Shown here: positions 1 to 64,000 of the stretch, one piece after another | How positions within the stretch are numbered: position 1 is the first letter of the stretch | Layout of the letters: each line of letters starts with the position of its first letter | NCBI RefSeq assembly: GCF_033100135.1 | Contig: NZ_CP136920.1 | Coordinates: forward strand, 1,054,001-1,118,000 | Length of the DNA stretch: 64,000 nucleotides | Direction: 5' to 3' | From: Rubellicoccus peritrichatus | Lineage (GTDB): Bacteria > Verrucomicrobiota > Verrucomicrobiia > Opitutales > Cerasicoccaceae | Made by a program: the position numbers and the translations under genes | Notes under the pieces: generated by a model | Told to the model about the DNA's origin: nothing | The model's database searches: none | What the model saw: only the letters and a program-made list of their open reading frames with translations

Positions 1-1
1 T

Positions 2-1540
2 TCCGTTCTCGAAGAAATTCAAAAGGAAATCGATAAGCTCGAAACGAAAACCGTTAAGAGCAATGTCGGTGTTATCACGCAGCTCGCCGATGGCGTTGCC
101 AAACTCGACGGTCTCTCCGACGTCATGTATAGTGAGATGATCGAGTTTCCAAACAATGTTTTTGGAGTCGCACTTAACCTCGAAGAGGACGAGGTCGGTG
201 TGGTTATCTTTGGTGATGTCAGTCAGCTGAAAGAAGGCGACGAAGCCAAGACCACCGGTCGCCTGCTTTCTGTTCCAGTTGGTAAGAAGCTTTTGGGACG
301 CGTGGTTGACGCACTTGGTAATCCTGTTGATGGCAAAGGCGCACTCGACGCAGAAGAGCAGTATCCAGTTGAAAAGATCGCACCTGGTATTCTGCCACGT
401 AAGTCTGTCGACCAGCCTCTGGCCACGGGTATCATGTCGATTGACTCGATGATTCCAATTGGTCGTGGTCAGCGTGAGCTTATTATTGGTGACCGTGCAA
501 CGGGTAAGACCACCATCGCCCTGGACACTATTATCAATCAGGCTAACACCAACCGCCAGCACAGGAATGAAGACGGTACCTATCAGGAAGGTTTCCGTCC
601 CGTTTACTCCATCTATGTAGCGATTGGTCAAAAGCAGTCCAACATTGCACGTACGGTTAAAGCACTGGAAAGTGTGGGCGCGCTTGAGTATTGCACGATT
701 GTTGCCGCTGCTGCTGCAGACAATCCTGCCAACCAATACATCGCTCCTTACTCTGGTTGTGCGATGGGCGAATACTACATGCAAAATGGCATGGATGCGC
801 TCATCATTTATGATGACCTCTCCAAGCATGCGGTTGCATACCGCCAGATGTCTCTGATTTTGAAGCGCCCTTCTGGTCGTGAAGCATTCCCAGGTGACGT
901 TTTCTACCTGCACAGCCGTTTGCTTGAGCGTTCAGCTCGCCTGAATGAAAACAACGGAAATGGATCTCTGACCGCTCTGCCGATTATTGAAACACAGGCG
1001 GGTGACGTTTCGGCTTACATTCCAACCAACGTTATTTCGATTACTGATGGTCAGGTCTTCCTCGAAACCGACCTCTTTAATCAGGGTATTCGTCCGGCGA
1101 TTAGTGTGGGTCTGTCCGTTTCCCGCGTGGGATCCGCCGCACAGGTTAAAGCAACCAAGCAAGTCGCTGGTAAGCTGAAGGGTGAGCTGGCCCAGTATCG
1201 TGAATTGGCTGCCTTCGCACAGTTCGGTTCTGACCTGGACGCTCAAACCAAGGCGATCCTCAGTAAGGGTGACCGTGTTGTTGAGATGTTCAAACAGCCA
1301 CCACTTTCACCAAAGGCAATGGAAGTTCAAGTTGGCGTGATCTGGGCGGTCCAAAACGGTTTCTTTGATGATGTTGACGCCAAGAAGGTGAGTGAGGGAA
1401 CATCTGCCCTGCAGGAATTCCTGACCACAGCCAAGAACGAATTGCTCGGTAAAATCCGTGACAAGAAGAAGCTCGACGACGAACTCGAAGGCGAACTCAA
1501 GTCAGCCGTTGAAGAGTGGAAGCGTTCCTGGAAAGCGTAG
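2..1540 (+). CDS. atpA: ATP synthase F1 subunit alpha (5' end outside window)
   Basis: Alpha subunit of the F1 head of F-type ATP synthase; binds nucleotide non-catalytically and alternates with beta in the hexamer at the inner membrane. The frame is open from base 2 with no stop, so the gene begins just before the window; 512 codons are visible, close to the usual ~510-residue length, so only a few residues are missing. A methionine at 125 is internal, since the preceding 41 codons read as a normal alpha N-terminus ([19 protein letters not shown]). The Walker A loop reads GDRATGKTT (family usually GDRQTGKT). The [21 protein letters not shown]-terminus is ordinary. First visible gene of an atpA-atpG-atpD-atpC run; the Fo genes and atpH should lie upstream. 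Confidence 0.98.
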
Positions 1541-1562
1541 ATCAGAATTCTGAAATTCCGAA

Positions 1563-2447
1563 ATGGCTAATCTGAAGGCAATCCGCGGTCGCATCAAGTC
1601 GGTCAAAAACACCGGGCAAATCACCCGGGCGATGCAACTGGTCGCAACATCCAAGATGAAGCGTGCACAGGACAAGGCGACTGCTGGACAGCCCTATGTC
1701 GTACTCCTTGGCGAAATCTTCAGCAGTCTGGCCAGTCGGATTACAGACCTGAAACATCCACTCTTTGAAGAACGAGAAGTCAAAAAACGGGGCATTCTAG
1801 TTGTTTCAACTGACAAAGGCCTTTGTGGTGCGCTTAATGCCAATCTCTTTAAGGAGATTATCAAGCTAGAGGGTGACATCGGCTACGTCACTGTCGGTCG
1901 CAAGGCATCGCAGTTTATTTCACGGACCAAGCGTGAACTAATGGCTGATTTTCCTGTCTCGGACAAAGTTCAGTATGCCGAAGTACGTGGAATCGTCCAA
2001 TACATGACTGAGGCTTACCTCGATGGTAAGATCGACACGATTGAAGTGCTTTACTCTTCCTTTGTTAATACACTGGTTCAGGAACCACTTCATGTGCCTC
2101 TCGTTCCGATTGATGACTTCCGCAAGCGATTTGAAGAGCTGAAATCCACCTTGAATATCTCACTTGCTGATACGCACGGTGATGACCGCGAAATGATGTT
2201 TGAACCCAGTGTTGAAGGTATCATGGAAAAACTCCCTGAGCTCTACCTCAAACAGTGCATTTTCCAATCCATGCTCGGGGCCAAAGCCAGTGAGCACAGC
2301 GCACGTATGGTTGCGATGAAAGCAGCCACGGACAATGCCAAGAAACTTGTCGGCGACCTTACCCTTGAATACAACAAGGCGCGTCAGGCGGCCATCACCC
2401 AGGAAATCCTCGAAATTGCAGCAGCAACGGCATCAAACAGTGATTAA
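1563..2447 (+). CDS. atpG: ATP synthase F1 subunit gamma
   Basis: Central rotor stalk subunit linking the c-ring to the alpha/beta hexamer. The 294-residue product has the family hallmarks at both ends: N-terminal ANLKAIRGRIKSVKNTGQIT with the following TRAMQLVATSKM coiled-coil segment, the STDKGLCGALN loop near residue 85, and a C-terminal helix with ASEHSARMVAMKAATDNA and YNKARQAAITQEI. It starts 22 nt after atpA. No Shine-Dalgarno sequence is visible upstream, so translation may depend on coupling to atpA. Confidence 0.98.
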   Translation: MANLKAIRGRIKSVKNTGQITRAMQLVATSKMKRAQDKATAGQPYVVLLGEIFSSLASRITDLKHPLFEEREVKKRGILVVSTDKGLCGALNANLFKEIIKLEGDIGYVTVGRKASQFISRTKRELMADFPVSDKVQYAEVRGIVQYMTEAYLDGKIDTIEVLYSSFVNTLVQEPLHVPLVPIDDFRKRFEELKSTLNISLADTHGDDREMMFEPSVEGIMEKLPELYLKQCIFQSMLGAKASEHSARMVAMKAATDNAKKLVGDLTLEYNKARQAAITQEILEIAAATASNSD

Positions 2448-2505
2448 TTATTGTTAGCCCCACAAATCAGTAACTATTACAAGTAACCCAACACTTCATT
2501 CTTAA

Positions 2506-3942
<1,437 letters not shown>

Positions 3943-3977
3943 TCTGAGTTCATAGAACACTACACATCCAGTTTCAC

Positions 3978-4385
3978 ATGCTCACCCTCGAAATCGTAAC
4001 TCCCGAAGGCAAAGCTTACACCAAAGAAGTGGAAGATGTTGTCCTCCCAACTGCCGAAGGTGAAATTGATATCCTGCCAGGCCACCAACCTTTGATTACC
4101 GTTATCGAAGCAGGTGAAGTCCAGGCAGGAACCGGCTCTGGGCGTGAGTTTCTTGCGGTAGACAAAGGATTCGCTCGTGTCCTCGGTGATGCAGTTTCAG
4201 TTTTGACCGAGGGCGCGATTGATGTCGCAGAAATTGACTTATCTCAAGTTGAGGAAGCTCAGAAGCGTGCCGAGGAAGCTTTAGAACGCGCAAAGAACGA
4301 AAAAATGGATCCGGCGGAAATCGAAAAACTGGAAGCCGTCGCGCGTTTCGCAATAGCTCAACAGCTGGTGAAGAAACGCCGCTAA
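3978..4385 (+). CDS. atpC: ATP synthase F1 subunit epsilon
   Basis: Epsilon subunit, the regulatory foot of the central stalk. At 135 residues it has the N-terminal beta-sandwich (LTLEIVTPEGKAY, PTAEGEIDILPGHQPLIT) and a C-terminal two-helix region rich in Lys/Glu (EEAQKRAEEALERAKNEK). Last gene of the atp operon. Its stop overlaps by 4 nt the stop of the convergent lipoprotein gene, so there is no room for a separate terminator between them. Confidence 0.96.
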   Translation: MLTLEIVTPEGKAYTKEVEDVVLPTAEGEIDILPGHQPLITVIEAGEVQAGTGSGREFLAVDKGFARVLGDAVSVLTEGAIDVAEIDLSQVEEAQKRAEEALERAKNEKMDPAEIEKLEAVARFAIAQQLVKKRR

Positions 4386-4648
4386 GGATTCTCTTTTTCT
4401 TCAGTTTCTTTAGATTCTGTCTGACTGTTTCGCTGTTTGCTTCCGCCTACGGCAACAACACTCATTTGAGAGAAATCAGGGGCTTCTTTAAGCTCTTCAA
4501 AAACCTGTGTAGATTTATCATCTGTTTGAACCTCCGAGCTGAACATCCTGGGAATGTCATAGTTAACAGGTTCTATCTGTTCCCTGCTTTGGGTACAGCC
4601 GGCAAGCATAATTAAAACGATGCCAGCGCTGGTTCTATAAAGTTTCAT
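4382..4648 (-). CDS. Small lipoprotein of unknown function
   Basis: 88-residue predicted lipoprotein: short basic n-region (MKLYR), hydrophobic stretch and the lipobox LAGC with Cys at about residue 18. The mature part is short, polar and Glu/Lys-rich with no recognisable domain. Its ATG overlaps the pyrF stop as ATGA, so it is translationally coupled to pyrF. It converges on atpC with a 4-nt overlap. Function not recognised; conservation of the coupling would be the best support that it is real. Confidence 0.7.
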   Translation of the reverse strand: MKLYRTSAGIVLIMLAGCTQSREQIEPVNYDIPRMFSSEVQTDDKSTQVFEELKEAPDFSQMSVVAVGGSKQRNSQTESKETEEKENP

Positions 4649-5367
4649 TGAAACAACTGAGATATTGTTTTCTGAATTTTCTCGGCAGCCTCCTTGGGAT
4701 CACTTGCATCCCGAATAGGACGGCCAACTACAATATAGTCCGCCCCATTCTGAAAGGCATCCTCGACGGTGACGACCCGTTTCTGGTCATCGGAAGGACG
4801 ATTCTCAACTGGACGAATTCCAGGACAAACAACGAGTAAACCGTGATCGACATTTTCACGAAGCGAAGGGACTTCCAGTCCTGAGGATATCACACCATCA
4901 CAGTTAGCTTCAAAAGCGCGTCGGGCACGTGAAGTCACCAGCTCCTTTACATCACAATCGAAACCAAGATCATCCATGTCGCCACGATCGAGGCTGGTCA
5001 AAACAGTAACAGCGAGCACTTTTAGGCTTTCACCTTTCGCAGAGGCTGCCGCTTCCATGATACTTTGGTTGCCGTGAATGGTCACAAAATCGACATCACG
5101 ATCTTTGAGTTGAGCTACAGCCAATTTAACTGTTTCCGGCACATCAAAAAATTTGAGGTCCGCAAAGACCCGCTTCCCTCGGGCTTTCATCCATTCGATA
5201 AGCTCATAATATTCTCCAGTCATAAAAAGCTGAAGTCCCAACTTATAGAATGTAACGGAATCCCCGAGACGCTCAGCCAACTCTTTGGCTGCATCTACAG
5301 TGGGAACATCCATTGCAAAAATGAGACGTTCGTTCGCCGGGATCGGTTTCTTACTTAAATTGGACAT
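4645..5367 (-). CDS. pyrF: Orotidine 5'-phosphate decarboxylase
   Basis: Last step of de novo UMP synthesis: decarboxylates OMP to UMP. The 240-residue length is typical of the bacterial short form. Visible motifs are LIFAMDVPTVDAAKELAERL at the N-terminus, the catalytic lysine motif DLKFFDVPETV (consensus DxKxxDI), VTIHGNQS, VCPGIRP and the phosphate-binding GADYIVVGRPI. A GATGAGGT element precedes the ATG at 5367. It lies 66 nt after the upstream membrane-protein gene and is coupled to the lipoprotein gene downstream, so all may share transcription with dnaN. Confidence 0.97.
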   Translation of the reverse strand: MSNLSKKPIPANERLIFAMDVPTVDAAKELAERLGDSVTFYKLGLQLFMTGEYYELIEWMKARGKRVFADLKFFDVPETVKLAVAQLKDRDVDFVTIHGNQSIMEAAASAKGESLKVLAVTVLTSLDRGDMDDLGFDCDVKELVTSRARRAFEANCDGVISSGLEVPSLRENVDHGLLVVCPGIRPVENRPSDDQKRVVTVEDAFQNGADYIVVGRPIRDASDPKEAAEKIQKTISQLFQ

Positions 5368-5433
5368 ACCTCATCCAATGAAACCCAAAGGCACTCTGGC
5401 AAGTCGCTACTTAAAATGAATCTGAGTTTCGTC

Positions 5434-6315
5434 TCAATACTGGACCGTCGAACCAAAATAATTCAATAGCCAGATTTCTTTCCAGAGGCGATAGCGCCCT
5501 TCACCAGTAATTCGACCATGCTCTTCCTGATATTCAGGACGATTGAGAAAGCCATGCTGCATGTTGATCTGCTCCAAGGTTCTCTGCTGCCGATTAAGCT
5601 CTTCCAAAGGTTCATCCTCGTCCCATGCCTCTACATTAACAGCGTCACGCTGGATGCGGCGACGATGGAACTTCATTAAACGACAGAGTGAACGATACAG
5701 TGGCTTGCGCTCAATAAACCAGGTGTCCGGATAGTAGCCACCAAACGGAAGACAAACGTTGTCTGTGATAACCAATTCTCCTTCTTTAGTCTGGGTACTG
5801 AGAACGTAAGAGACGCTCATGCGGGCCGAACGGCCTGGAAAAAACATAACCTGGCACCGAATTGTCCGATCTTCATTTTGATAAATACTTGAACGGATGG
5901 CGACAGTATCATCGAGAGACGCTTTTACAGACTGCAACTTACTAAATCCCTGACTACGGAGCCAGTCCCGCAGGAGAATAAACTGTTTAGTAGCGGGCCA
6001 TTCATCGCCATCCGAATTTCTCTGAAAACGTGGGAAAAGGGGAATCGGACTCCGGCTGAGCGCCGAAATAATAGCCCAATTATAAAGTGTTTCCAAAACG
6101 AACCAGCCCAGAAAAGTTGTCAGGGCAATCAACCAAAAAGGGCGTCCTGACCATTGAAATTCGACCGCCGACGATGCAATCAGCAAAGATGTGATTATCC
6201 AGCGAACCCAACGGTTAAGAATACTAACAACTGGCTGGTTCCACTGAAGGTTACCATAAGTCACAAGCAAACTAACTAGAAACAGTCCAAATATGATCTG
6301 TGTCTGGAGAGTCAT
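5434..6315 (-). CDS. Membrane protein of unknown function
   Basis: 293-residue protein, not recognised. The first ~90 residues hold three hydrophobic helices (around residues 5-20, 37-52 and 62-85). The remainder is a soluble Arg-rich domain with no motif I can name (a core around FRSARMSVSYVL-type strands and an aromatic C-terminus). It sits 92 nt after dnaN and 66 nt before pyrF on the same strand, which suggests co-transcription but says little about function. Confidence 0.75.
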   Translation of the reverse strand: MTLQTQIIFGLFLVSLLVTYGNLQWNQPVVSILNRWVRWIITSLLIASSAVEFQWSGRPFWLIALTTFLGWFVLETLYNWAIISALSRSPIPLFPRFQRNSDGDEWPATKQFILLRDWLRSQGFSKLQSVKASLDDTVAIRSSIYQNEDRTIRCQVMFFPGRSARMSVSYVLSTQTKEGELVITDNVCLPFGGYYPDTWFIERKPLYRSLCRLMKFHRRRIQRDAVNVEAWDEDEPLEELNRQQRTLEQINMQHGFLNRPEYQEEHGRITGEGRYRLWKEIWLLNYFGSTVQY

Positions 6316-6407
6316 AATGATGTTAGTCTGGTAAAACCCGGCTCAGGTTCCACCAAACAAGAAAATTGATTTGGGTGAAAAGGGTATGAAACGCTTAGAT
6401 TCGCAGA

Positions 6408-7532
6408 TTAGTTGAGACGAAGTGGCATAATCACACAAAGGAAGGAATCCAGTGTTTTGAATACGCCAGGGCTCAATTCATCTTTGAATTCGAAATATAC
6501 TTCATCTTTGGACAGTGCACGCAGCGGATCCAACAGGAAGCCAGGATTAAAGGCCACTTGAACTTCACCACCTTCGTAGGCAATTGCCATAGATTCATGA
6601 GATTCGCCGTATTCAGGGGAAGATCCCATGATTTCGAGAAGATTATTGCCGAGCTTCAGCTTGATGGAGTTGTTTTTATCGCTCGTTACCAAAGCAGCAC
6701 GCTGAACACATTCAGAAAGGAGCTCACGCTCAACTTTGACCCGATTCTCGGTCTCCTTAGGAATTACCTGTTTATAGTTCGGGTAGTTGCCTTCAACAAT
6801 CTTGGAGACAAGATAAATAGTCTCAACCAGACCGCCATCTTCGTCGTCAATCTGGATCTCAAAAGCAACCTGACGATCACTGAAAGTGATTTTGACGTCC
6901 TTTCCTTGCCCAAGCAGGCGCTCAAGCTCATTTACGGTCTTGGCTGGGAGGATGAGTTTGCCTGCGTTTTCTTCCGTCACCTCCATATCGCGGCTTATGA
7001 GCCCGAGGCGACGACCATCTGTGGCAACAAGCGTCAATTTGTCTTCGCCGAAAACGAAATAAACACCGTTCAAAATATAGCGGTTCTCATCCTGGCTTTG
7101 TGCATAGGACACGCTCTTCAACATATTCAGGAGCTCGTCCTGAGGCATTTCAAAGATATGCTGATCGGCAAAGGAGGGAAGGGGAGGGAATTCGTCTTCA
7201 GCGATCCCCATGATCCGGAAGAGGGATCCGCCCGATGTGATTTTGGCCTGATTGCCACTGGATGCATCGACTTCAACATCGCTATTTGGCAGAGCCTTGA
7301 CGATGGTGGCCAGCTTACGAACCGGCAGTGTGATCCCACCTGGTTTTTCAACCTCTGCCTGAATTCGGCAGCGAATCCCGAGGTCGAGATTGGTTGTAGT
7401 CAGTGATAACTGACCGTCTTCAGCCTGGATGAGCACATTGCTCAAAATCGGCATGGTTGCCCGTGCGCCGACTACGTTGAGGACCTGTTGAAGGCCTGTG
7501 GCGAAATGATCCCGGTTGATCTTAAATTTCAT
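6408..7532 (-). CDS. dnaN: DNA polymerase III beta sliding clamp
   Basis: Homodimeric ring that tethers replicative polymerase to DNA. The 374-residue length fits the three-domain clamp (E. coli 366). Features include the N-terminal [28 protein letters not shown], the central [11 protein letters not shown] of domain 2 and the conserved C-terminal MPLRL that closes the peptide-binding pocket. No dnaA, recF or gyrB is adjacent, so this copy is not in the classic dnaA-dnaN-recF arrangement. No Shine-Dalgarno precedes the ATG. The 290 nt upstream hold its promoter region and a hairpin near msrB. Confidence 0.97.
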
Positions 7533-7793
7533 GCTGCAGCGAGATTTGAAAGTTTTGGAGTTACTGGCAATGCTTTGTTATTGATATATATTTTAAAAGA
7601 TAAATCCAGTACTACTAATAAGGGCTGTTGGTAAGCGTAGTAACCTTCTATCTCTATGCAAGTCAACGAATTACGTAGAGATTTTGGCGTGAATGATCTT
7701 GTGTGCAAGCTGTAAAAAGTTTGAGCAACTTTTTCCAATTCACACTAATCCCAGCTTTTACCCAACTTGTTCAGAAGTTATTCCAAGAGGGTT

Positions 7794-7814
7794 ACAGGCC
7801 AATTACTGGCCTGT
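7794..7814 (-). terminator. Candidate hairpin 3' of msrB
   Basis: Perfect 8-bp stem ACAGGCCA/TGGCCTGT with a 5-nt loop, 9 nt downstream of the msrB stop in the minus-strand sense. It could end the msrB transcript, but no U-tract follows on the minus strand, so it is only a candidate. The rest of 7533-7823 is AT-rich and shows no gene. Confidence 0.35.
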
Positions 7815-7823
7815 TTCAGCCTT

Positions 7824-8423
7824 TCAGGAGTCATTGCTCTTTTCTGAGGCCCTCTCGCGCTCGAAAAGTTTGGCATAAATTTCGTAGCCTTCCTCACGCA
7901 GTTTGGAAGCCGGGATAAAGCGCATTGAGGCTGAGTTCATGCAATAGCGTAATCCAGTGGGTGCCGGACCATCAGTAAAAACATGCCCCAAATGAGAATC
8001 GGCGTGTTTTGAGCGCACTTCGGTGCGTGTCATCCAAAGCTTATTGTCTTCGTGCTCAACGATGTTTTCTGGTTCTAGCGGTTCATAGAAACTCGGCCAG
8101 CCAGTGCCTGACTCATATTTGGTCGTGGACGAAAACAGAGGTTCTCCCGAAACGATATCTACATAAATCCCAGCTTCTTTATTGTCCCAATACTCGTTGT
8201 TAAACGGAGGTTCAGTTCCTTCGTTTTGCGTTACTTTGTATTGAAGTGGGCTGAGTTTTTCGCGTAATTCCTCTTTGCTTGGCATTGTAAAATCCTCTTT
8301 ATCAAAAGCTTGTGAAAATGAGGTAGGTTCTGTGGAGTTATTGACTGCGGTTGTGGCAGGTTGTTTTCGCTCACATGCAGAGAATGTGAGCAATCCACCA
8401 ATGATGATAGCTTTAGCGCTCAT
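7824..8423 (-). CDS. msrB: Peptide-methionine (R)-S-oxide reductase, lipoprotein form
   Basis: Reduces methionine-R-sulfoxide in oxidised proteins. The MsrB fold is clear: [20 protein letters not shown] and the catalytic Cys in [13 protein letters not shown]. The position of the first zinc CxxC reads [11 protein letters not shown] with no cysteines, so this is the zinc-free type. The ATG at 8423 (chosen over an in-frame GTG at 8447) gives a short signal with a lipobox-like TFSAC, so the enzyme is probably membrane-anchored facing the periplasm. It would there repair envelope proteins. It is separated from the Bat operon by about 100 nt. Confidence 0.9.
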
Positions 8424-8521
8424 ACCTATACTGATTTCTGTTTTCACAGTTAGTTAGACGGATACTATCCGCTATCATTGCATTGGAATCAAACGAAACG
8501 CTTGATTAATTAAGTGGCTTC

Positions 8522-9256
8522 TTAGTCCCAGACAGGCTTAAAAAAGTCAGAATCAACCCAGCCTTCTTTGTCTTCAGCAGTCCTCACAAAAAAGAAATTA
8601 CCATGTTTGCGTTGAATGGAGGCTGATTCACCTGGTTTGAGGTATTCTTTGGTTGGAGATGTCGAGGTCGGTGAGATCTTTAATGCTGCTTCGTCGGAAA
8701 TTGCTATGCCAAGCTTCGCCAGTTGGTGGTAGCCAACAAGCCCGATAGTTGAAACAGCGAAAAGTAAGACACACAAAACGATCAGGCCACTTTTTATTGG
8801 ACCTCGCCAACCCCAAAGTGGAGGTAAAATGATCAAAGCTGCGCCACCCCAGAATGTAACTACAGCGATCCAGGCCCAGACATTGACATTCATTTTCACT
8901 GCAACGACCTCTGTCCAGGAAGGCTCTGTTGGCTGGAGTTGAGCTGCTTCCTGGGTCAGTTTCAGATTTGCCCGGATCTCCGGATTAGTCGGCGCTAGAG
9001 CCAGTGCTTTTTCGAATTGTAAAATCGCTTTTGGGTAGTCCTGAAGCTGGTAGTAAGTATTGCCGAGGTTGTAGAAAACAGCTGAGGATTGTTTTTGAGG
9101 GATAAGCGTTTCATAGAGTTCCGCTGCCTTCTCATACTCACCACTATTATAAGATTCATTTGCAGCTTCAAAGTTACCTGAAGTATTCGCAACTAACTGC
9201 GCAACAATAAGAAAAGATATACCAAAAATCCCCAATTTCATGCGAAATCTTTTCAT
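8522..9256 (-). CDS. batE: BatE-like TPR-SH3 protein
   Basis: Last gene of the Bat operon. The 244-residue protein has an N-terminal signal/anchor (to about residue 24), TPR repeats at roughly 30-95 (YNSGEYEKAAELYETL, FYNLGNTYYQLQDYPKAILQ), two membrane helices at about 122-140 and 150-170, and a C-terminal bacterial SH3 domain (LKPGESASIQRKHGNFFFVR, EGWV). Bat proteins are associated with aerotolerance and stress survival, but their biochemical role is unsettled. The start overlaps the batD stop by one base (TAATG), showing translational coupling. Confidence 0.85.
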   Translation of the reverse strand: MKRFRMKLGIFGISFLIVAQLVANTSGNFEAANESYNSGEYEKAAELYETLIPQKQSSAVFYNLGNTYYQLQDYPKAILQFEKALALAPTNPEIRANLKLTQEAAQLQPTEPSWTEVVAVKMNVNVWAWIAVVTFWGGAALIILPPLWGWRGPIKSGLIVLCVLLFAVSTIGLVGYHQLAKLGIAISDEAALKISPTSTSPTKEYLKPGESASIQRKHGNFFFVRTAEDKEGWVDSDFFKPVWD

Positions 9257-11043
9257 TATTTACCTCCTTCTATTAGCTCCAGAGCGGCCTTGAGCTGGGT
9301 CAATTCCTGCTTCAAGTCCACATTGCTGGTGGATAGCCCCCCGAAACGTAGAGCATCGCCTGCTTCATAAGATGCCCTGGCAGTTTGGATCGCGGTTTCG
9401 TCGGCTCCATGTTCTTTCAGGAATGATTCAACTTCTTCGAGAGAAAGTGATTCGGGCTCGCGCTCCAAATGTTTGCCTACGGATTCCTGGATAGCTCGCT
9501 GAGCTTCTTCAAAATAAAGTATCGGATCATTTTTACCAGCAGCTGCACTTGCGGCTCCAATACGCCTCGCCACTTCCCGTTTAGCCCTTAAATGGCGTGC
9601 ATAGACTGGATCATTGAGGAGCCGAAGTTGCTTTTTCCGGTAAATGAAGAGTCCAATAATTGCCAACAAGGGAACACATTGTCCAATCAGGAAAATTGGA
9701 TTGAGAAAAACTGGGCTGATTGCCGCAGTAGAGCCAGGTTGATTCATAATCGGCAATAAGCCAGGCCGGCGAGATTGTTCATCATTTCGTTTGGGTTCAA
9801 AAGTGGGCCGACTCCCCGGGGGGGCCGGTGTTACCTTGATTGGCAATCCAGGCGGCGACAGCTCAACATACTCACCTGCCTTGGGTTCGAAGAAACTAAA
9901 GTTAACCCGGGGCGTTTCTGTTACAGACTCATCGCGTGGAATGAGCACGTATTGGTATGTCATCTCGCCTTCGGTTCCAAATGTATCGCTTGCTCTGAAC
10001 GAAGACTCAGGTGAGTAGCTGCGCCAGCCGTCATTTTGACTCATGGTTGGTGGCCCCATACGATCAAAGTTACCCTGACCCTTTACGATAACACTCATCG
10101 TTACTGGTTCGCCAACTTGCACTTGGTCTGTGTCAAGCGTTGGACGCTGAATGGAGAAATTTCCAATGGCGCCGGAAAAATTCGCTGGCTTGCCATCCTG
10201 CGGCAGAGGCAAAACGTCGATAGTCAAATCGTCCGAGGAAAGTTCGAGTTGCTGTCGATTGAAGAAGCTGCGGCCAATGACAAACTGTTCTGTAAATTTT
10301 AGTGGAAAGCTGCCGGCTTTGACTGGTGTGAGTACGTTATGCCAGATGTATTCGCGGTAACGCCTACCTTTACGGTTGGCGTTCCGCTCATCGGGGCGTT
10401 CACCAAATTCCGACAAGGTAAAGGCGTCTCCTTCTTTCACCGGGAAATTTGTCGGTTCTGCATAAAGGTCGCTACGGGCATAGACGACGACCTGCATACG
10501 AACAGCCTGGCCAGCGTAATAAGGTCCTTCAGCCAGGCGTATTTCCATACCTATCATTTCCCGCTGAGCTTCCCGCTGGCGTTGTTCACGCTCATCCAGC
10601 ATTTGCTGACGCTCTTCGCTCATTGGCAAAACTTCAAGCGTTGCAGCGGGTACCGTAATTGACCCAATTTTATACGAAGGAATGGTAAATTTTCCTGTCT
10701 CTGATGCACGGACACCAAATGAGAGTTTCACGTTTGCGCTCATCTGGCCATTGATGATCGACATATTGGAACTCTGCGACTGTGAGACGTAATCAAGCCC
10801 ATCAACCTGTGGCGGTTGAAAGGAATTCATCTGTCTGGTGCCAGCAATATTTACCTCATAAGTCGCAGTCTCATCGATAAATATTTTTTGCGGTGTAACA
10901 GTTGCTGTCGCTTCTCCTTGAGCATGTGCAAGGCAGGTGAAAAGAGTGATAAACACACCTGTAGCAAAGCTTGTGCGTAGCATCGATGAGTTGCCCGTAA
11001 GCTTTCCAGAAAGAATATGCAAAATTGTAAGTCTCTGAATCAT
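9256..11043 (-). CDS. batD: BatD-like membrane protein
   Basis: 595-residue BatD/oxygen-tolerance family protein. A signal sequence ends near AHAQG, followed by the family's N-terminal strand pattern (ATATVTPQKIFIDETATYEV; MNSFQPPQVDGL), periplasmic Ig-like repeats (about 50-430), one membrane helix near residue 455 and a cytoplasmic tail. The ATG at 11043 lies 8 nt after the upstream stop. An internal ATG at 10983 gives a neater signal peptide (MLRTSFATGVFITLF), so the start is uncertain. Embedded in the Bat operon and coupled to batE. Confidence 0.88.
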   Translation of the reverse strand: MIQRLTILHILSGKLTGNSSMLRTSFATGVFITLFTCLAHAQGEATATVTPQKIFIDETATYEVNIAGTRQMNSFQPPQVDGLDYVSQSQSSNMSIINGQMSANVKLSFGVRASETGKFTIPSYKIGSITVPAATLEVLPMSEERQQMLDEREQRQREAQREMIGMEIRLAEGPYYAGQAVRMQVVVYARSDLYAEPTNFPVKEGDAFTLSEFGERPDERNANRKGRRYREYIWHNVLTPVKAGSFPLKFTEQFVIGRSFFNRQQLELSSDDLTIDVLPLPQDGKPANFSGAIGNFSIQRPTLDTDQVQVGEPVTMSVIVKGQGNFDRMGPPTMSQNDGWRSYSPESSFRASDTFGTEGEMTYQYVLIPRDESVTETPRVNFSFFEPKAGEYVELSPPGLPIKVTPAPPGSRPTFEPKRNDEQSRRPGLLPIMNQPGSTAAISPVFLNPIFLIGQCVPLLAIIGLFIYRKKQLRLLNDPVYARHLRAKREVARRIGAASAAAGKNDPILYFEEAQRAIQESVGKHLEREPESLSLEEVESFLKEHGADETAIQTARASYEAGDALRFGGLSTSNVDLKQELTQLKAALELIEGGK

Positions 11044-11051
11044 GGGTTCAC

Positions 11052-11945
11052 TTACCAGTCTTTGCGCTTACCTTCCTCGTCTTGTCTGTATTTTCTTGGA
11101 CCATAGCCTGATACTGGAAGTTTCTTTTCGCCGTCCTTCATGGAGTCAAGCAATCTACGCGCCTGTTCGCGTGACATAACGCCGAGTTGAATGACTTCAC
11201 GTTCCTCTCCAGTCGCTTCATCTTCTTTGCCTTCCTTTGCGGCTTGGGCGGCAGCCATTTCTGCCGCTTTCTGAGCGTCTTCTTCGCTAAGTTTCATTCC
11301 CTCTTCGCCTTCTTCTCCCTGTTCTTCGCTGCTTTGTTCCTGTCCAGCGTTTTGTTGTTCGGCTTCGCCCTTCTGCTCCTCGTCATTTTTCTCAGCCTCG
11401 TTTTCCTGACCTTCCTGCTCTTCACCTTCTTGTTCTTCCTGAGATTCCTCGCTGCCTTCGCCTGATTCTTCCTCAGACTGATTTTCTTCTTCTTCAGCTC
11501 CTTCCTCAGACTGTTGATCTTCCGATTGCTGGTTTTCGGAATTCTGCTGGTCCTGATTTTCCTGCGACTCGTTTTGGTTCTGTTGCTGGTTTTGTTGTGA
11601 CTGATCTTGCTGACCCTGGTCACCACTTTCATTCTGCTGCTGGCTTTGGTCGCTATTCTGCTGTTGCTGATCTTGATTCTGCTGGTCCTGGTTTTGCTCC
11701 TGGTCTTGTTGATCCTGCTGATCTTCCTGTGGTGGATTTTCAAACAGCTCTTTGAGCTTCAGTAGTTCCGCATTTTCTGGGAAATAATTCAGACCCAGCT
11801 CGATTTCCATCTTGGCCTTCTCCGTGTCACCAGTGACGTAATTGGTGATGCCTTTATTGGCAAACTCACGCGGTTGGCGTAACTGAGCCAAACAAGTGAT
11901 GGCGGTAGAGACCAGTATGGCAAAAAATATTAGTAAATGCTTCAT
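11052..11945 (-). CDS. batC: BatC-like protein with extreme Q/E-rich region
   Basis: 297-residue protein. It has a signal peptide (to about residue 20, CLAQL), a single TPR-like unit (NKGITNYVTGDTEKAKMEIE), then some 165 residues made almost only of Gln, Glu, Asp, Asn, Ser and Gly. It ends in an ordered segment with SREQARRLLDSMKDGEKKLP and KRKDW, which is characteristic of BatC C-termini. The low-complexity stretch must be disordered and highly acidic. Its ATG overlaps the batB stop by 4 nt. Assignment rests on the C-terminal motif and position between batB and batD. Confidence 0.8.
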   Translation of the reverse strand: MKHLLIFFAILVSTAITCLAQLRQPREFANKGITNYVTGDTEKAKMEIELGLNYFPENAELLKLKELFENPPQEDQQDQQDQEQNQDQQNQDQQQQNSDQSQQQNESGDQGQQDQSQQNQQQNQNESQENQDQQNSENQQSEDQQSEEGAEEEENQSEEESGEGSEESQEEQEGEEQEGQENEAEKNDEEQKGEAEQQNAGQEQSSEEQGEEGEEGMKLSEEDAQKAAEMAAAQAAKEGKEDEATGEEREVIQLGVMSREQARRLLDSMKDGEKKLPVSGYGPRKYRQDEEGKRKDW

Positions 11946-13906
11946 TGGTTTCTTAGCTCGCTGAGTTTCTGAAAGACTTGCTTTAAACGATCGAGTTTAT
12001 CTTTGAAGACCCATGAAGTCGGATCTTCTTCGCTCGTTTTATTTAAAATTTCAAAAGCCTGACCGAAGTCGGCTTGCTGAATGAGAGCATCTGCTCTGGC
12101 TTCCTGTGCCAGGACAAATTCAGATGGCCGCTTTAACTTTTCGCTGAGTTCCTTCAGGGATTCAATCATCCCTTTTGATTCTTCTTTAAAGCGGTCGATT
12201 TCCTTCAATGCGAGCTGTTGGGGTGCTACCTTGTTTTTAACAAACTCGAGATTGTGCTCGGCATCGGTCATAGGAAAGAGCTCGGCGGCGCTTTGATAAC
12301 TATCAACAGCTTTTTGCCAAAGCGGTATGGCTTTGGTCCAATCGGCTACATTGATTTTTCCATCCATGCCTTCAACTCCTTCAATCACACTATCCAATTT
12401 GACACCGGCTTCATACCGCACTTTGGGTTCGGCGTTAATCAGTTGTTCGCCTTCCGTTTTGAGTGTGAATACCTGGTCCAATAGTTGATTAAGCTCCATC
12501 GCGACATCAGCTGGAGTGGATTCCGAATCCGCAACCATGGCCTGGCCTTCGCGATAGTAACTGTTTCCGAGATTATAAAAGGCGTCGGCTTGTAGTTCGA
12601 GATCAGGTGTCTCAAGTGCCTTTTCGTAAGCAATGGCCGCAGCGACGTAATCGCCATCTTTGTAGAGTGTGTTTCCGTGATTGTAATTAAGACGCGCGTC
12701 CTCCAGACGAATCAGACGCTCTGATTCGTCCTCTTCAACGGGTTCCTCTGTTGCACCGGTAACGGGCTCTTCGCTTTCAACAGGTTCTAGTTCAGTGTTT
12801 GTCGCTGGGACTTCCTGTGCTTCCACGTCCTGCGTCATTAATGCGAGCCCCATTGCCCCAAACAGAACGGAAAGGTTCATTGCATTACTCATACGCCTGC
12901 GGAGAAAACGTCGGCGTGTTCCAATTAATGGTTCCCAGGCGAGGAGTAATATTGCGAGCCCCAGTGGCCATTGAAAACGCTCGATGCCACTCTGCTCCAG
13001 CTGTGCGGCCAGCTCTTGTTCAGGTATGCTTTCGAGTCCGGCTTCGTAAACTTGTTCAAGACCATAGCCGGTCGGACCAAGTGGAACATAAAAGCCATTG
13101 GTCACTTCTGCGATCGCGCTCAGGGTGGTTTCGTCAAGTTTGGTTAGAACAGCTTTGCCGTCGCTGTCGCGTAAATTGCCAAGTTGCCCCCGGCGATTGC
13201 GAATCGGGATAATGGCACCTTCCGGAGTTCCAACGCCGACGGAATAAATAGTGACCCCGTTTTCAGCTGCCTCTTCTGCCCGTTTGATTCCAGACTCTTC
13301 CAGGTCCTCGCCATCAGTAATCATGACAATGATTTTGTAATTATTGTCATCCTGAAACGCGCTTTCGGATTCATTGATTGCGCGGGCAATATCGGTACCA
13401 CCCGTAGCGATGATTTCTGTATCGACCGCTTCGAGGCTTTGTCTGAAAGCATTGTAATCAAGAGTCAGTGGGCACTGAAGAAAAGCTTCTCCGGCAAAGG
13501 CGACGAGGCCGACACGGTCACCTTCCAGCTCTTCAATAAAATCGAGTATGGCGAACTTGGCGCGGTCCAGGCGGTTTGGTTTGATGTCCTGCGCCAGCAT
13601 GCTGCGCGATGCGTCCAAGGCAAAGAGAATATCAATACCTTTGGTCTTCGTTTCTTTCCAGTCGTAACCGATAATCGGTCGAGCCAGTGCGATAACCAGA
13701 GCAATAATGCCAAACACGATAAGGCCTCGCTTCAGCTTGTTGCGCGCTGCCGAGTATGACTCCAGAAGATTCCTAACCAAACGGTCTGAGGCAAATTTCC
13801 TGACGAGTTCCTTGCGGCTACGACTATTGGTGTAGAAGAGAAGACCAATTACGGTCAGTGCTACAGGGATGGCGAGAAGCCAGAGTATTTGTCCGAACTC
13901 GACCAT
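11942..13906 (-). CDS. batB: BatB-like VWA protein with TPR extension
   Basis: 654 residues: two N-terminal membrane helices (about 7-25 and 60-78), a von Willebrand factor A domain at roughly 90-290 with intact MIDAS motifs (DASRSM, threonine in ATGGTDIA, aspartate in MITDGEDLEESG), a helix near 315-330, a further hydrophobic segment, then an acidic linker and TPR repeats (YNHGNTLYKDGDYVAAAIAY, FYNLGNSYY). The TPR half corresponds to what is often a separate BatC protein, so this looks like a BatB-BatC-type fusion. Its start shares one base with the batA stop. Confidence 0.88.
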   Translation of the reverse strand: MVEFGQILWLLAIPVALTVIGLLFYTNSRSRKELVRKFASDRLVRNLLESYSAARNKLKRGLIVFGIIALVIALARPIIGYDWKETKTKGIDILFALDASRSMLAQDIKPNRLDRAKFAILDFIEELEGDRVGLVAFAGEAFLQCPLTLDYNAFRQSLEAVDTEIIATGGTDIARAINESESAFQDDNNYKIIVMITDGEDLEESGIKRAEEAAENGVTIYSVGVGTPEGAIIPIRNRRGQLGNLRDSDGKAVLTKLDETTLSAIAEVTNGFYVPLGPTGYGLEQVYEAGLESIPEQELAAQLEQSGIERFQWPLGLAILLLAWEPLIGTRRRFLRRRMSNAMNLSVLFGAMGLALMTQDVEAQEVPATNTELEPVESEEPVTGATEEPVEEDESERLIRLEDARLNYNHGNTLYKDGDYVAAAIAYEKALETPDLELQADAFYNLGNSYYREGQAMVADSESTPADVAMELNQLLDQVFTLKTEGEQLINAEPKVRYEAGVKLDSVIEGVEGMDGKINVADWTKAIPLWQKAVDSYQSAAELFPMTDAEHNLEFVKNKVAPQQLALKEIDRFKEESKGMIESLKELSEKLKRPSEFVLAQEARADALIQQADFGQAFEILNKTSEEDPTSWVFKDKLDRLKQVFQKLSELRNQ

Positions 13907-14937
13907 TATGGAACCCTCCTGTAGATTGAGTTACCGAGTAACTGTTCCACCCCGATTAAGCAAAGCCCAAGTAAGGCGGGCCAGATGAAAAGTTCGGTGT
14001 AGTTGGCATAGTGCTTCAACTTCACTTCAGTCTTTTCCAGCTTATCGATTTCTTCGTAAATCTTTTCCAGCTCTTTTGCATCGGTTGCACGGAAGAATTG
14101 CCCGTCTGTAATCGATGCGATTTCCTTTAAGGTTTTCTCATCAATGTTGCTTGGCATGTAGCCATCGACGATTACCTGTCCGGCGCGGTTGGTTATGACA
14201 TTTCCCTGATCGTCCAGTCGCGGCATGGGGACGCGGCCGGTTTTACCTGCTGCGATGGTGTAGACTTTTACATCGAAAGCCTTTGCGGCCTCAGCTGCAG
14301 CAACTGGAGGGATCTGGCCAATGGTTTCTTCACCGTCAGTAAGGAGAATGACAATACGGCTTTTGGCAGGTAGATCGCGTAATCGATTGCTGCTCATTCC
14401 AAGGGCTGCGCCGATGGCTGTTCCGGATTCATCGATTAAACCAATGTGAAGACGCTCAAGATTCCTTAGTAACCAATCGTGATTTAATGTCAGTGGACTG
14501 ACAAGATAAGGTTCCTTTGCAAAAGCGACTAAGCCGATGCGGTCATTTTTTCGTTTCTCAATAAAGTCGGCGATCGTTTCTTTTACGATATCCAGTCGGG
14601 TTGCAATCTCATCCGGTCGCATTAAATCGAGTGCACGCATGGAACCGGAAACATCGACTGCCATGACAATATCAATACCACTGGCTTCGACTTCCGAATG
14701 GCCTTCACCTATTTGTGGCCTGGCCATTGCAATGATCAGTGCGGCCAAGGCAAGTAAGCGAAGCAGGAAAAGAAAACGCCCGGCTGAGCTTCGAGCTTGC
14801 CCTGCAACTTGACGTGCGATCGCAACACTTGAGAATACAAGAGCGGCGCTTTTGCCAGAACGTCCCTTGAGTATAGCCAGAACTGGTAGCGCCAAAAGGA
14901 GCCAAAGAAGTTCGGGGTTGCGAAAGGCGAAATCCAT
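13906..14937 (-). CDS. batA: BatA-like VWA protein
   Basis: 343-residue VWA protein with membrane helices at both ends (near 8-22, 58-72 and 312-330). The MIDAS is complete: AVDVSGSM (DxSxS), ESGTAIG and LLTDGEET. BatA and BatB are paralogues thought to form a membrane complex controlled by a MoxR ATPase. It follows the DUF4381-like gene by 14 nt and is overlapped by batB. Confidence 0.9.
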   Translation of the reverse strand: MDFAFRNPELLWLLLALPVLAILKGRSGKSAALVFSSVAIARQVAGQARSSAGRFLFLLRLLALAALIIAMARPQIGEGHSEVEASGIDIVMAVDVSGSMRALDLMRPDEIATRLDIVKETIADFIEKRKNDRIGLVAFAKEPYLVSPLTLNHDWLLRNLERLHIGLIDESGTAIGAALGMSSNRLRDLPAKSRIVILLTDGEETIGQIPPVAAAEAAKAFDVKVYTIAAGKTGRVPMPRLDDQGNVITNRAGQVIVDGYMPSNIDEKTLKEIASITDGQFFRATDAKELEKIYEEIDKLEKTEVKLKHYANYTELFIWPALLGLCLIGVEQLLGNSIYRRVP

Positions 14938-14951
14938 TCGGAGTTAATCGT

Positions 14952-15530
14952 TTATTTTGATATGGCGGTTGGTTGTGATACTGCGTGGATGCGTTGTGTG
15001 TGAGCTTTCTGAACAAATTCCTTTGCCGTAGAAAGTAACTTGGTGCGTTCTTCTTCGCCAAAGGCATGTCTTGCAAATTTGGCGAGGTCGCAGAGCGCAA
15101 GAAATTCGGCGAGGGTTTCTAGGGCATCTTCAGCAATGCGTTTGTCGACCTTTGCCGTTTCCAGAAACTCTTCAGTCGTTTGCTCGGGAGCGCGTATTCG
15201 AAACGCACCTTCAAGGTAATGTCTCAGGGCATCGGAAACAGCGAAGGAAAACGCTTTGTCGTCTCCGGTTCCCATTTGCATGGAGGCTTCATTCAATTCC
15301 TTTTGAGCCAATTGATAAGGAGTTAGGGGAGGCTCGGGTTTTTTCTTTGAGCCAAAGTAGATAATCAAACCAATGACAATCAATGAGACTATAATTGAGG
15401 GAACTGCCCATTGCCAATTTGCTTCCCAAAAGCTCAGGCCCCGCATGCCACGGATATCCATGATGTCGTCTTCAGCGGCACTAGCCACTGAGGAAAGTGA
15501 TGCTAGGAGAAGTGATAAGATACCCTTCAT
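14952..15530 (-). CDS. DUF4381-like membrane protein of the Bat operon
   Basis: 192 residues: signal-like N-terminus, one strong membrane helix at about 45-65 (VPSIIVSLIVIGLIIYFG), then a basic cytosolic helical domain with PYQLAQKELNEA and SDALRHYLEGAF. Proteins of this shape regularly sit between DUF58 and batA genes; no biochemical function is known to me. It overlaps the DUF58 stop as ATGA. Confidence 0.75.
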   Translation of the reverse strand: MKGILSLLLASLSSVASAAEDDIMDIRGMRGLSFWEANWQWAVPSIIVSLIVIGLIIYFGSKKKPEPPLTPYQLAQKELNEASMQMGTGDDKAFSFAVSDALRHYLEGAFRIRAPEQTTEEFLETAKVDKRIAEDALETLAEFLALCDLAKFARHAFGEEERTKLLSTAKEFVQKAHTQRIHAVSQPTAISK

Positions 15531-16456
15531 CGCCTTCTGCTCCTCCTTTCGAAGAAAAGCCGAAGTGTATTTACGTAAGGTTTATCGGTTGAGATTGGGA
15601 TGACACCGACGCCGTTCTGGCGAAGGCCGCGGTTGAGCATATCAAGACGCCGTTGGTTTTCCTTGGCGTAGGCATTCCTTATTCTGGCGTTGCTGGTATT
15701 GAGCTCAACAATCTGGCCTGTTTCGGAATCTTCTAAAGTTAGAACTCCGACATTGGGCAGTTCTGCTTCACGAGGATCAGAAAGTGTGATGCAGGTAAGG
15801 TCATGTCGCTTGTTTGTCAGCCCAAGTGTTCTGAAGATAGTATCGCCCTGACGGTCTTCAGGATCGGGGAGCTTACCATTCGGGCCTTGTAGAAAGTCGG
15901 TTAATAGAAAGACGATCGCCTTCCGTTTTAGCATGCGATTCAAAGTCTCAAGCGCTTCGACGATATTCGTGCCCTTATTCTTTGGCTCAAAGAAAAGCAT
16001 TTCACGGATGACTCGAAGGATGTGCTGGCGGCCTTTCTTGGGCGGGATGAATGTTTCGACTTGGTCGGTGAAAAGTAAAAGTCCGACTTTGTCATTGTTC
16101 TTGGTGGCTGAGAATGCCAGCACGCTGGCGATCTCAGCTGCCAGCTCGCGTTTCGATTCGTGAGTAGATCCAAATCCGCCGGAGGCCGAAAGATCGACCA
16201 GCAGCATGATTGTCAATTCACGTTCTTCACGGAATTTCTTGATGAACGGCCTGTCCATCTTCGCGGTCACATTCCAGTCAATAGCGCGAACATCATCGCC
16301 CGGTGCATATTCACGGACTTCCTCGAAGTCCATGCCTTGACCCTTAAATACACTGTGATAAGCACCGGTCAGTGAGTCCGTGACGAGTCGGTTGGTGCGG
16401 ATTTCAATTTGCCGCACTTTCTTCAGGATCTCTTTTGTCTTATCACTTTGTTTCAT
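15527..16456 (-). CDS. DUF58 domain protein
   Basis: 309-residue DUF58 protein, the usual partner encoded beside MoxR ATPases. The conserved stretch EVREYAPGDDVRAIDWNVTA is followed by a degenerate VWA-like fold (LLVDLSASG with a DxSxS arrangement). Likely an adaptor between MoxR and the VWA proteins. Start at 16456 is 135 nt after the moxR stop; that gap holds an inverted repeat. Confidence 0.9.
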   Translation of the reverse strand: MKQSDKTKEILKKVRQIEIRTNRLVTDSLTGAYHSVFKGQGMDFEEVREYAPGDDVRAIDWNVTAKMDRPFIKKFREERELTIMLLVDLSASGGFGSTHESKRELAAEIASVLAFSATKNNDKVGLLLFTDQVETFIPPKKGRQHILRVIREMLFFEPKNKGTNIVEALETLNRMLKRKAIVFLLTDFLQGPNGKLPDPEDRQGDTIFRTLGLTNKRHDLTCITLSDPREAELPNVGVLTLEDSETGQIVELNTSNARIRNAYAKENQRRLDMLNRGLRQNGVGVIPISTDKPYVNTLRLFFERRSRRR

Positions 16457-16498
16457 TACAAATAAGCGCCAACCTCTCTAATTTTTAACCACAGAATT

Positions 16499-16568
16499 CA
16501 CAGAAAACACAAAAGGCAGTTGTCCTGGTTTTGAGTAACTGGAGCACATTACTTTTGTGTATTTTGTG
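16499..16568. repeat. Imperfect inverted repeat between moxR and DUF58 gene
   Basis: Two 17-nt arms (CACAGAAAACACAAAAG at 16499-16515 and CTTTTGTGTATTTTGTG at 16552-16568) match at 15 of 17 positions around a 36-nt spacer. The left arm is preceded by another CACAGAATT-type unit. It sits inside an operon, so if it forms in RNA it could set the relative level of moxR against the downstream bat genes. Confidence 0.55.
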
Positions 16569-16591
16569 CTTAATGATTTATCTGGCAACGC

Positions 16592-17581
16592 TCAAGGAAC
16601 TGGAACCGTTTCGAAGATTTTTTGTACTAGGTCTTCGCTCGTCATATCTTCAGCCTCAGCCTCATAACTCGCTATGACACGATGGCGGAGAACATCTAGC
16701 CCGATGGTTTTGACGTCCTGTGGTGTGACATAACCACGGCCCTGCAGAAACGCCCAGGCTTTGGATGCGAGAGTTAAGGCTATGGTCGCACGCGGGCTTC
16801 CGCCGAATTGTATGAAGTTATCCAGTTGCAGGCCGTAATCACTTGGCTTACGGGTCGCGAAGACGATGTCGACGATGTAATCTTTAATCTTATCATCGAC
16901 GTAAATTTCATCAACGACCTTACGTGCTTCCAGAATGGTTTGCGGTGTAATGATACCTTTAACTTCAGTCTTCGGAGCTGTTGATGCCATGGACTCCAGA
17001 ATCAGTCGCTCTTCCTTTTTGTTCGGATAGCCAACATTCAGCTTGAGCATGAAGCGGTCGACTTGTGCTTCCGGCAGGGGATACGTTCCTTCCTGATCGA
17101 TCGGATTTTCCGTTGCCAGAACAAGAAAAGGTGCGGGCAACTGATAAGTCTCGTCTCCGAGAGTGACTTGCCGTTCCTGCATCGCTTCGAGCAAGGCACT
17201 TTGAACCTTGGCAGGAGCACGGTTGATTTCATCAGCAAGGATGAGGTTGGCAAAGACCGGACCTTGCTTGGTGTAGAACTCCGCCTCTTTGGGATTATAG
17301 ATCAGCGTTCCGACAATGTCGGCTGGCAGCAAATCCGGTGTGAATTGAATACGCGAAAAGTCGGCCTGGATGGTCGACGCCAGCGTTCGAACACTCAGGG
17401 TTTTAGCCAGACCAGGGACGCCTTCCAAAAGAACGTGCCCATTGGCCAGCAGGCCGACAATCAAACGTTCGACCAGATAATCCTGTCCAACGATGACTTT
17501 TCCGATTTCTTCCCGAAGCAAGGGAACCCATGAGGCTGCTTCTTTGACTTTCTCGTTATTTTCGGTGATGGTGGCAGACAT
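16592..17581 (-). CDS. moxR: MoxR-family AAA+ ATPase
   Basis: 329-residue MoxR (AAA_3) ATPase with Walker A GVPGLAKT, Walker B and following sequence LILADEINRAPAKVQSALLE, the QERQVTLG loop and sensor region FLVLATENPIDQEGTYPLPE. MoxR proteins act as chaperone-like regulators of VWA partners, which here are encoded directly downstream. First gene of the eight-gene Bat operon; upstream 17582-17748 should hold the promoter. Confidence 0.95.
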   Translation of the reverse strand: MSATITENNEKVKEAASWVPLLREEIGKVIVGQDYLVERLIVGLLANGHVLLEGVPGLAKTLSVRTLASTIQADFSRIQFTPDLLPADIVGTLIYNPKEAEFYTKQGPVFANLILADEINRAPAKVQSALLEAMQERQVTLGDETYQLPAPFLVLATENPIDQEGTYPLPEAQVDRFMLKLNVGYPNKKEERLILESMASTAPKTEVKGIITPQTILEARKVVDEIYVDDKIKDYIVDIVFATRKPSDYGLQLDNFIQFGGSPRATIALTLASKAWAFLQGRGYVTPQDVKTIGLDVLRHRVIASYEAEAEDMTSEDLVQKIFETVPVP

Positions 17582-17748
17582 GTTTGGTGCTACGATTTAA
17601 GTTTTAAACTATGCTAAACCTCTTAAAATGACCAGGTTCTGTAATCAAGGTTTCATTTTAGGAGAACTTTTTCCGGACTTTATTTCCACTTTTTCCAAGA
17701 GGTTACCTAAAAAGTAGCCAAGCGGAAATGGATCGACTATTTAATCAC

Positions 17749-18234
17749 TCACCGATTCTTGCGAATCGAAAAGAGTGAGCCGGCCAGCCAACTATCCGTC
17801 TCACGTAAACGGAGGCTTATCTCCCGGGCCAGATTCAGCAGTATGATGGAAAAGGCGCGTAGATCTTCGCCGGTGGCCTGATGAATTGAAATGCTCGGTA
17901 GACTCAGGACTTGCACGCTATCACGGGCTCGGACTGTGGCTGAGCGGGGATGCTTGTCCACCAGTTCCATTTCTCCAAAAGTTTCGCCCGCTTTTAAAGT
18001 CGCAATTGTTTCGAAGGAGATACCGTCCTTGGCCAGGACTTTCTTCTCCACCGATGCGGTGCCTTCAACCATGAGGTAAAGCCGGTCACCGGATTCCCCT
18101 TCGTTGATGATGATTTCGCCCGGGGCAAAGACTTCCTGGTCCAGATATTCTGTGAACTTCCGGAGGTCCTGATCCGGGATACCAGCAAAGAGATCGGATG
18201 TGCGGAGGACTTCAAGGGTGTCAGAAGTAGCCAT
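17749..18234 (-). CDS. Cyclic nucleotide-binding domain protein
   Basis: 161-residue stand-alone cNMP-binding (CAP_ED) domain. The beta-barrel motif GEIIINEGESGDRLYLMVEG and the phosphate-binding cassette GETFGEMELVDKHPRSATV are intact. No helix-turn-helix follows, so it is not a Crp-type transcription factor by itself; the tail is a short helix (LLNLAREISLRLRETD). The ATG at 18234 is preferred to a TTG four codons upstream. Which ligand it binds cannot be told from sequence alone. Confidence 0.85.
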   Translation of the reverse strand: MATSDTLEVLRTSDLFAGIPDQDLRKFTEYLDQEVFAPGEIIINEGESGDRLYLMVEGTASVEKKVLAKDGISFETIATLKAGETFGEMELVDKHPRSATVRARDSVQVLSLPSISIHQATGEDLRAFSIILLNLAREISLRLRETDSWLAGSLFSIRKNR

Positions 18235-18324
18235 GGCATAATTCAATAGTCATGAGGTGCCACCTGACAATGCTTTTTCACTTACGACTTTGACCTGAGT
18301 TCCAAATCGCACAATTTATCAGCC

Positions 18325-18786
18325 ATGCAGACCGAAAAGCTCTCGATCTGGTGGTGGCTCAAATTGGTTTTGAATACTTTGCTGATTGGTATAGTCATTT
18401 ATCTGGGTCTGTCCGGTGATATTGAGCCGAGTTCTTTCTTGGTCCTGATGGGGCAGTTCCTTGTTTTGTTTGGTGCAGTGGTCAATCTGAGCCATTATCT
18501 TATATTGAAGCGTGCGGCTGGCGGACTCCAACGTCCCGGACAGCTTGTCACCAGGGGCGGGCTATTACCCTGGGTGCGGCATCCAATGTATTTTGGTGAG
18601 GTATTTCTCGTGGTTGGTCTGGTTATGATCAGTGCCCACTGGATAGCCCTACTTCTGGCTGTAATCTCGATCACATCGATGGTTATGCTTTGTCAATCGG
18701 AAGACCAAGCCATGGCCCGGCGTTTTCCTGATCAGCATAATGCCTGGAAAAGGCACTCAAGGATGCTTGTGCCATTTGTCTTTTAG
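18325..18786 (+). CDS. PEMT/ICMT-family membrane methyltransferase
   Basis: 153-residue integral membrane protein with four hydrophobic segments (about 10-28, 36-56, 85-105 and 108-122). The C-terminal signature GLLPWVRHPMYFGE, with a later acidic/Arg patch (SEDQAMARRFPDQHNAWKRH), is that of the isoprenylcysteine/phospholipid methyltransferase superfamily. Substrate unknown. Divergent from the cNMP-binding gene. Confidence 0.7.
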   Translation: MQTEKLSIWWWLKLVLNTLLIGIVIYLGLSGDIEPSSFLVLMGQFLVLFGAVVNLSHYLILKRAAGGLQRPGQLVTRGGLLPWVRHPMYFGEVFLVVGLVMISAHWIALLLAVISITSMVMLCQSEDQAMARRFPDQHNAWKRHSRMLVPFVF

Positions 18787-18809
18787 GCTGCCTTGTTCGC
18801 ACAGCAATT

Positions 18810-18932
18810 TTTTGACAGAATTTACGGAATTAAAGGAATTTATCTCGATTCAATAGTGCGAGGCTGGATCCATAAGACGTCATCTTGATTCATAGTAATC
18901 AAATTCTGTTAATTCCGTAAATTCTGTCAAAA
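18810..18932. repeat. ACRGAATTW palindromic repeat, copy A (long-spacer form)
   Basis: Left arm at 18810-18841 and right arm at 18901-18932 are inverted copies matching at 30 of 32 positions, each built of 9-nt units of the form ACRGAATTW after a TTTTG leader. This copy has a ~59-nt unrelated spacer, whereas copies B-D have a spacer of only a few bases. The sequence GCGTCAC follows the right arm, as in copies B and C (CGTCAC). Intergenic between two plus-strand genes. Confidence 0.85.
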
Positions 18933-19005
18933 TGGCGTCACGGGATTCATTTTTTCTGTGAATCCTGTATTGCCCTCATGGTGAAAGCTCGGCAAAAGCA
19001 GCGAC

Positions 19006-19845
19006 ATGAAGTTTTCGAAATACCATGCCCTTGGGAATGACTATCTGGTTCTCGATCCAGCTGATGCGCCACAGATGCCGAATCCAGCTGAGGTTGAGCG
19101 CATTTGCCACCGTAATTTCGGGCTGGGGTCAGACGGTATTTTGTATGGTCCCCTCAAGACTGAAAAAGCTGATTTTGGTCTGCAAATCTGGAACCCAGAC
19201 GGAAGTGAGGCTGAAAAGAGTGGCAATGGCTTGCGTATTTTCGCACGTTACCTTCACGACATAGGGAGTGTCGGTTCGGATTCATTCACGGTTGAGACGC
19301 TTGGCGGGATTGTTACCTGCCAGGTGATGGACCCGCTGGGTCAAATCGAAGTCGAGATGGGCCGTGTCAGTTTCCGTAGCGATGTCATTCCGGTAACTGG
19401 CGAGCCGCGAGAGGTGATCAACGAGACAGTCGAGGTTGCTGGTAGGGAGCTGACTTACTGTGCCGCGACCATCGGAAATCCGCATGTGGTTTTTCCAATG
19501 GAGTCGGTTTCCAAAGAACTGGCTTGTGAGATTGGTCCTGTCATCGAAAACCTGACCGAACGTTTTCCAAACCGGACAAACCTTCAGCTGCTTCAGGTGT
19601 TGGATCGCAATAACATTAAAATCGAAATCTGGGAGCGTGGTGCAGGTTACACCCTGGCTTCCGGAAGCAGTAGCAGTGCGGCAGCTGCCGTTGCTTACAA
19701 GCTTGGCCTTTGCGATGGGGACATCACGGTGCATTGCCCTGGAGGCGATATCGGCATCAAAATCTCACCGGATTACGATATCTTCATGACGGGTCCTGCC
19801 ACTCGGGTCGGCGATTTCGAAATGAGCGACGAAGTGCTGGGCTGA
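19006..19845 (+). CDS. DapF-fold protein lacking both catalytic cysteines
   Basis: 279 residues, the normal length for diaminopimelate epimerase, which interconverts LL- and meso-diaminopimelate for lysine and peptidoglycan synthesis. Family motifs are present throughout: NDYLVLDP, GSDGILYGP, IWNPDGSEAEKSGNGLRIFA, TIGNPHVVFP, FPNRTNLQ, IWERGAGYTLASGSSSSAAA. However, the two cysteines that act as acid and base in DapF (QCGNG and LACGTG motifs) are Ser72 and Ser219 here. The flanking His and Glu positions are kept. Either a changed epimerase or a paralogue with another substrate; a standard dapF may be elsewhere. Automated annotation would call it dapF. Confidence 0.8.
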   Translation: MKFSKYHALGNDYLVLDPADAPQMPNPAEVERICHRNFGLGSDGILYGPLKTEKADFGLQIWNPDGSEAEKSGNGLRIFARYLHDIGSVGSDSFTVETLGGIVTCQVMDPLGQIEVEMGRVSFRSDVIPVTGEPREVINETVEVAGRELTYCAATIGNPHVVFPMESVSKELACEIGPVIENLTERFPNRTNLQLLQVLDRNNIKIEIWERGAGYTLASGSSSSAAAAVAYKLGLCDGDITVHCPGGDIGIKISPDYDIFMTGPATRVGDFEMSDEVLG

Positions 19846-19948
19846 CGTTTTTTCAGCGACATATTGAGCGTTCCAGACAGCTTGTACAAGACGCCGGTAC
19901 CGCCTAAAAATCGCTCTGAAAGTGCTCTAGGAGTTTCCTGATATTTGG

Positions 19949-21511
19949 TTAGCTTCGCTCTTTGCTGGCTTTCACCTCGATGACGTCATGGGGGGAGCTT
20001 TCTCGCATGCCAGCAGCGCTGACTCGGATGTAGCGGGCTTGGTTTTTGAGTTCGTTAAGATCTTTGGCGCCGAGGTAGCCCATGCCGCTCTGGATTCCAC
20101 CAACGAGTTGACCAAGAACGACATCTGTGGAGTCGGAAACTTCCTTCAATGCTTCAATTCCCTCTGCTGCGACTTTGCGGTTCTTGTCGCTTTTGGAATG
20201 CCCGTAGCGGGCGGCACTGCCAGCCTTCATTGCCTCGAGACTGCCCATGCCTCGGTATTGCTTGTAGAGCTTGCCGTCGATTTCCAGAATCTGGCCTGGA
20301 GCCTCGGGACAGCCCGCAAGCAAGCCGCCGCAAATGACTGCATCGGCCAATGTCAGAGCCTTGACGATGTCGCCACTCTTGACGATACCGCCGTCAGCGA
20401 TGACTCGAACGCCTTTTTTGGCCGCCGCACGGCTGGCAACATAAAGCGCGGTCAATTGGGGAATACCAACGCCTGCGACAATTCGTGTTGTGCAGATGGA
20501 GCCCGGGCCCTGGCCAACTTTGATCGCGTCTGCCCCGGCGTCTGCCAGATATTCGACTCCGCCGCCACTGGTCACATTACCAGCGATGATCGTCAAGTCC
20601 GGGAACTGTTCACGAACGAGTTTCACACTTTGTCCAACGCCGGATGTAAAGCCATGTGCGGTCGAAATGGCTACCGCATCCAGACCTTCATCGACGAGCA
20701 TTCCGACGTGATTGATGAGGCGTTCGCCGTCCAGATCACCATCGGAGGTTCTGGGGGAGGAAATCGCGGCTCCGCATAGCAGACGAAAATGAGCGTCTCG
20801 TGAGGGCTTCACATTGTCGCGGCTTTCTTCAGCGATGCGTTCGATGTCGCTCAAGGTGAAGAGGCCGGCCAGGTGGTCTTCGTCATCGACCACAAGGAGT
20901 TTATGAATGCCCAGGTTTTCATTGAAGAACTTGTCGGCAGCTTCAATCGGATCATCCGCAATATCCTTTTGATTGAGTGTGTAAACATCCTTCCGCGGCT
21001 GCATCGCCTCGATGACTTTGCGGTCCCGATAGCGTTGCTTGACTGCGCGCCCTGGTAGCAGGCCAAGCAGGCGATTCTGTTCGTCAACCACCGGGAAGGT
21101 GCTGAACTTGAACCCGCGGTCTTCGATGATTTCGAGCACATCGGCAATGTGCAGATCCGGCGTGACTTTGATCGGGTCCTGAATCAGGCCGTGGATGTTG
21201 TTTTTGACCCGGGCAACCTCGCGCACTTGATCGCGCTCGGTCATGTTGTAGTGGATCAGCCCCATGCCACCATTCTGAGCCATCGCAATTGCCATACGGG
21301 ACTCTGTGACGGTGTCCATGTCCGATGAAACAATCGGAATGGATAGGTTCAACCGATCTGAGAGTGCAGTTTCGAGCCGGGTTTGGCGCGGCAGGATTTC
21401 CGAAAAACGCGTCGCTAATGTGACGTCGTCATAGGTGAGGCCGTATGGAAGGTTTTCTTTAAAAAAGACCTCCGCAGCTTGGTAAAAAGAATCGTCGTTT
21501 ATTCCGCTCAT
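19949..21511 (-). CDS. guaB: Inosine-5'-monophosphate dehydrogenase
   Basis: Rate-limiting step to GMP: oxidises IMP to XMP with NAD+. The 520-residue protein has the TIM barrel start ([32 protein letters not shown]), two CBS domains at about 110-235, and the catalytic cysteine loop [15 protein letters not shown], followed by [11 protein letters not shown] and [10 protein letters not shown]. Convergent with the DapF homologue and separated from a divergent PEP-CTERM gene by 232 nt in which I see no further gene. Confidence 0.97.
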
Positions 21512-21743
21512 GGCAACTGGTGTTGCCGTTGGGGATTATTCGAGGGATCGCTTTTCCCGCAATGAAAAAAACGAGTAAGAGCACAGTCGGAGAAGACAGA
21601 GGCAATCTCGAATAGGCTTTTATGGGTTATTATATACATAGATAATTGAGAATTAATAGGGTTATCAGCCTATTTTGAGTTGCAATTTTCAATAGTACCA
21701 CTATCAAAAGCTCCTCGATAATTATACTAATCTTATATTCTCA

Positions 21744-22352
21744 ATGAAAATACTATCACTCAGCATACTCATTGTAGGCCTCATCCCCAGCGTTTTGCTT
21801 GGGGGTGTTACGGTTGCTCCAACCAGTGTTTCCACAGATATGGGCGAAACTACGCCTGTTGCAAATCTCATTAATCCGTCAGATTTGTCACCTCCTTATG
21901 TCAGTGGAGTAACGGACTTTGATACCTATGTTGCAAGTGCTCCCACTACAAGTAATGTATGGTTAAGTGGCGCGGGCGTATTGACTGGCAATGTTGATTT
22001 CGACATGGGCAGTTCCATGGAGCTTAGCTCAATTGCGATCTGGAATGCCGATGGTTTTGCAGCTGTAGTTAACTTCAACCTGATTGGTTCTAATGATAGT
22101 GGTTTTAGCAGTCCGGTAAGTTTACTGTCAGGGGCAACCGCTGTTGATCCTGGACCTGCTGCTTACGATTTTTCTCCTGCCACTGTCCAGTATGTTCGTA
22201 TGGAAATACTTAGTAATAACAGCTCGACCTTGTTTACGGGCATGCATGATGTAGTCTTTGAAGGCACTGCGGTTCCCGAACCTGGCACTTACGCTTTGAT
22301 CGCTGCTTCATTAGCAGGTGCGGTTGTTATTGTGCGTCGCCGTATGAAGTAA
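21744..22352 (+). CDS. PEP-CTERM sorting-signal protein
   Basis: 202-residue secreted protein: signal peptide ending near LLGG, a beta-rich Thr/Ser-rich middle that resembles a discoidin/F5-8C-like fold (ELSSIAIWNADGFAAVVNFN, YVRMEI), and a PEP-CTERM tail beginning VPEPGTYAL, with a hydrophobic helix and a final RRRMK. Such tails are processed by exosortases at the cell envelope. An EpsI-type partner lies near 63 kb. Role likely in surface or extracellular matrix. Confidence 0.85.
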   Translation: MKILSLSILIVGLIPSVLLGGVTVAPTSVSTDMGETTPVANLINPSDLSPPYVSGVTDFDTYVASAPTTSNVWLSGAGVLTGNVDFDMGSSMELSSIAIWNADGFAAVVNFNLIGSNDSGFSSPVSLLSGATAVDPGPAAYDFSPATVQYVRMEILSNNSSTLFTGMHDVVFEGTAVPEPGTYALIAASLAGAVVIVRRRMK

Positions 22353-22394
22353 CCGCTTGAATCTTGTTCCATCGCTCCAGTTAAAAGGCACAGC

Positions 22395-22940
22395 CTAACG
22401 CCATTTGATGGAACAGCCCATGCTGGGAAGCTGTTTTGCCGGACCTTTCTCGGTTTTCGCAATTTGAAGCATGGCATTGAGGAGTTCGGGATTGCGCTTG
22501 GTAGCCTCGCCCATCCGGGCATCGTCCAGGCGTCCTCGGTATTGGAGTTCTCCTGCGGCGTTAAACCCGAAGAAATCAGGCGTGCAGACTGCCCCATAGT
22601 TTATAGCCACGGACTGATCTTCGTCCACAAGGTATGGGAAACTGAAGTTATGCTGTTTGGCGAATTGCTTCATCATCGGCGGACTATCTGCAGGAACGTA
22701 GCGATAGTCATTCGAGCTTATTGCAACAGTGTTTACCCCTTCCGCGCGCAATGCATTCGCATCAGCGACCAGACGATCAATGACCGCTTGGACGTAAGGG
22801 CAATGATTGCAGATAAAGGCGATCAAAGTTCCTTTTTCGCCTTTGAGTTGATCCAGGCTGAAAAGCTTTCCATCGGGATCGGGCAGGGCGAAGTCCGGTC
22901 CACGCCATCCCATTTTTGCTTCGGGTGTAACTAATAACAT
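22395..22940 (-). CDS. Thioredoxin-like redoxin (AhpC/TSA type)
   Basis: 181 residues from the ATG at 22940, which has a good ribosome site (AAAGGAGA, 8 nt away); an upstream in-frame ATG at 22994 lacks one. Thioredoxin-fold protein with ICNHCPYVQAVIDRL (CxxC redox pair), PDFALPDPDGKLFSLDQLKG and a cis-Pro region VCTPDFFGF. Family members are often annotated as thiol peroxidase-like. Last gene of a small minus-strand operon divergent from a TetR regulator. Confidence 0.85.
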   Translation of the reverse strand: MLLVTPEAKMGWRGPDFALPDPDGKLFSLDQLKGEKGTLIAFICNHCPYVQAVIDRLVADANALRAEGVNTVAISSNDYRYVPADSPPMMKQFAKQHNFSFPYLVDEDQSVAINYGAVCTPDFFGFNAAGELQYRGRLDDARMGEATKRNPELLNAMLQIAKTEKGPAKQLPSMGCSIKWR

Positions 22941-23003
22941 TTTAGTGTCTCCTTTAACCCTGGCAGCCATTTCGACTACCAGGGTTTTTCTCAATTGTTT
23001 TAA

Positions 23004-23090
23004 TCAACGATACCAATCTGAGATTGCTCTGCCGATTCCTCGATTGGCACCTATGACAAGTGCAGTAGCATTTTCGACTTTAATACTCAT
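23004..23090 (-). pseudogene. Truncated short-chain dehydrogenase N-terminus
   Basis: A 28-codon frame with ATG at 23090 and a good ribosome site (AGAGGAC) encodes the start of a short-chain dehydrogenase/reductase: TALVIGANRGIGRAI is the NAD(P)-binding glycine-rich motif of that family. It then ends in a TGA at 23004-23006, whereas a full SDR is about 250 residues. The downstream 60 nt lead into the thioredoxin gene. Best read as the remnant of an SDR gene deleted internally, with its translation signals still in place. Confidence 0.7.
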
Positions 23091-23146
23091 TGTTTTTGTC
23101 CTCTAATTCGAGTTACTATCGCTTTTTATAATTGATGCCGAATGAT

Positions 23147-23590
23147 TTAAATTCGGCCTTCTTCGATGTCATAGACATCAAACCAGTGGTAGATCACACG
23201 GTCTTGAGGAATGAACTCAGCAATGTAGCCTTCCAGAAAAACCTGTATCTCGACGGGCATTTCATTGATTCGCTTGTAACGGAGGTCGTTGTTCCATTTT
23301 ACAATCTCCTCTTGAGTGTTTGAGGAGTTTTCCTGAATCCATTTTGCGACAGCGTCATCATCGGCTCCAGTGGCGACAAATTCCTGAAAGCCTTCTGCGG
23401 ATACACCTGCAAAACTCAGGAAGATTTGATCCAGTGGGCAGTTGAAGTGATACTCACCAAGCGTTCCTGCAACAGCTGCGCGGCATTTATCCAGTGTGCG
23501 TCCGGCGACGACATAACCGCCAAGTGTAGCACGAGGGCTGCGTGGTGTTTCTTTGGTGAGATCGAGTGATTGGATTGTTTGTGTGCTCAT
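23147..23590 (-). CDS. DUF5069 protein
   Basis: 147-residue protein matching the DUF5069 pattern: SLDLTKETPRSPRATLGGYV, LDKCRAAVAGTLGEYHFNCP, LDQIFLSFAGV, GFQEFVATGADDDAVAKWI. Function of the family is unknown. It is the first gene of the operon divergent from the TetR gene, followed by the SDR remnant and the redoxin, which suggests a redox-related, TetR-controlled unit. Confidence 0.8.
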   Translation of the reverse strand: MSTQTIQSLDLTKETPRSPRATLGGYVVAGRTLDKCRAAVAGTLGEYHFNCPLDQIFLSFAGVSAEGFQEFVATGADDDAVAKWIQENSSNTQEEIVKWNNDLRYKRINEMPVEIQVFLEGYIAEFIPQDRVIYHWFDVYDIEEGRI

Positions 23591-23627
23591 GTTTCGTTTT
23601 TTGATTAATGGTTAATAGATCAGATAG

Positions 23628-23650
23628 TTTTTGAATGATCATTCTAAAAA
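23628..23650. promoter_or_regulatory. Candidate TetR operator 1
   Basis: Contains the perfect 12-bp palindrome GAATGATCATTC (23633-23644) flanked by T and A runs, located 38-60 nt upstream of the DUF5069 start in the divergent intergenic region. Confidence 0.6.
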
Positions 23651-23680
23651 GATCACGAAAAATCCGGCTTGTCAAAATAA

Positions 23681-23701
23681 TTTTTGAATAATTGTTCAAA
23701 A
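23681..23701. promoter_or_regulatory. Candidate TetR operator 2
   Basis: TTTTGAATAATTGTTCAAAA is a near-palindrome of the same form as operator 1 (T-run, GAAT, ATTC-like, A-run), ending 22 nt before the tetR ATG. Two similar sites between divergent genes fit autoregulation plus control of the DUF5069 operon. Confidence 0.55.
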
Positions 23702-23723
23702 TCTGCATTGTTAGCTAAAAATC

Positions 23724-24320
23724 ATGGCAAGACCGGCAAAATTTGATCGAGAAATCGTTCTACAGAGAGCTATGCGGCTGTTCTGGGAGCGGGGCTATAA
23801 TGCGACATCGATGAGTGACCTTATTGATGCGATGGATATGCGTGCAGGCAGCATCTATAGCACATTCGGGAGCAAACAGACTCTCCTTCTGGAAGTGTTA
23901 GACTACTATGCGGAACATGGGCATGATGAAATACGCAGTCTTTTGCAGAAAACAGCCAGCAAACGCGAAGCCTTCAGCAAAGTATTTGCATGCCTGATTG
24001 GAGAGATGACCTGTGAGCCTCGCTCCAAGGGTTGTCTACTGATTAATATGCTTTTGGAGCTTTCAAACATAGACGAACAGGCTGGTGCTCGCGTGAAAGA
24101 ACACCTTCAGTCAATGAAAGAGATATTCAAGCAGGCTTTGATTGCCGCAGAACAGTCCGGTGAAATGCGTCCGGGCCAAAACCCTGAAGACTCCGCTACC
24201 TTTCTGATTGGTACGGTTTATTCCTTGCGGGTAATGGGACGCGCTGCCGTAGCCAAGGCAGATATGGAAGTTTTATCTGATCAAGCAATCAACCATGTAT
24301 TCGGATCGAAACATGGTTGA
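23724..24320 (+). CDS. TetR/AcrR-family transcriptional regulator
   Basis: 198-residue repressor-type protein. The helix-turn-helix covers about residues 8-52 (REIVLQRAMRLFWERGYNAT, MSDLIDAMDMRAGSIYSTFG). The ligand-binding half resembles the YxaF/LmrA-like C-terminal class, with cysteines in FACLIGEMTCEPRSKGCLL. Related regulators often respond to electrophiles or quinones, but the effector here is unknown. Divergent from the DUF5069 operon. Confidence 0.9.
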   Translation: MARPAKFDREIVLQRAMRLFWERGYNATSMSDLIDAMDMRAGSIYSTFGSKQTLLLEVLDYYAEHGHDEIRSLLQKTASKREAFSKVFACLIGEMTCEPRSKGCLLINMLLELSNIDEQAGARVKEHLQSMKEIFKQALIAAEQSGEMRPGQNPEDSATFLIGTVYSLRVMGRAAVAKADMEVLSDQAINHVFGSKHG

Positions 24321-24373
24321 GCCATCGATGTTCACTATATGGTTATGAGTTAATTACTCACCATTGTTGACGT

Positions 24374-26674
24374 TTAAGTTCGCTCCATCACATCGGGGAT
24401 GGCGCGCTCCCAGGTTTCACGTAGGGCATTGGCGTCCCAAACGAGGCATTCGTCCAGGGACTCTGTCCGGATGCTCAGCCATGGTTGGTCCATGATCTTT
24501 CCAAGTGGTTCGGCATCGATATTATACTTCTCTGCATCGGAGAGAATCTTGCCTTCGTGCTTGCTGTTGACGGCGACAACGATGCGGCCCTGGCTTTCGC
24601 CGTAGAGTGCGGCATCGAGGCGGTCCGGTTCGATTTCCGAAATGTCGAGATCGGCCCCAAATGTCTTGTCCTTTGCGAATAGCATTTCAGCCAAGGTCAC
24701 CGCGAGTCCGCCATCTGAGATATCGTGGGCGGCTGTCACGCGGCCCTTTTCGATTTGCAGGCGAACGAATTCGTGGATGTGCGCCTCGTGTTCGGCATCA
24801 ACTTCCGGAGCGTCGCCGACCAGAAGATTATGGATGACTTTCAGGTAGTAGCTGCAACCCAGTTCGGTCGGAATTCCACCAAGGAGGATCAGTGATTCTC
24901 CGCCACTTACCGTTTGTTGGGTGATATGCGCTTCGCGGTCAAAGATACCAACGAGGGAAACGACCGGGGTGGGATCGATGGCCGATTCGGGGCTTTCATT
25001 ATAAAGGCTGACATTGCCGCCGACAACAGGAACATCAAAAGCCTGGCAGGCGTTTTTCAGTCCACGAACGGCTTCTTTCAGGTAATGGAAAGACTCAGGC
25101 TTCTCTGGATTGCCAAAGTTCAGATTGTTCGTCATCGCGATGGGGCGCGCTCCCGAGCAGGCGATGTTGCGGGCACACTCGGCAACGGCAATCAGGCCGC
25201 CCTTGTAAGGATTGACGGCGCAGAAGCGATTGTTGCAATCATTGGCGATCGCAATGTGCTTGAATGAGTCTTTGCCCAGGCGAAGGCGAACCACCGCGGC
25301 ATCGCTTCCCGGAAGGATAGTGCTGCCAGTCATGACCATATGGTCGTATTGCTCCCAAACCCAGCGCTTGCTGGCGATGCTCGGATGTCCGATCAGTTCA
25401 AAGAGGGCTTCGCCAAGGGCTTGCTCACCCGCTACCGGGATTTTGCTGAAATCATACTCACGTGCTTCGGCCAGGTGTGCTGGCTCCTTGGACTCACGCT
25501 TATAGAGCGGTGCTTCATCGGTCAGCTTGGCAGCGGGCATGACCGCGACTGGTTGGCCATGCTGCTTGACGACCATGTCGGTGCCTTCCGTAACCTTGCC
25601 AATCTGAACGGCGTGCAAGTCCCATTTTTCGAAGACAGCTTCCAGTTCGGCTTCGCGGCCTTCAGCTGCAATCACAAGCATGCGTTCCTGACTTTCTGAA
25701 AGCATGATCTCGTAGGAGTTCATGTCCTTCTCGCGCTGTGGCACTTTATCCAGCTCGATTTCGATACCGGCGTTACCCCGGGCAGCGGTTTCGCAGGTGG
25801 AGCAGGTCAATCCGGCAGCACCCATGTCCTGAATACCAACCACGAGGCCGTCGATTGCCATCATTTCGAGGCAGGCTTCCATCAGAAGCTTTTCCATGAA
25901 AGGGTCGCCTTTCTGGACTGCAGGGCGGTCAGCTGCGCTTTCTTCGGAAAGCTCCTTACTGGCGAAACTTGCACCACCGAGGCCATCACGTCCGGTGTCG
26001 GCGCCAACATAATAGACTGGATTTCCGATGCCGCTGGCCGCACCGCGCTTGATCTCCTCATGGCGAAGCAGGCCGAGGCAAAGCGCGTTGACCAGGGGGT
26101 TGCCTTCGTAGCATGAGTCAAAGTAGATATCGCCACCGACATTGGGGATGCCAATGCAGTTTCCGTAATGGGAAATACCGTGGACGACTCCGCGGAAGAG
26201 GCGCTGAGTCTGCTTGGACGAAAGATCACCAAAGCGCAGAGAATTGGTCAATAGGACCGGGCGGGCTCCCATTGTAAAGATGTCGCGAATGATGCCGCCA
26301 ACTCCGGTTGCGGCGCCTTCGAATGGCTCAACTGCACTTGGGTGGTTGTGGCTTTCGATCTTGAAACAAACCGCCCAGCCATCGCCGATATCGACAACCC
26401 CGGCGTTTTCTTCACCAGCCAGAACGAGTACCTGGTGCGGAGCGTCTGCGTCGGACTTTTGCGTTGGGAAGCCCTTAAGGAGCGCACGTGAATTCTTGTA
26501 GGAGCAGTGCTCCGACCACATGACTGAAAAGATGCCAAGCTCAGTCAGATTGGGTTCGCGCCCAAGTATCTTTTTGACCTGTTCGTACTCCTCATCGCTG
26601 AGGCCGTGTTTTTTAACCAGCTCAGGTGTGATAGGAACGTTCAGGACGGGATCTGGATTAGGAGGGAGACTCAT
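24374..26674 (-). CDS. purL: Phosphoribosylformylglycinamidine synthase subunit PurL
   Basis: Synthetase subunit of the fourth step of purine synthesis (FGAR to FGAM with ATP and ammonia). At 766 residues it is the small PurL type that needs separate PurQ and PurS. Motifs: the N-terminal linker [30 protein letters not shown], the ATP-binding [20 protein letters not shown] and GGIIRDI. Start overlaps the preceding membrane-protein stop by ATGA. Confidence 0.97.
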
Positions 26675-27069
26675 GACAAATTTGATGGTGGAGGTGTTGG
26701 TTCGTCTTGCTCGGAAGTTTTCTTGGGTGTTGGAACGGAAAAGTCCAGTCCACTAGAGTCGCTTACCTTGGTCAGCGGTGGTGGATTGACCGGTGCCGGT
26801 GTGATCATTGGTGGCGGTGTGCTGAATTGCTGTGCGGGTTCGTAATAGGCTTCCACTGGCCGATCCTGCATGACTGCAATCGCAAGGAAAATCACGGCGA
26901 GAGAGATGAGCACGCCCTCGAAAAGCCATGATATATCTGAAAGGGTTTGCAAAGGCCCTTCCCAGTTCACATGCCAAAGCACGTATTGCTGCAGGAACCA
27001 TTCGTTCAGCCCAGCAAGCAATCCCAGGATTCCGCAGATGAGTGCGGCTATGGCAAAAGCCTTACGCAT
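26671..27069 (-). CDS. Membrane protein between purQ and purL
   Basis: 132 residues from the ATG at 27069, which lies 8 nt after the purQ stop (an earlier in-frame start would overlap purQ). Two hydrophobic helices (about 5-22 and 45-65), then a Pro/Thr/Ser-rich cytoplasmic or periplasmic tail ([21 protein letters not shown]). It is not PurS, which is a small soluble protein often encoded at this spot. It is coupled to purL by ATGA. Function not recognised. Confidence 0.65.
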
Positions 27070-27076
27070 CTTACAT

Positions 27077-27754
27077 TTAAGCAGCGGCTTGCTTTTTATG
27101 GCAGCGAAGGAAGGCGCGAAGGACTTTTTCGCCATCCCTACTCGTCATAAAGGCTTCCACTGCGCGCTCAGGGTGCGGCATCAGTCCGAAAACATTACCT
27201 GCTTCGTTGCGAATACCAGCGATATCGCCAACGGATCCGTTCGGATTATTTGCATAGCGGAAGAGGATTTGCTTGTTCGCCTCGAGTTGGGCCAGGCCGG
27301 CATCGTCTATGCGGTAGTTGCCTTCGCCGTGAGCGATGGGCAGATGGATTTTTTCACCCATTGCACTTTTGGAAAAGTGCTCGTTGCTGTCCTCGACGAT
27401 CAACTCCTGCGTATTGCAAATGAATTCCAGGCCGTTGTTAAGAATCAGGGCACCAGGGAGCAAACCAGCTTCGCAAAGAATCTGGAAGCCATTGCAAATC
27501 CCCATGACGAGCCCACCATTGTCGGCAAATTCACGAACCGCAGCCATGATCGGTGAAACTTTAGCGATGGCTCCGCAACGGAGGTAGTCACCATAAGAGA
27601 AACCGCCGGGAACCAACACTGCATCGGCTCCCAGAAGCGAGGTGTCTTTATGCCAGATCAGGCGACTGGGCAGACCGATCACATCCTTAATGGCGTGAAC
27701 TGAGTCTGTGTCACAATTCGATCCGGGAAACTGGATTACAGCTACTTTCAACAT
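27077..27754 (-). CDS. purQ: Phosphoribosylformylglycinamidine synthase subunit PurQ
   Basis: Glutaminase subunit that supplies ammonia to PurL. 225 residues from ATG 27754 (MLKVAVIQFPGSNCDTDS; an upstream in-frame start would add an unrelated leader). Class I amidotransferase motifs are complete: GGFSYGDYLRCGAIA, the nucleophile in GICNGFQILCEAGLLPGAL, and AHGEGNY. First gene of the purQ-membrane protein-purL run. Confidence 0.95.
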   Translation of the reverse strand: MLKVAVIQFPGSNCDTDSVHAIKDVIGLPSRLIWHKDTSLLGADAVLVPGGFSYGDYLRCGAIAKVSPIMAAVREFADNGGLVMGICNGFQILCEAGLLPGALILNNGLEFICNTQELIVEDSNEHFSKSAMGEKIHLPIAHGEGNYRIDDAGLAQLEANKQILFRYANNPNGSVGDIAGIRNEAGNVFGLMPHPERAVEAFMTSRDGEKVLRAFLRCHKKQAAA

Positions 27755-27893
27755 GCTCCCACCAGCGAACCTGAGCATTGGCCCCATGTCGAGTCGTTTC
27801 CTTTACCAGTCGGCCTAAAGTGCATCGTGTCATGAACATGAACTTCTTACTGGACTAGGAGATCCAAATTGTCTTAATTTGTCATATATCGCC

Positions 27894-28499
27894 ATGAAAT
27901 CATTCCAAACAGGTATTGTTTTTCTTTTCCTCGCTTTCTCAGCAGATCTCTCAGCCCGGATTTGGACAAGTGCTGATGGTCGGACTTTGGACGCAGAGCT
28001 TGTCAGTATTGAAAAGGGCAGTGTTACTGTTCAGAGACAAAGTGACCTGCGTAAGTTCACCATACCTATTCAGTCCTTGAGCGAGAAGGACCAGAAATAT
28101 TTAGAAGAGTATTCTAAAAATGCGAAGAAACTAGAGGAAGGCATTGTCGCATTGATGGCGAAGTATCCTTCCACCATAAAAAAGAAAGTCTATAAAGGTC
28201 ATGGTAAGGTAAGCTTCAGGAAGGAAAGTAACGCGTACAAGTATTATAAAGACCTGGAAGTCAACAAGCCCGACATTTATGACCGGTACAAACGTTCATT
28301 TGCCCACATTGATGCCGTTAACATCAAGTCCCAGCTGGGCAACATACGCAGTCGGTTTGAGCGTGATTTAAAGCTCAACGAGCAACGGATGAAAGGCTCA
28401 ACTCAAATTGCACTTCAGGCACAGTTGAATGTGGAGTGGTTTGAAAAGTCCCTTGAGCCGTACCTGAAGAAGTGGGAAATGCTGGCAGAAGAAATATGA
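27894..28499 (+). CDS. Secreted protein with SLA1-homology-like domain
   Basis: 201 residues from ATG 27894. A signal peptide (MKSFQTGIVFLFLAFSADLS) is followed by the short beta module RIWTSADGRTLDAELVSIEK...FTIPIQSLSEKD, which has the pattern of the SHD1/SLA1-like domain common in Planctomycetes and Verrucomicrobia secreted proteins. The rest is a Lys/Glu-rich helical region without motif. Function unknown. It ends in a strong hairpin. Confidence 0.65.
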   Translation: MKSFQTGIVFLFLAFSADLSARIWTSADGRTLDAELVSIEKGSVTVQRQSDLRKFTIPIQSLSEKDQKYLEEYSKNAKKLEEGIVALMAKYPSTIKKKVYKGHGKVSFRKESNAYKYYKDLEVNKPDIYDRYKRSFAHIDAVNIKSQLGNIRSRFERDLKLNEQRMKGSTQIALQAQLNVEWFEKSLEPYLKKWEMLAEEI

Positions 28500-28530
28500 G
28501 CCTTGCCTGAAAACTTCAGGACAAGGCTCA
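28497..28530. terminator. Hairpin between convergent genes
   Basis: A 15-bp stem (TGAGCCTTG-CCTGAA with TTCAGG-A-CAAGGCTCA, one bulged A, 3-nt loop) begins in the stop codon of the secreted-protein gene and lies 25 nt beyond the clpP stop. Position between converging genes fits transcription termination for both, though U-tracts are weak. Confidence 0.55.
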
Positions 28531-28554
28531 AATCGTTATCTACATTTTCGACAA

Positions 28555-29193
28555 CTAGATCGACTCAACGATCTTGTCTGCGAGGCCGTATTCGATTGCT
28601 TCCTGGGCTGTCAGGTAGAAATCGCGGTCGGTATCCTGCTGGATTTTCTCAAGAGGCTGGCCGGAAGCGTTGGCCAAAATGTTATTCAGCTCTTCGCGCA
28701 GCTTTTCCATCTCCTGAGCCTGGATGTTGATGTCAACCGCAGGTGCGACAATGCGGCCCATAATCAGTGGCTGGTGGATCAGGACGCGTGCACTTGGAAA
28801 TACATAGCGGTGCCCCTTTTCTCCTCCGCTAAGGAGGATACTGCCCATTGATGCGGCCATGCCAGTCACAGTAACGTGAATTGGCGACGTGACGAGCTTC
28901 ATGGTGTCATAGACAGCCATGCCAGCTGTGATTGAGCCACCGGGAGTGTTGATGTAAAAGTGAATGGGTTCGCCTGGTTTGTCTGCTTCGAAATAAAGCA
29001 GCTTTTCCATGACAACCTTCATGGAGTCGTCATTGACTTCGCCCCAGAGGAAGAGCTTTCTCTGCTCGAGGAACTTTTTCTCCATGAGCATTTGGACGCC
29101 GCCTTTGTTGGCGTCTTTTTTCTCTTCTTCCTCTTTATCTTCGTTGCGAATGTCCATTTGGCTAAGATTGTAAGTGTTCATTGTTGTTGGCAT
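28555..29193 (-). CDS. clpP: ATP-dependent Clp protease proteolytic subunit
   Basis: Serine protease of the Clp barrel. 212 residues from ATG 29193, which has GAAGAGGTG 9 nt upstream; a GTG four codons earlier is less likely. Catalytic triad visible: Ser in GMAASMGSILL, His in ARVLIHQPL, Asp in TDRDFYLTA. The N-terminal ~30 residues are unusually Lys/Glu-rich (NEDKEEEEKKDANKGG), so this is a ClpP with a charged extension before the core. No clpX is adjacent. Confidence 0.93.
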   Translation of the reverse strand: MPTTMNTYNLSQMDIRNEDKEEEEKKDANKGGVQMLMEKKFLEQRKLFLWGEVNDDSMKVVMEKLLYFEADKPGEPIHFYINTPGGSITAGMAVYDTMKLVTSPIHVTVTGMAASMGSILLSGGEKGHRYVFPSARVLIHQPLIMGRIVAPAVDINIQAQEMEKLREELNNILANASGQPLEKIQQDTDRDFYLTAQEAIEYGLADKIVESI

Positions 29194-29248
29194 GATAGGT
29201 ATCACCTCTTCGGTGGAAACATAAAAATCAGGAGAGATGAAGCCTGAA

Positions 29249-29320
29249 ACAGGAAGGCGGGAAAGAACGGAAAATAGTTAGATCGAGAATTCATTTTCCC
29301 GTTCTTTTCGATCTTCCTGT
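29249..29320. repeat. Imperfect inverted repeat between sufT and clpP
   Basis: Arms of about 27 nt (29249-29275 and 29293-29320) are near-complements: both carry ACAGGAAG, AAAGAACGG and AAAAT in inverted order, with a few mismatches and one extra base, around a 17-nt spacer. It does not match the other palindrome families in the window. Confidence 0.6.
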
Positions 29321-29346
29321 TCTACTTCTCTGAGTTGTCGTCTCGC

Positions 29347-29910
29347 CTAGACTAGCCCAAGCTCCATTTTGCCTTCTTCCGAGATCATGTCCTGGGTCCA
29401 GGGTGGGTCCCAGACGATTTCAACCTGTGCCTGGTGTACTCCGGGAACGCTTTCGATGCGGGTTTTGGCATCTTCAGCAATCGCCGGGCCCATGCCGCAG
29501 CCCGGTGCAGTCAGCGTCATGTGAACCATAACGGCGTAGTTGCCATCTTCCATGTCTTCAACATCCATGGAGTAAACGAGGCCCAGGTCTACGATGTTGA
29601 CCGGGATTTCCGGGTCATAGACCGTCTTCATGGCATCCCAGATGGCCTCTGTTTCAGGTGGGCCTTCATGTGCTTCCGTCGAAGCCTTGGCTTCGGCGAC
29701 TTTTTCTGCCTCAAGGCTTTCTTCGCCCAAAGCATCTGCGTCTTTGCCCAGAATACGAAACATGCCGTGATCGCAGACGACAGTGAAGTTGCCGCCCAGG
29801 CGATGGGTGATGTCTACCTGGCTTCCCGCCGGAAGCACAACGACGTCACCCGCCGGGATGATGGTGGATTCCACGTCACGAGTCAGGACACGATGATTGT
29901 CTGTTGGCAT
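29347..29910 (-). CDS. sufT: Iron-sulfur assembly protein SufT (DUF59)
   Basis: 187 residues in two parts: an N-terminal beta-rich region ([34 protein letters not shown]) and a C-terminal MIP18/DUF59 domain with [27 protein letters not shown] and [15 protein letters not shown]. SufT acts in Fe-S cluster maturation; the cysteine of APGCG is the conserved one. It lies about 30 kb from sufCBD here rather than in that operon. Confidence 0.92.
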
Positions 29911-29964
29911 GGTGCTAAGAAAGACAGATACCTAGCCTGTTGCAAGTGAGGAGCGCGATTTTGT

Positions 29965-31704
29965 CTATTGGCCTTTGAAATCCAGCCTTCCAAAGCGATT
30001 GGGTTGATGCGCCCAGCCATGATAGGTGGGTGCCCACTGACCAGTTTGATCTTTCGCCTGGGTTCGCCTGGCCATAAACTGAAAGCCGATGTTTGTATCT
30101 GGCTTTGGGGCTTCCATTCCCAGGGTGCTCCATGGAATTGCCATTTCAACAAGCCAGAAATTATCGCCGATATTGGTTTTCAGTTCATAATCTCCATCCC
30201 ACGATCGATCATGGACAAGTCCATCCATCGTATTTCCTGCCGGGTTTACGATGATATGATAGTAATCGCTGCTATCGGGATTGGGCTGTATGAAGACCTG
30301 TGCATTGTCGTCGCGATAGACATTGGTATCGTGTTTGTGGCGCATCTTCAGTTTTTTCGGATTGGGCTCAGCGATTCGCACAGCGACGTAGAGTTTTTCG
30401 TCATCATAACCCAGTAACTGCATGGTTTCAGAGGGATATGAGGCGCGTCCATTCGGCAATTGCAGGTTAGTCAATGGAGTAGCGTTTCGCCATTCAGCTT
30501 CGTCAATCGTTCCATCGATTGTAGGGGCTTGTTCCAGCGGAGAAATACTTTGGCGGACTACCTGACCACGGAAATACTCCTTGTCATCAAACTTCATGTT
30601 GGCTGAAAACTTCTTAAACACTTTGCCTTTATGAACGAGCTCGGAATCGAAGCTGGGCACCGGGCTTAACTGAAATTTGTCGCCTTCGTAGCTGATGCTA
30701 AAGGTCGCCGTTGCCTCACCGTCAGCCGGGATTTCAATCGTCGCGACCTTTGGATTTACCGTATAGTGTGTCCCTTCGACATCCCATGTCAGCTTTTCGG
30801 TCACAGGATACCTCGTCGGGTTGATCCGCGTCAGTGTTACCTCAGCTTCGCTTTCGTGCAGGGGAAACTTCACCAGTCCTGGACTTTGCTTTACGATGGT
30901 ATCGCCTGTAGCCCAGAGTTCAAAGAACTCTTTTTCTTCTGCAGTTGGCTTATATTCGAAATCCGGATCGTCCTTCTTCTGATTCAGCAGCCAGAGAAAA
31001 AGCTCGGGCGGGTCATAGGCGGGAACCCAGGCATCGTGACCAACATCGGGATACAGCGTCATTTCGATGTCGCCTCCGGCTTTGCGGAATGTTTCCACAA
31101 CTTCTATGGTGTTCTCTGGAACAACAACATTGTCCTCCAATCCATGAAGTGCCTGGCCTGGGATATGGATGAAGCCTTCCATGCCGTTTTTTCCTTTTCC
31201 GCCGCAGACTGAAGCAAATGCGGCAAACCAGTCCGGATATTTTCTCAGCATATCCCATGTACCATAGCCGCCCATACTGAGGCCGGTAATATATATACGG
31301 TCCTGGTCGACTCGCTTGTTTTGGGTAACCTCTTCCAGAAGTAAATTAACATGGTCAAGGGTCTCTCCACTCCACCAGCCACCCACTGGACATTGTGGCG
31401 AGATGACAATTGCCGGGAACTCGGCCTTGTCTTCAAAAACAACCGGCAGGTGGTGCTTCACCAGCTCTCTTGCGTCAGAGCCACGTGCTCCGGCACCGTG
31501 TAGAAATAGAATTAGCGGATAGCTTTTGTCGCTCTCAGAGTAGTCTGCTGGTAGAAACTCAAGATACTCAAAGTCGTAGGGCTTGCCATCCAGGCTTGTT
31601 TCAATCGATTGAAGTGTGTGCATACTTCCTGGGATTTTTTCCGCAGACAGCGTAATGGTTGTAAGCAGGGAAAGCCCAAGAACTAAGGATCTTTTGTTGT
31701 TCAT
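29965..31704 (-). CDS. Secreted esterase with C-terminal CBM9-like domain
   Basis: 579 residues from ATG 31704. Signal peptide (MNNKRSLVLGLSLLTTITLS), then an alpha/beta-hydrolase of the PHB-depolymerase/prolyl-oligopeptidase-like esterase type: oxyanion region ILFLHGAGARGS, nucleophile Ser143 in GLSMGGYGTW, acid candidate near D191 (HGLEDNVVVP) and His223 (DVGHDAW). After a linker domain (250-380), residues ~385-575 form a CBM9/DOMON-like carbohydrate-binding module (APTIDGTIDEAEW, LYVAVRIAEPNP, WLVEMAIPWSTLG). Probably a plant- or algal-polysaccharide esterase acting outside the cell. Confidence 0.85.
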   Translation of the reverse strand: MNNKRSLVLGLSLLTTITLSAEKIPGSMHTLQSIETSLDGKPYDFEYLEFLPADYSESDKSYPLILFLHGAGARGSDARELVKHHLPVVFEDKAEFPAIVISPQCPVGGWWSGETLDHVNLLLEEVTQNKRVDQDRIYITGLSMGGYGTWDMLRKYPDWFAAFASVCGGKGKNGMEGFIHIPGQALHGLEDNVVVPENTIEVVETFRKAGGDIEMTLYPDVGHDAWVPAYDPPELFLWLLNQKKDDPDFEYKPTAEEKEFFELWATGDTIVKQSPGLVKFPLHESEAEVTLTRINPTRYPVTEKLTWDVEGTHYTVNPKVATIEIPADGEATATFSISYEGDKFQLSPVPSFDSELVHKGKVFKKFSANMKFDDKEYFRGQVVRQSISPLEQAPTIDGTIDEAEWRNATPLTNLQLPNGRASYPSETMQLLGYDDEKLYVAVRIAEPNPKKLKMRHKHDTNVYRDDNAQVFIQPNPDSSDYYHIIVNPAGNTMDGLVHDRSWDGDYELKTNIGDNFWLVEMAIPWSTLGMEAPKPDTNIGFQFMARRTQAKDQTGQWAPTYHGWAHQPNRFGRLDFKGQ

Positions 31705-31837
31705 ATGAGTCTTCAATTTGAAATATGCGCAAACGTAATAGTTGAGCAAAATACTAAAAAAGTGAAGCTGGCGATAACAGATTTTCTCTCGTCCTAAGAA
31801 ACTGATGCTTTTCGAATGATTAACGCTGCCATAATTC

Positions 31838-31938
31838 TCACGCCCGCTTCGCTCAAGACGCCAAGACCCTAAGGCGCCAAGAGATAAGAATAGAGTATGT
31901 GTCTTTGGGTCTTGGCGTCTTGAGCGAAGCGGGCGTGA
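31838..31938. repeat. Perfect 32-bp-arm palindrome
   Basis: Arms at 31838-31869 and 31907-31938 are exact inverted copies over 32 nt (beginning TCACGCCCGCTTCGCTCAAG), separated by a 37-nt spacer containing GGCGCCAAGAG. It lies between the divergent esterase and ubiE genes. Shorter sequences with the same CGCCAAG flavour occur at 37467-37493. Confidence 0.9.
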
Positions 31939-32022
31939 TTTATAGAAGTCAGTTTAGTAATCTTTAACAAATAAGCCTTCCAAAGAAAACAGTCGCCCAA
32001 TAGACGGCATCAGCCTTTCATC

Positions 32023-32775
32023 ATGGGCTTTACTATGAAAAGTCAGCGTCCGCATTTGCCGCTTAGCGATTACTACGCAACCAACGAAGATAAACAGACT
32101 TTTCTTCGGAAGCTTTTTGACAGGGCAGCTCCGCACTACGAGGGAATTGCGAAATGGGGCTGGTTTGGCAGCGGGCAGTTTTACCGCAAGTGGGCCTTGG
32201 AACGCGTCGGTTTGCGCCCGGGTATGGCTGTTTTGGATGTGGCATCCGGAACCGGGCCAACGGCGCGGGCGATTCGTGATGTGCAGGGTTCGGAGGAGAT
32301 GATTACTTGCCTGGAGCCGTCCGCCGGAATGATTGCCGAGTCGAAAAAACAGTTGAGCTGCGAGCACATTCAGGCAGGTGCGGACAAGATGCCGCTACCT
32401 GATGAATCCTTTGATTTCCTGACCATGGGATTTGCACTCCGACATGTGGATGATTTGGCCTCCGCCTTTTCAGAATTTTATCGTGTGATCAAACCTGGCG
32501 CCAAGATCATGATCATGGATGAGACTCTCCCCAAAAAGGGATTTCGTCGCTCGTTGATGAAGCTCTACTTCAAGCATATGCTGCCATGGCTGACGAAGAT
32601 CTTCACCCGCAGTCAGCCAGCCCACGAAATGATGGCATATTACTGGCAAACGCTCGAAGAGATGGTTCCACCTGAGGAAGTCGTCGCCGGGTTGGAGGCT
32701 GTTGGCTTCCAGCAGGTCAAACACAACTTGCTCTTGGGTATGTTCAGCGAATACACGGCAATTCGGCCTCAATAA
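32023..32775 (+). CDS. ubiE: UbiE/MenG-type demethylmenaquinone methyltransferase
   Basis: 250-residue SAM-dependent C-methyltransferase of quinone biosynthesis. Motifs: FDRAAPHYEGIAKWGWFGSG, the SAM-binding VLDVASGTGPTARAI, MPLPDESFDFLTMGFALRHV and KIMIMDETLP. Alone in the genome context here; in this lineage it would most likely make menaquinone. An in-frame ATG at 32035 is an alternative start. Confidence 0.88.
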   Translation: MGFTMKSQRPHLPLSDYYATNEDKQTFLRKLFDRAAPHYEGIAKWGWFGSGQFYRKWALERVGLRPGMAVLDVASGTGPTARAIRDVQGSEEMITCLEPSAGMIAESKKQLSCEHIQAGADKMPLPDESFDFLTMGFALRHVDDLASAFSEFYRVIKPGAKIMIMDETLPKKGFRRSLMKLYFKHMLPWLTKIFTRSQPAHEMMAYYWQTLEEMVPPEEVVAGLEAVGFQQVKHNLLLGMFSEYTAIRPQ

Positions 32776-32794
32776 ATAGATTCGTAAAATAGAT

Positions 32795-32868
32795 TTTTGA
32801 CAGAATTTAAGGAATTAACGGAATTTTATAGTAACCTAATTCTGTAAATTCCGTTAATTCTGTCAAAA
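32795..32868. repeat. ACRGAATTW palindromic repeat, copy B
   Basis: Compact hairpin form: left arm 32795-32827 and right arm 32838-32868 are inverted copies with 9-nt ACRGAATTW-type units and the loop TAGTAACC. It lies between the convergent ubiE and lipoprotein genes. ATTCGTAAAATA precedes it and GCGTCAC follows, as at the other copies in part. It is bordered by T then A runs, the reverse of an intrinsic terminator. Confidence 0.85.
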
Positions 32869-32885
32869 AAACAGCGTCACGCTCT

Positions 32886-33425
32886 TCAAAGTCCCAGTTC
32901 GGAAATCTCCGTCAAAGCCTGTTGGATGTTCGCACGAATCGCATTGGCCGCACCGGCAGTTCGATTATTACCGGCGATACCGGCCAAGCCGCCTGAGGCA
33001 TCTGTCGTAATCGACTGGCTCCACACGACCCGATTATTGCGCTGATCGATCAAGCGCCAGTAAATCTCGGTTTGTGTTTGCGAGCTCAAGGAAACGAGTG
33101 GTTGCTGCTTTTTGACCAAAGCCGCGTAAAGCAGGTAATCCGTGTTTGCCGGTGCTGTTGATACCGGATTGAAAAGTCCGGATTTACGGGCAGAGGCCTC
33201 AATCGCTTCCCGGAGTCCCTCGTCCGAAACTTCCATCACAGCGGCACCTTCGTAATCGCCATCACCGACTTGAACGGCAAGTGATCCGGCGTACTTTGCC
33301 TTGAACTTGAAAGTCTCAGCCTCCATCTGGCTGGAGCCCGTGGCGCAACCCTGGAACAGCCCGATAATCAGGCAAAGGGTACAGAGTAAAGTGGTTTTTG
33401 AGCGATTATTAGAAACGGTAGTCAT
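32886..33425 (-). CDS. Lipoprotein of unknown function
   Basis: 179 residues with a long signal and the lipobox LFQGC near residue 27. Mature region: KYAGSLAVQVGDGDYEG, LREAIEASARKSGLFNPV, YLLYAALVKKQQPL and YWRLIDQRNNRVVWSQSI, the look of outer-membrane assembly-type lipoproteins that combine a binding domain with a DUF4136-like sheet. The start overlaps the stop of the upstream lipoprotein gene by 17 nt, so the two are probably co-expressed partners. Confidence 0.75.
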   Translation of the reverse strand: MTTVSNNRSKTTLLCTLCLIIGLFQGCATGSSQMEAETFKFKAKYAGSLAVQVGDGDYEGAAVMEVSDEGLREAIEASARKSGLFNPVSTAPANTDYLLYAALVKKQQPLVSLSSQTQTEIYWRLIDQRNNRVVWSQSITTDASGGLAGIAGNNRTAGAANAIRANIQQALTEISELGL

Positions 33426-33987
33426 CGTTTATCTCATTCTTTCCACTCTTCTTTTTGCGCAGTGCCTTCTTCTCCGGCTCTTCCTGTGGAACCACGAGCG
33501 CCGGATCCACTTCTTCGAAAATTTCGTTCAGAATTTCGTCGATCATGAACTCGGGTGGTTTGCGGATCATACCGGTTCGATAAGATTCCCCGGAGGCCAG
33601 CAGCTCCCCATCAACGGTTTTGAGCTGAATATTCAGCCGGATCATATACATGGTGTAGTCCCACATCCAACGGTCCTGATAAGTGACCACAACGTCGGTT
33701 CCTACTGGCAGTTGGCCTGCTTCACCCGTTGCCGCTTTAAGGCCGCGCTTGCGGAGCGCGTCTACGATCTGACGGTTGATGCCACGCCCGTCCGCTGGAA
33801 GGCGCTCCACATAATACTCGCCATTGACCTGAAAAGTTGGGCCGCCTGTGCTGGTGTTGACACCGCTTGATGATGTAATTGCTGTGCCGGGAACAACCGA
33901 GCCTTTTTGATGGCCGAGCGAACAGCCGCCTAGCAGCAATGCAAAAATGGAGAATAATGCGCAAAATGGGCGTATAGATAAGTTCAT
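33409..33987 (-). CDS. Lipoprotein of unknown function
   Basis: 192 residues with signal and lipobox LLGGC near residue 22. The mature protein contains RQIVDALRKRGLKAATGEAG, VVVTYQDRWMWDYTMYMIRL and a Lys-rich C-terminus; the pattern recalls periplasmic lipoproteins that report or bind envelope components, but I cannot name it. Overlaps the following lipoprotein gene, so both form a pair. Confidence 0.72.
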   Translation of the reverse strand: MNLSIRPFCALFSIFALLLGGCSLGHQKGSVVPGTAITSSSGVNTSTGGPTFQVNGEYYVERLPADGRGINRQIVDALRKRGLKAATGEAGQLPVGTDVVVTYQDRWMWDYTMYMIRLNIQLKTVDGELLASGESYRTGMIRKPPEFMIDEILNEIFEEVDPALVVPQEEPEKKALRKKKSGKNEINDDYRF

Positions 33988-34125
33988 CGGATCATTTGTA
34001 GAAAGTCATGGAGTGGCCTCTTAAACACGTGCTTGAACATTCCCTGCTGTTCCACAAATGTAAACAGCCAAAATAGAGTTTACCTTTTACAACAGAAACC
34101 AATCCATTGATTCATAAAATATACT

Positions 34126-34199
34126 TTTTGACAGAATTAACCGAATTAAAAGAATTTTTTAGTAACCTAATTCTGTGAATTCCGTTAATTCTGTCAAAA
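34126..34199. repeat. ACRGAATTW palindromic repeat, copy C
   Basis: Same compact hairpin as copy B, with the left arm 34126-34160, loop AGTAACC and right arm 34167-34199. ATTCATAAAATATAC precedes and ACGTCAC follows, matching the flanks of copy B. It lies between two divergently transcribed lipoprotein genes, so it is not at gene ends. Confidence 0.85.
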
Positions 34200-34275
34200 T
34201 AACCACGTCACAAGATTACTTTTAGAATGTAACCAAGTGACTGATCAAATCTAACAAAGTAAAATCAATCCATCG

Positions 34276-34704
34276 ATGAAGAAGCCATTTATCATCCTAT
34301 TCTGCCTTCTCAGTCTGCCTGTTTTCGTGATGCTTTCAGGCTGTAAGACAATGCAGGGAGCGGACTCCGTGACCGAATACAATAACTCGCCGTTGACGGT
34401 GCCCGTGCCGTCAGGGCTTTCAGAGCAGCAAGTCGGTGATGCCATGGCCAGCGTTTTGCGAGGTCGCGAATGGAATGTGATTGAGTCGTCGCCAAACCGT
34501 GCGGTCGGCACACTCGATCATCGCGGTTTCCGGGCCAGGGCCATACTTGAGCGTTCAGGCAATACCATCCGGATACTTTCTGATTCGACTTCCAAGAGCT
34601 TAAGGACCGGAGAGTATGAGCCTGCAGTTCCCCTGGGCTGGTTGCAGAATCTGCAATCTGATCTGCGCAAGAAATTTCAAGAAAAAGACTACGGCTCTTA
34701 CTGA
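34276..34704 (+). CDS. Small lipoprotein of unknown function
   Basis: 142 residues: signal with lipobox MLSGC near residue 23, then a compact domain (GLSEQQVGDAMASVLRGREW, RFRARAILERS-type strands, STSKSLRTGEYEPAVP) of unrecognised family. Divergent from the lipoprotein pair and bracketed by palindrome copies C and D. Confidence 0.7.
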   Translation: MKKPFIILFCLLSLPVFVMLSGCKTMQGADSVTEYNNSPLTVPVPSGLSEQQVGDAMASVLRGREWNVIESSPNRAVGTLDHRGFRARAILERSGNTIRILSDSTSKSLRTGEYEPAVPLGWLQNLQSDLRKKFQEKDYGSY

Positions 34705-34749
34705 TTGGCTCTCCATCGAACATGAAGTAGACATTTGTATGGTGCCATT

Positions 34750-34816
34750 TTTTAGACAGAATTAACGGAATTACAGGAATTTTATAGTAACCTAATTCTG
34801 TAAATTCCGTCTAAAA
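34750..34816. repeat. ACRGAATTW palindromic repeat, copy D (shortened right arm)
   Basis: Left arm has the three units after TTTTAGACAG; the right arm (34793-34816) has only two and ends GTCTAAAA. Both arms carry the same extra base relative to copies A-C (TTTTAGAC on the left, GTCTAAAA on the right), so the ends changed together. The loop TAGTAACC is kept. Intergenic, 37 nt before the chorismatase gene. Confidence 0.8.
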
Positions 34817-34853
34817 GATCTGCTGTGCAAATTAATATAACTAGATTTGGAAG

Positions 34854-35798
34854 ATGCCCGTTAGTTTGGAATATGGACACGCTCGAGCAGGATGGCAGAT
34901 TGGCGACAAGGGGCTGGCTGTCTTTGTGCCCGTGCCCTTTCTGGGAGGCGCTTCTGAGGAATTACTGTATTCTGATACGGTCGAGTGCCTTAGCCAATCC
35001 GAAGACTGGCTCCATGTCGAAAACGAAGCCTTCATCATAATCGCAACGAAGGTACTCGTTGCCAACAATATGGAGGCTGTGACTCTTGAGCTGTATCAAC
35101 GGCTCCTCACAGCTGTTGGCTCCCAGCAGATTCTGCGAATCTGGAACTACGTTCCGCGCATTAATGAATGGGAGTCCGGTGACGAAAATTACCGTAGCTT
35201 TTGCAGTGGTCGCGCCAAGGCATTTGCAACACAAGCTGCGCCGGATAATACTAATTTCCCAGCCGCATCGGCCGTTGGTTGTAATGGAGATGAGGTCATC
35301 ACCATACTCATCGCTGCCAAGTCAGGAAAAGCCCATCACTTTGAAAATCCGCTTCAATGTCCGGCCTACGAATATCCTCCTCAATATGGAGCGAATGCGC
35401 CGGCTTTTGCCCGGGCGACTTCATGGGAGAAGCACGGCTCGGCCTTATATATCTCCGGCACTTCTTCGGTCAGCGGCCATGAAACTGCCTTCCCCCTTGA
35501 TATCGACGGCCAACTTCGTGTTACTGCGCAGAATCTCTACAGCATCCTAAATGAAGCCCGGATGCGTGGTGTTAGCAATGACCTTGCAAAACCAGGCTGG
35601 TTAAAAGCCTATGTTCGCAAACCGCATGATGCCTCTAAAGTGGAAGCATTCCTCGCAGAGGAGAACTGGCTTGTCGATGACCGCTTCAGCATCGTCCAGG
35701 CCGACATTTGCCGCCGCGAGTTGCTGGTCGAGATCGAATTGTCCTGGCTTGACCTGAAGGCAAATACAAGCTCGATCAAGTCCAGGTTTTCTACATAA
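34854..35798 (+). CDS. Chorismatase (XanB2/FkbO/Hyg5 family)
   Basis: 314-residue member of the chorismate hydrolase family that turns chorismate into a hydroxybenzoate or dihydroxycyclohexadiene acid; XanB2 makes 3- and 4-hydroxybenzoate for xanthomonadin. Diagnostic segments: RIWNYVPRIN, ENYRSFCSGRAKAF, FPAASAVGCNG, NPLQCPAYEYPPQYG, APAFARA and LYISGTSSVSGHE. Which subtype cannot be settled by eye. It is followed by a halogenase-like flavoprotein and lies 6 kb upstream of an aryl polyene-type operon, so a hydroxybenzoate starter for that pathway is the natural reading. Confidence 0.85.
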   Translation: MPVSLEYGHARAGWQIGDKGLAVFVPVPFLGGASEELLYSDTVECLSQSEDWLHVENEAFIIIATKVLVANNMEAVTLELYQRLLTAVGSQQILRIWNYVPRINEWESGDENYRSFCSGRAKAFATQAAPDNTNFPAASAVGCNGDEVITILIAAKSGKAHHFENPLQCPAYEYPPQYGANAPAFARATSWEKHGSALYISGTSSVSGHETAFPLDIDGQLRVTAQNLYSILNEARMRGVSNDLAKPGWLKAYVRKPHDASKVEAFLAEENWLVDDRFSIVQADICRRELLVEIELSWLDLKANTSSIKSRFST

Positions 35799-35812
35799 GT
35801 TATGTTGACTTT

Positions 35813-35879
35813 GGTAGGGCGCAGTCTCCAGACAAGCCGAACGTCACGGTGGCGGCTTGTCTGGAGACTGCGCCCTACC
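35813..35879. repeat. Perfect 26-bp-arm palindrome, copy 1
   Basis: Arms 35813-35838 and 35854-35879 are exact inverted copies (starting GGTAGGGCGCAGTCTCCAGA) around a 15-nt loop. The same sequence recurs at 39059-39155. It lies between the chorismatase and the halogenase-like gene. Confidence 0.92.
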
Positions 35880-35904
35880 TTACAACAGAATATTTTCACA
35901 AATA

Positions 35905-37152
35905 GTGAGTACCAACTATGACTGCATAATACTGGGTGGTGGGCCGGCTGGTTCAGCGGCCGGAGCCTTGCTTGCTCAAGGTGGCATGTCTGTTTGTATC
36001 ATTGAAAAGGAAACCTTCCCGCGCTTTCATATTGGTGAATCCCTTTTGCCGGCTGGAAATGAAACACTGCGCCGGATGGGGGTATGGGAAAGTATTGAGC
36101 AGACGGATTTTATTACCAAGCAAGGTGCCGAGTTTACCTATGGCTCTGGTGATAACTGTGTCCACATTGCTTTTCGCGACGGGCTCATTGATGGGCTGGA
36201 TTCCACCCGCCAGGTCCGTCGTGCGGAATTCGATCAGATCTTGCTCGAAAAAGCCCGGGGGAGTGGGTGCGATTTGTGCCAGCCCGCGCGGGTTACTGCC
36301 GCCGAGCAAACTGATCAGGGATGGAATATTAAACTATCACAAGGAAGTGAAACGGAACAACTCAATGCCACCTGGTTTCTTGATGCTGGTGGGCGAGGGC
36401 GCTTTCTTGGGTCGCGCTTGAAACTGTTGACAACCGATGTGCCTTTGCCGAAGCGCTTTGCAGTCTTCAGTCGTTTTCGCGGTGTCAAACGCAGAGAAGG
36501 GGATCGCGCCGGCAACATCATTGTCATTCGCATTCTCGATGGCTGGTTCTGGTCTATTCCGGTCAGTGAAAGTGAAACTTCTGTTGGTTTGGTTTGTACC
36601 CGAAAATATTTAAATGGAGGAAATCAGGAGGAGATCTTTTACGAGGCAGTATCCAGCAATCCTTTCATGAAAAACTGGATGGCGGATGCCAAATCGGTCG
36701 AGCCCTTTCGAACCGAATCGGACTATTCCTATATCCATGAACGATTCGCCGGTGAACGTTGGTTTCTCCTCGGTGACGCCGCAGGTTTTATTGATCCCGT
36801 ATTTTCTTCCGGTGTTTATCTGGCTTTGAAATCTGCCGAGGCGGCAGCAGATTCGATTCTTGCGGCCCGCGATCGTGGTGTTCTTTCAAAAGCGGAGCAG
36901 ACGGCCTTCACTCAAAACGCCAGAGCTTCGATGAAAACCATGGAGCAGCTTGTCTGTTCCTTTTACCATCCAAAAGATTTTTCTGTCTTCATGCATCCGC
37001 GCAATGTCTTCTCGGTGGTTTCCGCCATCAACTCCATTGTGGCCGGACGTTCCGATCTTAACTTCCAACTCTGGTGGCGCTTCCTTTTCTTCCGTACCCT
37101 TTGCCGCATCAATCGCCTTGTTCCGCTCGCCCCTCGACTTCAACTTGATTAG
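35905..37152 (+). CDS. Flavin-dependent halogenase-like oxidoreductase
   Basis: 415 residues from GTG 35905; an earlier TTG falls inside the palindrome and is unlikely. FAD-binding GGGPAG at 11-16 and FPRFHIGESLLPAG mark the tryptophan-halogenase/geranylgeranyl-reductase group. Two halogenase hallmarks are present: FITKQGAEF, with Lys72 at the place of the catalytic lysine, and WFWSIP (WxWxIP) at 214-219. WFLLGDAAGFIDPVFSSGV follows. A halogenase in the Xanthomonas pigment cluster has this type. Alternatives are a non-halogenating dehydrogenase or monooxygenase of the same superfamily. Confidence 0.8.
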   Translation: MSTNYDCIILGGGPAGSAAGALLAQGGMSVCIIEKETFPRFHIGESLLPAGNETLRRMGVWESIEQTDFITKQGAEFTYGSGDNCVHIAFRDGLIDGLDSTRQVRRAEFDQILLEKARGSGCDLCQPARVTAAEQTDQGWNIKLSQGSETEQLNATWFLDAGGRGRFLGSRLKLLTTDVPLPKRFAVFSRFRGVKRREGDRAGNIIVIRILDGWFWSIPVSESETSVGLVCTRKYLNGGNQEEIFYEAVSSNPFMKNWMADAKSVEPFRTESDYSYIHERFAGERWFLLGDAAGFIDPVFSSGVYLALKSAEAAADSILAARDRGVLSKAEQTAFTQNARASMKTMEQLVCSFYHPKDFSVFMHPRNVFSVVSAINSIVAGRSDLNFQLWWRFLFFRTLCRINRLVPLAPRLQLD

Positions 37153-37644
37153 GAAGGTAAAGGGATGCCTTTTAGATCCATGCAGAGTAAGGCCCTTCTC
37201 CTCCAGTTAACCTGTCCTTTCTAATCAGGCTTGAGTCATTGCCGGAACATCACGGTTTTGGGTATCAACCGCCGAGTTGCGTCTTCCCGTCACCGTTGCT
37301 TCTCAATTCGCATGAGGTAGTCGGCTCATAATTTGATACAATTTAGTATTTAATTTCCGGAATTGAAGTTCTACGAACAAGCATCAACGTAAGTGAGTAA
37401 CGCGACTGGCCTTGAGTCTGTTCAAGGATGCCAAAAGTTATTTGCCGATTGGTCAACGGAATTAGTCTTCACGCCAAGCCGCCAAGCTCGCCAGGTTTGC
37501 CCCACGAATAGCTTTGCGCTCTTTTTAGTAATGATGAATGACAGGATTGCCGCGAGTTGATAAACGAGCTAACGAGCTGGAACCTATTCATGAAGATTTG
37601 CACGATTCGTAGTGAACCGTATCATCGACAATATTACGTCTGGA
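37153..37644. other. Gene-free stretch with a palindrome fragment
   Basis: About 490 nt with no convincing gene on either strand. It contains CTTCACGCCAAGCCGCCAAG at 37467-37486, which resembles one arm of the 31.8-kb palindrome without its partner, and a short direct repeat CGAGCTAACGAGCT near 37565. Otherwise nothing recognised. Confidence 0.6.
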
Positions 37645-38817
37645 TCAGAGTTTCCACTTCCAGCCTTGCTCGGTCATGATGGCTTCCAGCTGTGGGGTTG
37701 CAGGATAGTTGGCAGGGCCAAGGTTATGCTTTTGCAGGTACTTCAGTGACATGAAGAGTTTGGTGATGTCCCAGCGGCGATCACGTATTTCGGATTCACT
37801 GGCGTCGGAGAGCTCATCCATGTAATCCTGGATATACAAATCCGCTTCATCCCAGGCATCATCATCGTGTGTGTAGTGGAGTGATTCCAGCAGGCGAATT
37901 GTTTTTCCAAGACCTTCCATATTGTCGGCATCGGCGCGTACTTCAGCTGCGATTTCTTCGCGCTTGGCCATGGTGGCTTCGGGGGAGAGCCGTCCGTCGA
38001 AACCACCTTGAACTGCCCTTGGGCGGAGCGGGCGGCACCAGATATTGCGGAAGCGAACCGGGTTGCCATGGTCTTGCAGGCTTATGGGACCTTTGTCCGG
38101 GAAAATCCGGCTTTTGGCCCGTCTTCGCCAGCCGCCACCGCCTTCGAGTGGTGTGTTGTCCTGCACGACGACTCCATTGATCAAAACGGTCATTGCTCCC
38201 TCATCAACGATAACACCGTCTTTATCAATTGGGCGGCGAAAGATGATATCATAGCTCTGCCATTCTGTAGGGCTCCGGAGTGGATTGACCGCAGGCGGCA
38301 TCACACCGTAAACGGCACCTGCCGTGCCATCGGCGTAGGTTGGGTTTTCATAGTTGTCGAGCACCTGTACTTCAACCCCCATGATGAAGACTCCGCTGTT
38401 GCCACGGCCTTGCCCTTTGCCGCGTATTTCGAGGGGAGCAGCCCATTCGATATGAAGCTGGCAATCACCAAAGTCTTCCTTCGTGCCGATGAAGCCCGCC
38501 CCGGGTGTGCACTGCAATACTCCGTCCTTTACCAGCCAGTCGCCTTTGCGCTTGTCCTCTGGCTTATAATGCTTCCAGTTTTCCCGAAAAGAAGCTTCTG
38601 TCCCATCAAAAAGGACCACTGCATCAGAGGGCGGCGCCCCGACAGTCGCTCCCGGTTCAACGCGTGGAGGCTGAGGGCGGTTGCGGTCATGCACGGACCA
38701 TGGGTGATGTGCGTCAGGCGGATCACCGTAGTTCAACCCGTTGGCCAGGATGAAGCTTTGTGGTATGAGGCATATCAGGAGGAAGGCAAGTGAGCGGGTA
38801 ATCGTTTTCGGTTGCAT
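37645..38817 (-). CDS. DUF1080 (3-keto-disaccharide hydrolase-like) secreted protein
   Basis: 390 residues from ATG 38817, chosen because it opens a signal peptide (MQPKTITRSLAFLLICLIPQ). The DUF1080 domain at about 65-270 is typical: VLFDGTEASFRENW, DWLVKDGVLQC, GRGNSGVFIMG, VEVQVLDNYENPTYADGTAG and ISLQDHGNPVRFRNIW. Family members act on glucosides or 3-keto-sugars. The ~120-residue C-terminal helical extension is not recognised. It stands between the two halves of the pigment locus with no obvious link. Confidence 0.85.
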   Translation of the reverse strand: MQPKTITRSLAFLLICLIPQSFILANGLNYGDPPDAHHPWSVHDRNRPQPPRVEPGATVGAPPSDAVVLFDGTEASFRENWKHYKPEDKRKGDWLVKDGVLQCTPGAGFIGTKEDFGDCQLHIEWAAPLEIRGKGQGRGNSGVFIMGVEVQVLDNYENPTYADGTAGAVYGVMPPAVNPLRSPTEWQSYDIIFRRPIDKDGVIVDEGAMTVLINGVVVQDNTPLEGGGGWRRRAKSRIFPDKGPISLQDHGNPVRFRNIWCRPLRPRAVQGGFDGRLSPEATMAKREEIAAEVRADADNMEGLGKTIRLLESLHYTHDDDAWDEADLYIQDYMDELSDASESEIRDRRWDITKLFMSLKYLQKHNLGPANYPATPQLEAIMTEQGWKWKL

Positions 38818-38948
38818 CGGAAGATAATCGTTACGGGTGAATAAATAGGTGCTATGCCTATGTAAATGTCCGCGCAACCATACAGTTGTGCAAAAAACAC
38901 GAATCCGATAAGGGATTATACTTCTGAGTGCAGGGTTTCCGGGATTAT

Positions 38949-38978
38949 TCTCTCGCAAAGGCGCGAAGACGCAAAGGA
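38949..38978. repeat. Single-arm repeat fragment
   Basis: CGCAAAGGCGCGAAGACGCA-type sequence, in the style of dispersed Verrucomicrobia/Planctomycetes repeats, with no inverted partner nearby. Probably a decayed palindrome arm. Confidence 0.4.
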
Positions 38979-38998
38979 GCTTGATATCCGATATCCTA

Positions 38999-39262
38999 GG
39001 TCGTGTTTTCAAACATCGGTATTTTTCATCTTGTTAACTTTTAGAGTAGTGTGATGAAGGTAGGGCGCAGTCTCCAGACAAGCTGAACGTTGTTGTAGAG
39101 AAAAGCGACCATGCTCAGAGGCAGGGTTCGGCTTGTCTGGAGACTGCGCCCTACCTGAAGTGACCTGTTTGGCCGCTACCCTTCATAACAGTACTCTTAA
39201 AACCAGCTTATCCCCTTGGGGAGGCAACCAAATATAAAATACGGAGGTTTGAAAACACGGCC
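38999..39262. repeat. Outer inverted repeat enclosing palindrome copy 2
   Basis: Left region 38999-39060 and right region 39178-39262 are imperfect inverted copies. The outer ends match best (GGTCGTGTTTTCAAACATCG against the complement of 39238-39262), and inner blocks (CTTCATMACA, TACTCT, AAAA) match in order. The centre holds the 39059-39155 palindrome. The arrangement looks like one palindromic element inserted in the apex of another. Confidence 0.65.
39059..39155. repeat. Palindrome copy 2 (same family as 35813)
   Basis: Arms 39059-39088 and 39126-39155 match over 30 nt with one mismatch, and share their first 25 nt with copy 1. The 37-nt loop differs from the 15-nt loop of copy 1, except for the GAAC that follows the arm. 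Nested within a larger inverted repeat. Confidence 0.9.
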
Positions 39263-39282
39263 TGAATAGGAATGTAAGCGGT

Positions 39283-39903
39283 CTAAAACTTATACTGTAT
39301 GCCCAGCTCTGCCTGATTGACGAGGGGAGTATCAAAATCGACGCCACCAATTTCCGGCTCCAGGCTACTGTAGGCCTTCCATCCTAGTTCGATGCTCAGA
39401 TTTTCGAGTATGTTATAGCCGATACCGATCATACCTTGATAAGCAAACTCCCCACCAGAGTCTTCGAAGCCACCATTAAGTTCTAACTCAGTCACTGCGT
39501 AGCCAAGACCTACACCCCAATAGGTATAAAAACTTTCTGTGATTGGGATATCCAAGATGGCATTGCCCATATAGCGTGATATGTTGATGTCACCCAAATT
39601 AGAAAAGGTGAACCCAAATTGTGTGGCTTCGCTGATACCGGCCGAAGCGTAACCTCCCTCAAATTCAGTTCTCAAGCTTAGGGCATCTGTGCCAAGGTCA
39701 AATCGATAACCGATGGCGCCGGTGAAGCTGTAGCCTGTTTCGTATTCGAAGGTTATTGAACTGCCCGATGGCCCGATTTCAGAACCGCCAAAGAATGCTG
39801 GACCGCCACGAGCTGTAATATAAAAAGACGTTTCGTCACTTGCATGCGATGCAACTGGAAACAGTGATAAGGCCGTTGATACAATTAGGATGTTTTTAAG
39901 CAT
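39283..39903 (-). CDS. Outer-membrane beta-barrel protein
   Basis: 206 residues: signal peptide (ending SHAS) and eight-strand-like alternation (ARGGPAFFGG, EYETGYSFTGAIGYRFDLG, YWGVGLGYAVTELEL, YQGMIGIGYNILENLSIELG) finishing in the C-terminal aromatic QYKF typical of BAM substrates. OmpW/OmpA-barrel-like; ligand unknown. Convergent neighbours: none, as it is flanked by the palindrome cluster and a divergent lipoprotein gene. Confidence 0.8.
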   Translation of the reverse strand: MLKNILIVSTALSLFPVASHASDETSFYITARGGPAFFGGSEIGPSGSSITFEYETGYSFTGAIGYRFDLGTDALSLRTEFEGGYASAGISEATQFGFTFSNLGDINISRYMGNAILDIPITESFYTYWGVGLGYAVTELELNGGFEDSGGEFAYQGMIGIGYNILENLSIELGWKAYSSLEPEIGGVDFDTPLVNQAELGIQYKF

Positions 39904-40097
39904 TGGCCTAACCCAGCAGTTTTTTCTTCGCTGGCAAGTTAAAATTCCGTCTTATATTAAATTTTTTCGTCATTAGTAATCTTTGGGTTGTCTATCGGCT
40001 TTGGTTATAAGCCTTCGGAATTCATGATGACTGGTTCTCGACAAAGAATAGCGTTGCCTTTGGTGGACTGTTACTTCTCAAGGGGTATCCATATTCC

Positions 40098-40844
40098 ATG
40101 GTTATGATGAAATCCATTGCTTTAATGCTTATAGTTTTTGTACTGTTTGGTTGTAATACGACAACCGACAAACGTTACTACAGTTATGATTATGATGGAA
40201 GTAAGCTTGCACCACTTAGCGGCAAGCGTGTTGTCATCGCGCCGATGTCATTGATGCGTATACAAAACATCCCACAAACGCATCAGAACTCAGATCGCAT
40301 TACAGATGCGCTTGACGACTACCTTCAGCAGGCTGGATATGATGTCGTTGATAGTCGTATTTTTCAGGAGGTATACGATCGAGAAGTTGAGAAAAGTGGT
40401 GGCTTGTATGATACGAAGAGCGGCGCGGTTGATCAGGAGAGGCATGATATCCTCCTGAGAAAAGTCTTCATCGAATTGAAGCGGGATAATGATATCGATT
40501 ATGTTGTGTTTCCTTCACTGTATCATTCTCAGGTTGAGGTAAATGATCTTTCGAAGAGAGCGCGTTGGGATGGAGTTGAGCGGAAAATGATGGTCGGTAG
40601 CAATGTAACGACTTTTGTTACTAACCCGATGGCTGTTTCACTTTACCTTATTGTGATTTCCACGGAGAAGGGGATGGTTTTGAAAAATCGGGCCGGCCTT
40701 GAGATCGTGGTCGAGGCAGTGAGGGAGAAGGACAAAATTATAATGAAATCCCGGACGGATTTGTATGACGATGATGCTGTTGTTTTTGAAGCCATAGAGA
40801 AGGTGATGCATCCGTTCATCCCCTACACGGAATATGGAAATTAG
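40098..40844 (+). CDS. Lipoprotein of unknown function
   Basis: 248 residues, signal with lipobox LFGC at about residue 19 (alternative ATGs at codons 3 and 4). The mature part contains GKRVVIAPMSLMRIQNIPQT, ALDDYLQQAGYDVVDSRIFQ and a long sheet region (NVTTFVTNPMAVSLYLIV), recalling curli-assembly/TolB-like periplasmic lipoproteins but not assignable. It precedes the pigment operon by about 145 nt; whether it belongs to it is unclear. Confidence 0.7.
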   Translation: MVMMKSIALMLIVFVLFGCNTTTDKRYYSYDYDGSKLAPLSGKRVVIAPMSLMRIQNIPQTHQNSDRITDALDDYLQQAGYDVVDSRIFQEVYDREVEKSGGLYDTKSGAVDQERHDILLRKVFIELKRDNDIDYVVFPSLYHSQVEVNDLSKRARWDGVERKMMVGSNVTTFVTNPMAVSLYLIVISTEKGMVLKNRAGLEIVVEAVREKDKIIMKSRTDLYDDDAVVFEAIEKVMHPFIPYTEYGN

Positions 40845-40989
40845 TTTTTCCCGGAAGCTTATATGTATTTTTCCGGAGTCTCATGACAATCGGCGTTTAG
40901 GCTCTGATGGGCTTGTCGAGAGAATCCTAGGTTGACGAGGAACGACGGTGGTTTAAGTTCTATGGGTTTTAAGAAAGCCCGTGGAATTG

Positions 40990-41253
40990 ATGACCAAAGA
41001 AGAGACCAAACAACGCTTAAAACAGCTGATTGTGGAAGCTTTGAACCTCGAAGATGTTGAGCCTGATGAGATTGAGGACGACATGGCCTTGATGGAGGCT
41101 GGGCTGGGGCTTGATTCCATTGATGCGCTTGAGCTTGTTGTGCGGCTGGAAAAGGATTTCGGCGTTAAAATCAGTAATAGCGAGGAGGCGCGTGAGGCTT
41201 TGGCCAGTGTCAATGCATTGGCGGATTTTCTTCAAGCCAAGGCTTCTGCTTAG
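40990..41253 (+). CDS. Acyl carrier protein of the aryl polyene-type operon
   Basis: 87 residues from ATG 40990; a GTG at 40981 is an alternative. Carries the growing chain on a 4'-phosphopantetheine arm attached to Ser in GLGLDSIDALEL, the canonical DSxxxxEL site. Otherwise a normal ACP helix pattern (KEETKQRLKQLIVEALNLED, VRLEKDFGVKIS). Only one ACP is seen here, where aryl polyene clusters often have two. Opens the operon. Confidence 0.9.
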   Translation: MTKEETKQRLKQLIVEALNLEDVEPDEIEDDMALMEAGLGLDSIDALELVVRLEKDFGVKISNSEEAREALASVNALADFLQAKASA

Positions 41254-41282
41254 CCCATATTGCTGGCCTGACCCTGTTTCTT

Positions 41283-42377
41283 ATGCTCCCGGCGGTTTAT
41301 CTTAAGGATTACGACTGCATCAGTCCATTTGGGCGGGTAGGGGATACCTGGAGGTCACTATGCGCCGATGGGCGTGCATTGGCGCTTTATCCGGTTCCGG
41401 AGCGCGATGATGATTCTGTGCCATTGGCTTTGATCAATCCCATTGAGGAAACCGAAGAAGGTCGCTGGCTAAAACCGAGTCTGGATCTCCTGTCAGGAGT
41501 TTCGGGTAATCCATGGGGTGATGAACGGCATCCGGTGATTGTTACCAGTAGTAATTTTGGGATTGGCCAGCTATTTGCGCATACCAATGTTGATCCCGAA
41601 ATGCCGTTAAGTTCAGCCAGTCCGGCGAGGGCGGTTGAGCGTATTGCCGAAGCATGTTGTTGGGGAAAGAACCGTTTTATCATCTCCAACGTTTGCATTT
41701 CTGCTCAGCTTGGGATGATTCACGCTGCCCGTTTGTTGCATGCGGATCTTGCCGATGAGGTGCTTGTCTTTTCGTTTGATTTTCTAAGTCCGTTTGTGGT
41801 GGGTGGTTTTCATTCCCTCAGGATTCTAAATGATGCCTTTCCCCGGCCATTTTCTAAAGGTGAAATCAGCTCCATCGGCTTGGGAGATGGTGCGGCCTAT
41901 GCCGTTCTGGATCGCTCAAATCAAAGTGAGTTGCGTCTTAGCCCAGGGGTGACCTGGTATGAGTCCCACCACATGACGGGTAATGATCCGTCGGGTTCCG
42001 GTTTCAAGCAGATCATGGAGTCGATAGGTGAAGTGGTACAGGGCAAACAGGTTTGGCTGAAAGGCCACGGTACTGGGACGGTAGAGGCGGGTAGCCTGGA
42101 GGCAGATGCGGCTTCGCGGGCCTTTCCTGATGCACCCCTCGTTTCCTGGAAGGGTTCACTTGGGCATACTCTTGGCTCATGCGGGTTGATTGAATTGGCG
42201 ATTGCCGCGAAAGCTATGACTGAGGGCGTTGTTCCCGGGAATTCTCAGACGGGACCTGAAACACTAAACACAGCTGTGGCTCGCGAAGCCTTTTCAGCCA
42301 GGGATTTCGATGGTGTCATATTAACCAGCAGTGCCTTTGGTGGGGCACATGCATCACATTTCTTGAGTCGTGCTTAG
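41283..42377 (+). CDS. Beta-ketoacyl synthase (aryl polyene type)
   Basis: 364-residue ketosynthase, shorter than FabF (~410). Complete Cys-His-His triad: NVCISAQLGM, KGHGTGTVEAGSLEADA and KGSLGHTLGSCGLIE. The GNDPSGSGFK loop also fits. It catalyses decarboxylative condensation with malonyl-ACP. The next gene, overlapping by 8 nt, encodes a ketosynthase-like partner. In E. coli such a pair (ApeO with ApeC) forms a heterodimer, so a heterodimeric synthase is likely here too. Confidence 0.88.
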   Translation: MLPAVYLKDYDCISPFGRVGDTWRSLCADGRALALYPVPERDDDSVPLALINPIEETEEGRWLKPSLDLLSGVSGNPWGDERHPVIVTSSNFGIGQLFAHTNVDPEMPLSSASPARAVERIAEACCWGKNRFIISNVCISAQLGMIHAARLLHADLADEVLVFSFDFLSPFVVGGFHSLRILNDAFPRPFSKGEISSIGLGDGAAYAVLDRSNQSELRLSPGVTWYESHHMTGNDPSGSGFKQIMESIGEVVQGKQVWLKGHGTGTVEAGSLEADAASRAFPDAPLVSWKGSLGHTLGSCGLIELAIAAKAMTEGVVPGNSQTGPETLNTAVAREAFSARDFDGVILTSSAFGGAHASHFLSRA

Positions 42378-43035
42378 GCGTTTCATACAGTCTGTAGAAG
42401 TTTTTCCGCCTGCGGATGCGTTTTCGTCGGAGGAGCGGAAGGCACTACGTGCGAATTTTCATTTGATGGCGGCGAGGCGTATGTCTGCCCTTCCCTTGAT
42501 GCTCGGGCAAGTGAGCCAGCAGGCATCAATCAGTCCGAATGATGAGATTGTCTTTGCTTCGGAGTTTTGCGGAACTCAGGCCCTGGAAGCATTTCTTAAA
42601 TCATTCCCTCAGGCATCGCCAACGGGCTTTCAAAATTCGACCCAGCCCGGTGCGGCATCGCTGGTCCTTGTTGCGCGAAAGCAACCGGTTTCGGGCTTCA
42701 CGCCAGTCACGGGCGGTGTCGAAACCGTGGAACGAGCTTTACTGCTGTCGCTTTGCTCAGACAACGAGACGATTCATTTTTGGGGCGGAGAAGAAAAAGG
42801 CAATTGGATGCCAGAGAAGGGATTGGCGGCTCCAAAGAATTTCGCCTTCTATCTGGAGCTTTCAAAATCCGATACTGATGCCTTGGGGACGCTTACGCTT
42901 ACGCCCGAACCTGCCAGGCACACACCGCTGGTAGAAACGCCATCCACTGAGGCATTCACCCGCGCAATGATGGATCAGCTGTCCATTCACTTTGCGTCAG
43001 AGAGTGGAGGCTTCATCGAGATTTCCTGGAGATGA
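42370..43035 (+). CDS. Ketosynthase-like partner protein (PF13723 type)
   Basis: 221 residues from GTG 42370. The pattern of the beta-ketoacyl synthase-like N-terminal family is visible: RRMSALPLMLGQVSQQASIS, EIVFASEFCGTQALEAFLK, SPTGFQNSTQPGAASLVLVA. It lacks the KS catalytic residues, so it should be a non-catalytic partner (ApeC-like chain-length or stabilising subunit). Overlaps the KS stop and is coupled to the following acyltransferase by ATGA. Confidence 0.78.
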   Translation: MLRRFIQSVEVFPPADAFSSEERKALRANFHLMAARRMSALPLMLGQVSQQASISPNDEIVFASEFCGTQALEAFLKSFPQASPTGFQNSTQPGAASLVLVARKQPVSGFTPVTGGVETVERALLLSLCSDNETIHFWGGEEKGNWMPEKGLAAPKNFAFYLELSKSDTDALGTLTLTPEPARHTPLVETPSTEAFTRAMMDQLSIHFASESGGFIEISWR

Positions 43036-43940
43036 GTTCTGCACCGCCACGAAATCCGGGACCGTCCTGGGGTTTTGATTTTCTCCAATTGCTGAATCGC
43101 TTTTGTCCGGCTCCGCTTCGTGACGGTTTCACGGCAATTGGTTCAAGTGTGGCCTGGGCTTTCATGCCCAAAGAGCGTGCTGCCTCGATGGAGTACCTTT
43201 CTGCAGTCACGGGTAAGCCCTGTAGCAAACTCTACAGCCTCAAGCACTTTGCTAATTTCACCGCTCTGATGATGGCTAAGTTACGCGCGGGTGATGGCAA
43301 ATCGGTAACCCTGGATTGGGCGAGTAGTGAGGATGCGGAGAACGGTGCAATCCTGTTTTCCGATCAGCAGTTATTGCTGGGTACTTTCCATGTGGGTGGT
43401 TCGGAATTTCTCGGCTTTCACAACTCTGCCTTGAACCGAAAGGTCGCAATGATTCGCCAGCGACGCAACAACTCCGGAGATATTGACCGCTTGGTTGAGC
43501 GCAGCAGCGGCAATCTCAAAATCATTTGGGTCGATCCAGGTGATTCCGTTGTTTTTGCACTGCGCGATTTGATTGCCGAAGGGTACTCGCCAGCATTACA
43601 ATGTGATCGTCTGGAGCACTCTTCGAAATCAGCTGTCTTTGATTTCCTTGGCCGTCAACGTCGTATGCCATTCACCATTTATCGGCTCGCTTTGCTTTAT
43701 GAGCTTCCGGTTTGCTTCTGCGTGGCATTGCCTGGTGAAAAAGATTTACACTATCAAGTTAAGGCGTTTTCACCGTTTTACCCTGTAAAAGCTGAGAAAA
43801 GTGATCAGTTGAAAGCAGCTGAGACACACTTTCAGGGAGTCTTGCACTGGCTTGAGCAGATACTCGCCCAGCATCCTTTGTTATGGTTCAATTTTATGCC
43901 CTTGAGTTCATCAATGGAACTGACTGAGAAAGAATTGTGA
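43032..43940 (+). CDS. LpxL/HtrB-like acyltransferase homologue
   Basis: 302 residues. The central region (GTFHVGGSEFLGFHN, RQRRNNSGDIDRLVE) and hydrophobic/aromatic C-terminus have the layout of lysophospholipid/lipid A acyltransferase-like proteins found in aryl polyene and flexirubin clusters. The canonical HX4D is not obvious, so the call is by layout and context. Possibly attaches the polyene to a membrane lipid. Starts with ATGA overlap and is followed by a GTGA overlap. Confidence 0.6.
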   Translation: MSSAPPRNPGPSWGFDFLQLLNRFCPAPLRDGFTAIGSSVAWAFMPKERAASMEYLSAVTGKPCSKLYSLKHFANFTALMMAKLRAGDGKSVTLDWASSEDAENGAILFSDQQLLLGTFHVGGSEFLGFHNSALNRKVAMIRQRRNNSGDIDRLVERSSGNLKIIWVDPGDSVVFALRDLIAEGYSPALQCDRLEHSSKSAVFDFLGRQRRMPFTIYRLALLYELPVCFCVALPGEKDLHYQVKAFSPFYPVKAEKSDQLKAAETHFQGVLHWLEQILAQHPLLWFNFMPLSSSMELTEKEL

Positions 43941-44731
43941 AATCACCAGGCACATCAGTGGGGCGCGGTTACATTCGTCTCTACACTCTCTATCCGCTAC
44001 TCATTTGCCTTTATGCCGTGCTGATCGGGTTTGTGAATCTGTGCTGCTTTGTTTCCAGTTTGTTTCCGGGACGCGAGCGGCGCTCTCCCCGGATACATCG
44101 CATCGTTGTTTGCTCTGCGAAAATTTTCCGGCGTAGTGTTGAGATAACGGGTATTGGGATAATCAAATTTCAAGGTTTTGATTTGTTGCCGAAACAGCCA
44201 TCGATTCTCATCGCCAACCACACTGGCTTATTGGATGCGATACTGCTAATATCTGTCCTTACCGATGTCGCAGTTGTCTTTAAGAAAGGACTTAGGTTCA
44301 GTCCGTTTTATAGTCATTTGACTTCTGAGCCTGGCTACATTGGCAACGATGAAGGCATTGGCTTGATCAAGCAGTCTTGTGAGGCTTTATCCAGTGGCCG
44401 CCGTATTCTTATATTTCCCGAAGGTACTCGGACTGAGGCGGTGCCAATCAATCCGCTGAAAGGTGGTTTTGCGGTGATTGCCCGACAGATGAATATCCCA
44501 ATCTACACTATTCTGATTGATAACAAATCGTGGTTCCTGGGGAAGGGTGGCGGGCTTTTTCAAAACTACAAATTCCCTTTTGTGTGTGAGTTTCGCGTGG
44601 GTAAATCTTTTAAGCCGAGTGCAGCACAAAGCAGCCGTGAGTTGACCACGCAGGTTGAACAGTATTTAAGAGAGGCATTGAAGGATATAGAAGAAGCACC
44701 ATGGCGAATGTCATCAGTAAAGAAATCTTAG
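43937..44731 (+). CDS. PlsC-like 1-acylglycerol-3-phosphate O-acyltransferase
   Basis: 264 residues from GTG 43937. N-terminal membrane helix (about 14-40), then the PlsC active site NHTGLLDAILL (HX4D) and the substrate-binding FPEGTR, followed by PIYTILIDN. Aryl polyene clusters commonly encode one such enzyme to esterify the polyene to glycerol-type lipid, which would anchor the pigment in the outer membrane. Overlaps the hotdog gene by 31 nt. Confidence 0.85.
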   Translation: MKSPGTSVGRGYIRLYTLYPLLICLYAVLIGFVNLCCFVSSLFPGRERRSPRIHRIVVCSAKIFRRSVEITGIGIIKFQGFDLLPKQPSILIANHTGLLDAILLISVLTDVAVVFKKGLRFSPFYSHLTSEPGYIGNDEGIGLIKQSCEALSSGRRILIFPEGTRTEAVPINPLKGGFAVIARQMNIPIYTILIDNKSWFLGKGGGLFQNYKFPFVCEFRVGKSFKPSAAQSSRELTTQVEQYLREALKDIEEAPWRMSSVKKS

Positions 44732-44997
44732 TAGATTCAGAGAATGGTTATTGCGATGGGCATTTCCCTGAGCGTCCGATCGTTCCTGCCGCTGTGGAAT
44801 TAATGTGGATGACGGATCTTGCGCAGGAGCATGGGCTTTGTTGTGAGTCCGGCTACACGGTTAAAAATATGAAACTGATTCGTGAGCTCGTCCCAGGCAC
44901 AACGGTCACAGTAAAACTGCTTCAAGGGAAACGTGGCTGGTCTGGAACGATAGCTGATTCAGATGGGCTCTTTGCCCAATGCAATTTGATTTTCTGA
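44701..44997 (+). CDS. FabZ/ApeI-like hotdog dehydratase
   Basis: 98 residues: short hotdog protein with GHFPERPIVPAAVELMWMTD, the FabA/FabZ-type active-site helix segment with GHFP. It removes water from the 3-hydroxyacyl-ACP. The second hotdog gene near 48.7 kb suggests a two-subunit dehydratase like ApeI/ApeP. Confidence 0.8.
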   Translation: MANVISKEILVDSENGYCDGHFPERPIVPAAVELMWMTDLAQEHGLCCESGYTVKNMKLIRELVPGTTVTVKLLQGKRGWSGTIADSDGLFAQCNLIF

Positions 44998-44998
44998 T

Positions 44999-45775
44999 AT
45001 GACCAGTGACTCGCATGTTGTCGTTATTCCGTCATATAACACAGGGCGAATTCTTGTTGATACAATCCGGGAGGCCTTGAAGCATTGGCAGCCTGTCTGG
45101 CTTTTTGTTGATGGATCGACGGATGATTCATTTCGATGTTTTCTTGATTCGCCTGAAGACTGGCCGGGACTTTCTGTTTTTGTTTCATCGGAGAATGAAG
45201 GAAAGGGGGCGACAGCGATTCGTGCTGCGAAGGAAGCCGAACATGCTGGCTTTACCCATATGCTTTTGATGGATGCAGATGGACAGCACCCTGCTAAAGA
45301 AATCGCCAGGTTTATGGGGCTCTCCAGGTCTGCACCTGAAGCAATGATCCTTGGGCAACCGGTTTATGGCGATGACGCACCATGGGTTCGTCTGGCGGGG
45401 CGCCAGCTGAGCGTTGGCATGGTTTGGTTGGAAACTCTTGGTGGTGGTGTCGGAGATCCACTGGTCGGCTTTCGTGTTTATCCAGTTAAAGCCTTGTTGG
45501 AAGCAGCTGACAATACTCGCTTTGCGAGGCGTTATGATTTTGATCCTGAGATGGCGGTTCGGCTTTTCTGGCGCGGCACTCGGCCGATTCGAGCCAGGAT
45601 TTCAGTCATTTACGTCAGCCCTGAAGCTGGTGGTATCAGCCATTTTCATTATCTGCGGGACAACCTCTTTATGATTTGGTTGCATCTGAGATTGATCATC
45701 GCCTTCATTCCAAAATGTATTCGTGTCGCACAGTTGAGTCGCCATTTCCGGTCACTGGAAAAAGCTGGTTCTTGA
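44999..45775 (+). CDS. GT2-family glycosyltransferase
   Basis: 258 residues: VVVIPSYNTGRILVDTIREA, VDGSTDDSF and the metal-binding LLMDADGQHP (DxD-like), typical of GT-A fold family 2. A hydrophobic C-terminal helix suggests membrane association. In this cluster type a GT2 is thought to decorate or transfer the polyene lipid. Follows the hotdog gene by one base. Confidence 0.85.
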   Translation: MTSDSHVVVIPSYNTGRILVDTIREALKHWQPVWLFVDGSTDDSFRCFLDSPEDWPGLSVFVSSENEGKGATAIRAAKEAEHAGFTHMLLMDADGQHPAKEIARFMGLSRSAPEAMILGQPVYGDDAPWVRLAGRQLSVGMVWLETLGGGVGDPLVGFRVYPVKALLEAADNTRFARRYDFDPEMAVRLFWRGTRPIRARISVIYVSPEAGGISHFHYLRDNLFMIWLHLRLIIAFIPKCIRVAQLSRHFRSLEKAGS

Positions 45776-46383
45776 TTGTCTTTATTGCCCTGGTTGCATC
45801 TGCCTGTGAGAGCTATGCAGCTGCTACCGAACTGGGGCCCGAAGCATTGAAGGAGACACTCGACAAGCTGGCACCCCCGCAATCAGAACATGGTTTTACG
45901 ATTCCATTTAAGGAAGCTCGTTCATTTCCTTTCCGCCGATATCCAAAAAATTTTGAAGGTAAAGTTTACGCAGCTGCGGATGGTCAGTTGGCGATCGTTT
46001 ACTCATTTCCTTCGTCATACCGCATAATCATCTCAGGTGATCAGATTGAGTTAATTTACGATGATGGTGAAACTCGCGATTTATCCGGCGAGGCAGGTTT
46101 GCATGTGTTTACGGACTTATTGAAATGGGATACGGAGGCTATCTCGCAAAACTGGCCTACGTCGTCGGTTAATGAGCAAGATGGTCGTTATTATGTAACA
46201 CTAGTGCCAATCGATTCTACTTTGGCGAAGAGTATTAAAGAACTGTCGTTTCAGTTTGATGATCAACGTGTCTTCTCCGTTAGTATCAAGCAACGAGATG
46301 GAGTGGGGCGTAAGTATGAGTTTGGTCCGGCTGTGCCTATGGACTTGGGTGATCCTGAAATAAGAGAAGTCTTCTCACGATAG
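45715..46383 (+). CDS. LolA-like lipoprotein carrier homologue (ApeL-like)
   Basis: 222 residues from ATG 45715, which gives a signal sequence KSWFLIVFIALVASACESYA; a TTG at 45772 overlapping the GT2 stop as TTGA is an alternative start. Mature part shows the LolA-type half-barrel (GFTIPFKEARSFPFRRYP, KVYAAADGQLAIVYSFP, SFQFDDQRVFSVSI). Probably ferries a hydrophobic pigment-lipid across the periplasm after export by the MMPL protein encoded next. Overlaps GT2 by 61 nt. Confidence 0.75.
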   Translation: MYSCRTVESPFPVTGKSWFLIVFIALVASACESYAAATELGPEALKETLDKLAPPQSEHGFTIPFKEARSFPFRRYPKNFEGKVYAAADGQLAIVYSFPSSYRIIISGDQIELIYDDGETRDLSGEAGLHVFTDLLKWDTEAISQNWPTSSVNEQDGRYYVTLVPIDSTLAKSIKELSFQFDDQRVFSVSIKQRDGVGRKYEFGPAVPMDLGDPEIREVFSR

Positions 46384-46393
46384 GGCTTTAACA

Positions 46394-48685
46394 ATGGGTG
46401 AGCGTTTCAAAAACAATTTGCTTCTCATTGGCCTGATTGTGCTTCCCATTATTTGGCTCTTGGCAACAGGATTACCATCAAAGTTCTCAACCAATTTGTT
46501 GGATCTGGTTCCTGCTGAAAGCTTGAGTGGTGATGACGCTCGTTCCATGCGTGCTGCAAACGCCTTGCTTGCAGAGAATGTATTTCTCTCGGTTGATGGT
46601 TTAGAGGATTCAAAAGAAAAACAGAGCGCTGTTGCCTTGTTGGAGCAATTAGTCGCTCGCGAAGAAGCCTTCAGCGGTGTTGTAATTTCTAATGAAGATA
46701 AGTTCCCAGAGTCAGTTTGGGAAACTTTACAAACACGCAAGCTGCCTTTGTTTCTTGCGAGATGGATTCAAAACCGGAAGGCGAAATTTGAAGCAACGTC
46801 ATCTGATCAGAATTTGTCCGCCTGGCTCGCGGACGAACAAATGAAGCGTTTGGAAGCATTTTTGGAGAGTCCGGAAGGTATGGCTTACGCTGCGCAAATC
46901 CCATCGGACCCACTTTTACTTTTGCCTGAAGCACTAAATACTTTGCGCCAATTTCAACCTGAGCATGCCGTTGTTTCCAATGACACTCTATTAGCCTGGA
47001 TAGCTCTTGCGGAAAATCCATTTGATTCAGATGCCCAGGAATCCATTGAAAAAGCAGTCGCCTTTGTAACTGACGAGCTTGCCCATGCTTTTCCCAATGC
47101 AGCAATCGAAACTGGAGGCGTTTATGCATTGGCACGAGAGAGTGCAAGTGCCTCAAAACGTGAAGTCGCGCGTCTCAATATTATTACCGCCTTTATCGTT
47201 TTTATTCTTCTGAGCTTACTGCTTCGACGGGCCAGTAGTATTCTTTTGGTATTGATTCCACTCACTTGCGCAATTCTGTGGGCACTGGCAATTGGTATTT
47301 TGGTTTTTGGTCAAATCCATGTTTTTGCTTTGGGAATGAGTGCCGTATTACTCGGTCTGGCGGTTGACTATGGTATTCACGCAGAAGCTCACCGAACCCT
47401 TGGGAGGGGCAGAGATAAATCGCCATGGGGAGCAATAAAACGGCCACTTATGGCGGGATGTTTATCGACATGCATTGGCTTTTCTGTGATGGCCTTTACG
47501 CCGATCCCTGCGCTTAAGCAGGTTGCTGTATTGGTTCCTGGTGGGCTTCTTGCTGCTCTTGTTTCTGTTTATTTAATATACTCAAATACGGCATTCAATG
47601 TTTCTCAGAAGCAGAGGCTGGCATTCTCGTTTCCCAAGCTGAAGGTAAGTGTTATTATAGGCGTATCATTGGGGACTACAATCATTTCGATTTTCATGAT
47701 TACTTCGCGGGGCTATCTGTATGATTCTGTTACCCAGTTTCAGTTACCCGCGACAAAACAGCAGAAACAATTTGCCGATATGCTTGAGCGAATGGATCAA
47801 GGCACATCAGGAGAGCGTTGGGTGCTTTATGCCCCAACTGCGATTGAGCTTCTTCAATCGATGAGTGTATTAAATGAGCAAAATGAAACCACCATATTTC
47901 CAATCGCTGAAGTTATTGTGCCTCCGGAAAAACTGCAGATGTCAGAGCAAGAGCGACGTGATTTTTTGATACGCTTTCAGGATAAGCTAGACGGGGCTGG
48001 ATATGACACTGAAGCCTTTTGTGCTTCCATTGATGAATTGGTTCAGCCTATCTCAGCTGGTGTTTTTGAAGATTCAATGTCGCGGCTGGCAGATGCTTTA
48101 CAGGGACCGTTAGCATTCGCACTTGGACAGGAAGGTGGTTTGTTCTTTTCAGTATTTACTATCCCCAACTCTGCCGATAGTTTTATGCTGCCTCCCGAAG
48201 TCAATGCGGTTCAGATTGCCGAACGCGAGCACTTGGATTATTTACTGGCTTCGGCTAATCGCGGTATTCTGGCTATGTGCCTGTTTGCTTTTCTGCTTGT
48301 CTCTGCCCTGCTCGTGCTTTTCTTTGGCTTCAAGGATGGTCTTATTGTTGCGTTGCTTCCGCTTTGGACTGTACTTTGTGCAAATGCAATTTTAGCAGTT
48401 TGGAGTCCTGGTTTCAGTTTGATTAGTGTGATCGGAAGCATCCTCGGATATTGCCTGGCACTGGACTATGCAGCCTTTGCAATCACTGAGCGTGGTAAGC
48501 CGCTCTTGTCCGTTCGTCTTTCGGCTGTGACTTCCGCTTCGGCATTTGCAGTCCTGACAACCAGCCCGATCATTGCATTGAGTGCACTCGGATGGTCAGT
48601 TTGTATACCAATCTTGATTGCATGGCTTGGATCTGAATGTGTAAATGGTAGCTTGAGTCGTAATGTCTTATCCACCTCCCAGTGA
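46394..48685 (+). CDS. MMPL/RND-family exporter (ApeM-like)
   Basis: 763 residues with the RND plan: one N-terminal helix (GLIVLPIIWLLATG), a large periplasmic loop, five helices around 275-425 with GLAVDYGIHAEAHRTLGRGR, a second loop (about 450-650) and five more helices ending near residue 755 with LDYAAFAITERGKP. Expected to move the finished polyene lipid out of the inner membrane, passing it to the LolA-like carrier. Overlaps the next gene by 23 nt. Confidence 0.88.
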   Translation: MGERFKNNLLLIGLIVLPIIWLLATGLPSKFSTNLLDLVPAESLSGDDARSMRAANALLAENVFLSVDGLEDSKEKQSAVALLEQLVAREEAFSGVVISNEDKFPESVWETLQTRKLPLFLARWIQNRKAKFEATSSDQNLSAWLADEQMKRLEAFLESPEGMAYAAQIPSDPLLLLPEALNTLRQFQPEHAVVSNDTLLAWIALAENPFDSDAQESIEKAVAFVTDELAHAFPNAAIETGGVYALARESASASKREVARLNIITAFIVFILLSLLLRRASSILLVLIPLTCAILWALAIGILVFGQIHVFALGMSAVLLGLAVDYGIHAEAHRTLGRGRDKSPWGAIKRPLMAGCLSTCIGFSVMAFTPIPALKQVAVLVPGGLLAALVSVYLIYSNTAFNVSQKQRLAFSFPKLKVSVIIGVSLGTTIISIFMITSRGYLYDSVTQFQLPATKQQKQFADMLERMDQGTSGERWVLYAPTAIELLQSMSVLNEQNETTIFPIAEVIVPPEKLQMSEQERRDFLIRFQDKLDGAGYDTEAFCASIDELVQPISAGVFEDSMSRLADALQGPLAFALGQEGGLFFSVFTIPNSADSFMLPPEVNAVQIAEREHLDYLLASANRGILAMCLFAFLLVSALLVLFFGFKDGLIVALLPLWTVLCANAILAVWSPGFSLISVIGSILGYCLALDYAAFAITERGKPLLSVRLSAVTSASAFAVLTTSPIIALSALGWSVCIPILIAWLGSECVNGSLSRNVLSTSQ

Positions 48686-49073
48686 ATGTCTGCCGCATGA
48701 GCCGCCCATGGTATTGCTCCATGAAATCAAGTGGGTCAATGACCAGGGCCTATCTGCATCCGTGCATCTGGGAAATAATGATATTTTCGATTCAAGAGCA
48801 GATGTGCCGATAGCCTGGGCAATGGAAATCATCGCGCAGGCTGCGGCTGCTTATGTCGGTATCAATTACCGGGTTAAAGGATATACATCTGGCCGGCTTA
48901 TTCGAGCCTCTTCATTTTCTGCTAATGCAACTTTCATACCGAAGAGTACCAAGCTTACTGCAATGGTGACAAAGATAGCTGAGAGCGAAATGGGCGTGTT
49001 TCTCTTTCAGGGATCGCTCTCGGAGGGGGATGTTATCCTGGCTGAGGCATCGTTTACCATACTTGTGAAATGA
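48663..49073 (+). CDS. ApeP-like hotdog dehydratase
   Basis: 136 residues: LPHEPPMVLLHEI at the N-terminus and IPIAWAMEIIAQAAAAY-like helix, the arrangement of FabZ-type hotdog proteins (LPHRxPMLLID in FabZ). Likely partners the first hotdog protein. Overlaps MMPL by 23 nt and the ligase as ATGA. Confidence 0.8.
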   Translation: MSYPPPSECLPHEPPMVLLHEIKWVNDQGLSASVHLGNNDIFDSRADVPIAWAMEIIAQAAAAYVGINYRVKGYTSGRLIRASSFSANATFIPKSTKLTAMVTKIAESEMGVFLFQGSLSEGDVILAEASFTILVK

Positions 49074-50398
49074 GCGGAAAAAGTACTATGATTGATGCGT
49101 GGGAGCGTGTGCTTGAGCGAAGATCCGACGACATCGCATTGATCGAAGCTGAGCAAAAGAGAAGTTATCGTTTTCATGAGCTTAATCACTTGGCTGAGGT
49201 ATGGATAGAACGTTTAGCAGGAAAAAGGCTCGCGCGCAAATCTGTGATCGTGCATCTGCCAAACAGTGCCGACTGGATTGCCTTGTTGATTGCATTGCGC
49301 CGTGTGAATGCAGTCGTTATTCCGGTTGATTATTCTTGGCCATTACAGAAAGTCGAGGAAGTAACCGAGCGGTTCCGCGCAGCGCTTATAATCACATCTT
49401 CCGGTATCCGTGAGTGTGATTTACCTCATCGAAAATGGAAAGAAGGCTGTAGTCTGGTCAAACTCACTTCTGGTTCAACAGGTGTCCCTAAGGGGATCGT
49501 ATTTTCTGATGATGAACTGATCGCAGATGGATATAATATCATCGAGACAATGGGAATTTCTGGAGGAGATCGAAACCTATGTCTTCATCCACTTGGTCAT
49601 TCTTATGCGATTGGAAATGTTGTAGTGCCATTGCTTGCATTTGGAATTTCCGTAGTCATGGGCTCTTCGCCGTTCCCACGTGTTATCCAAGAGGAGGCAG
49701 CAGCCTTTGGCGCAACTGTTTTGCCGACTGTGCCTCCAATTCTTGAAGCACTTTGCAAGGCGGGGGTTGAATCCCTCAGGCCAATACGTTTGGTTATTTC
49801 AGCAGCAGCTCCCTTAACTCCGGTGTTAGCTACAACGTTTTTTGATAAGTTCGGGTTTTACATTCACAACTTTTACGGTTCATCAGAGACTGGAGGTATT
49901 ACTTATGATCGCACGGGTAAGTCTGGTTTGAGCGGGGAGGCTATTGGAACACCTCTGGCTAATGTAAGATTAAGGATATCTAAGCATGGTCATTTGCTGG
50001 TGCAAAGTATGGCGATCAGTCATTACGGAAAACCTACCGATCGTGATAATCCGGCAGAAGAAATGTTATCCGATCGTGCGAGTATTGCACTTGACGGTTC
50101 GATAACGCTTCAAGGTCGAGCAGATCGTGTGGAGAAAATTGGAGGGAAACGCATCGACTTAGCGGCAATGGAGGATGCTCTTGCAGAAACATTTTCAACT
50201 TCACATGTAGCTATTTTTAAAGCAGAAAATGCGATTCAGGTAGTGATGGAAAATGGAAAATTTGAAGAACAGGAAGTCAAATGCTGGCTGTCTCGTCGGC
50301 TGGGACGACGGTATCAACTTCGCTTAGTGAGCAAGGTGCCACTCACATCGCGTGGGAAAAAAGACTACGTTGCTTTGAAGGCTCGTTTCAGTAAATAA
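49070..50398 (+). CDS. AMP-dependent acyl/aryl ligase
   Basis: 442-residue ANL-superfamily adenylating enzyme: P-loop TSGSTGVPKG, the A5 region FYGSSETGGI, and A8-type GRADRVEKIGGKRID. The C-terminal lysine is present in SRGKKDY. Activates a carboxylate to the adenylate and loads CoA or ACP. Given the chorismatase upstream, hydroxybenzoate is the best substrate guess, as for XanA2-type ligases. Last gene of the operon. Confidence 0.87.
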   Translation: MSGKSTMIDAWERVLERRSDDIALIEAEQKRSYRFHELNHLAEVWIERLAGKRLARKSVIVHLPNSADWIALLIALRRVNAVVIPVDYSWPLQKVEEVTERFRAALIITSSGIRECDLPHRKWKEGCSLVKLTSGSTGVPKGIVFSDDELIADGYNIIETMGISGGDRNLCLHPLGHSYAIGNVVVPLLAFGISVVMGSSPFPRVIQEEAAAFGATVLPTVPPILEALCKAGVESLRPIRLVISAAAPLTPVLATTFFDKFGFYIHNFYGSSETGGITYDRTGKSGLSGEAIGTPLANVRLRISKHGHLLVQSMAISHYGKPTDRDNPAEEMLSDRASIALDGSITLQGRADRVEKIGGKRIDLAAMEDALAETFSTSHVAIFKAENAIQVVMENGKFEEQEVKCWLSRRLGRRYQLRLVSKVPLTSRGKKDYVALKARFSK

Positions 50399-50468
50399 AG
50401 TATTATTGATTAATATTCTTGTATTAACTTGACTTAGACCATGATGGATCTCTTTGTGGGCTTCTTGT

Positions 50469-50491
50469 GAAGATTCTTTTAAAGAGTCTTC
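50469..50491 (+). terminator. Hairpin after the pigment operon
   Basis: Palindrome GAAGATTCTTTTAAAGAGTC plus TTC, 71-93 nt downstream of the ligase stop, with one G-T pair in the stem and no clear U-tract. May end the operon; weak evidence. Confidence 0.3.
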
Positions 50492-50521
50492 AATCGCTAT
50501 CAGCAATTATAAGATTATATT

Positions 50522-51190
50522 ATGTTTAAAATCAAACTTGCACTTATCATTGGAGGAGGCTTTCTCGCATTCATGGGCTATGAGGAACTCAAGCTAAGCT
50601 GGCTTGCGGACGAAGAAGCCTCTGTGGTTGCCCTTGCAGACTTGGAAGCCGGTGTGGATATCGATAACGCTCATATTAAGATCGAGGAGCCAGTGAGTGT
50701 CTATGGGGGGCTCATCTATGAATATCAACAGGGTAAATATGATACGGGCGAGCCTGATGAGTCAACATCGGTGTCTGTGACTTATTATCCTGTGATTTCC
50801 CAAAGCCATCCCTTTATGGTTCAGCTTGGAGAGTTATTGGACAAATATCCCGATGGCATACCGGACGAAGTCGCAGTGCCTGATTTAAATGACTTTCGAG
50901 TTTTGGTGAAAACCAAGCGCTTCAAGAAGATCGGAGACTTTCCCTACGATTCACTCTCAAGTGATGAATATGTGCAGGGGCTTGTCGTCAATGAAGTGGA
51001 ATCACTCGATAATGAAGAAATCGGATTATTACGCCAAAGCTTTCCTAATGCTAACTTTGCACAGGTGCTTATTCTGGAGGAAGGCCGTGCCCCTGCAGGT
51101 GGTATGAAGTATCTCGGAATGATCGGAGGTGGTATCGCCTTGATTCTCATTGGTTTGGTCTGGCTGCTAGGCGGCAGAAAGTCAGCATAG
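50522..51190 (+). CDS. Two-helix membrane protein of unknown function
   Basis: 222 residues with one helix at the N-terminus (LALIIGGGFLAFMGY), a central periplasmic domain of about 165 residues (VSVYGGLIYEYQQGKY, DEVAVPDLNDFRVLV) and a C-terminal helix (MIGGGIALILIGLVWLL). Not recognised. It is outside the overlapping run of the pigment operon (123-nt gap). Confidence 0.7.
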   Translation: MFKIKLALIIGGGFLAFMGYEELKLSWLADEEASVVALADLEAGVDIDNAHIKIEEPVSVYGGLIYEYQQGKYDTGEPDESTSVSVTYYPVISQSHPFMVQLGELLDKYPDGIPDEVAVPDLNDFRVLVKTKRFKKIGDFPYDSLSSDEYVQGLVVNEVESLDNEEIGLLRQSFPNANFAQVLILEEGRAPAGGMKYLGMIGGGIALILIGLVWLLGGRKSA

Positions 51191-51307
51191 AGTAACTTAG
51201 TATTACTAATAATGGCACAAACTAGTTTAAGTTGGGGTAAACTCAATTTTGAGCTAGAAGCGCTTGCCTGCTTGACCAATTTATTCTCAAAGACAGACTA
51301 GTTAGGT

Positions 51308-51817
51308 ATGAATTCAGTGCTTTTAATAACCCTGAACGGAGCTGACCGACCAGGTCTCGTTCAGAAACTCTCTGATATCGTAGCCAAATATCATGCCAAT
51401 TGGGAGCAGAGCCGAATGTTGCACCTCTCAGGACGTTTTGTGGGGATTCTTGAGGTGCATGTGCTTGAAGATAAAGCACATGGATTGATCAAGGAGCTTC
51501 GTGAACTTGGCGATCTGGAGTTAACCATCGCCGAGGGTTCTGTTGATCCAGGGGCTGCTCATTTCTATCAGCTTGAAGTAGTGGGAGCGGATGCTCCGGG
51601 AATCGTGAGTGACGTATTTGCTGTCGTTGCAGGAGCTGGTGCAAATGTCGAATCACTCAATACGGGTGTCGAGGCGGCGCCGGATTCTGGAATAATTCTT
51701 TTCCGGGCGCGAGCCCGACTTGGTGCATCGATTAGTATCGATTTAGCTGCACTCAGGTCAGAACTGGAAGCTATTTCAGATGACTTGGTCGTTACTTTGG
51801 ACGTTGACAGCGAGTAG
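51308..51817 (+). CDS. Tandem-ACT domain protein (GcvR-like)
   Basis: 169 residues in two ACT domains: SVLLITLNGADRPGLVQKLS (residues 3-75) and YQLEVVGADAPGIVSDVFAV (83-160). This layout matches GcvR-type glycine-cleavage regulators, which lack their own DNA-binding domain and act by binding another regulator. The ligand and target here are unknown; no gcv genes are nearby. Confidence 0.8.
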   Translation: MNSVLLITLNGADRPGLVQKLSDIVAKYHANWEQSRMLHLSGRFVGILEVHVLEDKAHGLIKELRELGDLELTIAEGSVDPGAAHFYQLEVVGADAPGIVSDVFAVVAGAGANVESLNTGVEAAPDSGIILFRARARLGASISIDLAALRSELEAISDDLVVTLDVDSE

Positions 51818-51856
51818 TATCGCTTTTCGCCAAAGTCTGTATCTGGAGTTGATGAA

Positions 51857-52870
51857 ATGAGGGAAGCGATAAACCTTGTAGCGGCCACTGTCGCGGTGGG
51901 AATAGCCTGTTGGCTTGGTTGGCTCGCTGTCGAGATGAATACCAAAGAGGAAAAGGTTGAGCAAGTTCCTCCGAAGCAACCTTCACCACCGCCGCCAGAG
52001 CCACAAATTCCTCGTTTTAGAGTTAACCATCCTGACTTGAGTGCTTATCAGCAGGCCCCTCCTGAGGTGGTTTTAAGCCGTCCGCTCCCTCGCGATATGA
52101 AGATGGCGATGAATCGGCAAATCCAGCTCTTTACCACAATCATGGGGATGGACAGTCCGGATGATCCAACTGAAAAGTTCCAACAGGACCTGAATGGGCT
52201 TCGCAATGCATTTCCTGAAGTTCATGAGGCAAGAGGGCATGGTTACTGGCGCTCATCGTATAGATCGTACAAGACGATCAATGGAGTGGTCTATTACTCT
52301 TACTATTATCCCATTTATCGTTCAACGAATGAGCAGATGGTCGATGATTTTCGACATACGGTTAAGAATGCCCAACTTGATGAAGTTGATTTCGTGATTC
52401 GGAATCTAGGATTCAAGAAAGAGAGCTGGGTGAAGCGATTGGAAAACCAGCCAGCAGGGTATACCAGTGATGTCCAACAGAGGGCTGATAGAGCATTTCT
52501 GAGCGAATTGTCTCATTACATTGGCGCATGGCAGAATCTTAAGGAGCAGATAGAAACCTGGCATAGTGAAAATCCGGATAAGGAAATGGCCAAAACACAA
52601 TGGGCATTATTTGAGAAGAATGAGTTGCCTAATCTTAATGCATACATTGGAGCCAATACGACTGACAGGTGGCAAATTTCAGAAGATCAGGTTGTTGAGG
52701 CAAAGATCCCCAATCGAAGTACGCTTTACCTGCGTTTTAATATTGCTGGCCGTGAGCTACACTTTCCGCTTCAACCTGCCTGGCATGCCAAGATGCCGGC
52801 GGCTATTATTGAACTGCCGCCTTTAGAGCGACGTAAGGAAATTCAGGTAGACGATCACAATCCTTTATAA
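51857..52870 (+). CDS. Membrane-anchored protein of unknown function
   Basis: 337 residues: N-terminal anchor helix (LVAATVAVGIACWLGWL), a proline-rich linker (PKQPSPPPPEPQIP), then a soluble domain with a Tyr-rich patch (KTINGVVYYSYYYPIYRS) and a C-terminal sheet (LYLRFNIAGRELHFPL). No family recognised. Follows the ACT gene by 39 nt, perhaps co-transcribed. Confidence 0.65.
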   Translation: MREAINLVAATVAVGIACWLGWLAVEMNTKEEKVEQVPPKQPSPPPPEPQIPRFRVNHPDLSAYQQAPPEVVLSRPLPRDMKMAMNRQIQLFTTIMGMDSPDDPTEKFQQDLNGLRNAFPEVHEARGHGYWRSSYRSYKTINGVVYYSYYYPIYRSTNEQMVDDFRHTVKNAQLDEVDFVIRNLGFKKESWVKRLENQPAGYTSDVQQRADRAFLSELSHYIGAWQNLKEQIETWHSENPDKEMAKTQWALFEKNELPNLNAYIGANTTDRWQISEDQVVEAKIPNRSTLYLRFNIAGRELHFPLQPAWHAKMPAAIIELPPLERRKEIQVDDHNPL

Positions 52871-52926
52871 AGTGATCCCTAAAGCAGTTTAAGGCTCTAT
52901 GGATCTGCAAGGGCATTGCCCAGTTA

Positions 52927-53025
52927 TTGAGACACGGTTTCAAAAAATTGCCATTAGGAGTTGACTTCATTTTGTTTATGAGACTCAGTCTCGGCAAATT
53001 GTTGCTTATGAGTCTTAGTATCATT
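52927..53025. promoter_or_regulatory. Candidate operators upstream of PEP-CTERM gene 2
   Basis: Three similar sites: TTGAGACACGGTTTCA (52928-52943), the hyphenated palindrome GAGACTCAGTCTC (52981 region, inside ATGAGACTCAGTCTC starting 52978) and ATGAGTCTTAGTATC starting 53008. The last two agree at 12 of 15 positions and lie 30 bp apart, about three helical turns, so one regulator could bind both. A TTGACT hexamer lies at 52961. The regulator is unknown. Confidence 0.4.
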
Positions 53026-53050
53026 AGCAGCATGAGCAACTACTAGAAAA

Positions 53051-53737
53051 ATGAATAAGCAAATAACTCTAATCACAGCCTTACTTTCAGGCATCACAAC
53101 AGCCCTTGCAGGGATTAATGTAGACCTACCTGGTACTTCACAAGAGGAAGCAGTATGGGAGAATCTCATTGGCACAAATTATCCCACGAGTGCTGGTTAC
53201 AACAGCTTCTTTACCAACACCAATGGTTGGACAACTCCTATTTCGGCCAGCTCCGGAAGTGCAACTTTCGATAAAGTTGCGGGTGGAGGTGGTTATCCGG
53301 CTTCATCCTCGATATACAATTTTGACACAGCTGGGTCGTTTTTTATCGCTGATACATCACCTATAGCAGGCCTTGAAACTGTAGTTTTTCAGACGGACAT
53401 GGTTGGAGCTTTTAGTGCCACCAATGCACCTGTTTTGAGTTATAATGGGGGCACTCAGGATTTGGTGGCTGATTATACTGCAGTGGCAGTAGGCGACTTT
53501 GCCTTTGGAGCTGACCCTTCGACTATCTTTGCTTTTCAATGGGACCTTTCCGGTCTTGGTAGCATTACAGACTACACGATCGAGTGGGGTAGCATCGCTC
53601 ATTCCGCTAACTTTGCCATGCAACTCAATACTAGCAATGGCTCTCTCGCTGGTAGTGCGATCCCGGAACCTTCAACTTACGGTTTGATTCTCGGCTCTCT
53701 CTGCTTGGGCATTTTGGTACATCGGCGAAGACGGTAA
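53051..53737 (+). CDS. PEP-CTERM sorting-signal protein
   Basis: 228 residues: signal peptide (ending ALA), Ser/Thr/Gly-rich beta domain, and a PEP-CTERM tail starting IPEPSTYGL with helix (LGSLCLGILV) and RRRR end. Like the copy at 21.7 kb, it should be processed by an exosortase. Followed by a strong terminator, so transcribed alone. Confidence 0.85.
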   Translation: MNKQITLITALLSGITTALAGINVDLPGTSQEEAVWENLIGTNYPTSAGYNSFFTNTNGWTTPISASSGSATFDKVAGGGGYPASSSIYNFDTAGSFFIADTSPIAGLETVVFQTDMVGAFSATNAPVLSYNGGTQDLVADYTAVAVGDFAFGADPSTIFAFQWDLSGLGSITDYTIEWGSIAHSANFAMQLNTSNGSLAGSAIPEPSTYGLILGSLCLGILVHRRRR

Positions 53738-53754
53738 AAGTCAGACATATGATC

Positions 53755-53803
53755 GTCTGCTGGCGGAAATCAGCCACCGCCAGCAGACTTTCAAACTTTT
53801 TTA
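53755..53803 (+). terminator. Intrinsic terminator of PEP-CTERM gene 2
   Basis: 12-bp GC-rich stem GTCTGCTGGCGG/CCGCCAGCAGAC (53755-53766, 53777-53788), 10-nt loop, then a T-rich tail to 53803, 17 nt after the stop. Confidence 0.85.
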
Positions 53804-53861
53804 TCACACTCCTGTGTTCATAGGCCAACCGCTCTTTTGAGCATGATTTATACAAAATACG

Positions 53862-55031
53862 ATGCATAGACGTCCACCACCGCCTCCTCCAATACAAGTC
53901 GTAATTGTATTAGATCCGCGTCAGTTGGGGCATCCGCAAATGCACGTCCCAGGCGTGCATGGGAACAGCCAGAAGAACACCCGTCGTACAACACGGCGCC
54001 ATGGGCGCACTTTGATCAATGAAAGCCTTCCGAAGCGTCAGCCAACATTGGATAAGTCGGTTGCTAAAAAAGAAAAACCAAAGTCTGCTGCTACATCCAC
54101 TCCACAGAGAAGCAGAGAAAGAAAACAGTCTCCTGGATCTCAAAAGCAACTAATCCACTTTCCACGAAAGGGAATTGTAAGTGCTGGATTAGGCATGGCG
54201 GCTACCATTGTCATTGCAGGAACAATGATGTATCGAATGATTTCAGCTGACTCTGTCAGTGAAGCCTCATATGTCGCTAATGTTGTTGAGGAAGAGGTTT
54301 TGGAGCCAACGTTTCCAGTCGAGATTCCACAGGCCAGCGGACCACTATCGATTGAAGATATATTTGCGCGTTATGCAGCAGCTCATGGGGGAACTGAGCA
54401 ACTCAGTGAAATCAGTAGTTTGAAATTGAGAGGGCAAGTGCAATCCAATGGAAGGACTTTGAATTTTAGCCAGATTAAGCGTACTCCAAATTTGACCCGT
54501 GTTTCCTATCAAAATGATGAAGGAAAAGTTACGGATTATTATAATGGATCTGTTGCCTGGCGGAGAGTTCAAGGGCATGAGAATGCTTATCGGCTGGATG
54601 ATGCATCGAAAAAAGATTTCGAGGAATCATCAGCATTGTTATCCACTTTCTGGACCGAGCGAAACAACATCCATAATTATGCAATGCTGGAACAGGGGAA
54701 GATAGGCCACAAACAATACTACCGCATAGGAGTGCATAATTTGAAAGGAAAGTCCTCTATCTATTGGATCGATAGTGACACATTTTTTGAGAGGCGCATG
54801 GTTACACAACAGGAAGATGGGTCTATAGAAACGATTGATTATAGTGATTATAAGTATATTGGAGCCCTTCCAGTTCCGATGCACATTGAGTATTCTCATG
54901 ACAATAAATTGGTTACGACTGTTGATATTGACAGTGCTAGTATTAATGCAGGAATCCCTAGCTCTCTGTTTGACCCCCCTTTGAATTTAGAGGATTGGCC
55001 TGTCACCACTGTCAGTGCACAAAGCCATTGA
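53862..55031 (+). CDS. Membrane protein with C-terminal LolA-like domain
   Basis: 389 residues: unusual proline-run start (MHRRPPPPPPIQVVIVLD), ~100-residue basic cytoplasmic segment, one helix at about 106-125 (IVSAGLGMAATIVIAGTMMY), and a periplasmic domain (AAAHGGTEQLSEISSLKLRG, SSIYWIDSDTFFERRMV) with the look of LolA/LolB-type or RseB-like lipid-binding folds. The topology resembles anti-sigma or sensor proteins, but no partner regulator gene is adjacent. Function unknown. Confidence 0.6.
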   Translation: MHRRPPPPPPIQVVIVLDPRQLGHPQMHVPGVHGNSQKNTRRTTRRHGRTLINESLPKRQPTLDKSVAKKEKPKSAATSTPQRSRERKQSPGSQKQLIHFPRKGIVSAGLGMAATIVIAGTMMYRMISADSVSEASYVANVVEEEVLEPTFPVEIPQASGPLSIEDIFARYAAAHGGTEQLSEISSLKLRGQVQSNGRTLNFSQIKRTPNLTRVSYQNDEGKVTDYYNGSVAWRRVQGHENAYRLDDASKKDFEESSALLSTFWTERNNIHNYAMLEQGKIGHKQYYRIGVHNLKGKSSIYWIDSDTFFERRMVTQQEDGSIETIDYSDYKYIGALPVPMHIEYSHDNKLVTTVDIDSASINAGIPSSLFDPPLNLEDWPVTTVSAQSH

Positions 55032-55106
55032 TTCAGCTTAATTTCGCGGGCTACTGCCACCTGCACTTACTACTGGTACTGCAAATCAATGATCATGGTA
55101 AGTTAT

Positions 55107-55145
55107 GGCTGGTGGGCCAGGATGGGCTCACCAGCCAATTTTTTT
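55107..55145 (+). terminator. Intrinsic terminator
   Basis: 12-bp stem (GGCTGGTGGGCC with GGGCTCACCAGCC, one wobble pair), 5-nt loop AGGAT, then seven T's. Ends the LolA-like gene, 75 nt past its stop, upstream of the ChaN-like gene. Confidence 0.88.
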
Positions 55146-55181
55146 GCAATAATCAATCTTGTTACCAAACTCATTAAATAA

Positions 55182-56153
55182 ATGAATTATTTGATCGAGA
55201 AAGCTGTAGTTAAATATCCATTGAGCATCTGCCTTGGGATGTGTTGGGTTTTGATTTCGACAGGATGCAGCACGGTATCAAGTCCAGACCACCGCGAGAA
55301 ACTGCGCGTGCTGCCTGAATGGGTTGTCTTTCAAGCCAAAAATGGTCAAGCGATAGATTGGAATACGATGAGCAAACGCGCTCTTGCTTCCGATATTATT
55401 CTAGTCGGAGAGCAACATGATAACGCGATTGCTCACAAATTGGAGCTCAAGTTTGTCAATGAGCTACTGACAGATTATCCAAATAGTGCCGTTGCGATGG
55501 AAATGTTCGAACGCAATGAACAGGCTTTTATCGATCTCTACCTCGATGATCGAATCTCGACAGAAGCGCTTATGGAGACGACCAATTCTCAAAGCTGGGG
55601 TGGTAGTGATGGCAATTGGCAGAACTGGTATCAACCGATTATAGATGCGGTTAAAGAAAGGGTGCCATCAGGTGCTCGGTTGGTTGCCGCCAATTCTCCT
55701 CGTCCTTATGTGAAACTGGCGCGACTCGAGGGATATGGAGTCTTAACTGAACTCGCTTCTCAGGATACCGAAGTTTACTTCGTTGTTCCCGATATCTCTG
55801 TTGATGACAATGAATATCGCGAGCGCTTTAATTCTCTCATGACAGGGCATGACCATGTTGATGATTCTGAAGTAGATTCTCTAAAGATTGATACAGATGC
55901 CTATTTCCGTGCTCAACAGCTTTGGGATGCAACTATGGCTGAAGCAGTTTTGTCAGCACATAAAAAACACCCAAAGGTGGTCCTGTTTATTGGAGATTTC
56001 CATATCGCCAACAGTGGTGGTACGCTACAAAGAATAATTCATGATAACCAAGAACTATCGGTCACAACAATCAGTATTCTGAGAAAGAATGATCCGCAGA
56101 TATTTGATCCTGAAGATGCTGCTCGCGCTGATTTCGTTATCTATACCCGCTAG
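55182..56153 (+). CDS. ChaN-family lipoprotein
   Basis: 323-residue lipoprotein (lipobox STGC near residue 29) of the ChaN/PF04187 haem-binding-like family: VGEQHDNAIAHKLELKFVN, SAVAMEMFERNEQAF, FIGDFHIANSGG. The conserved His and Glu residues fit a metal/haem-handling fold; ChaN in Campylobacter binds two haems. Role in iron uptake suggested, not shown. Confidence 0.82.
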   Translation: MNYLIEKAVVKYPLSICLGMCWVLISTGCSTVSSPDHREKLRVLPEWVVFQAKNGQAIDWNTMSKRALASDIILVGEQHDNAIAHKLELKFVNELLTDYPNSAVAMEMFERNEQAFIDLYLDDRISTEALMETTNSQSWGGSDGNWQNWYQPIIDAVKERVPSGARLVAANSPRPYVKLARLEGYGVLTELASQDTEVYFVVPDISVDDNEYRERFNSLMTGHDHVDDSEVDSLKIDTDAYFRAQQLWDATMAEAVLSAHKKHPKVVLFIGDFHIANSGGTLQRIIHDNQELSVTTISILRKNDPQIFDPEDAARADFVIYTR

Positions 56154-56233
56154 CTCTAGGTCAATCTTGGTAGACTGGTATTTGTCCATTAGAGATAACG
56201 AGCTCTATCTGAATTGAATTATTGAGTATCTTA

Positions 56234-57418
56234 TTATGCCTCGTGACGGGCACGAACATGCTCTGGTGATGATTTACTTCCTTTCCACGATGGATCAATG
56301 AGGATTCCATTGTCAGTGATCACACGGCGGACGCTTCGAATTGCGGGAAAAATTTCGTGGTTCCAGTCTTCGCCTTGAGCGTCAAATGCGGCCTGCTCCA
56401 GTTCGCAAATCCATTTATCTTCATTGAAAATTCCGTTGGTGAACCAGATAATCGCTGGCCAGAGGATATCCATCAGGAAGGGTATCGGTGGACGCTGGAT
56501 GCACATGAGGCCGTAGGTTTGGTTAATGCGTTGTTCGCGGTCTACCGGGAAATATAGATTCCAGAGGTCAAGAGCTGGAGTTGTGCTCCCCGCAGTCCAA
56601 AACTTGAGTGTCTGATAAGGATACTCCGTGCGGATCGTCATAATATCACGCGTCTTTTTGCCTTCTGCTTCAGCGGCTTCCTTGTCTTTGATTTCTTTGG
56701 CTGCTCCACTACGGCCAATCATTACTTTCTCACCGAGCGACTGCTTACCACCTTTTCGATAAAAAGAGTAGTCCACTTCGACCCAATTGGGGCCTTCACG
56801 TTTTCCAAGAAAAAGCGTTTTGATACTTCCCATTAATCTGCGGTGGAGAAACTGATGATTCATGTCCATCAGGTTCTCGTGCATAAAGGAGTAGTGGCAG
56901 CCGATGCGCCGATCGAGAGTGCGAACCTTGTATTTGGGGTCTTCCGCTGCAGGCATTTCCGGGAAGGGTACGGTTTCAGCCTTTGCTGCATCCCCCGGAA
57001 AGACGAAAATCAGGCCATAGCGTTCACGACATGGATAAGACCTGATGCTGTTCGGATGTAGGGTGCATTTGTCGAGATAAGGCACACTGGTGCAGCTGCC
57101 AGTGCAGTCAAATTTCCATCCATGATAGCCACAACGGATGCCCCCATCTTCTACAACGCCCACACTCAGAGGTACTTGGCGATGCGCACAACGATCTTCC
57201 ACAGCGAAGAGTCCGGCCTCTTTGCTGCGAACGAGGACAATTGGGTCTCCTGCAAAAGTGACGGCATGGGCCTTGCCAGCCTTGACATCCTTGCTGCGGG
57301 CGAGGGGATACCAAAAGTCGGGATCCAATCCAGCTTTGCGAATATCAGGGATGTTGCCGCGCTCCTCAACGGGAGGGACTGGCGTTGGCTCGGTGATTTC
57401 CAGAATTTTATGGCTCAT
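56234..57418 (-). CDS. Rieske non-haem iron oxygenase
   Basis: 394 residues from ATG 57418, preceded by AAAAGGAC. Rieske [2Fe-2S] ligands in CAHRQVPLSVGVVEDGG followed by IRCGYHGWKF (CxH...CxxH) and the mononuclear iron site NLMDMNHQFLH. Resembles vanillate demethylase/chlorophyllide-oxygenase-like monooxygenases; substrate unknown. Lies downstream of sufD on the same strand after a 182-nt gap, so probably its own unit, though a pairing with Fe-S assembly is notable. Confidence 0.87.
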   Translation of the reverse strand: MSHKILEITEPTPVPPVEERGNIPDIRKAGLDPDFWYPLARSKDVKAGKAHAVTFAGDPIVLVRSKEAGLFAVEDRCAHRQVPLSVGVVEDGGIRCGYHGWKFDCTGSCTSVPYLDKCTLHPNSIRSYPCRERYGLIFVFPGDAAKAETVPFPEMPAAEDPKYKVRTLDRRIGCHYSFMHENLMDMNHQFLHRRLMGSIKTLFLGKREGPNWVEVDYSFYRKGGKQSLGEKVMIGRSGAAKEIKDKEAAEAEGKKTRDIMTIRTEYPYQTLKFWTAGSTTPALDLWNLYFPVDREQRINQTYGLMCIQRPPIPFLMDILWPAIIWFTNGIFNEDKWICELEQAAFDAQGEDWNHEIFPAIRSVRRVITDNGILIDPSWKGSKSSPEHVRARHEA

Positions 57419-57600
57419 GCCGCATGTCCTTTTTGTTAACCCGTGACGCCCCCAGCTTGTGGACACCTTTTCGGATAGAGGAGAAGATAGGGTGTGGCAA
57501 GCACTTGGCAAACCCCAATCTTCTCCATGATTTTAGGGCTAGTGTGAAGGACTACTGGATGCGAATTGGGAAAGTCCCTCAATTCGCATTGGAGTGCACT

Positions 57601-58923
57601 CTACCGTGAATCGAACTTGCTGCGAACGAGTGAGCGAACATTTTCCTTAAGTTCCTCGTTATCGAATTTTTCGATAATTTCTTCAAAGAAACCGAAGATA
57701 AGAAGCTCATAGGCAGTTTCCCTCGGGATACCTCTGGCCATTAAGTAAAATAGCTGCTCTTGATCGATTTGCCCAGTTGTTGCTCCATGTGAGCATTTTA
57801 CATCGTTCGCTTCAATTTCCAGGCCAGGAAGTGAGTTCGCTTCTGCTTCAGCTGAGAGCAAAAGATTGCGGTTCGTCTGGTAAGCGTCGGTCTTTTGGGC
57901 GTCAGGTTCGACTAGAATCATGCCACTAAATATGGTTCGCGCTTTGTCCAGAAGGGCATTCTTGTAGAGCAAGTCACTATAGGCATTTGGCGCAGCATGG
58001 GTTTGCAATGTGCGCTGGTCGAACTCCTGTTCGCCGGTCGCCACTGTCAATGAATACACATGGACATTTGAACCAGGTTCGGCAATTCGGGTCTGATTTT
58101 CTATTCGTGCATACTTGGCCCCGAGATTGAGGGCGATGGTTTTAACGTTTGCATCACGCTTCGCAATGTTGGCTTCAAGCTGAAGCGATACAGTTTGCAG
58201 GTGATAGTCCTGGACGACTTTACGGAAAATTTGACCGCCTGGTTCAGCAAAAGAGGCGCCTGCCGCAATGGATAGAGTCGGGCAATTACACTCACTGTCC
58301 TTGGAACCGTAGTAGTCGACAAAGTTGACCTTTGCATTACTATCAGCAACGATAAGCGTGTGTGGAAAAATTGCTTCCTCACAATGGCAATTCCAGTAGT
58401 AAGCTACGAAAGGCGCCTCGATCTCAACACCTTTTGGCACATAGAGAAAACTGCCACCTTGAAGAAAGGCATAGTGCAGAGCGCGGAATTTATCTCCACC
58501 AAGCTTGTGGTCTTCGCTACCGAGATATTTTTTAACTAACTCCGGGTGCTCACTGATAGCTTGCTGCAGGGGTAGCCAGATAACTCCTTTGTCAGCGAGT
58601 TCCTCGCTGACGGGGTTGAACTCCAATAGGTGGTTATCGCCAAAAACCATTCTCCCGGAATAACCATCCACCAAATGTGAGCGCTCCAATAGCGCTTCAC
58701 GTTCTTCAGTGTGCGGTTCGGTTGCGGGTTTAAAGCCGTCCAATGTGATTTTTTTCAGATCGCTGAAACGCCATTTTTCATCTGAGCGGTTGGGCATTGG
58801 CAAGGCCTCATATTGAGCCCAGGCATTGCGCTTGAATTCCTGAAGCCAGGGAGTTGCCACAAAGTCCGCAACGTGCGCGTCAAAAGATGCTTTATCAAAG
58901 GTGAGTGTTTCCAAAGTAGGCAT
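57601..58923 (-). CDS. sufD: Fe-S assembly protein SufD
   Basis: 440 residues from ATG 58923; a TTG directly after the sufB stop is less likely. Scaffold partner of SufB in the SufBCD complex. C-terminal SufBD domain with NDVKCSHGATTGQIDQEQLF, the ARGIPRETAYELLIFGFFEE segment and DYYGSKDSECNC in the core. Last gene of the suf operon on the minus strand. Confidence 0.93.
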   Translation of the reverse strand: MPTLETLTFDKASFDAHVADFVATPWLQEFKRNAWAQYEALPMPNRSDEKWRFSDLKKITLDGFKPATEPHTEEREALLERSHLVDGYSGRMVFGDNHLLEFNPVSEELADKGVIWLPLQQAISEHPELVKKYLGSEDHKLGGDKFRALHYAFLQGGSFLYVPKGVEIEAPFVAYYWNCHCEEAIFPHTLIVADSNAKVNFVDYYGSKDSECNCPTLSIAAGASFAEPGGQIFRKVVQDYHLQTVSLQLEANIAKRDANVKTIALNLGAKYARIENQTRIAEPGSNVHVYSLTVATGEQEFDQRTLQTHAAPNAYSDLLYKNALLDKARTIFSGMILVEPDAQKTDAYQTNRNLLLSAEAEANSLPGLEIEANDVKCSHGATTGQIDQEQLFYLMARGIPRETAYELLIFGFFEEIIEKFDNEELKENVRSLVRSKFDSR

Positions 58924-58980
58924 GGGTTGTATTACAAATAGGTTTTCTGATTGTTGATGTGGATTCGTGATGATCCGCAA

Positions 58981-60393
58981 TCAGCCAACACTTCCTTCCA
59001 TTTCAAGATCGATCAGGCGTTTGAGCTCAACGGAGTATTCCATTGGAAACTCGCGGACAAGGTCATTGACGAAACCGTTGACAGCAAGACTCATGGCTTG
59101 AGCTTCGTTAAGGCCGCGCTGCTGCATGTAAAAAATCTGTTCAGCACTGACTTTTGATACACTGGCTTCGTGTTGCACGCTGTTGTTTTCGCCACGGACA
59201 GTGATCGCCGGGTACGTGTCTGTTCGGCTATTTGTATTAATTAATAAGGCATCACACTCAGTGTTGTTCTTACAATTTTTGAGATGCTTGGGCATGTGGA
59301 CTTGTCCACGATATGTGCTACGTCCTTCGCCGACACTGATGGATTTTGCGATAATGTTCGAAGAAGTGTTGTCTGCTCCGTGGATCATCTTGGCGCCAGT
59401 GTCCTGATGTTGTCCGTCACTTGCGAGTGCGATGGAAAGGACTTCACCGCGAGCGTGCTCCCCGCGAAGGATGACGCCGGGATACTTCATGGTCAGACGG
59501 CTGCCGATATTGCAATCGATCCAGCGGACTTCTGCGCCCTCTTGGGCCATGCCTCGTTTGGTCACAAGGTTGAATACATTATTGGACCAGTTTTGAACCG
59601 TGATATATTGAATCTTAGCATCCTTGAGGGCAACCAGTTCAACAACGGCCGAGTGAAGTGTGGCAGTATCAAACTTTGGTGCCGTGCAGCCCTCCATGTA
59701 GGTGACTTCACTACCTTCGTCAGCAATGATAAGGGTCCGCTCAAATTGGCCGAAGTTTTCCGCATTAATACGGAAATAGGCTTGAAGCGGTTGTTTCACT
59801 TTTACACCTGGCGGAACATAGATAAAGCTACCGCCAGAGAAACAAGCACTGTTAAGAGCGGAGAATTTATTGTCGCCAATTGGTATGACCTTGCCGAAAA
59901 ACTTTTTGAAAAGCTCCGGGTGTTCGTGAAGCCCTTCATGAGGTCCAACGAAGATAACTCCTTGCTTGGAGACCTCTTCCTTCATCTTTGAGTAAGCTGC
60001 TTCACTGTCGAACTGTGCTTCAACTCCAGCCAGGTACTTCCTTTCGCTTTCCGGGATGCCCAAACGCTCGAAAGTTTCTTTTACATCGTCAGGAACCTCG
60101 TCCCAAGTGCGGCTGGCCTTTTGCCCTTTGGAAAGGTAATAACGGACATCATCGAAGTGAATATTGTCTAGATCCTTGCTTGCCCAGTGAGTTGGCAGTG
60201 GTTTGTCCTTGAAAATCTTCAGGGCTTTCTTGCGAAAGTCACGAACCCATTGCTCTTCGCCTTTTACATCGGAGATGTATTCAATGGTGTCCTGAGTCAG
60301 GCCGATACCTGCGTCATAAGCATAATCTTCTTTGTAGACAAAGTCGCCTTTGTCGCGATCGATATTGATGTCTGGTGTGGCTGTGGTGCTCAT
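58981..60393 (-). CDS. sufB: Fe-S assembly protein SufB
   Basis: 470 residues from ATG 60393, which has TGGAGAT upstream. Core scaffold on which Fe-S clusters form. SufBD domain features: [77 protein letters not shown]. The order sufC-DJ1-sufB-sufD with short gaps supports one operon. Confidence 0.96.
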
Positions 60394-60421
60394 GGTATTA
60401 TCTCCAGTTGAGTTCAAAATT

Positions 60422-61120
60422 TCAGTTTTGTATTAAGCGGATTATCTCTTCCGCAGTTCCTTCGGATGAAGGTGGATTTTGTCCTGTGACCAACAGGCCG
60501 TCTACGACGACGTGTGGGGTGAAGTTTGTCCTGCGCGAAAAGGTCGCGCCTTGTTTTACAATTTCAGTTTCCAGGAGGAAGGGGACGACTTTATCGAGTT
60601 GAACAGCGCTTTCTTCCGAGTTGGTAAAAGCGGTCATTTCCTTGTCGGCAAAGATCCAGTTTCCATCTGTATCTTTTGCTGAAAGCAAGCCGGCCGGGCC
60701 ATGACAGACTGCACCGATGGGCTTATTTTGCTTTTGAGCTTCGACAAGAATATCTCCAAGTTTTTCGTTGTTTGCTAAATCCCACATTGGGCCATGTCCT
60801 CCGGGCAAAAAGACAGCCGTGTATTCTACATCGGAAAGTTCATCCAAGGGAATGGCTTCCATAAACGCTTTTCTCGCTTTGCTATCCGAGAGAAAGCGCT
60901 TTGTTGCATCGGTTTGGTTTCCTGCCTCGAGGCTGCGTGGGTCGATCGGTGTTTTGCCACCTTTAGGTGATGCTACGACCACATCATAGCCAGCGTCGAT
61001 GAAAGCATAGTAGGGAGCGGCAGCTTCCTCTAGCCACATGCCAGTCGGCTCACCAGTCTCACCCATTTCTGCGTGGCTGGTGACTACGAATAGTATGACT
61101 ATTTTTAGTAATTCCATCAT
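60422..61120 (-). CDS. DJ-1/PfpI-family protein inside the suf operon
   Basis: 232 residues: class I amidotransferase-like fold with the nucleophile elbow [27 protein letters not shown] near the N-terminus and TGQNPPSS near the end, the pattern of Hsp31/HchA-like members (glyoxalase III or chaperone activity reported for relatives). A hydrophobic N-terminus ([11 protein letters not shown]) is part of the fold. It sits between sufC and sufB with 19- and 28-nt gaps, so it is almost certainly co-expressed with Fe-S assembly genes. Confidence 0.87.
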
Positions 61121-61138
61121 ATTATGGCAATTGTTGCC

Positions 61139-61894
61139 TTATGCGTTGACGGCCAGCTCTTCTTTGACCCAGTCGTATCCTTTTTCCTCAAGTTCAAGAG
61201 CCAGATTCTTATCACCACTTTTGACGATCTTGCCGTCATACATGACGTGGACATAATCAGGGACAATGTATTCTAAAAGACGTTGATAGTGTGTGATGAC
61301 AAGGAATCCACGATCAGGCCCACGCATTTTATTAACGCCTTCGGCCACGATTCTCAGCGCGTCGATGTCGAGTCCCGAGTCGGTTTCGTCCATGATGACG
61401 TAGCTCGGATCAAGCATCATCATTTGGAGAATTTCACACCGTTTCTTTTCTCCTCCCGAAAACCCATCATTGATGGCACGGCTGGTGAAAGAACGGTCCA
61501 TCTTCAGTTCGTCCATTCGCCCATAGAGTGTCTTATAGTATTCGGTTGCTTTGAGATTCTCACCTTCAGGTAAACGTGCCTGAAGCGCTGCGCGAATAAA
61601 GTTGGCTATGGTTACGCCTGGAATCTCGGATGGATATTGGAAGGCTAGAAAAAGCCCGGCTCTGGCAATGTCATCTGGTTCTGCCCCAACAATACTATTT
61701 CCGTCGATCAGGGCTTCGCCTGAAGCTATTTCATAGTCTTCGTGTCCGGCAAGTGCTTTAGCCAGAGTGCTTTTTCCAGTGCCATTCGGGCCCATGATTG
61801 CATGGACTTCGCCTTTAGGCACGGTCAGCGAGAAATCCTTCAAGATTGGGCTTTCCCCAATTTGGACGTTCAGGTTTTTGATTTCGAGTGACAT
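61139..61894 (-). CDS. sufC: Fe-S assembly ATPase SufC
   Basis: 251-residue ABC-type ATPase of the SufBCD complex: Walker [11 protein letters not shown]-loop [10 protein letters not shown], signature [11 protein letters not shown], Walker [16 protein letters not shown] and the switch histidine in [12 protein letters not shown]. Follows the Fur-family gene by 14 nt. Confidence 0.97.
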
Positions 61895-61908
61895 GATGAT
61901 TTCAAGTT

Positions 61909-62376
61909 TTAATCTTTTTCGTTGTTTGCTACTTCCACATTGTTGTTTTTCAGGTCAACAGGGGCGTAGCCTGTGAAGGTGAGCTTCACCTTGTGGGCTT
62001 CAAATCCTTTCGGAAGAACGTGCCCTACGACTTTTGCAAAGTCTTCTGGTAGTGCGATGTCATAGACACGCCCGCTTTTTTCATCCAAAAAATGAGCATG
62101 CTCACCATCATTTGGACAAAACCGACTTGGCTCTCTTTCGTAGTTCAGTTTCTTAACTAATCCACAATCAGTGAGTGTTTCGAGGCAGTTGTAAACCGTT
62201 GCCAGTGAGATGCTTGGCATCGTTTCTTTAGCTCTGGCATAGACTTCATCGGCCGAAGGGTGGTCACGTTGCTTTAGGAGTACTGCGTAAACATGCTCAC
62301 GTTGCCGTGTCGAGCGTTGGCCGCTGATCGACAGTGCATCATCAAGAGCTTGTTTTTCTAGAGCAGAAAGATCCAT
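61909..62376 (-). CDS. Fur-family regulator of the suf operon, without the CxxC zinc site
   Basis: 155 residues with Fur-type winged helix ([46 protein letters not shown]) and dimerisation domain. Zinc-binding cysteines of typical Fur/PerR (CxxC after HxHxxC) are missing: [17 protein letters not shown]. One Cys remains in SRFCPND. A sensor of iron, haem or oxidants is likely but not determined. It heads the suf operon and has a perfect palindromic box 8 nt before its start, implying autorepression and control of suf. Confidence 0.88.
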
Positions 62377-62383
62377 TTCTCTT

Positions 62384-62402
62384 AATTAGAATAATTCTAA
62401 TT
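62384..62402. promoter_or_regulatory. Fur/PerR-type box
   Basis: Perfect 9-1-9 palindrome AATTAGAATAATTCTAATT, centred at 62393, just upstream of the fur-like start. A degenerate second box at 62426-62444 has an exact ATTCTAATT half and is 42 bp away centre to centre (four helical turns). Together they form a convincing operator for the regulator encoded next to it. Confidence 0.8.
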
Positions 62403-62522
62403 CCAAAAAGCAAATTCTTTTTGAGAATTAATTTCATTCTAATTAAGATTTTGGCAATCTACCTTGAGAATTCGTTCTGCTTTTTGGTCGATTAGTCCTG
62501 TTGAATACGAGCGGTAAAACGC

Positions 62523-63233
62523 TCAGGCATTGGTGTTGTCTGGTTCTCCTTGAGTTGGAGCGACAAGGGTAAGATCCGCCAAATCAGTCATAATATCCTG
62601 CATAATCGGCAGGTCCCATATCTCATCAAAAGGCTTGTTACTGGCAACACGTATGAAAAATTGCTCTCTCTGTTGGTTTAGTCCGAGACGAAAAAGTGAT
62701 TTAAGAGGATCAAGGCGGTCCCATGTTCCAACAATGCGATTTACGTAAATTTCGTTTCCGATGACATGCCAGTAGTAAACATACTGGAGTGCGGGGTCTT
62801 TGGTCATGACTCGAAATTCAGCTGGCATTAGGGGGACCCCATTACACTCGAGACTGACCGAGTATTCACTATCGGTAACTGTCCAGCCATTACGAACCCA
62901 GCAAATATCAGGGGTATGCGCCTGCACAAGACGAACTGGCATCTTTCTAGGCTCCCAATACGCAATATAGACCGAAATATCAGTATCGCCCTGCTTGTAA
63001 GATCTGAAGATGGCGTCTGTGAAATTCAAAATATCTGAGACGCGGTCCTGCATTTCTTCTGATTCAGCAAGTGGATGGTCAGCAATTTCCCATCCATCAT
63101 ACGCGGCAGGTACGGCTTTGGCGAGTTCAACAGTTTCTCTGCGTTCTGGTTGCCAGATGAACATTTGATAGGCTAATGCAAAGGCTAGGAATCCAAAACA
63201 AATGAACCCAAACAGGATAAGAAACTTACGCAT
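62523..63233 (-). CDS. Exosortase-associated EpsI-like protein
   Basis: 236 residues: N-terminal anchor (FLILFGFICFGFLAFALAYQ), then the DUF3485/EpsI domain with VRLVQAHTPDICWVRNGWTV, the conserved Pro-x-x-Cys/GW pattern, and YVYYWHVIGNEI. EpsI proteins are encoded with exosortases and exopolysaccharide export genes. This links the two PEP-CTERM proteins in the window to an exosortase system whose core enzyme lies outside it. Confidence 0.8.
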   Translation of the reverse strand: MRKFLILFGFICFGFLAFALAYQMFIWQPERRETVELAKAVPAAYDGWEIADHPLAESEEMQDRVSDILNFTDAIFRSYKQGDTDISVYIAYWEPRKMPVRLVQAHTPDICWVRNGWTVTDSEYSVSLECNGVPLMPAEFRVMTKDPALQYVYYWHVIGNEIYVNRIVGTWDRLDPLKSLFRLGLNQQREQFFIRVASNKPFDEIWDLPIMQDIMTDLADLTLVAPTQGEPDNTNA

Positions 63234-63312
63234 GGTTGTGATAGACAGTTAGTTTAGGTGAATGTTGCCTTGAAATGTAGGCTTTGTTCAATCCAATATT
63301 AATCTCCTGCCT

Positions 63313-64000
63313 GTGAATACCCAAACCCGACAAAAAATTTACCTTTCGCCACCGGAGGTTTCAGAAAGTGACATCGCAGCAGTGACTGCAGCAATGAAAA
63401 GTGGCTGGGTTGCTCCTGTTGGGCCCGCCATTCGATCATTCGAAGAAGCTTTTGAAGGCTACATGGGAGGTGGTCATGCAGTTGCACTTTCGTCGGGTAC
63501 AGCGGCACTGCATCTTTCATTGCAGCTATCCGGTGTCGGCCCAGGCGATGAAGTGTTCTGTTCCACACTCACTTTTGCGGCATCTGCGAATGCGATCATT
63601 TATTGTGGTGCTCGGCCCGTTTTTATCGATTCAGATGAGAAATCCTGGAATATGGATCCCAATGTTCTAGCTGATGCTTTGCAGAAACGAGCCAGAGAGG
63701 GACGTTTGCCAGCTGCTGTCGAATTGGTTCACGCTTATGGGCAAAGTGCTGATATTGATCCAATACTTGAACTTTGTCATAAATACGGCATTCCTTTGAT
63801 TGAAGATGCTGCAGAAGCTATCGGTGCCACATATAAGGGCAAAGCGGCTGGAGGATTCGGAAATTTTGGGACATTTTCGTTTAACGGCAACAAACTGATC
63901 ACGACTTCAGGCGGTGGTATGCTATGGACAGAGCACAAGGATGATGCTGAGCGTGCGCGCTACCTGGCAACCCAGGCTCGATTACCCGATCGTGGTCATC
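63313..64000 (+). CDS. DegT/DnrJ/EryC1-type sugar aminotransferase (3' end outside window)
   Basis: Open from GTG 63313 to the window end (229 codons). PLP-dependent nucleotide-sugar aminotransferase: VALSSGTAALHLSLQL (substrate/PLP region), DEVFCSTLTFAASANAIIYC, LIEDAAEAIGATYKG and FSFNGNKLITTSGGGML with the PLP lysine in NGNK. Such enzymes make amino-sugars for surface polysaccharides. Divergent from the EpsI-like gene, supporting an exopolysaccharide locus. No Shine-Dalgarno is visible; no better start was found upstream. Confidence 0.88.
   Translation, partial: MNTQTRQKIYLSPPEVSESDIAAVTAAMKSGWVAPVGPAIRSFEEAFEGYMGGGHAVALSSGTAALHLSLQLSGVGPGDEVFCSTLTFAASANAIIYCGARPVFIDSDEKSWNMDPNVLADALQKRAREGRLPAAVELVHAYGQSADIDPILELCHKYGIPLIEDAAEAIGATYKGKAAGGFGNFGTFSFNGNKLITTSGGGMLWTEHKDDAERARYLATQARLPDRGH

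Follow-up and report, generated by a model that had tools for sequence, protein, structure and literature searches.

The 64,000-nt window analysed here, the whole stretch of Rubellicoccus peritrichatus DNA under study, very probably encodes a pathway, nearly complete in its genes, to an aryl polyene primed by hydroxybenzoate; it would be the counterpart in Verrucomicrobiota of the xanthomonadin and arcuflavin systems. This reading draws on which genes are present, how they are ordered across the family, what they are homologous to and which residues are candidates for catalysis, all taken from the sequence; it agrees with the first-pass annotation, which had proposed an aryl polyene made from hydroxybenzoate, and is supported by the matches of the ketosynthase (KS) and chain-length factor (CLF) and by the link of the operon to a chorismatase.

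Gene content and layout of the locus

All genes of the first-pass annotation were recovered in place by ORF and profile-HMM checks of the window (Table 1). The operon it had described, with ACP, KS, a KS-like partner, acyltransferases, hotdog dehydratases, GT2, LolA, MMPL and ligase genes, proved to consist of 11 genes (40981-50398), whose neighbours overlap or lie within ~30 nt of each other. The chorismatase and halogenase-like flavoprotein genes, correctly placed upstream of it, are 3.8 kb away, and the intervening DUF1080, barrel and lipoprotein-like genes and the two palindromes noted earlier were present as well. Since several operon proteins scored below the curated family cut-offs when taken singly, their identity was also based on gene order in the family, PDB profile and sequence matches, predicted folds and HMM matches to a Pseudoalteromonas cluster (L165).

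Table 1. Features of the locus, with window coordinates
Feature	Coordinates	Strand	Evidence or remark
Extra UbiE-like methyltransferase, possible head-group methylase	32023..32775	+	chorismatase neighbourhood
Chorismatase, FkbO/Hyg5/XanB2 superfamily, predicted chorismate to hydroxybenzoate	34854..35798	+	TIGR04444, PF21168, PDB
Dispersed palindrome, copy between chorismatase and halogenase	35813..35879	n/a	
FAD-dependent halogenase-like enzyme	35905..37152	+	PF04820, PDB, motifs
Probable inserted stretch: DUF1080 protein (3-keto-disaccharide hydrolase), beta-barrel, lipoprotein-like gene	37153..40980		separates chorismatase-halogenase from operon
Dispersed palindrome, second copy	39058..39156	n/a	
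Acyl carrier protein, ApeE-like, DS of carrier motif	40981..41253	+	PF00550, NF006617
Ketosynthase, ApeO-like	41283..42377	+	PDB 7f28_B, conserved Cys138-His262-His295
Chain-length factor, half-length, ApeC-like	42370..43035	+	profile and fold matches
Acyltransferase, LpxL-like	43032..43940	+	PF03279 weak, below cut-off; conserved order; matches L165 cluster
Acyltransferase, PlsC-like (ApeD-like)	43937..44731	+	PF01553; matches L165 cluster
Hotdog dehydratase half with His, ApeI-like, 98 aa	44701..44997	+	below cut-off
Glycosyltransferase family 2 (GT2)	44999..45775	+	PF00535; matches L165 cluster
LolA-like carrier	45676..46383, real start probably ~45773	+	NF053544 LolA2_flexi E=2.1e-7, below cut-off
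MMPL/RND-type exporter	46394..48685	+	PF03176; TIGR00921 below cut-off; matches L165 cluster
Hotdog dehydratase half with Glu, ApeP-like, 136 aa	48663..49073	+	PF22817 weak, below cut-off
AMP-dependent ligase, putative for aryl starter	49070..50398	+	PF00501 E=4e-40

The KS-CLF pair is of the ApeO-ApeC type, as looked for in an aryl polyene locus. The KS scored above the cut-off with PF02801 and below it with PF00109; its best PDB sequence match was A. baumannii ApeO (7f28_B, E=1.6e-19), from the ApeO-ApeC structure 7F28 (PMC8358021), and C138, H262 and H295 were invariant in 26 sequences. The fold search with its predicted model (pLDDT 89.6) ranked ApeR, FabF and ApeO close together and cannot by itself separate ApeO from FabF or ApeR. 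The CLF gave a weak PF13723 match below cut-off, profile matches to 7f28_A and 6qsp_B in the PDB, and a model (pLDDT 92.3) whose top three fold matches were all ApeC chains (TM 0.52-0.64). Membership of the KS in a fatty-acid or unrelated PKS family, named at the outset as part of an outcome that would speak against the whole reading, is argued against by ApeO as top sequence match and by the ApeC-type CLF; together with the distinct conserved subfamily formed by the KS, these also disfavour an ordinary FabF. KS and CLF were fused in one relative (L083), and the alignment of this fusion with mixed rows was left unused because its CLF rows seemed misaligned. A second, FabB-like KS, a candidate ApeR, lies ~218 kb off (G000:C1:876447); its neighbour there is an ACP-FabA fusion, and its role may be in making unsaturated fatty acids. 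Homologues were found close to the operon in at least 45 of the 80 named loci and in 21 of the 37 well-flanked ones, KS and second KS being split by score only, as the iterated KS profile also caught FabB-like KSs.

The other components looked for were likewise present: an ACP with an AMP-type ligase of predicted aryl substrate, and a LolA-like carrier with MMPL, acyltransferases and GT2. The DS of the ACP was conserved in 101/101 aligned rows (second ACPs included) and the C-terminal Lys of the ligase in 70 of 74, the remaining 4 having gaps. The flavoenzyme HMM and those of all but one of the 11 genes in the operon matched the Pseudoalteromonas cluster, which from its gene set appears to be an aryl polyene cluster, with the KS matching at family level only. 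The CLF HMM had no match either in this cluster, which starts inside an acyltransferase, so that any CLF upstream is out of view, or in a Caballeronia cluster (L164), in which Pfam finds a PF13723 protein.

Flavoenzyme, chorismatase and starter unit

The flavoenzyme ORF covers 35857-37152, although translation probably starts at the GTG at 35905, and it matched PF04820 with E=1e-26. Its best solved relatives in the PDB are ChlB4, PltA and CmlS, the first and last of which we take to be halogenases, and its WFWSIP and FIDPVFSSG motifs are conserved in relatives. The patterns WxWxIP and FxxPxFSxG are also seen in the FAD enzymes encoded by the clusters of Pseudoalteromonas and Caballeronia and are not halogenase-specific, and the non-halogenase families QhpG and LodB score well too, which makes it a serious possibility, albeit somewhat short of even, that the locus is for an aryl polyene with a flavoenzyme of another function (e.g., a ring or chain oxygenase) and an unhalogenated product. 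Those three closest solved relatives argue against this, as does the halogenase that accompanies the chorismatase in the arcuflavin and Xanthomonas loci (PMC3949708, PMC3691225). The UbiE-like methyltransferase gene stands upstream of the chorismatase in six family genomes, including this one, where a stronger UbiE match is found elsewhere (202 bits at G000:C1:3189066 vs 91 bits).

The chorismatase matched TIGR04444 (E=7.8e-54, 183 bits, below the cut-off of 325), PF21168 (E=4e-22, above cut-off) and, in the PDB, Hyg5 (5ag3, E=2e-36) and FkbO (4bps, E=2e-31). XanB2-type chorismatases form both 3- and 4-hydroxybenzoate (HBA), which speaks for a starter other than 3-HBA, that is, 4-HBA or another benzoate; in the same direction, alignment alone does not predict the reaction catalysed by a chorismatase (PMC3949708). 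Such a starter is nevertheless rather unlikely: of the three characteristic residues of the CH-Hyg5 subfamily (G164, G231 and C318 in Nat-hyg5; PMC7170507) two are present, the equivalents of Hyg5 G240 and C327 being kept in the alignment, and arcuflavin was labelled by a fluorinated 3-HBA, not by a 4-HBA analogue (PMC3949708). Ala replaces the first Gly (the G173 equivalent, mapped by constant offset), as in 58 of 69 aligned chorismatase rows, window included and partly non-independent. An ammonia-lyase-derived starter as in the Pseudoalteromonas cluster was rejected, since no PF00221 protein was found in the genome, nor in any of the 18 KS-bearing genomes among the 54 of the order. A plasmid search for the chorismatase gave a Caballeronia NK8 copy with no aryl polyene genes around it.

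Distribution, dehydration and ketoreduction

Across the 54 genomes of the order (own included), KS and chorismatase occurred together in 18, the KS alone in none, the chorismatase alone in one and neither in 35 (Fisher p=2e-13, relatedness uncorrected). KS and chorismatase distances were correlated with r=0.89 in the 47 loci that were kept because all four genes were present within set lengths (L083, L087 and L135 dropped). The chorismatase lay within ~10 kb of the KS in 47/80 loci, and in 27/37 of those flanked on either side by 9 kb or more; many of the 80 named loci are cut by contig ends. Named and G-handle loci repeat genomes (L049/L083, L050/L084, L055/L087, L063/L135 and similar), so that the row counts of the ACP, chorismatase, dehydratase and ligase alignments are not all independent. 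Co-occurrence and neighbourhood thus support the xanthomonadin-like link of chorismatase and operon proposed in the first-pass annotation.

The suggestion made there that the locus was split by insertions also gained support. Operon gene order is conserved in the family, and the chorismatase-halogenase pair adjoins the operon in five relatives (G001, G002, G006, G008 and locus L110), with one membrane-protein gene between them in G001, G006 and G008; the gap in the window is therefore probably an insertion. A similar stretch is absent from L049, L052, L055, L056 and L110, where the halogenase adjoins the operon. The VTT-domain membrane protein of the relatives was not found in the window, its own-genome matches reaching 34-35% at best.

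The ApeI/ApeP-type dehydratase pair, also looked for as part of an aryl polyene set, is present in the window with single-protein scores below cut-off. Its halves are complementary in catalytic residues where found: the shorter has His in 26 of 27 rows (one gap), while only 1 of the 27 has Glu where FabZ carries it, and the longer has Glu in 23/23 rows and no His at the His position. The pair was found in at least 9 of the 80 named Opitutia-type loci, many cut by contig ends, which slightly lowers confidence in the hydroxybenzoate-primed explanation. A gene-by-gene listing of three distant loci did not reveal it, and one of these, L096, has no room for it; the wide distribution consequently supports the KS-CLF-ligase-export core and not the whole pathway.

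FabG BLAST of the window revealed no ketoreductase (ApeQ/ArcH), the best match having E=0.32. A rough scan for SDR motifs over 97 loci (L049-L065 and L083-L162, some genomes twice) yielded five SDR-like ORFs beside the operons and none within them: those of L057 and L101, which are probably the same gene from a single genome, on the opposite strand ~0.8 kb past MMPL; L103, ~0.2 kb beyond the chorismatase; and L122 and L156, ~2 kb or more past the last recognised gene. FabG BLAST over L049-L079 gave four matches: L057 once more, the chorismatase locus L068, and two loci of a different operon type, L078 and L079. One FabG-level match was present in 51 of the 54 genomes, whether or not they carry the operon, and the best own-genome match of the Pseudoalteromonas FabG/ApeQ query was the FabG of the fatty-acid synthesis (FAS) locus (48%).

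An operon product of another kind, either a modified fatty acyl lipid or a different polyketide lipid that lacks the aryl primer or the polyene chain, with the chorismatase pair a mere neighbour serving another pathway, would fit the separate contigs of pair and operon in G003, G005, G007 and G009, the chorismatase without KS in G004, the dehydratase pair missing from most distant loci and the closeness of the KS fold to FabF, but is improbable in view of the chorismatase in 18/18 KS genomes vs 1/36 others, its proximity to the KS in the loci counted above and the ApeC-like profile and fold of the CLF.

Relation to known systems and proposed pathway

A chorismatase-halogenase pair and a half-length CLF are known from the arcuflavin and Lysobacter loci (PMC3949708, PMC3691225). 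The window shares with arcuflavin of Azoarcus sp. BH72, an organism with DAR genes, the adjacent chorismatase and halogenase-like genes, a KS with an N-terminal-KS partner, two dehydratases, ACP, AMP-ligase, glycosyltransferase, acyltransferases, LolA and exporter, and the arc genes likewise lie apart, in two unlinked loci (PMC3949708); in contrast to the window operon, they include a ketoreductase, arcH. As in xanthomonadin and its Lysobacter relative, where hydroxybenzoate needs a chorismatase, there are a KS with a half-CLF partner (ORF16-17) and two dehydratases (PMC3691225), and a second ACP is absent as in Xanthomonas; unlike those systems, the host is of another phylum, and the Lysobacter cluster has a ketoreductase. 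The aryl polyene clusters of E. coli, Xenorhabdus and Acinetobacter and that of Pseudoalteromonas have the same ApeO-ApeC pair, ApeI/ApeP-type dehydratases, ligase, GT2, LolA and MMPL, but also a ketoreductase ApeQ, a second KS ApeR and a thioesterase; no ApeR-type KS, thioesterase or ammonia-lyase was found in the window operon, and the Pseudoalteromonas cluster has an aromatic ammonia-lyase where the window has the chorismatase. Flexirubin loci probably need a PF00221 lyase, of which none was found in the present genome. A LolA2_flexi-type carrier (weak) and common polyene-associated genes are shared with them (PMC3949708).

The chemical steps, heterodimers, source of ketoreduction, modifications, anchor and product are given here as we would infer them. 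The chorismatase would cleave chorismate to 3-hydroxybenzoate, perhaps also to 4-hydroxybenzoate, which the AMP-ligase would load on the ACP. A KS-CLF heterodimer would add malonyl units, the housekeeping FabG of the fatty-acid locus would reduce the keto groups one by one, and the His and Glu hotdog subunits, joined in a heterodimer with a split active site, would dehydrate the product to a conjugated polyene. The ring would probably be halogenated by the flavoenzyme and may be methylated by the UbiE-like enzyme; the acyltransferases and GT2 would join the polyene to lipid, and MMPL and the LolA-like protein would carry it to the outer membrane.

'Arylpolyene' calls in Verrucomicrobiota have already been published, and a limited literature search found none joined to a chorismatase. 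With the present reading, the label would gain a concrete starter, hydroxybenzoate derived from chorismate, together with a set of enzymes open to testing. The chorismatase-primed type, studied so far in Proteobacteria, would extend to a further phylum. A polyene pathway without its own ketoreductase and distant relatives without the dehydratase pair would provide natural experiments, and the natural KS-CLF fusion could aid study of the odd half-CLF. Red to pink colours of Cerasicoccaceae are commonly credited to carotenoids, and since the genome carries three squalene/phytoene-synthase-family genes, colour alone would be no proof of an aryl polyene. More speculatively, chorismatase-tied aryl polyenes may be widespread in Opitutia with a shrinking reducing set of their own and FabG/FabZ borrowed, some red-pink colours of Cerasicoccaceae being halogenated or methylated polyenes; were this so, pigment output would be tied to fatty acid metabolism.

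Operon layout and condensing enzymes

The window (G000:C1:1054001-1118000) lies in a 5.8 Mb single-contig genome, and its 11 operon genes, from the acyl carrier protein (ACP) to the AMP-ligase, were all located on one strand, with neighbours overlapping or lying no more than about 30 nt apart. The gene roles named in the first-pass annotation agreed in each case with the domain scans, several matches being below curated cut-offs. The locus very probably encodes a hydroxybenzoate-primed aryl polyene pathway, our confidence having been lowered slightly because the dehydratase pair was rare outside the family. A PEP-CTERM protein was encoded immediately downstream of the locus. Many relatives (loci L050-L056, L060 and L063) carried a VTT-domain membrane protein directly before the ACP, with a Pfam match for the L060 member; it was absent from the window.

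The ketosynthase (KS) scored weakly with the usual N-terminal KS model. Its residues C138, H262 and H295 were invariant in 26 sequences. Its closest solved relative by sequence was 7f28_B (E=1.6e-19); according to PMC8358021, entry 7F28 shows ApeO in complex with ApeC, from the aryl polyene synthesis of Acinetobacter. The partner of 221 aa, a half-length chain-length factor (CLF), gave only a weak PF13723 match in a single-protein scan, and a 16-row profile placed ApeC in the top two positions of the PDB search (7f28_A, E=3.7e-4; 6qsp_B, E=5.6e-3). Fold search with its predicted structure (mean pLDDT 92.3) ranked ApeC chains as the top three (6qsp_B, E=7.8e-11; 7f28_C, 8.0e-8; 7f28_A, 1.4e-7) with query TM-scores of 0.52-0.64, the best ketosynthase following at 3.0e-5. 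For the KS model (pLDDT 89.6), ApeR, FabF and ApeO were found at closely spaced E-values, and its fold alone was therefore not diagnostic. In the metagenome-assembled genome Co_bin.226 (L049/L083), whose KS was the most similar to that of the window (60%), KS and CLF formed a natural in-frame fusion in a 591-aa open frame, which argues that the two proteins act as one unit. No second fusion of this kind was seen when L049 and the 80 named loci were compared.

Locations of the features discussed (window coordinates unless stated otherwise)
Feature	Location	Remark
UbiE-like methyltransferase	32023-32775	second, divergent copy
Stronger UbiE match	G000:C1:3189066	own genome
Sbal_3080-like lipoprotein	33409-33987	below cut-off; upstream of chorismatase
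Chorismatase	34854-35798	
Palindrome copy	35813-35879	
Halogenase-like flavoenzyme	35905-37152	
Palindrome copy	39058-39156	
Operon	40981-50398	ACP to AMP-ligase
PEP-CTERM protein	53051-53737	
ACP-FabA fusion, then FabB-like KS	L080 7505-9695	G000:C1 about 875.5-877.7 kb
Another KS, ACP-like and FAD oxidoreductase-like proteins	L081 4577-7539	G000:C1 about 1.69 Mb; consecutive
KS-CLF fusion	L083 10001-11776	Co_bin.226
Distant Opitutia operon	L096 6059-14919	

Starter unit and the upstream gene pair

The chorismatase belonged to the FkbO/Hyg5 superfamily, with a TIGR04444 score below cut-off. For Nat-hyg5, three residues characteristic of the Hyg5 subfamily have been listed (PMC7170507), which were mapped to G173, G240 and C327 by a constant offset of nine; on this mapping two of the three were present. 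Alignment with Hyg5 showed G240 and C327 kept and Ala at G173, while FkbO has Ala at the G240 and C327 positions. Among 69 aligned rows, including the window, G240 was found in 68 (one gap), C327 in all 69, and the G173 site held 58 Ala, nine Gly, one Cys and one gap. The product may be 3-hydroxybenzoate, alone or with 4-hydroxybenzoate.

A census of 54 genomes, including the own one (KS at E<=1e-80, chorismatase at E<=1e-30), found the chorismatase in 18 of the 18 genomes with the KS versus one of the 36 others (Fisher p=2e-13, genomes treated as unrelated). The exception, G004, encoded a chorismatase (L070) that matched the window enzyme at the key residues, and no operon KS was found in that genome. 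In G031 and G044, neither of which had a KS of the operon kind, the chorismatase search gave lower-scoring matches (E about 1e-13 and 1e-9, respectively). Ammonia-lyase (PF00221) was present in none of the 18 KS genomes, its two carriers among the genomes, G011 and G039, lacking the operon KS. Distance correlation over 47 loci was r=0.89 for KS-chorismatase and 0.90 for KS-GT2; the KS-chorismatase agreement shows shared descent, not function.

The closest solved relatives of the flavoenzyme were ChlB4, PltA and CmlS. The WxWxIP and FxxPxFSxG motifs, which we take to be those of halogenases, were kept in its relatives but also in the enzymes of the Pseudoalteromonas and Caballeronia clusters, whose products may or may not be halogenated, and the motifs are thus not specific. 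A halogenating activity is somewhat more likely than not. Two halogenase-like flavoproteins of different types were present near the operon in other Opitutia loci (L060, L063, L128, L139, L143 and L153).

The earlier proposal that insertions split the locus was supported: the chorismatase-halogenase pair adjoined the operon in G001, G002, G006, G008 and locus L110, the gap to the ACP being only 37 nt in G002 and a single membrane-protein gene intervening in G001, G006 and G008. In the window, pair and operon stand 3.8 kb apart, and the gap holds genes for a DUF1080 protein and a beta-barrel as well as a lipoprotein-like gene. An insertion in the window lineage is the simplest reading. The order UbiE-like gene, chorismatase, halogenase within a few kilobases was found in six family genomes, with the own one, G000, counted (G000, G002, G003, G005, G007 and G009). 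The two long palindrome copies are members of a dispersed repeat family, perhaps MITE- or REP-like, for which 81 half-sites were counted across the genome (at most two mismatches; none for a reversed control pattern).

Dehydration and ketoreduction

HMMs built from window-type proteins were run on the Pseudoalteromonas cluster L165, annotated with an aromatic ammonia-lyase, FabG, a thioesterase and two KSs, which we read from its gene set as a probable aryl polyene cluster. Matches were obtained for the ACP, KS, both acyltransferases, both dehydratases, GT2, LolA, MMPL, ligase and FAD enzyme; the chorismatase and CLF models found none in this stretch, which starts inside an acyltransferase. 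An Sbal_3080 lipoprotein also occurred some kilobases from this cluster. Of the 27 rows found for the 98-aa dehydratase half, 26 held the FabZ-type His (the other being a gap) and one had Glu at the FabZ position; the 136-aa half kept the Glu in 23 of 23 rows and the His in none. ApeI and ApeP act as a split-site heterodimer, and the complementary residues suggest that the two halves may fit the same arrangement.

A ketoreductase (KR) was found neither in the window nor inside the relatives' operons, an SDR-like ORF lying beside the operon in a few loci. The closest protein of the own genome to the Pseudoalteromonas KR was FabG of the fatty-acid locus (48%; next 35%), and this query gave exactly one match at E<=1e-40 in 51 of the 54 genomes, with or without the operon, and none in three. 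A more divergent dedicated KR may exist. Nothing in the 11-gene operon corresponded to the thioesterase or the ammonia-lyase that the Pseudoalteromonas cluster carries. A FabB-like KS about 218 kb from the operon adjoined an ACP-FabA fusion, and its role may therefore lie in making unsaturated fatty acids rather than in ApeR-type priming.

Distribution and relation to known systems

The named genome collection was scanned with patterns specific to the window subfamily (other phyla being possible), which gave 133 confirmed loci, of which 80 were used, many clipped by contig ends. Verrucomicrobiota taxa were named in 77 of the 80 titles (three were unspecific), 60 of these being Opitutia-type names. 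Counts in these 80 loci were CLF 78 (the 79th being the fusion), ACP 76, LpxL-like 76, GT2 68, PlsC-like 67, MMPL 63, ligase 54, LolA 51, chorismatase 47, FabB-like KS 45, halogenase-like 24 and only nine for each dehydratase half. Under less strict motif rules, a His-type hotdog ORF occupied its slot in 9 of 68 loci; for the Glu type the figure was 11 of 45. Neither half was recognised in the distant Opitutia operons L096, L126 and L144, which carried ACP, KS, CLF, acyltransferases, GT2, LolA and MMPL; in L096 neighbouring genes overlapped or almost touched, leaving no space for them. Where the KS was flanked by 9 kb or more on each side (37 loci), chorismatase was present in 27, a FabB-like KS in 21 and a halogenase-like gene in 15. 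The ten loci showing no chorismatase included two of Cerasicoccus, with the gene elsewhere in the genome. All 11 operon genes were present in the nine KS-bearing family genomes, including the own one, KS and CLF being fused in one. The complete operon is therefore typical of the family and some order members, the majority of distant Opitutia having the core without the dehydratase pair.

Chorismatase with halogenase, a half-CLF and unlinked loci are all already known from the arcuflavin, xanthomonadin and Lysobacter systems, and 'arylpolyene' clusters in Verrucomicrobiota are already published (PMC12193912, PMC8692599, PMC9865893). The open literature searched contained no report tying aryl polyene to chorismatase, generally or in Verrucomicrobiota; where Verrucomicrobia and chorismatase were mentioned together there, the chorismatase in question was that of FK506-type clusters. 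As far as searched in the open literature, the new features are the chorismatase link in Opitutia, the absence of a ketoreductase from the cluster, the patchiness of the dehydratase pair, a fusion of KS and CLF that occurs in nature, and a methyltransferase gene linked to the locus. The locus is best regarded as a variant within the known aryl polyene kind.
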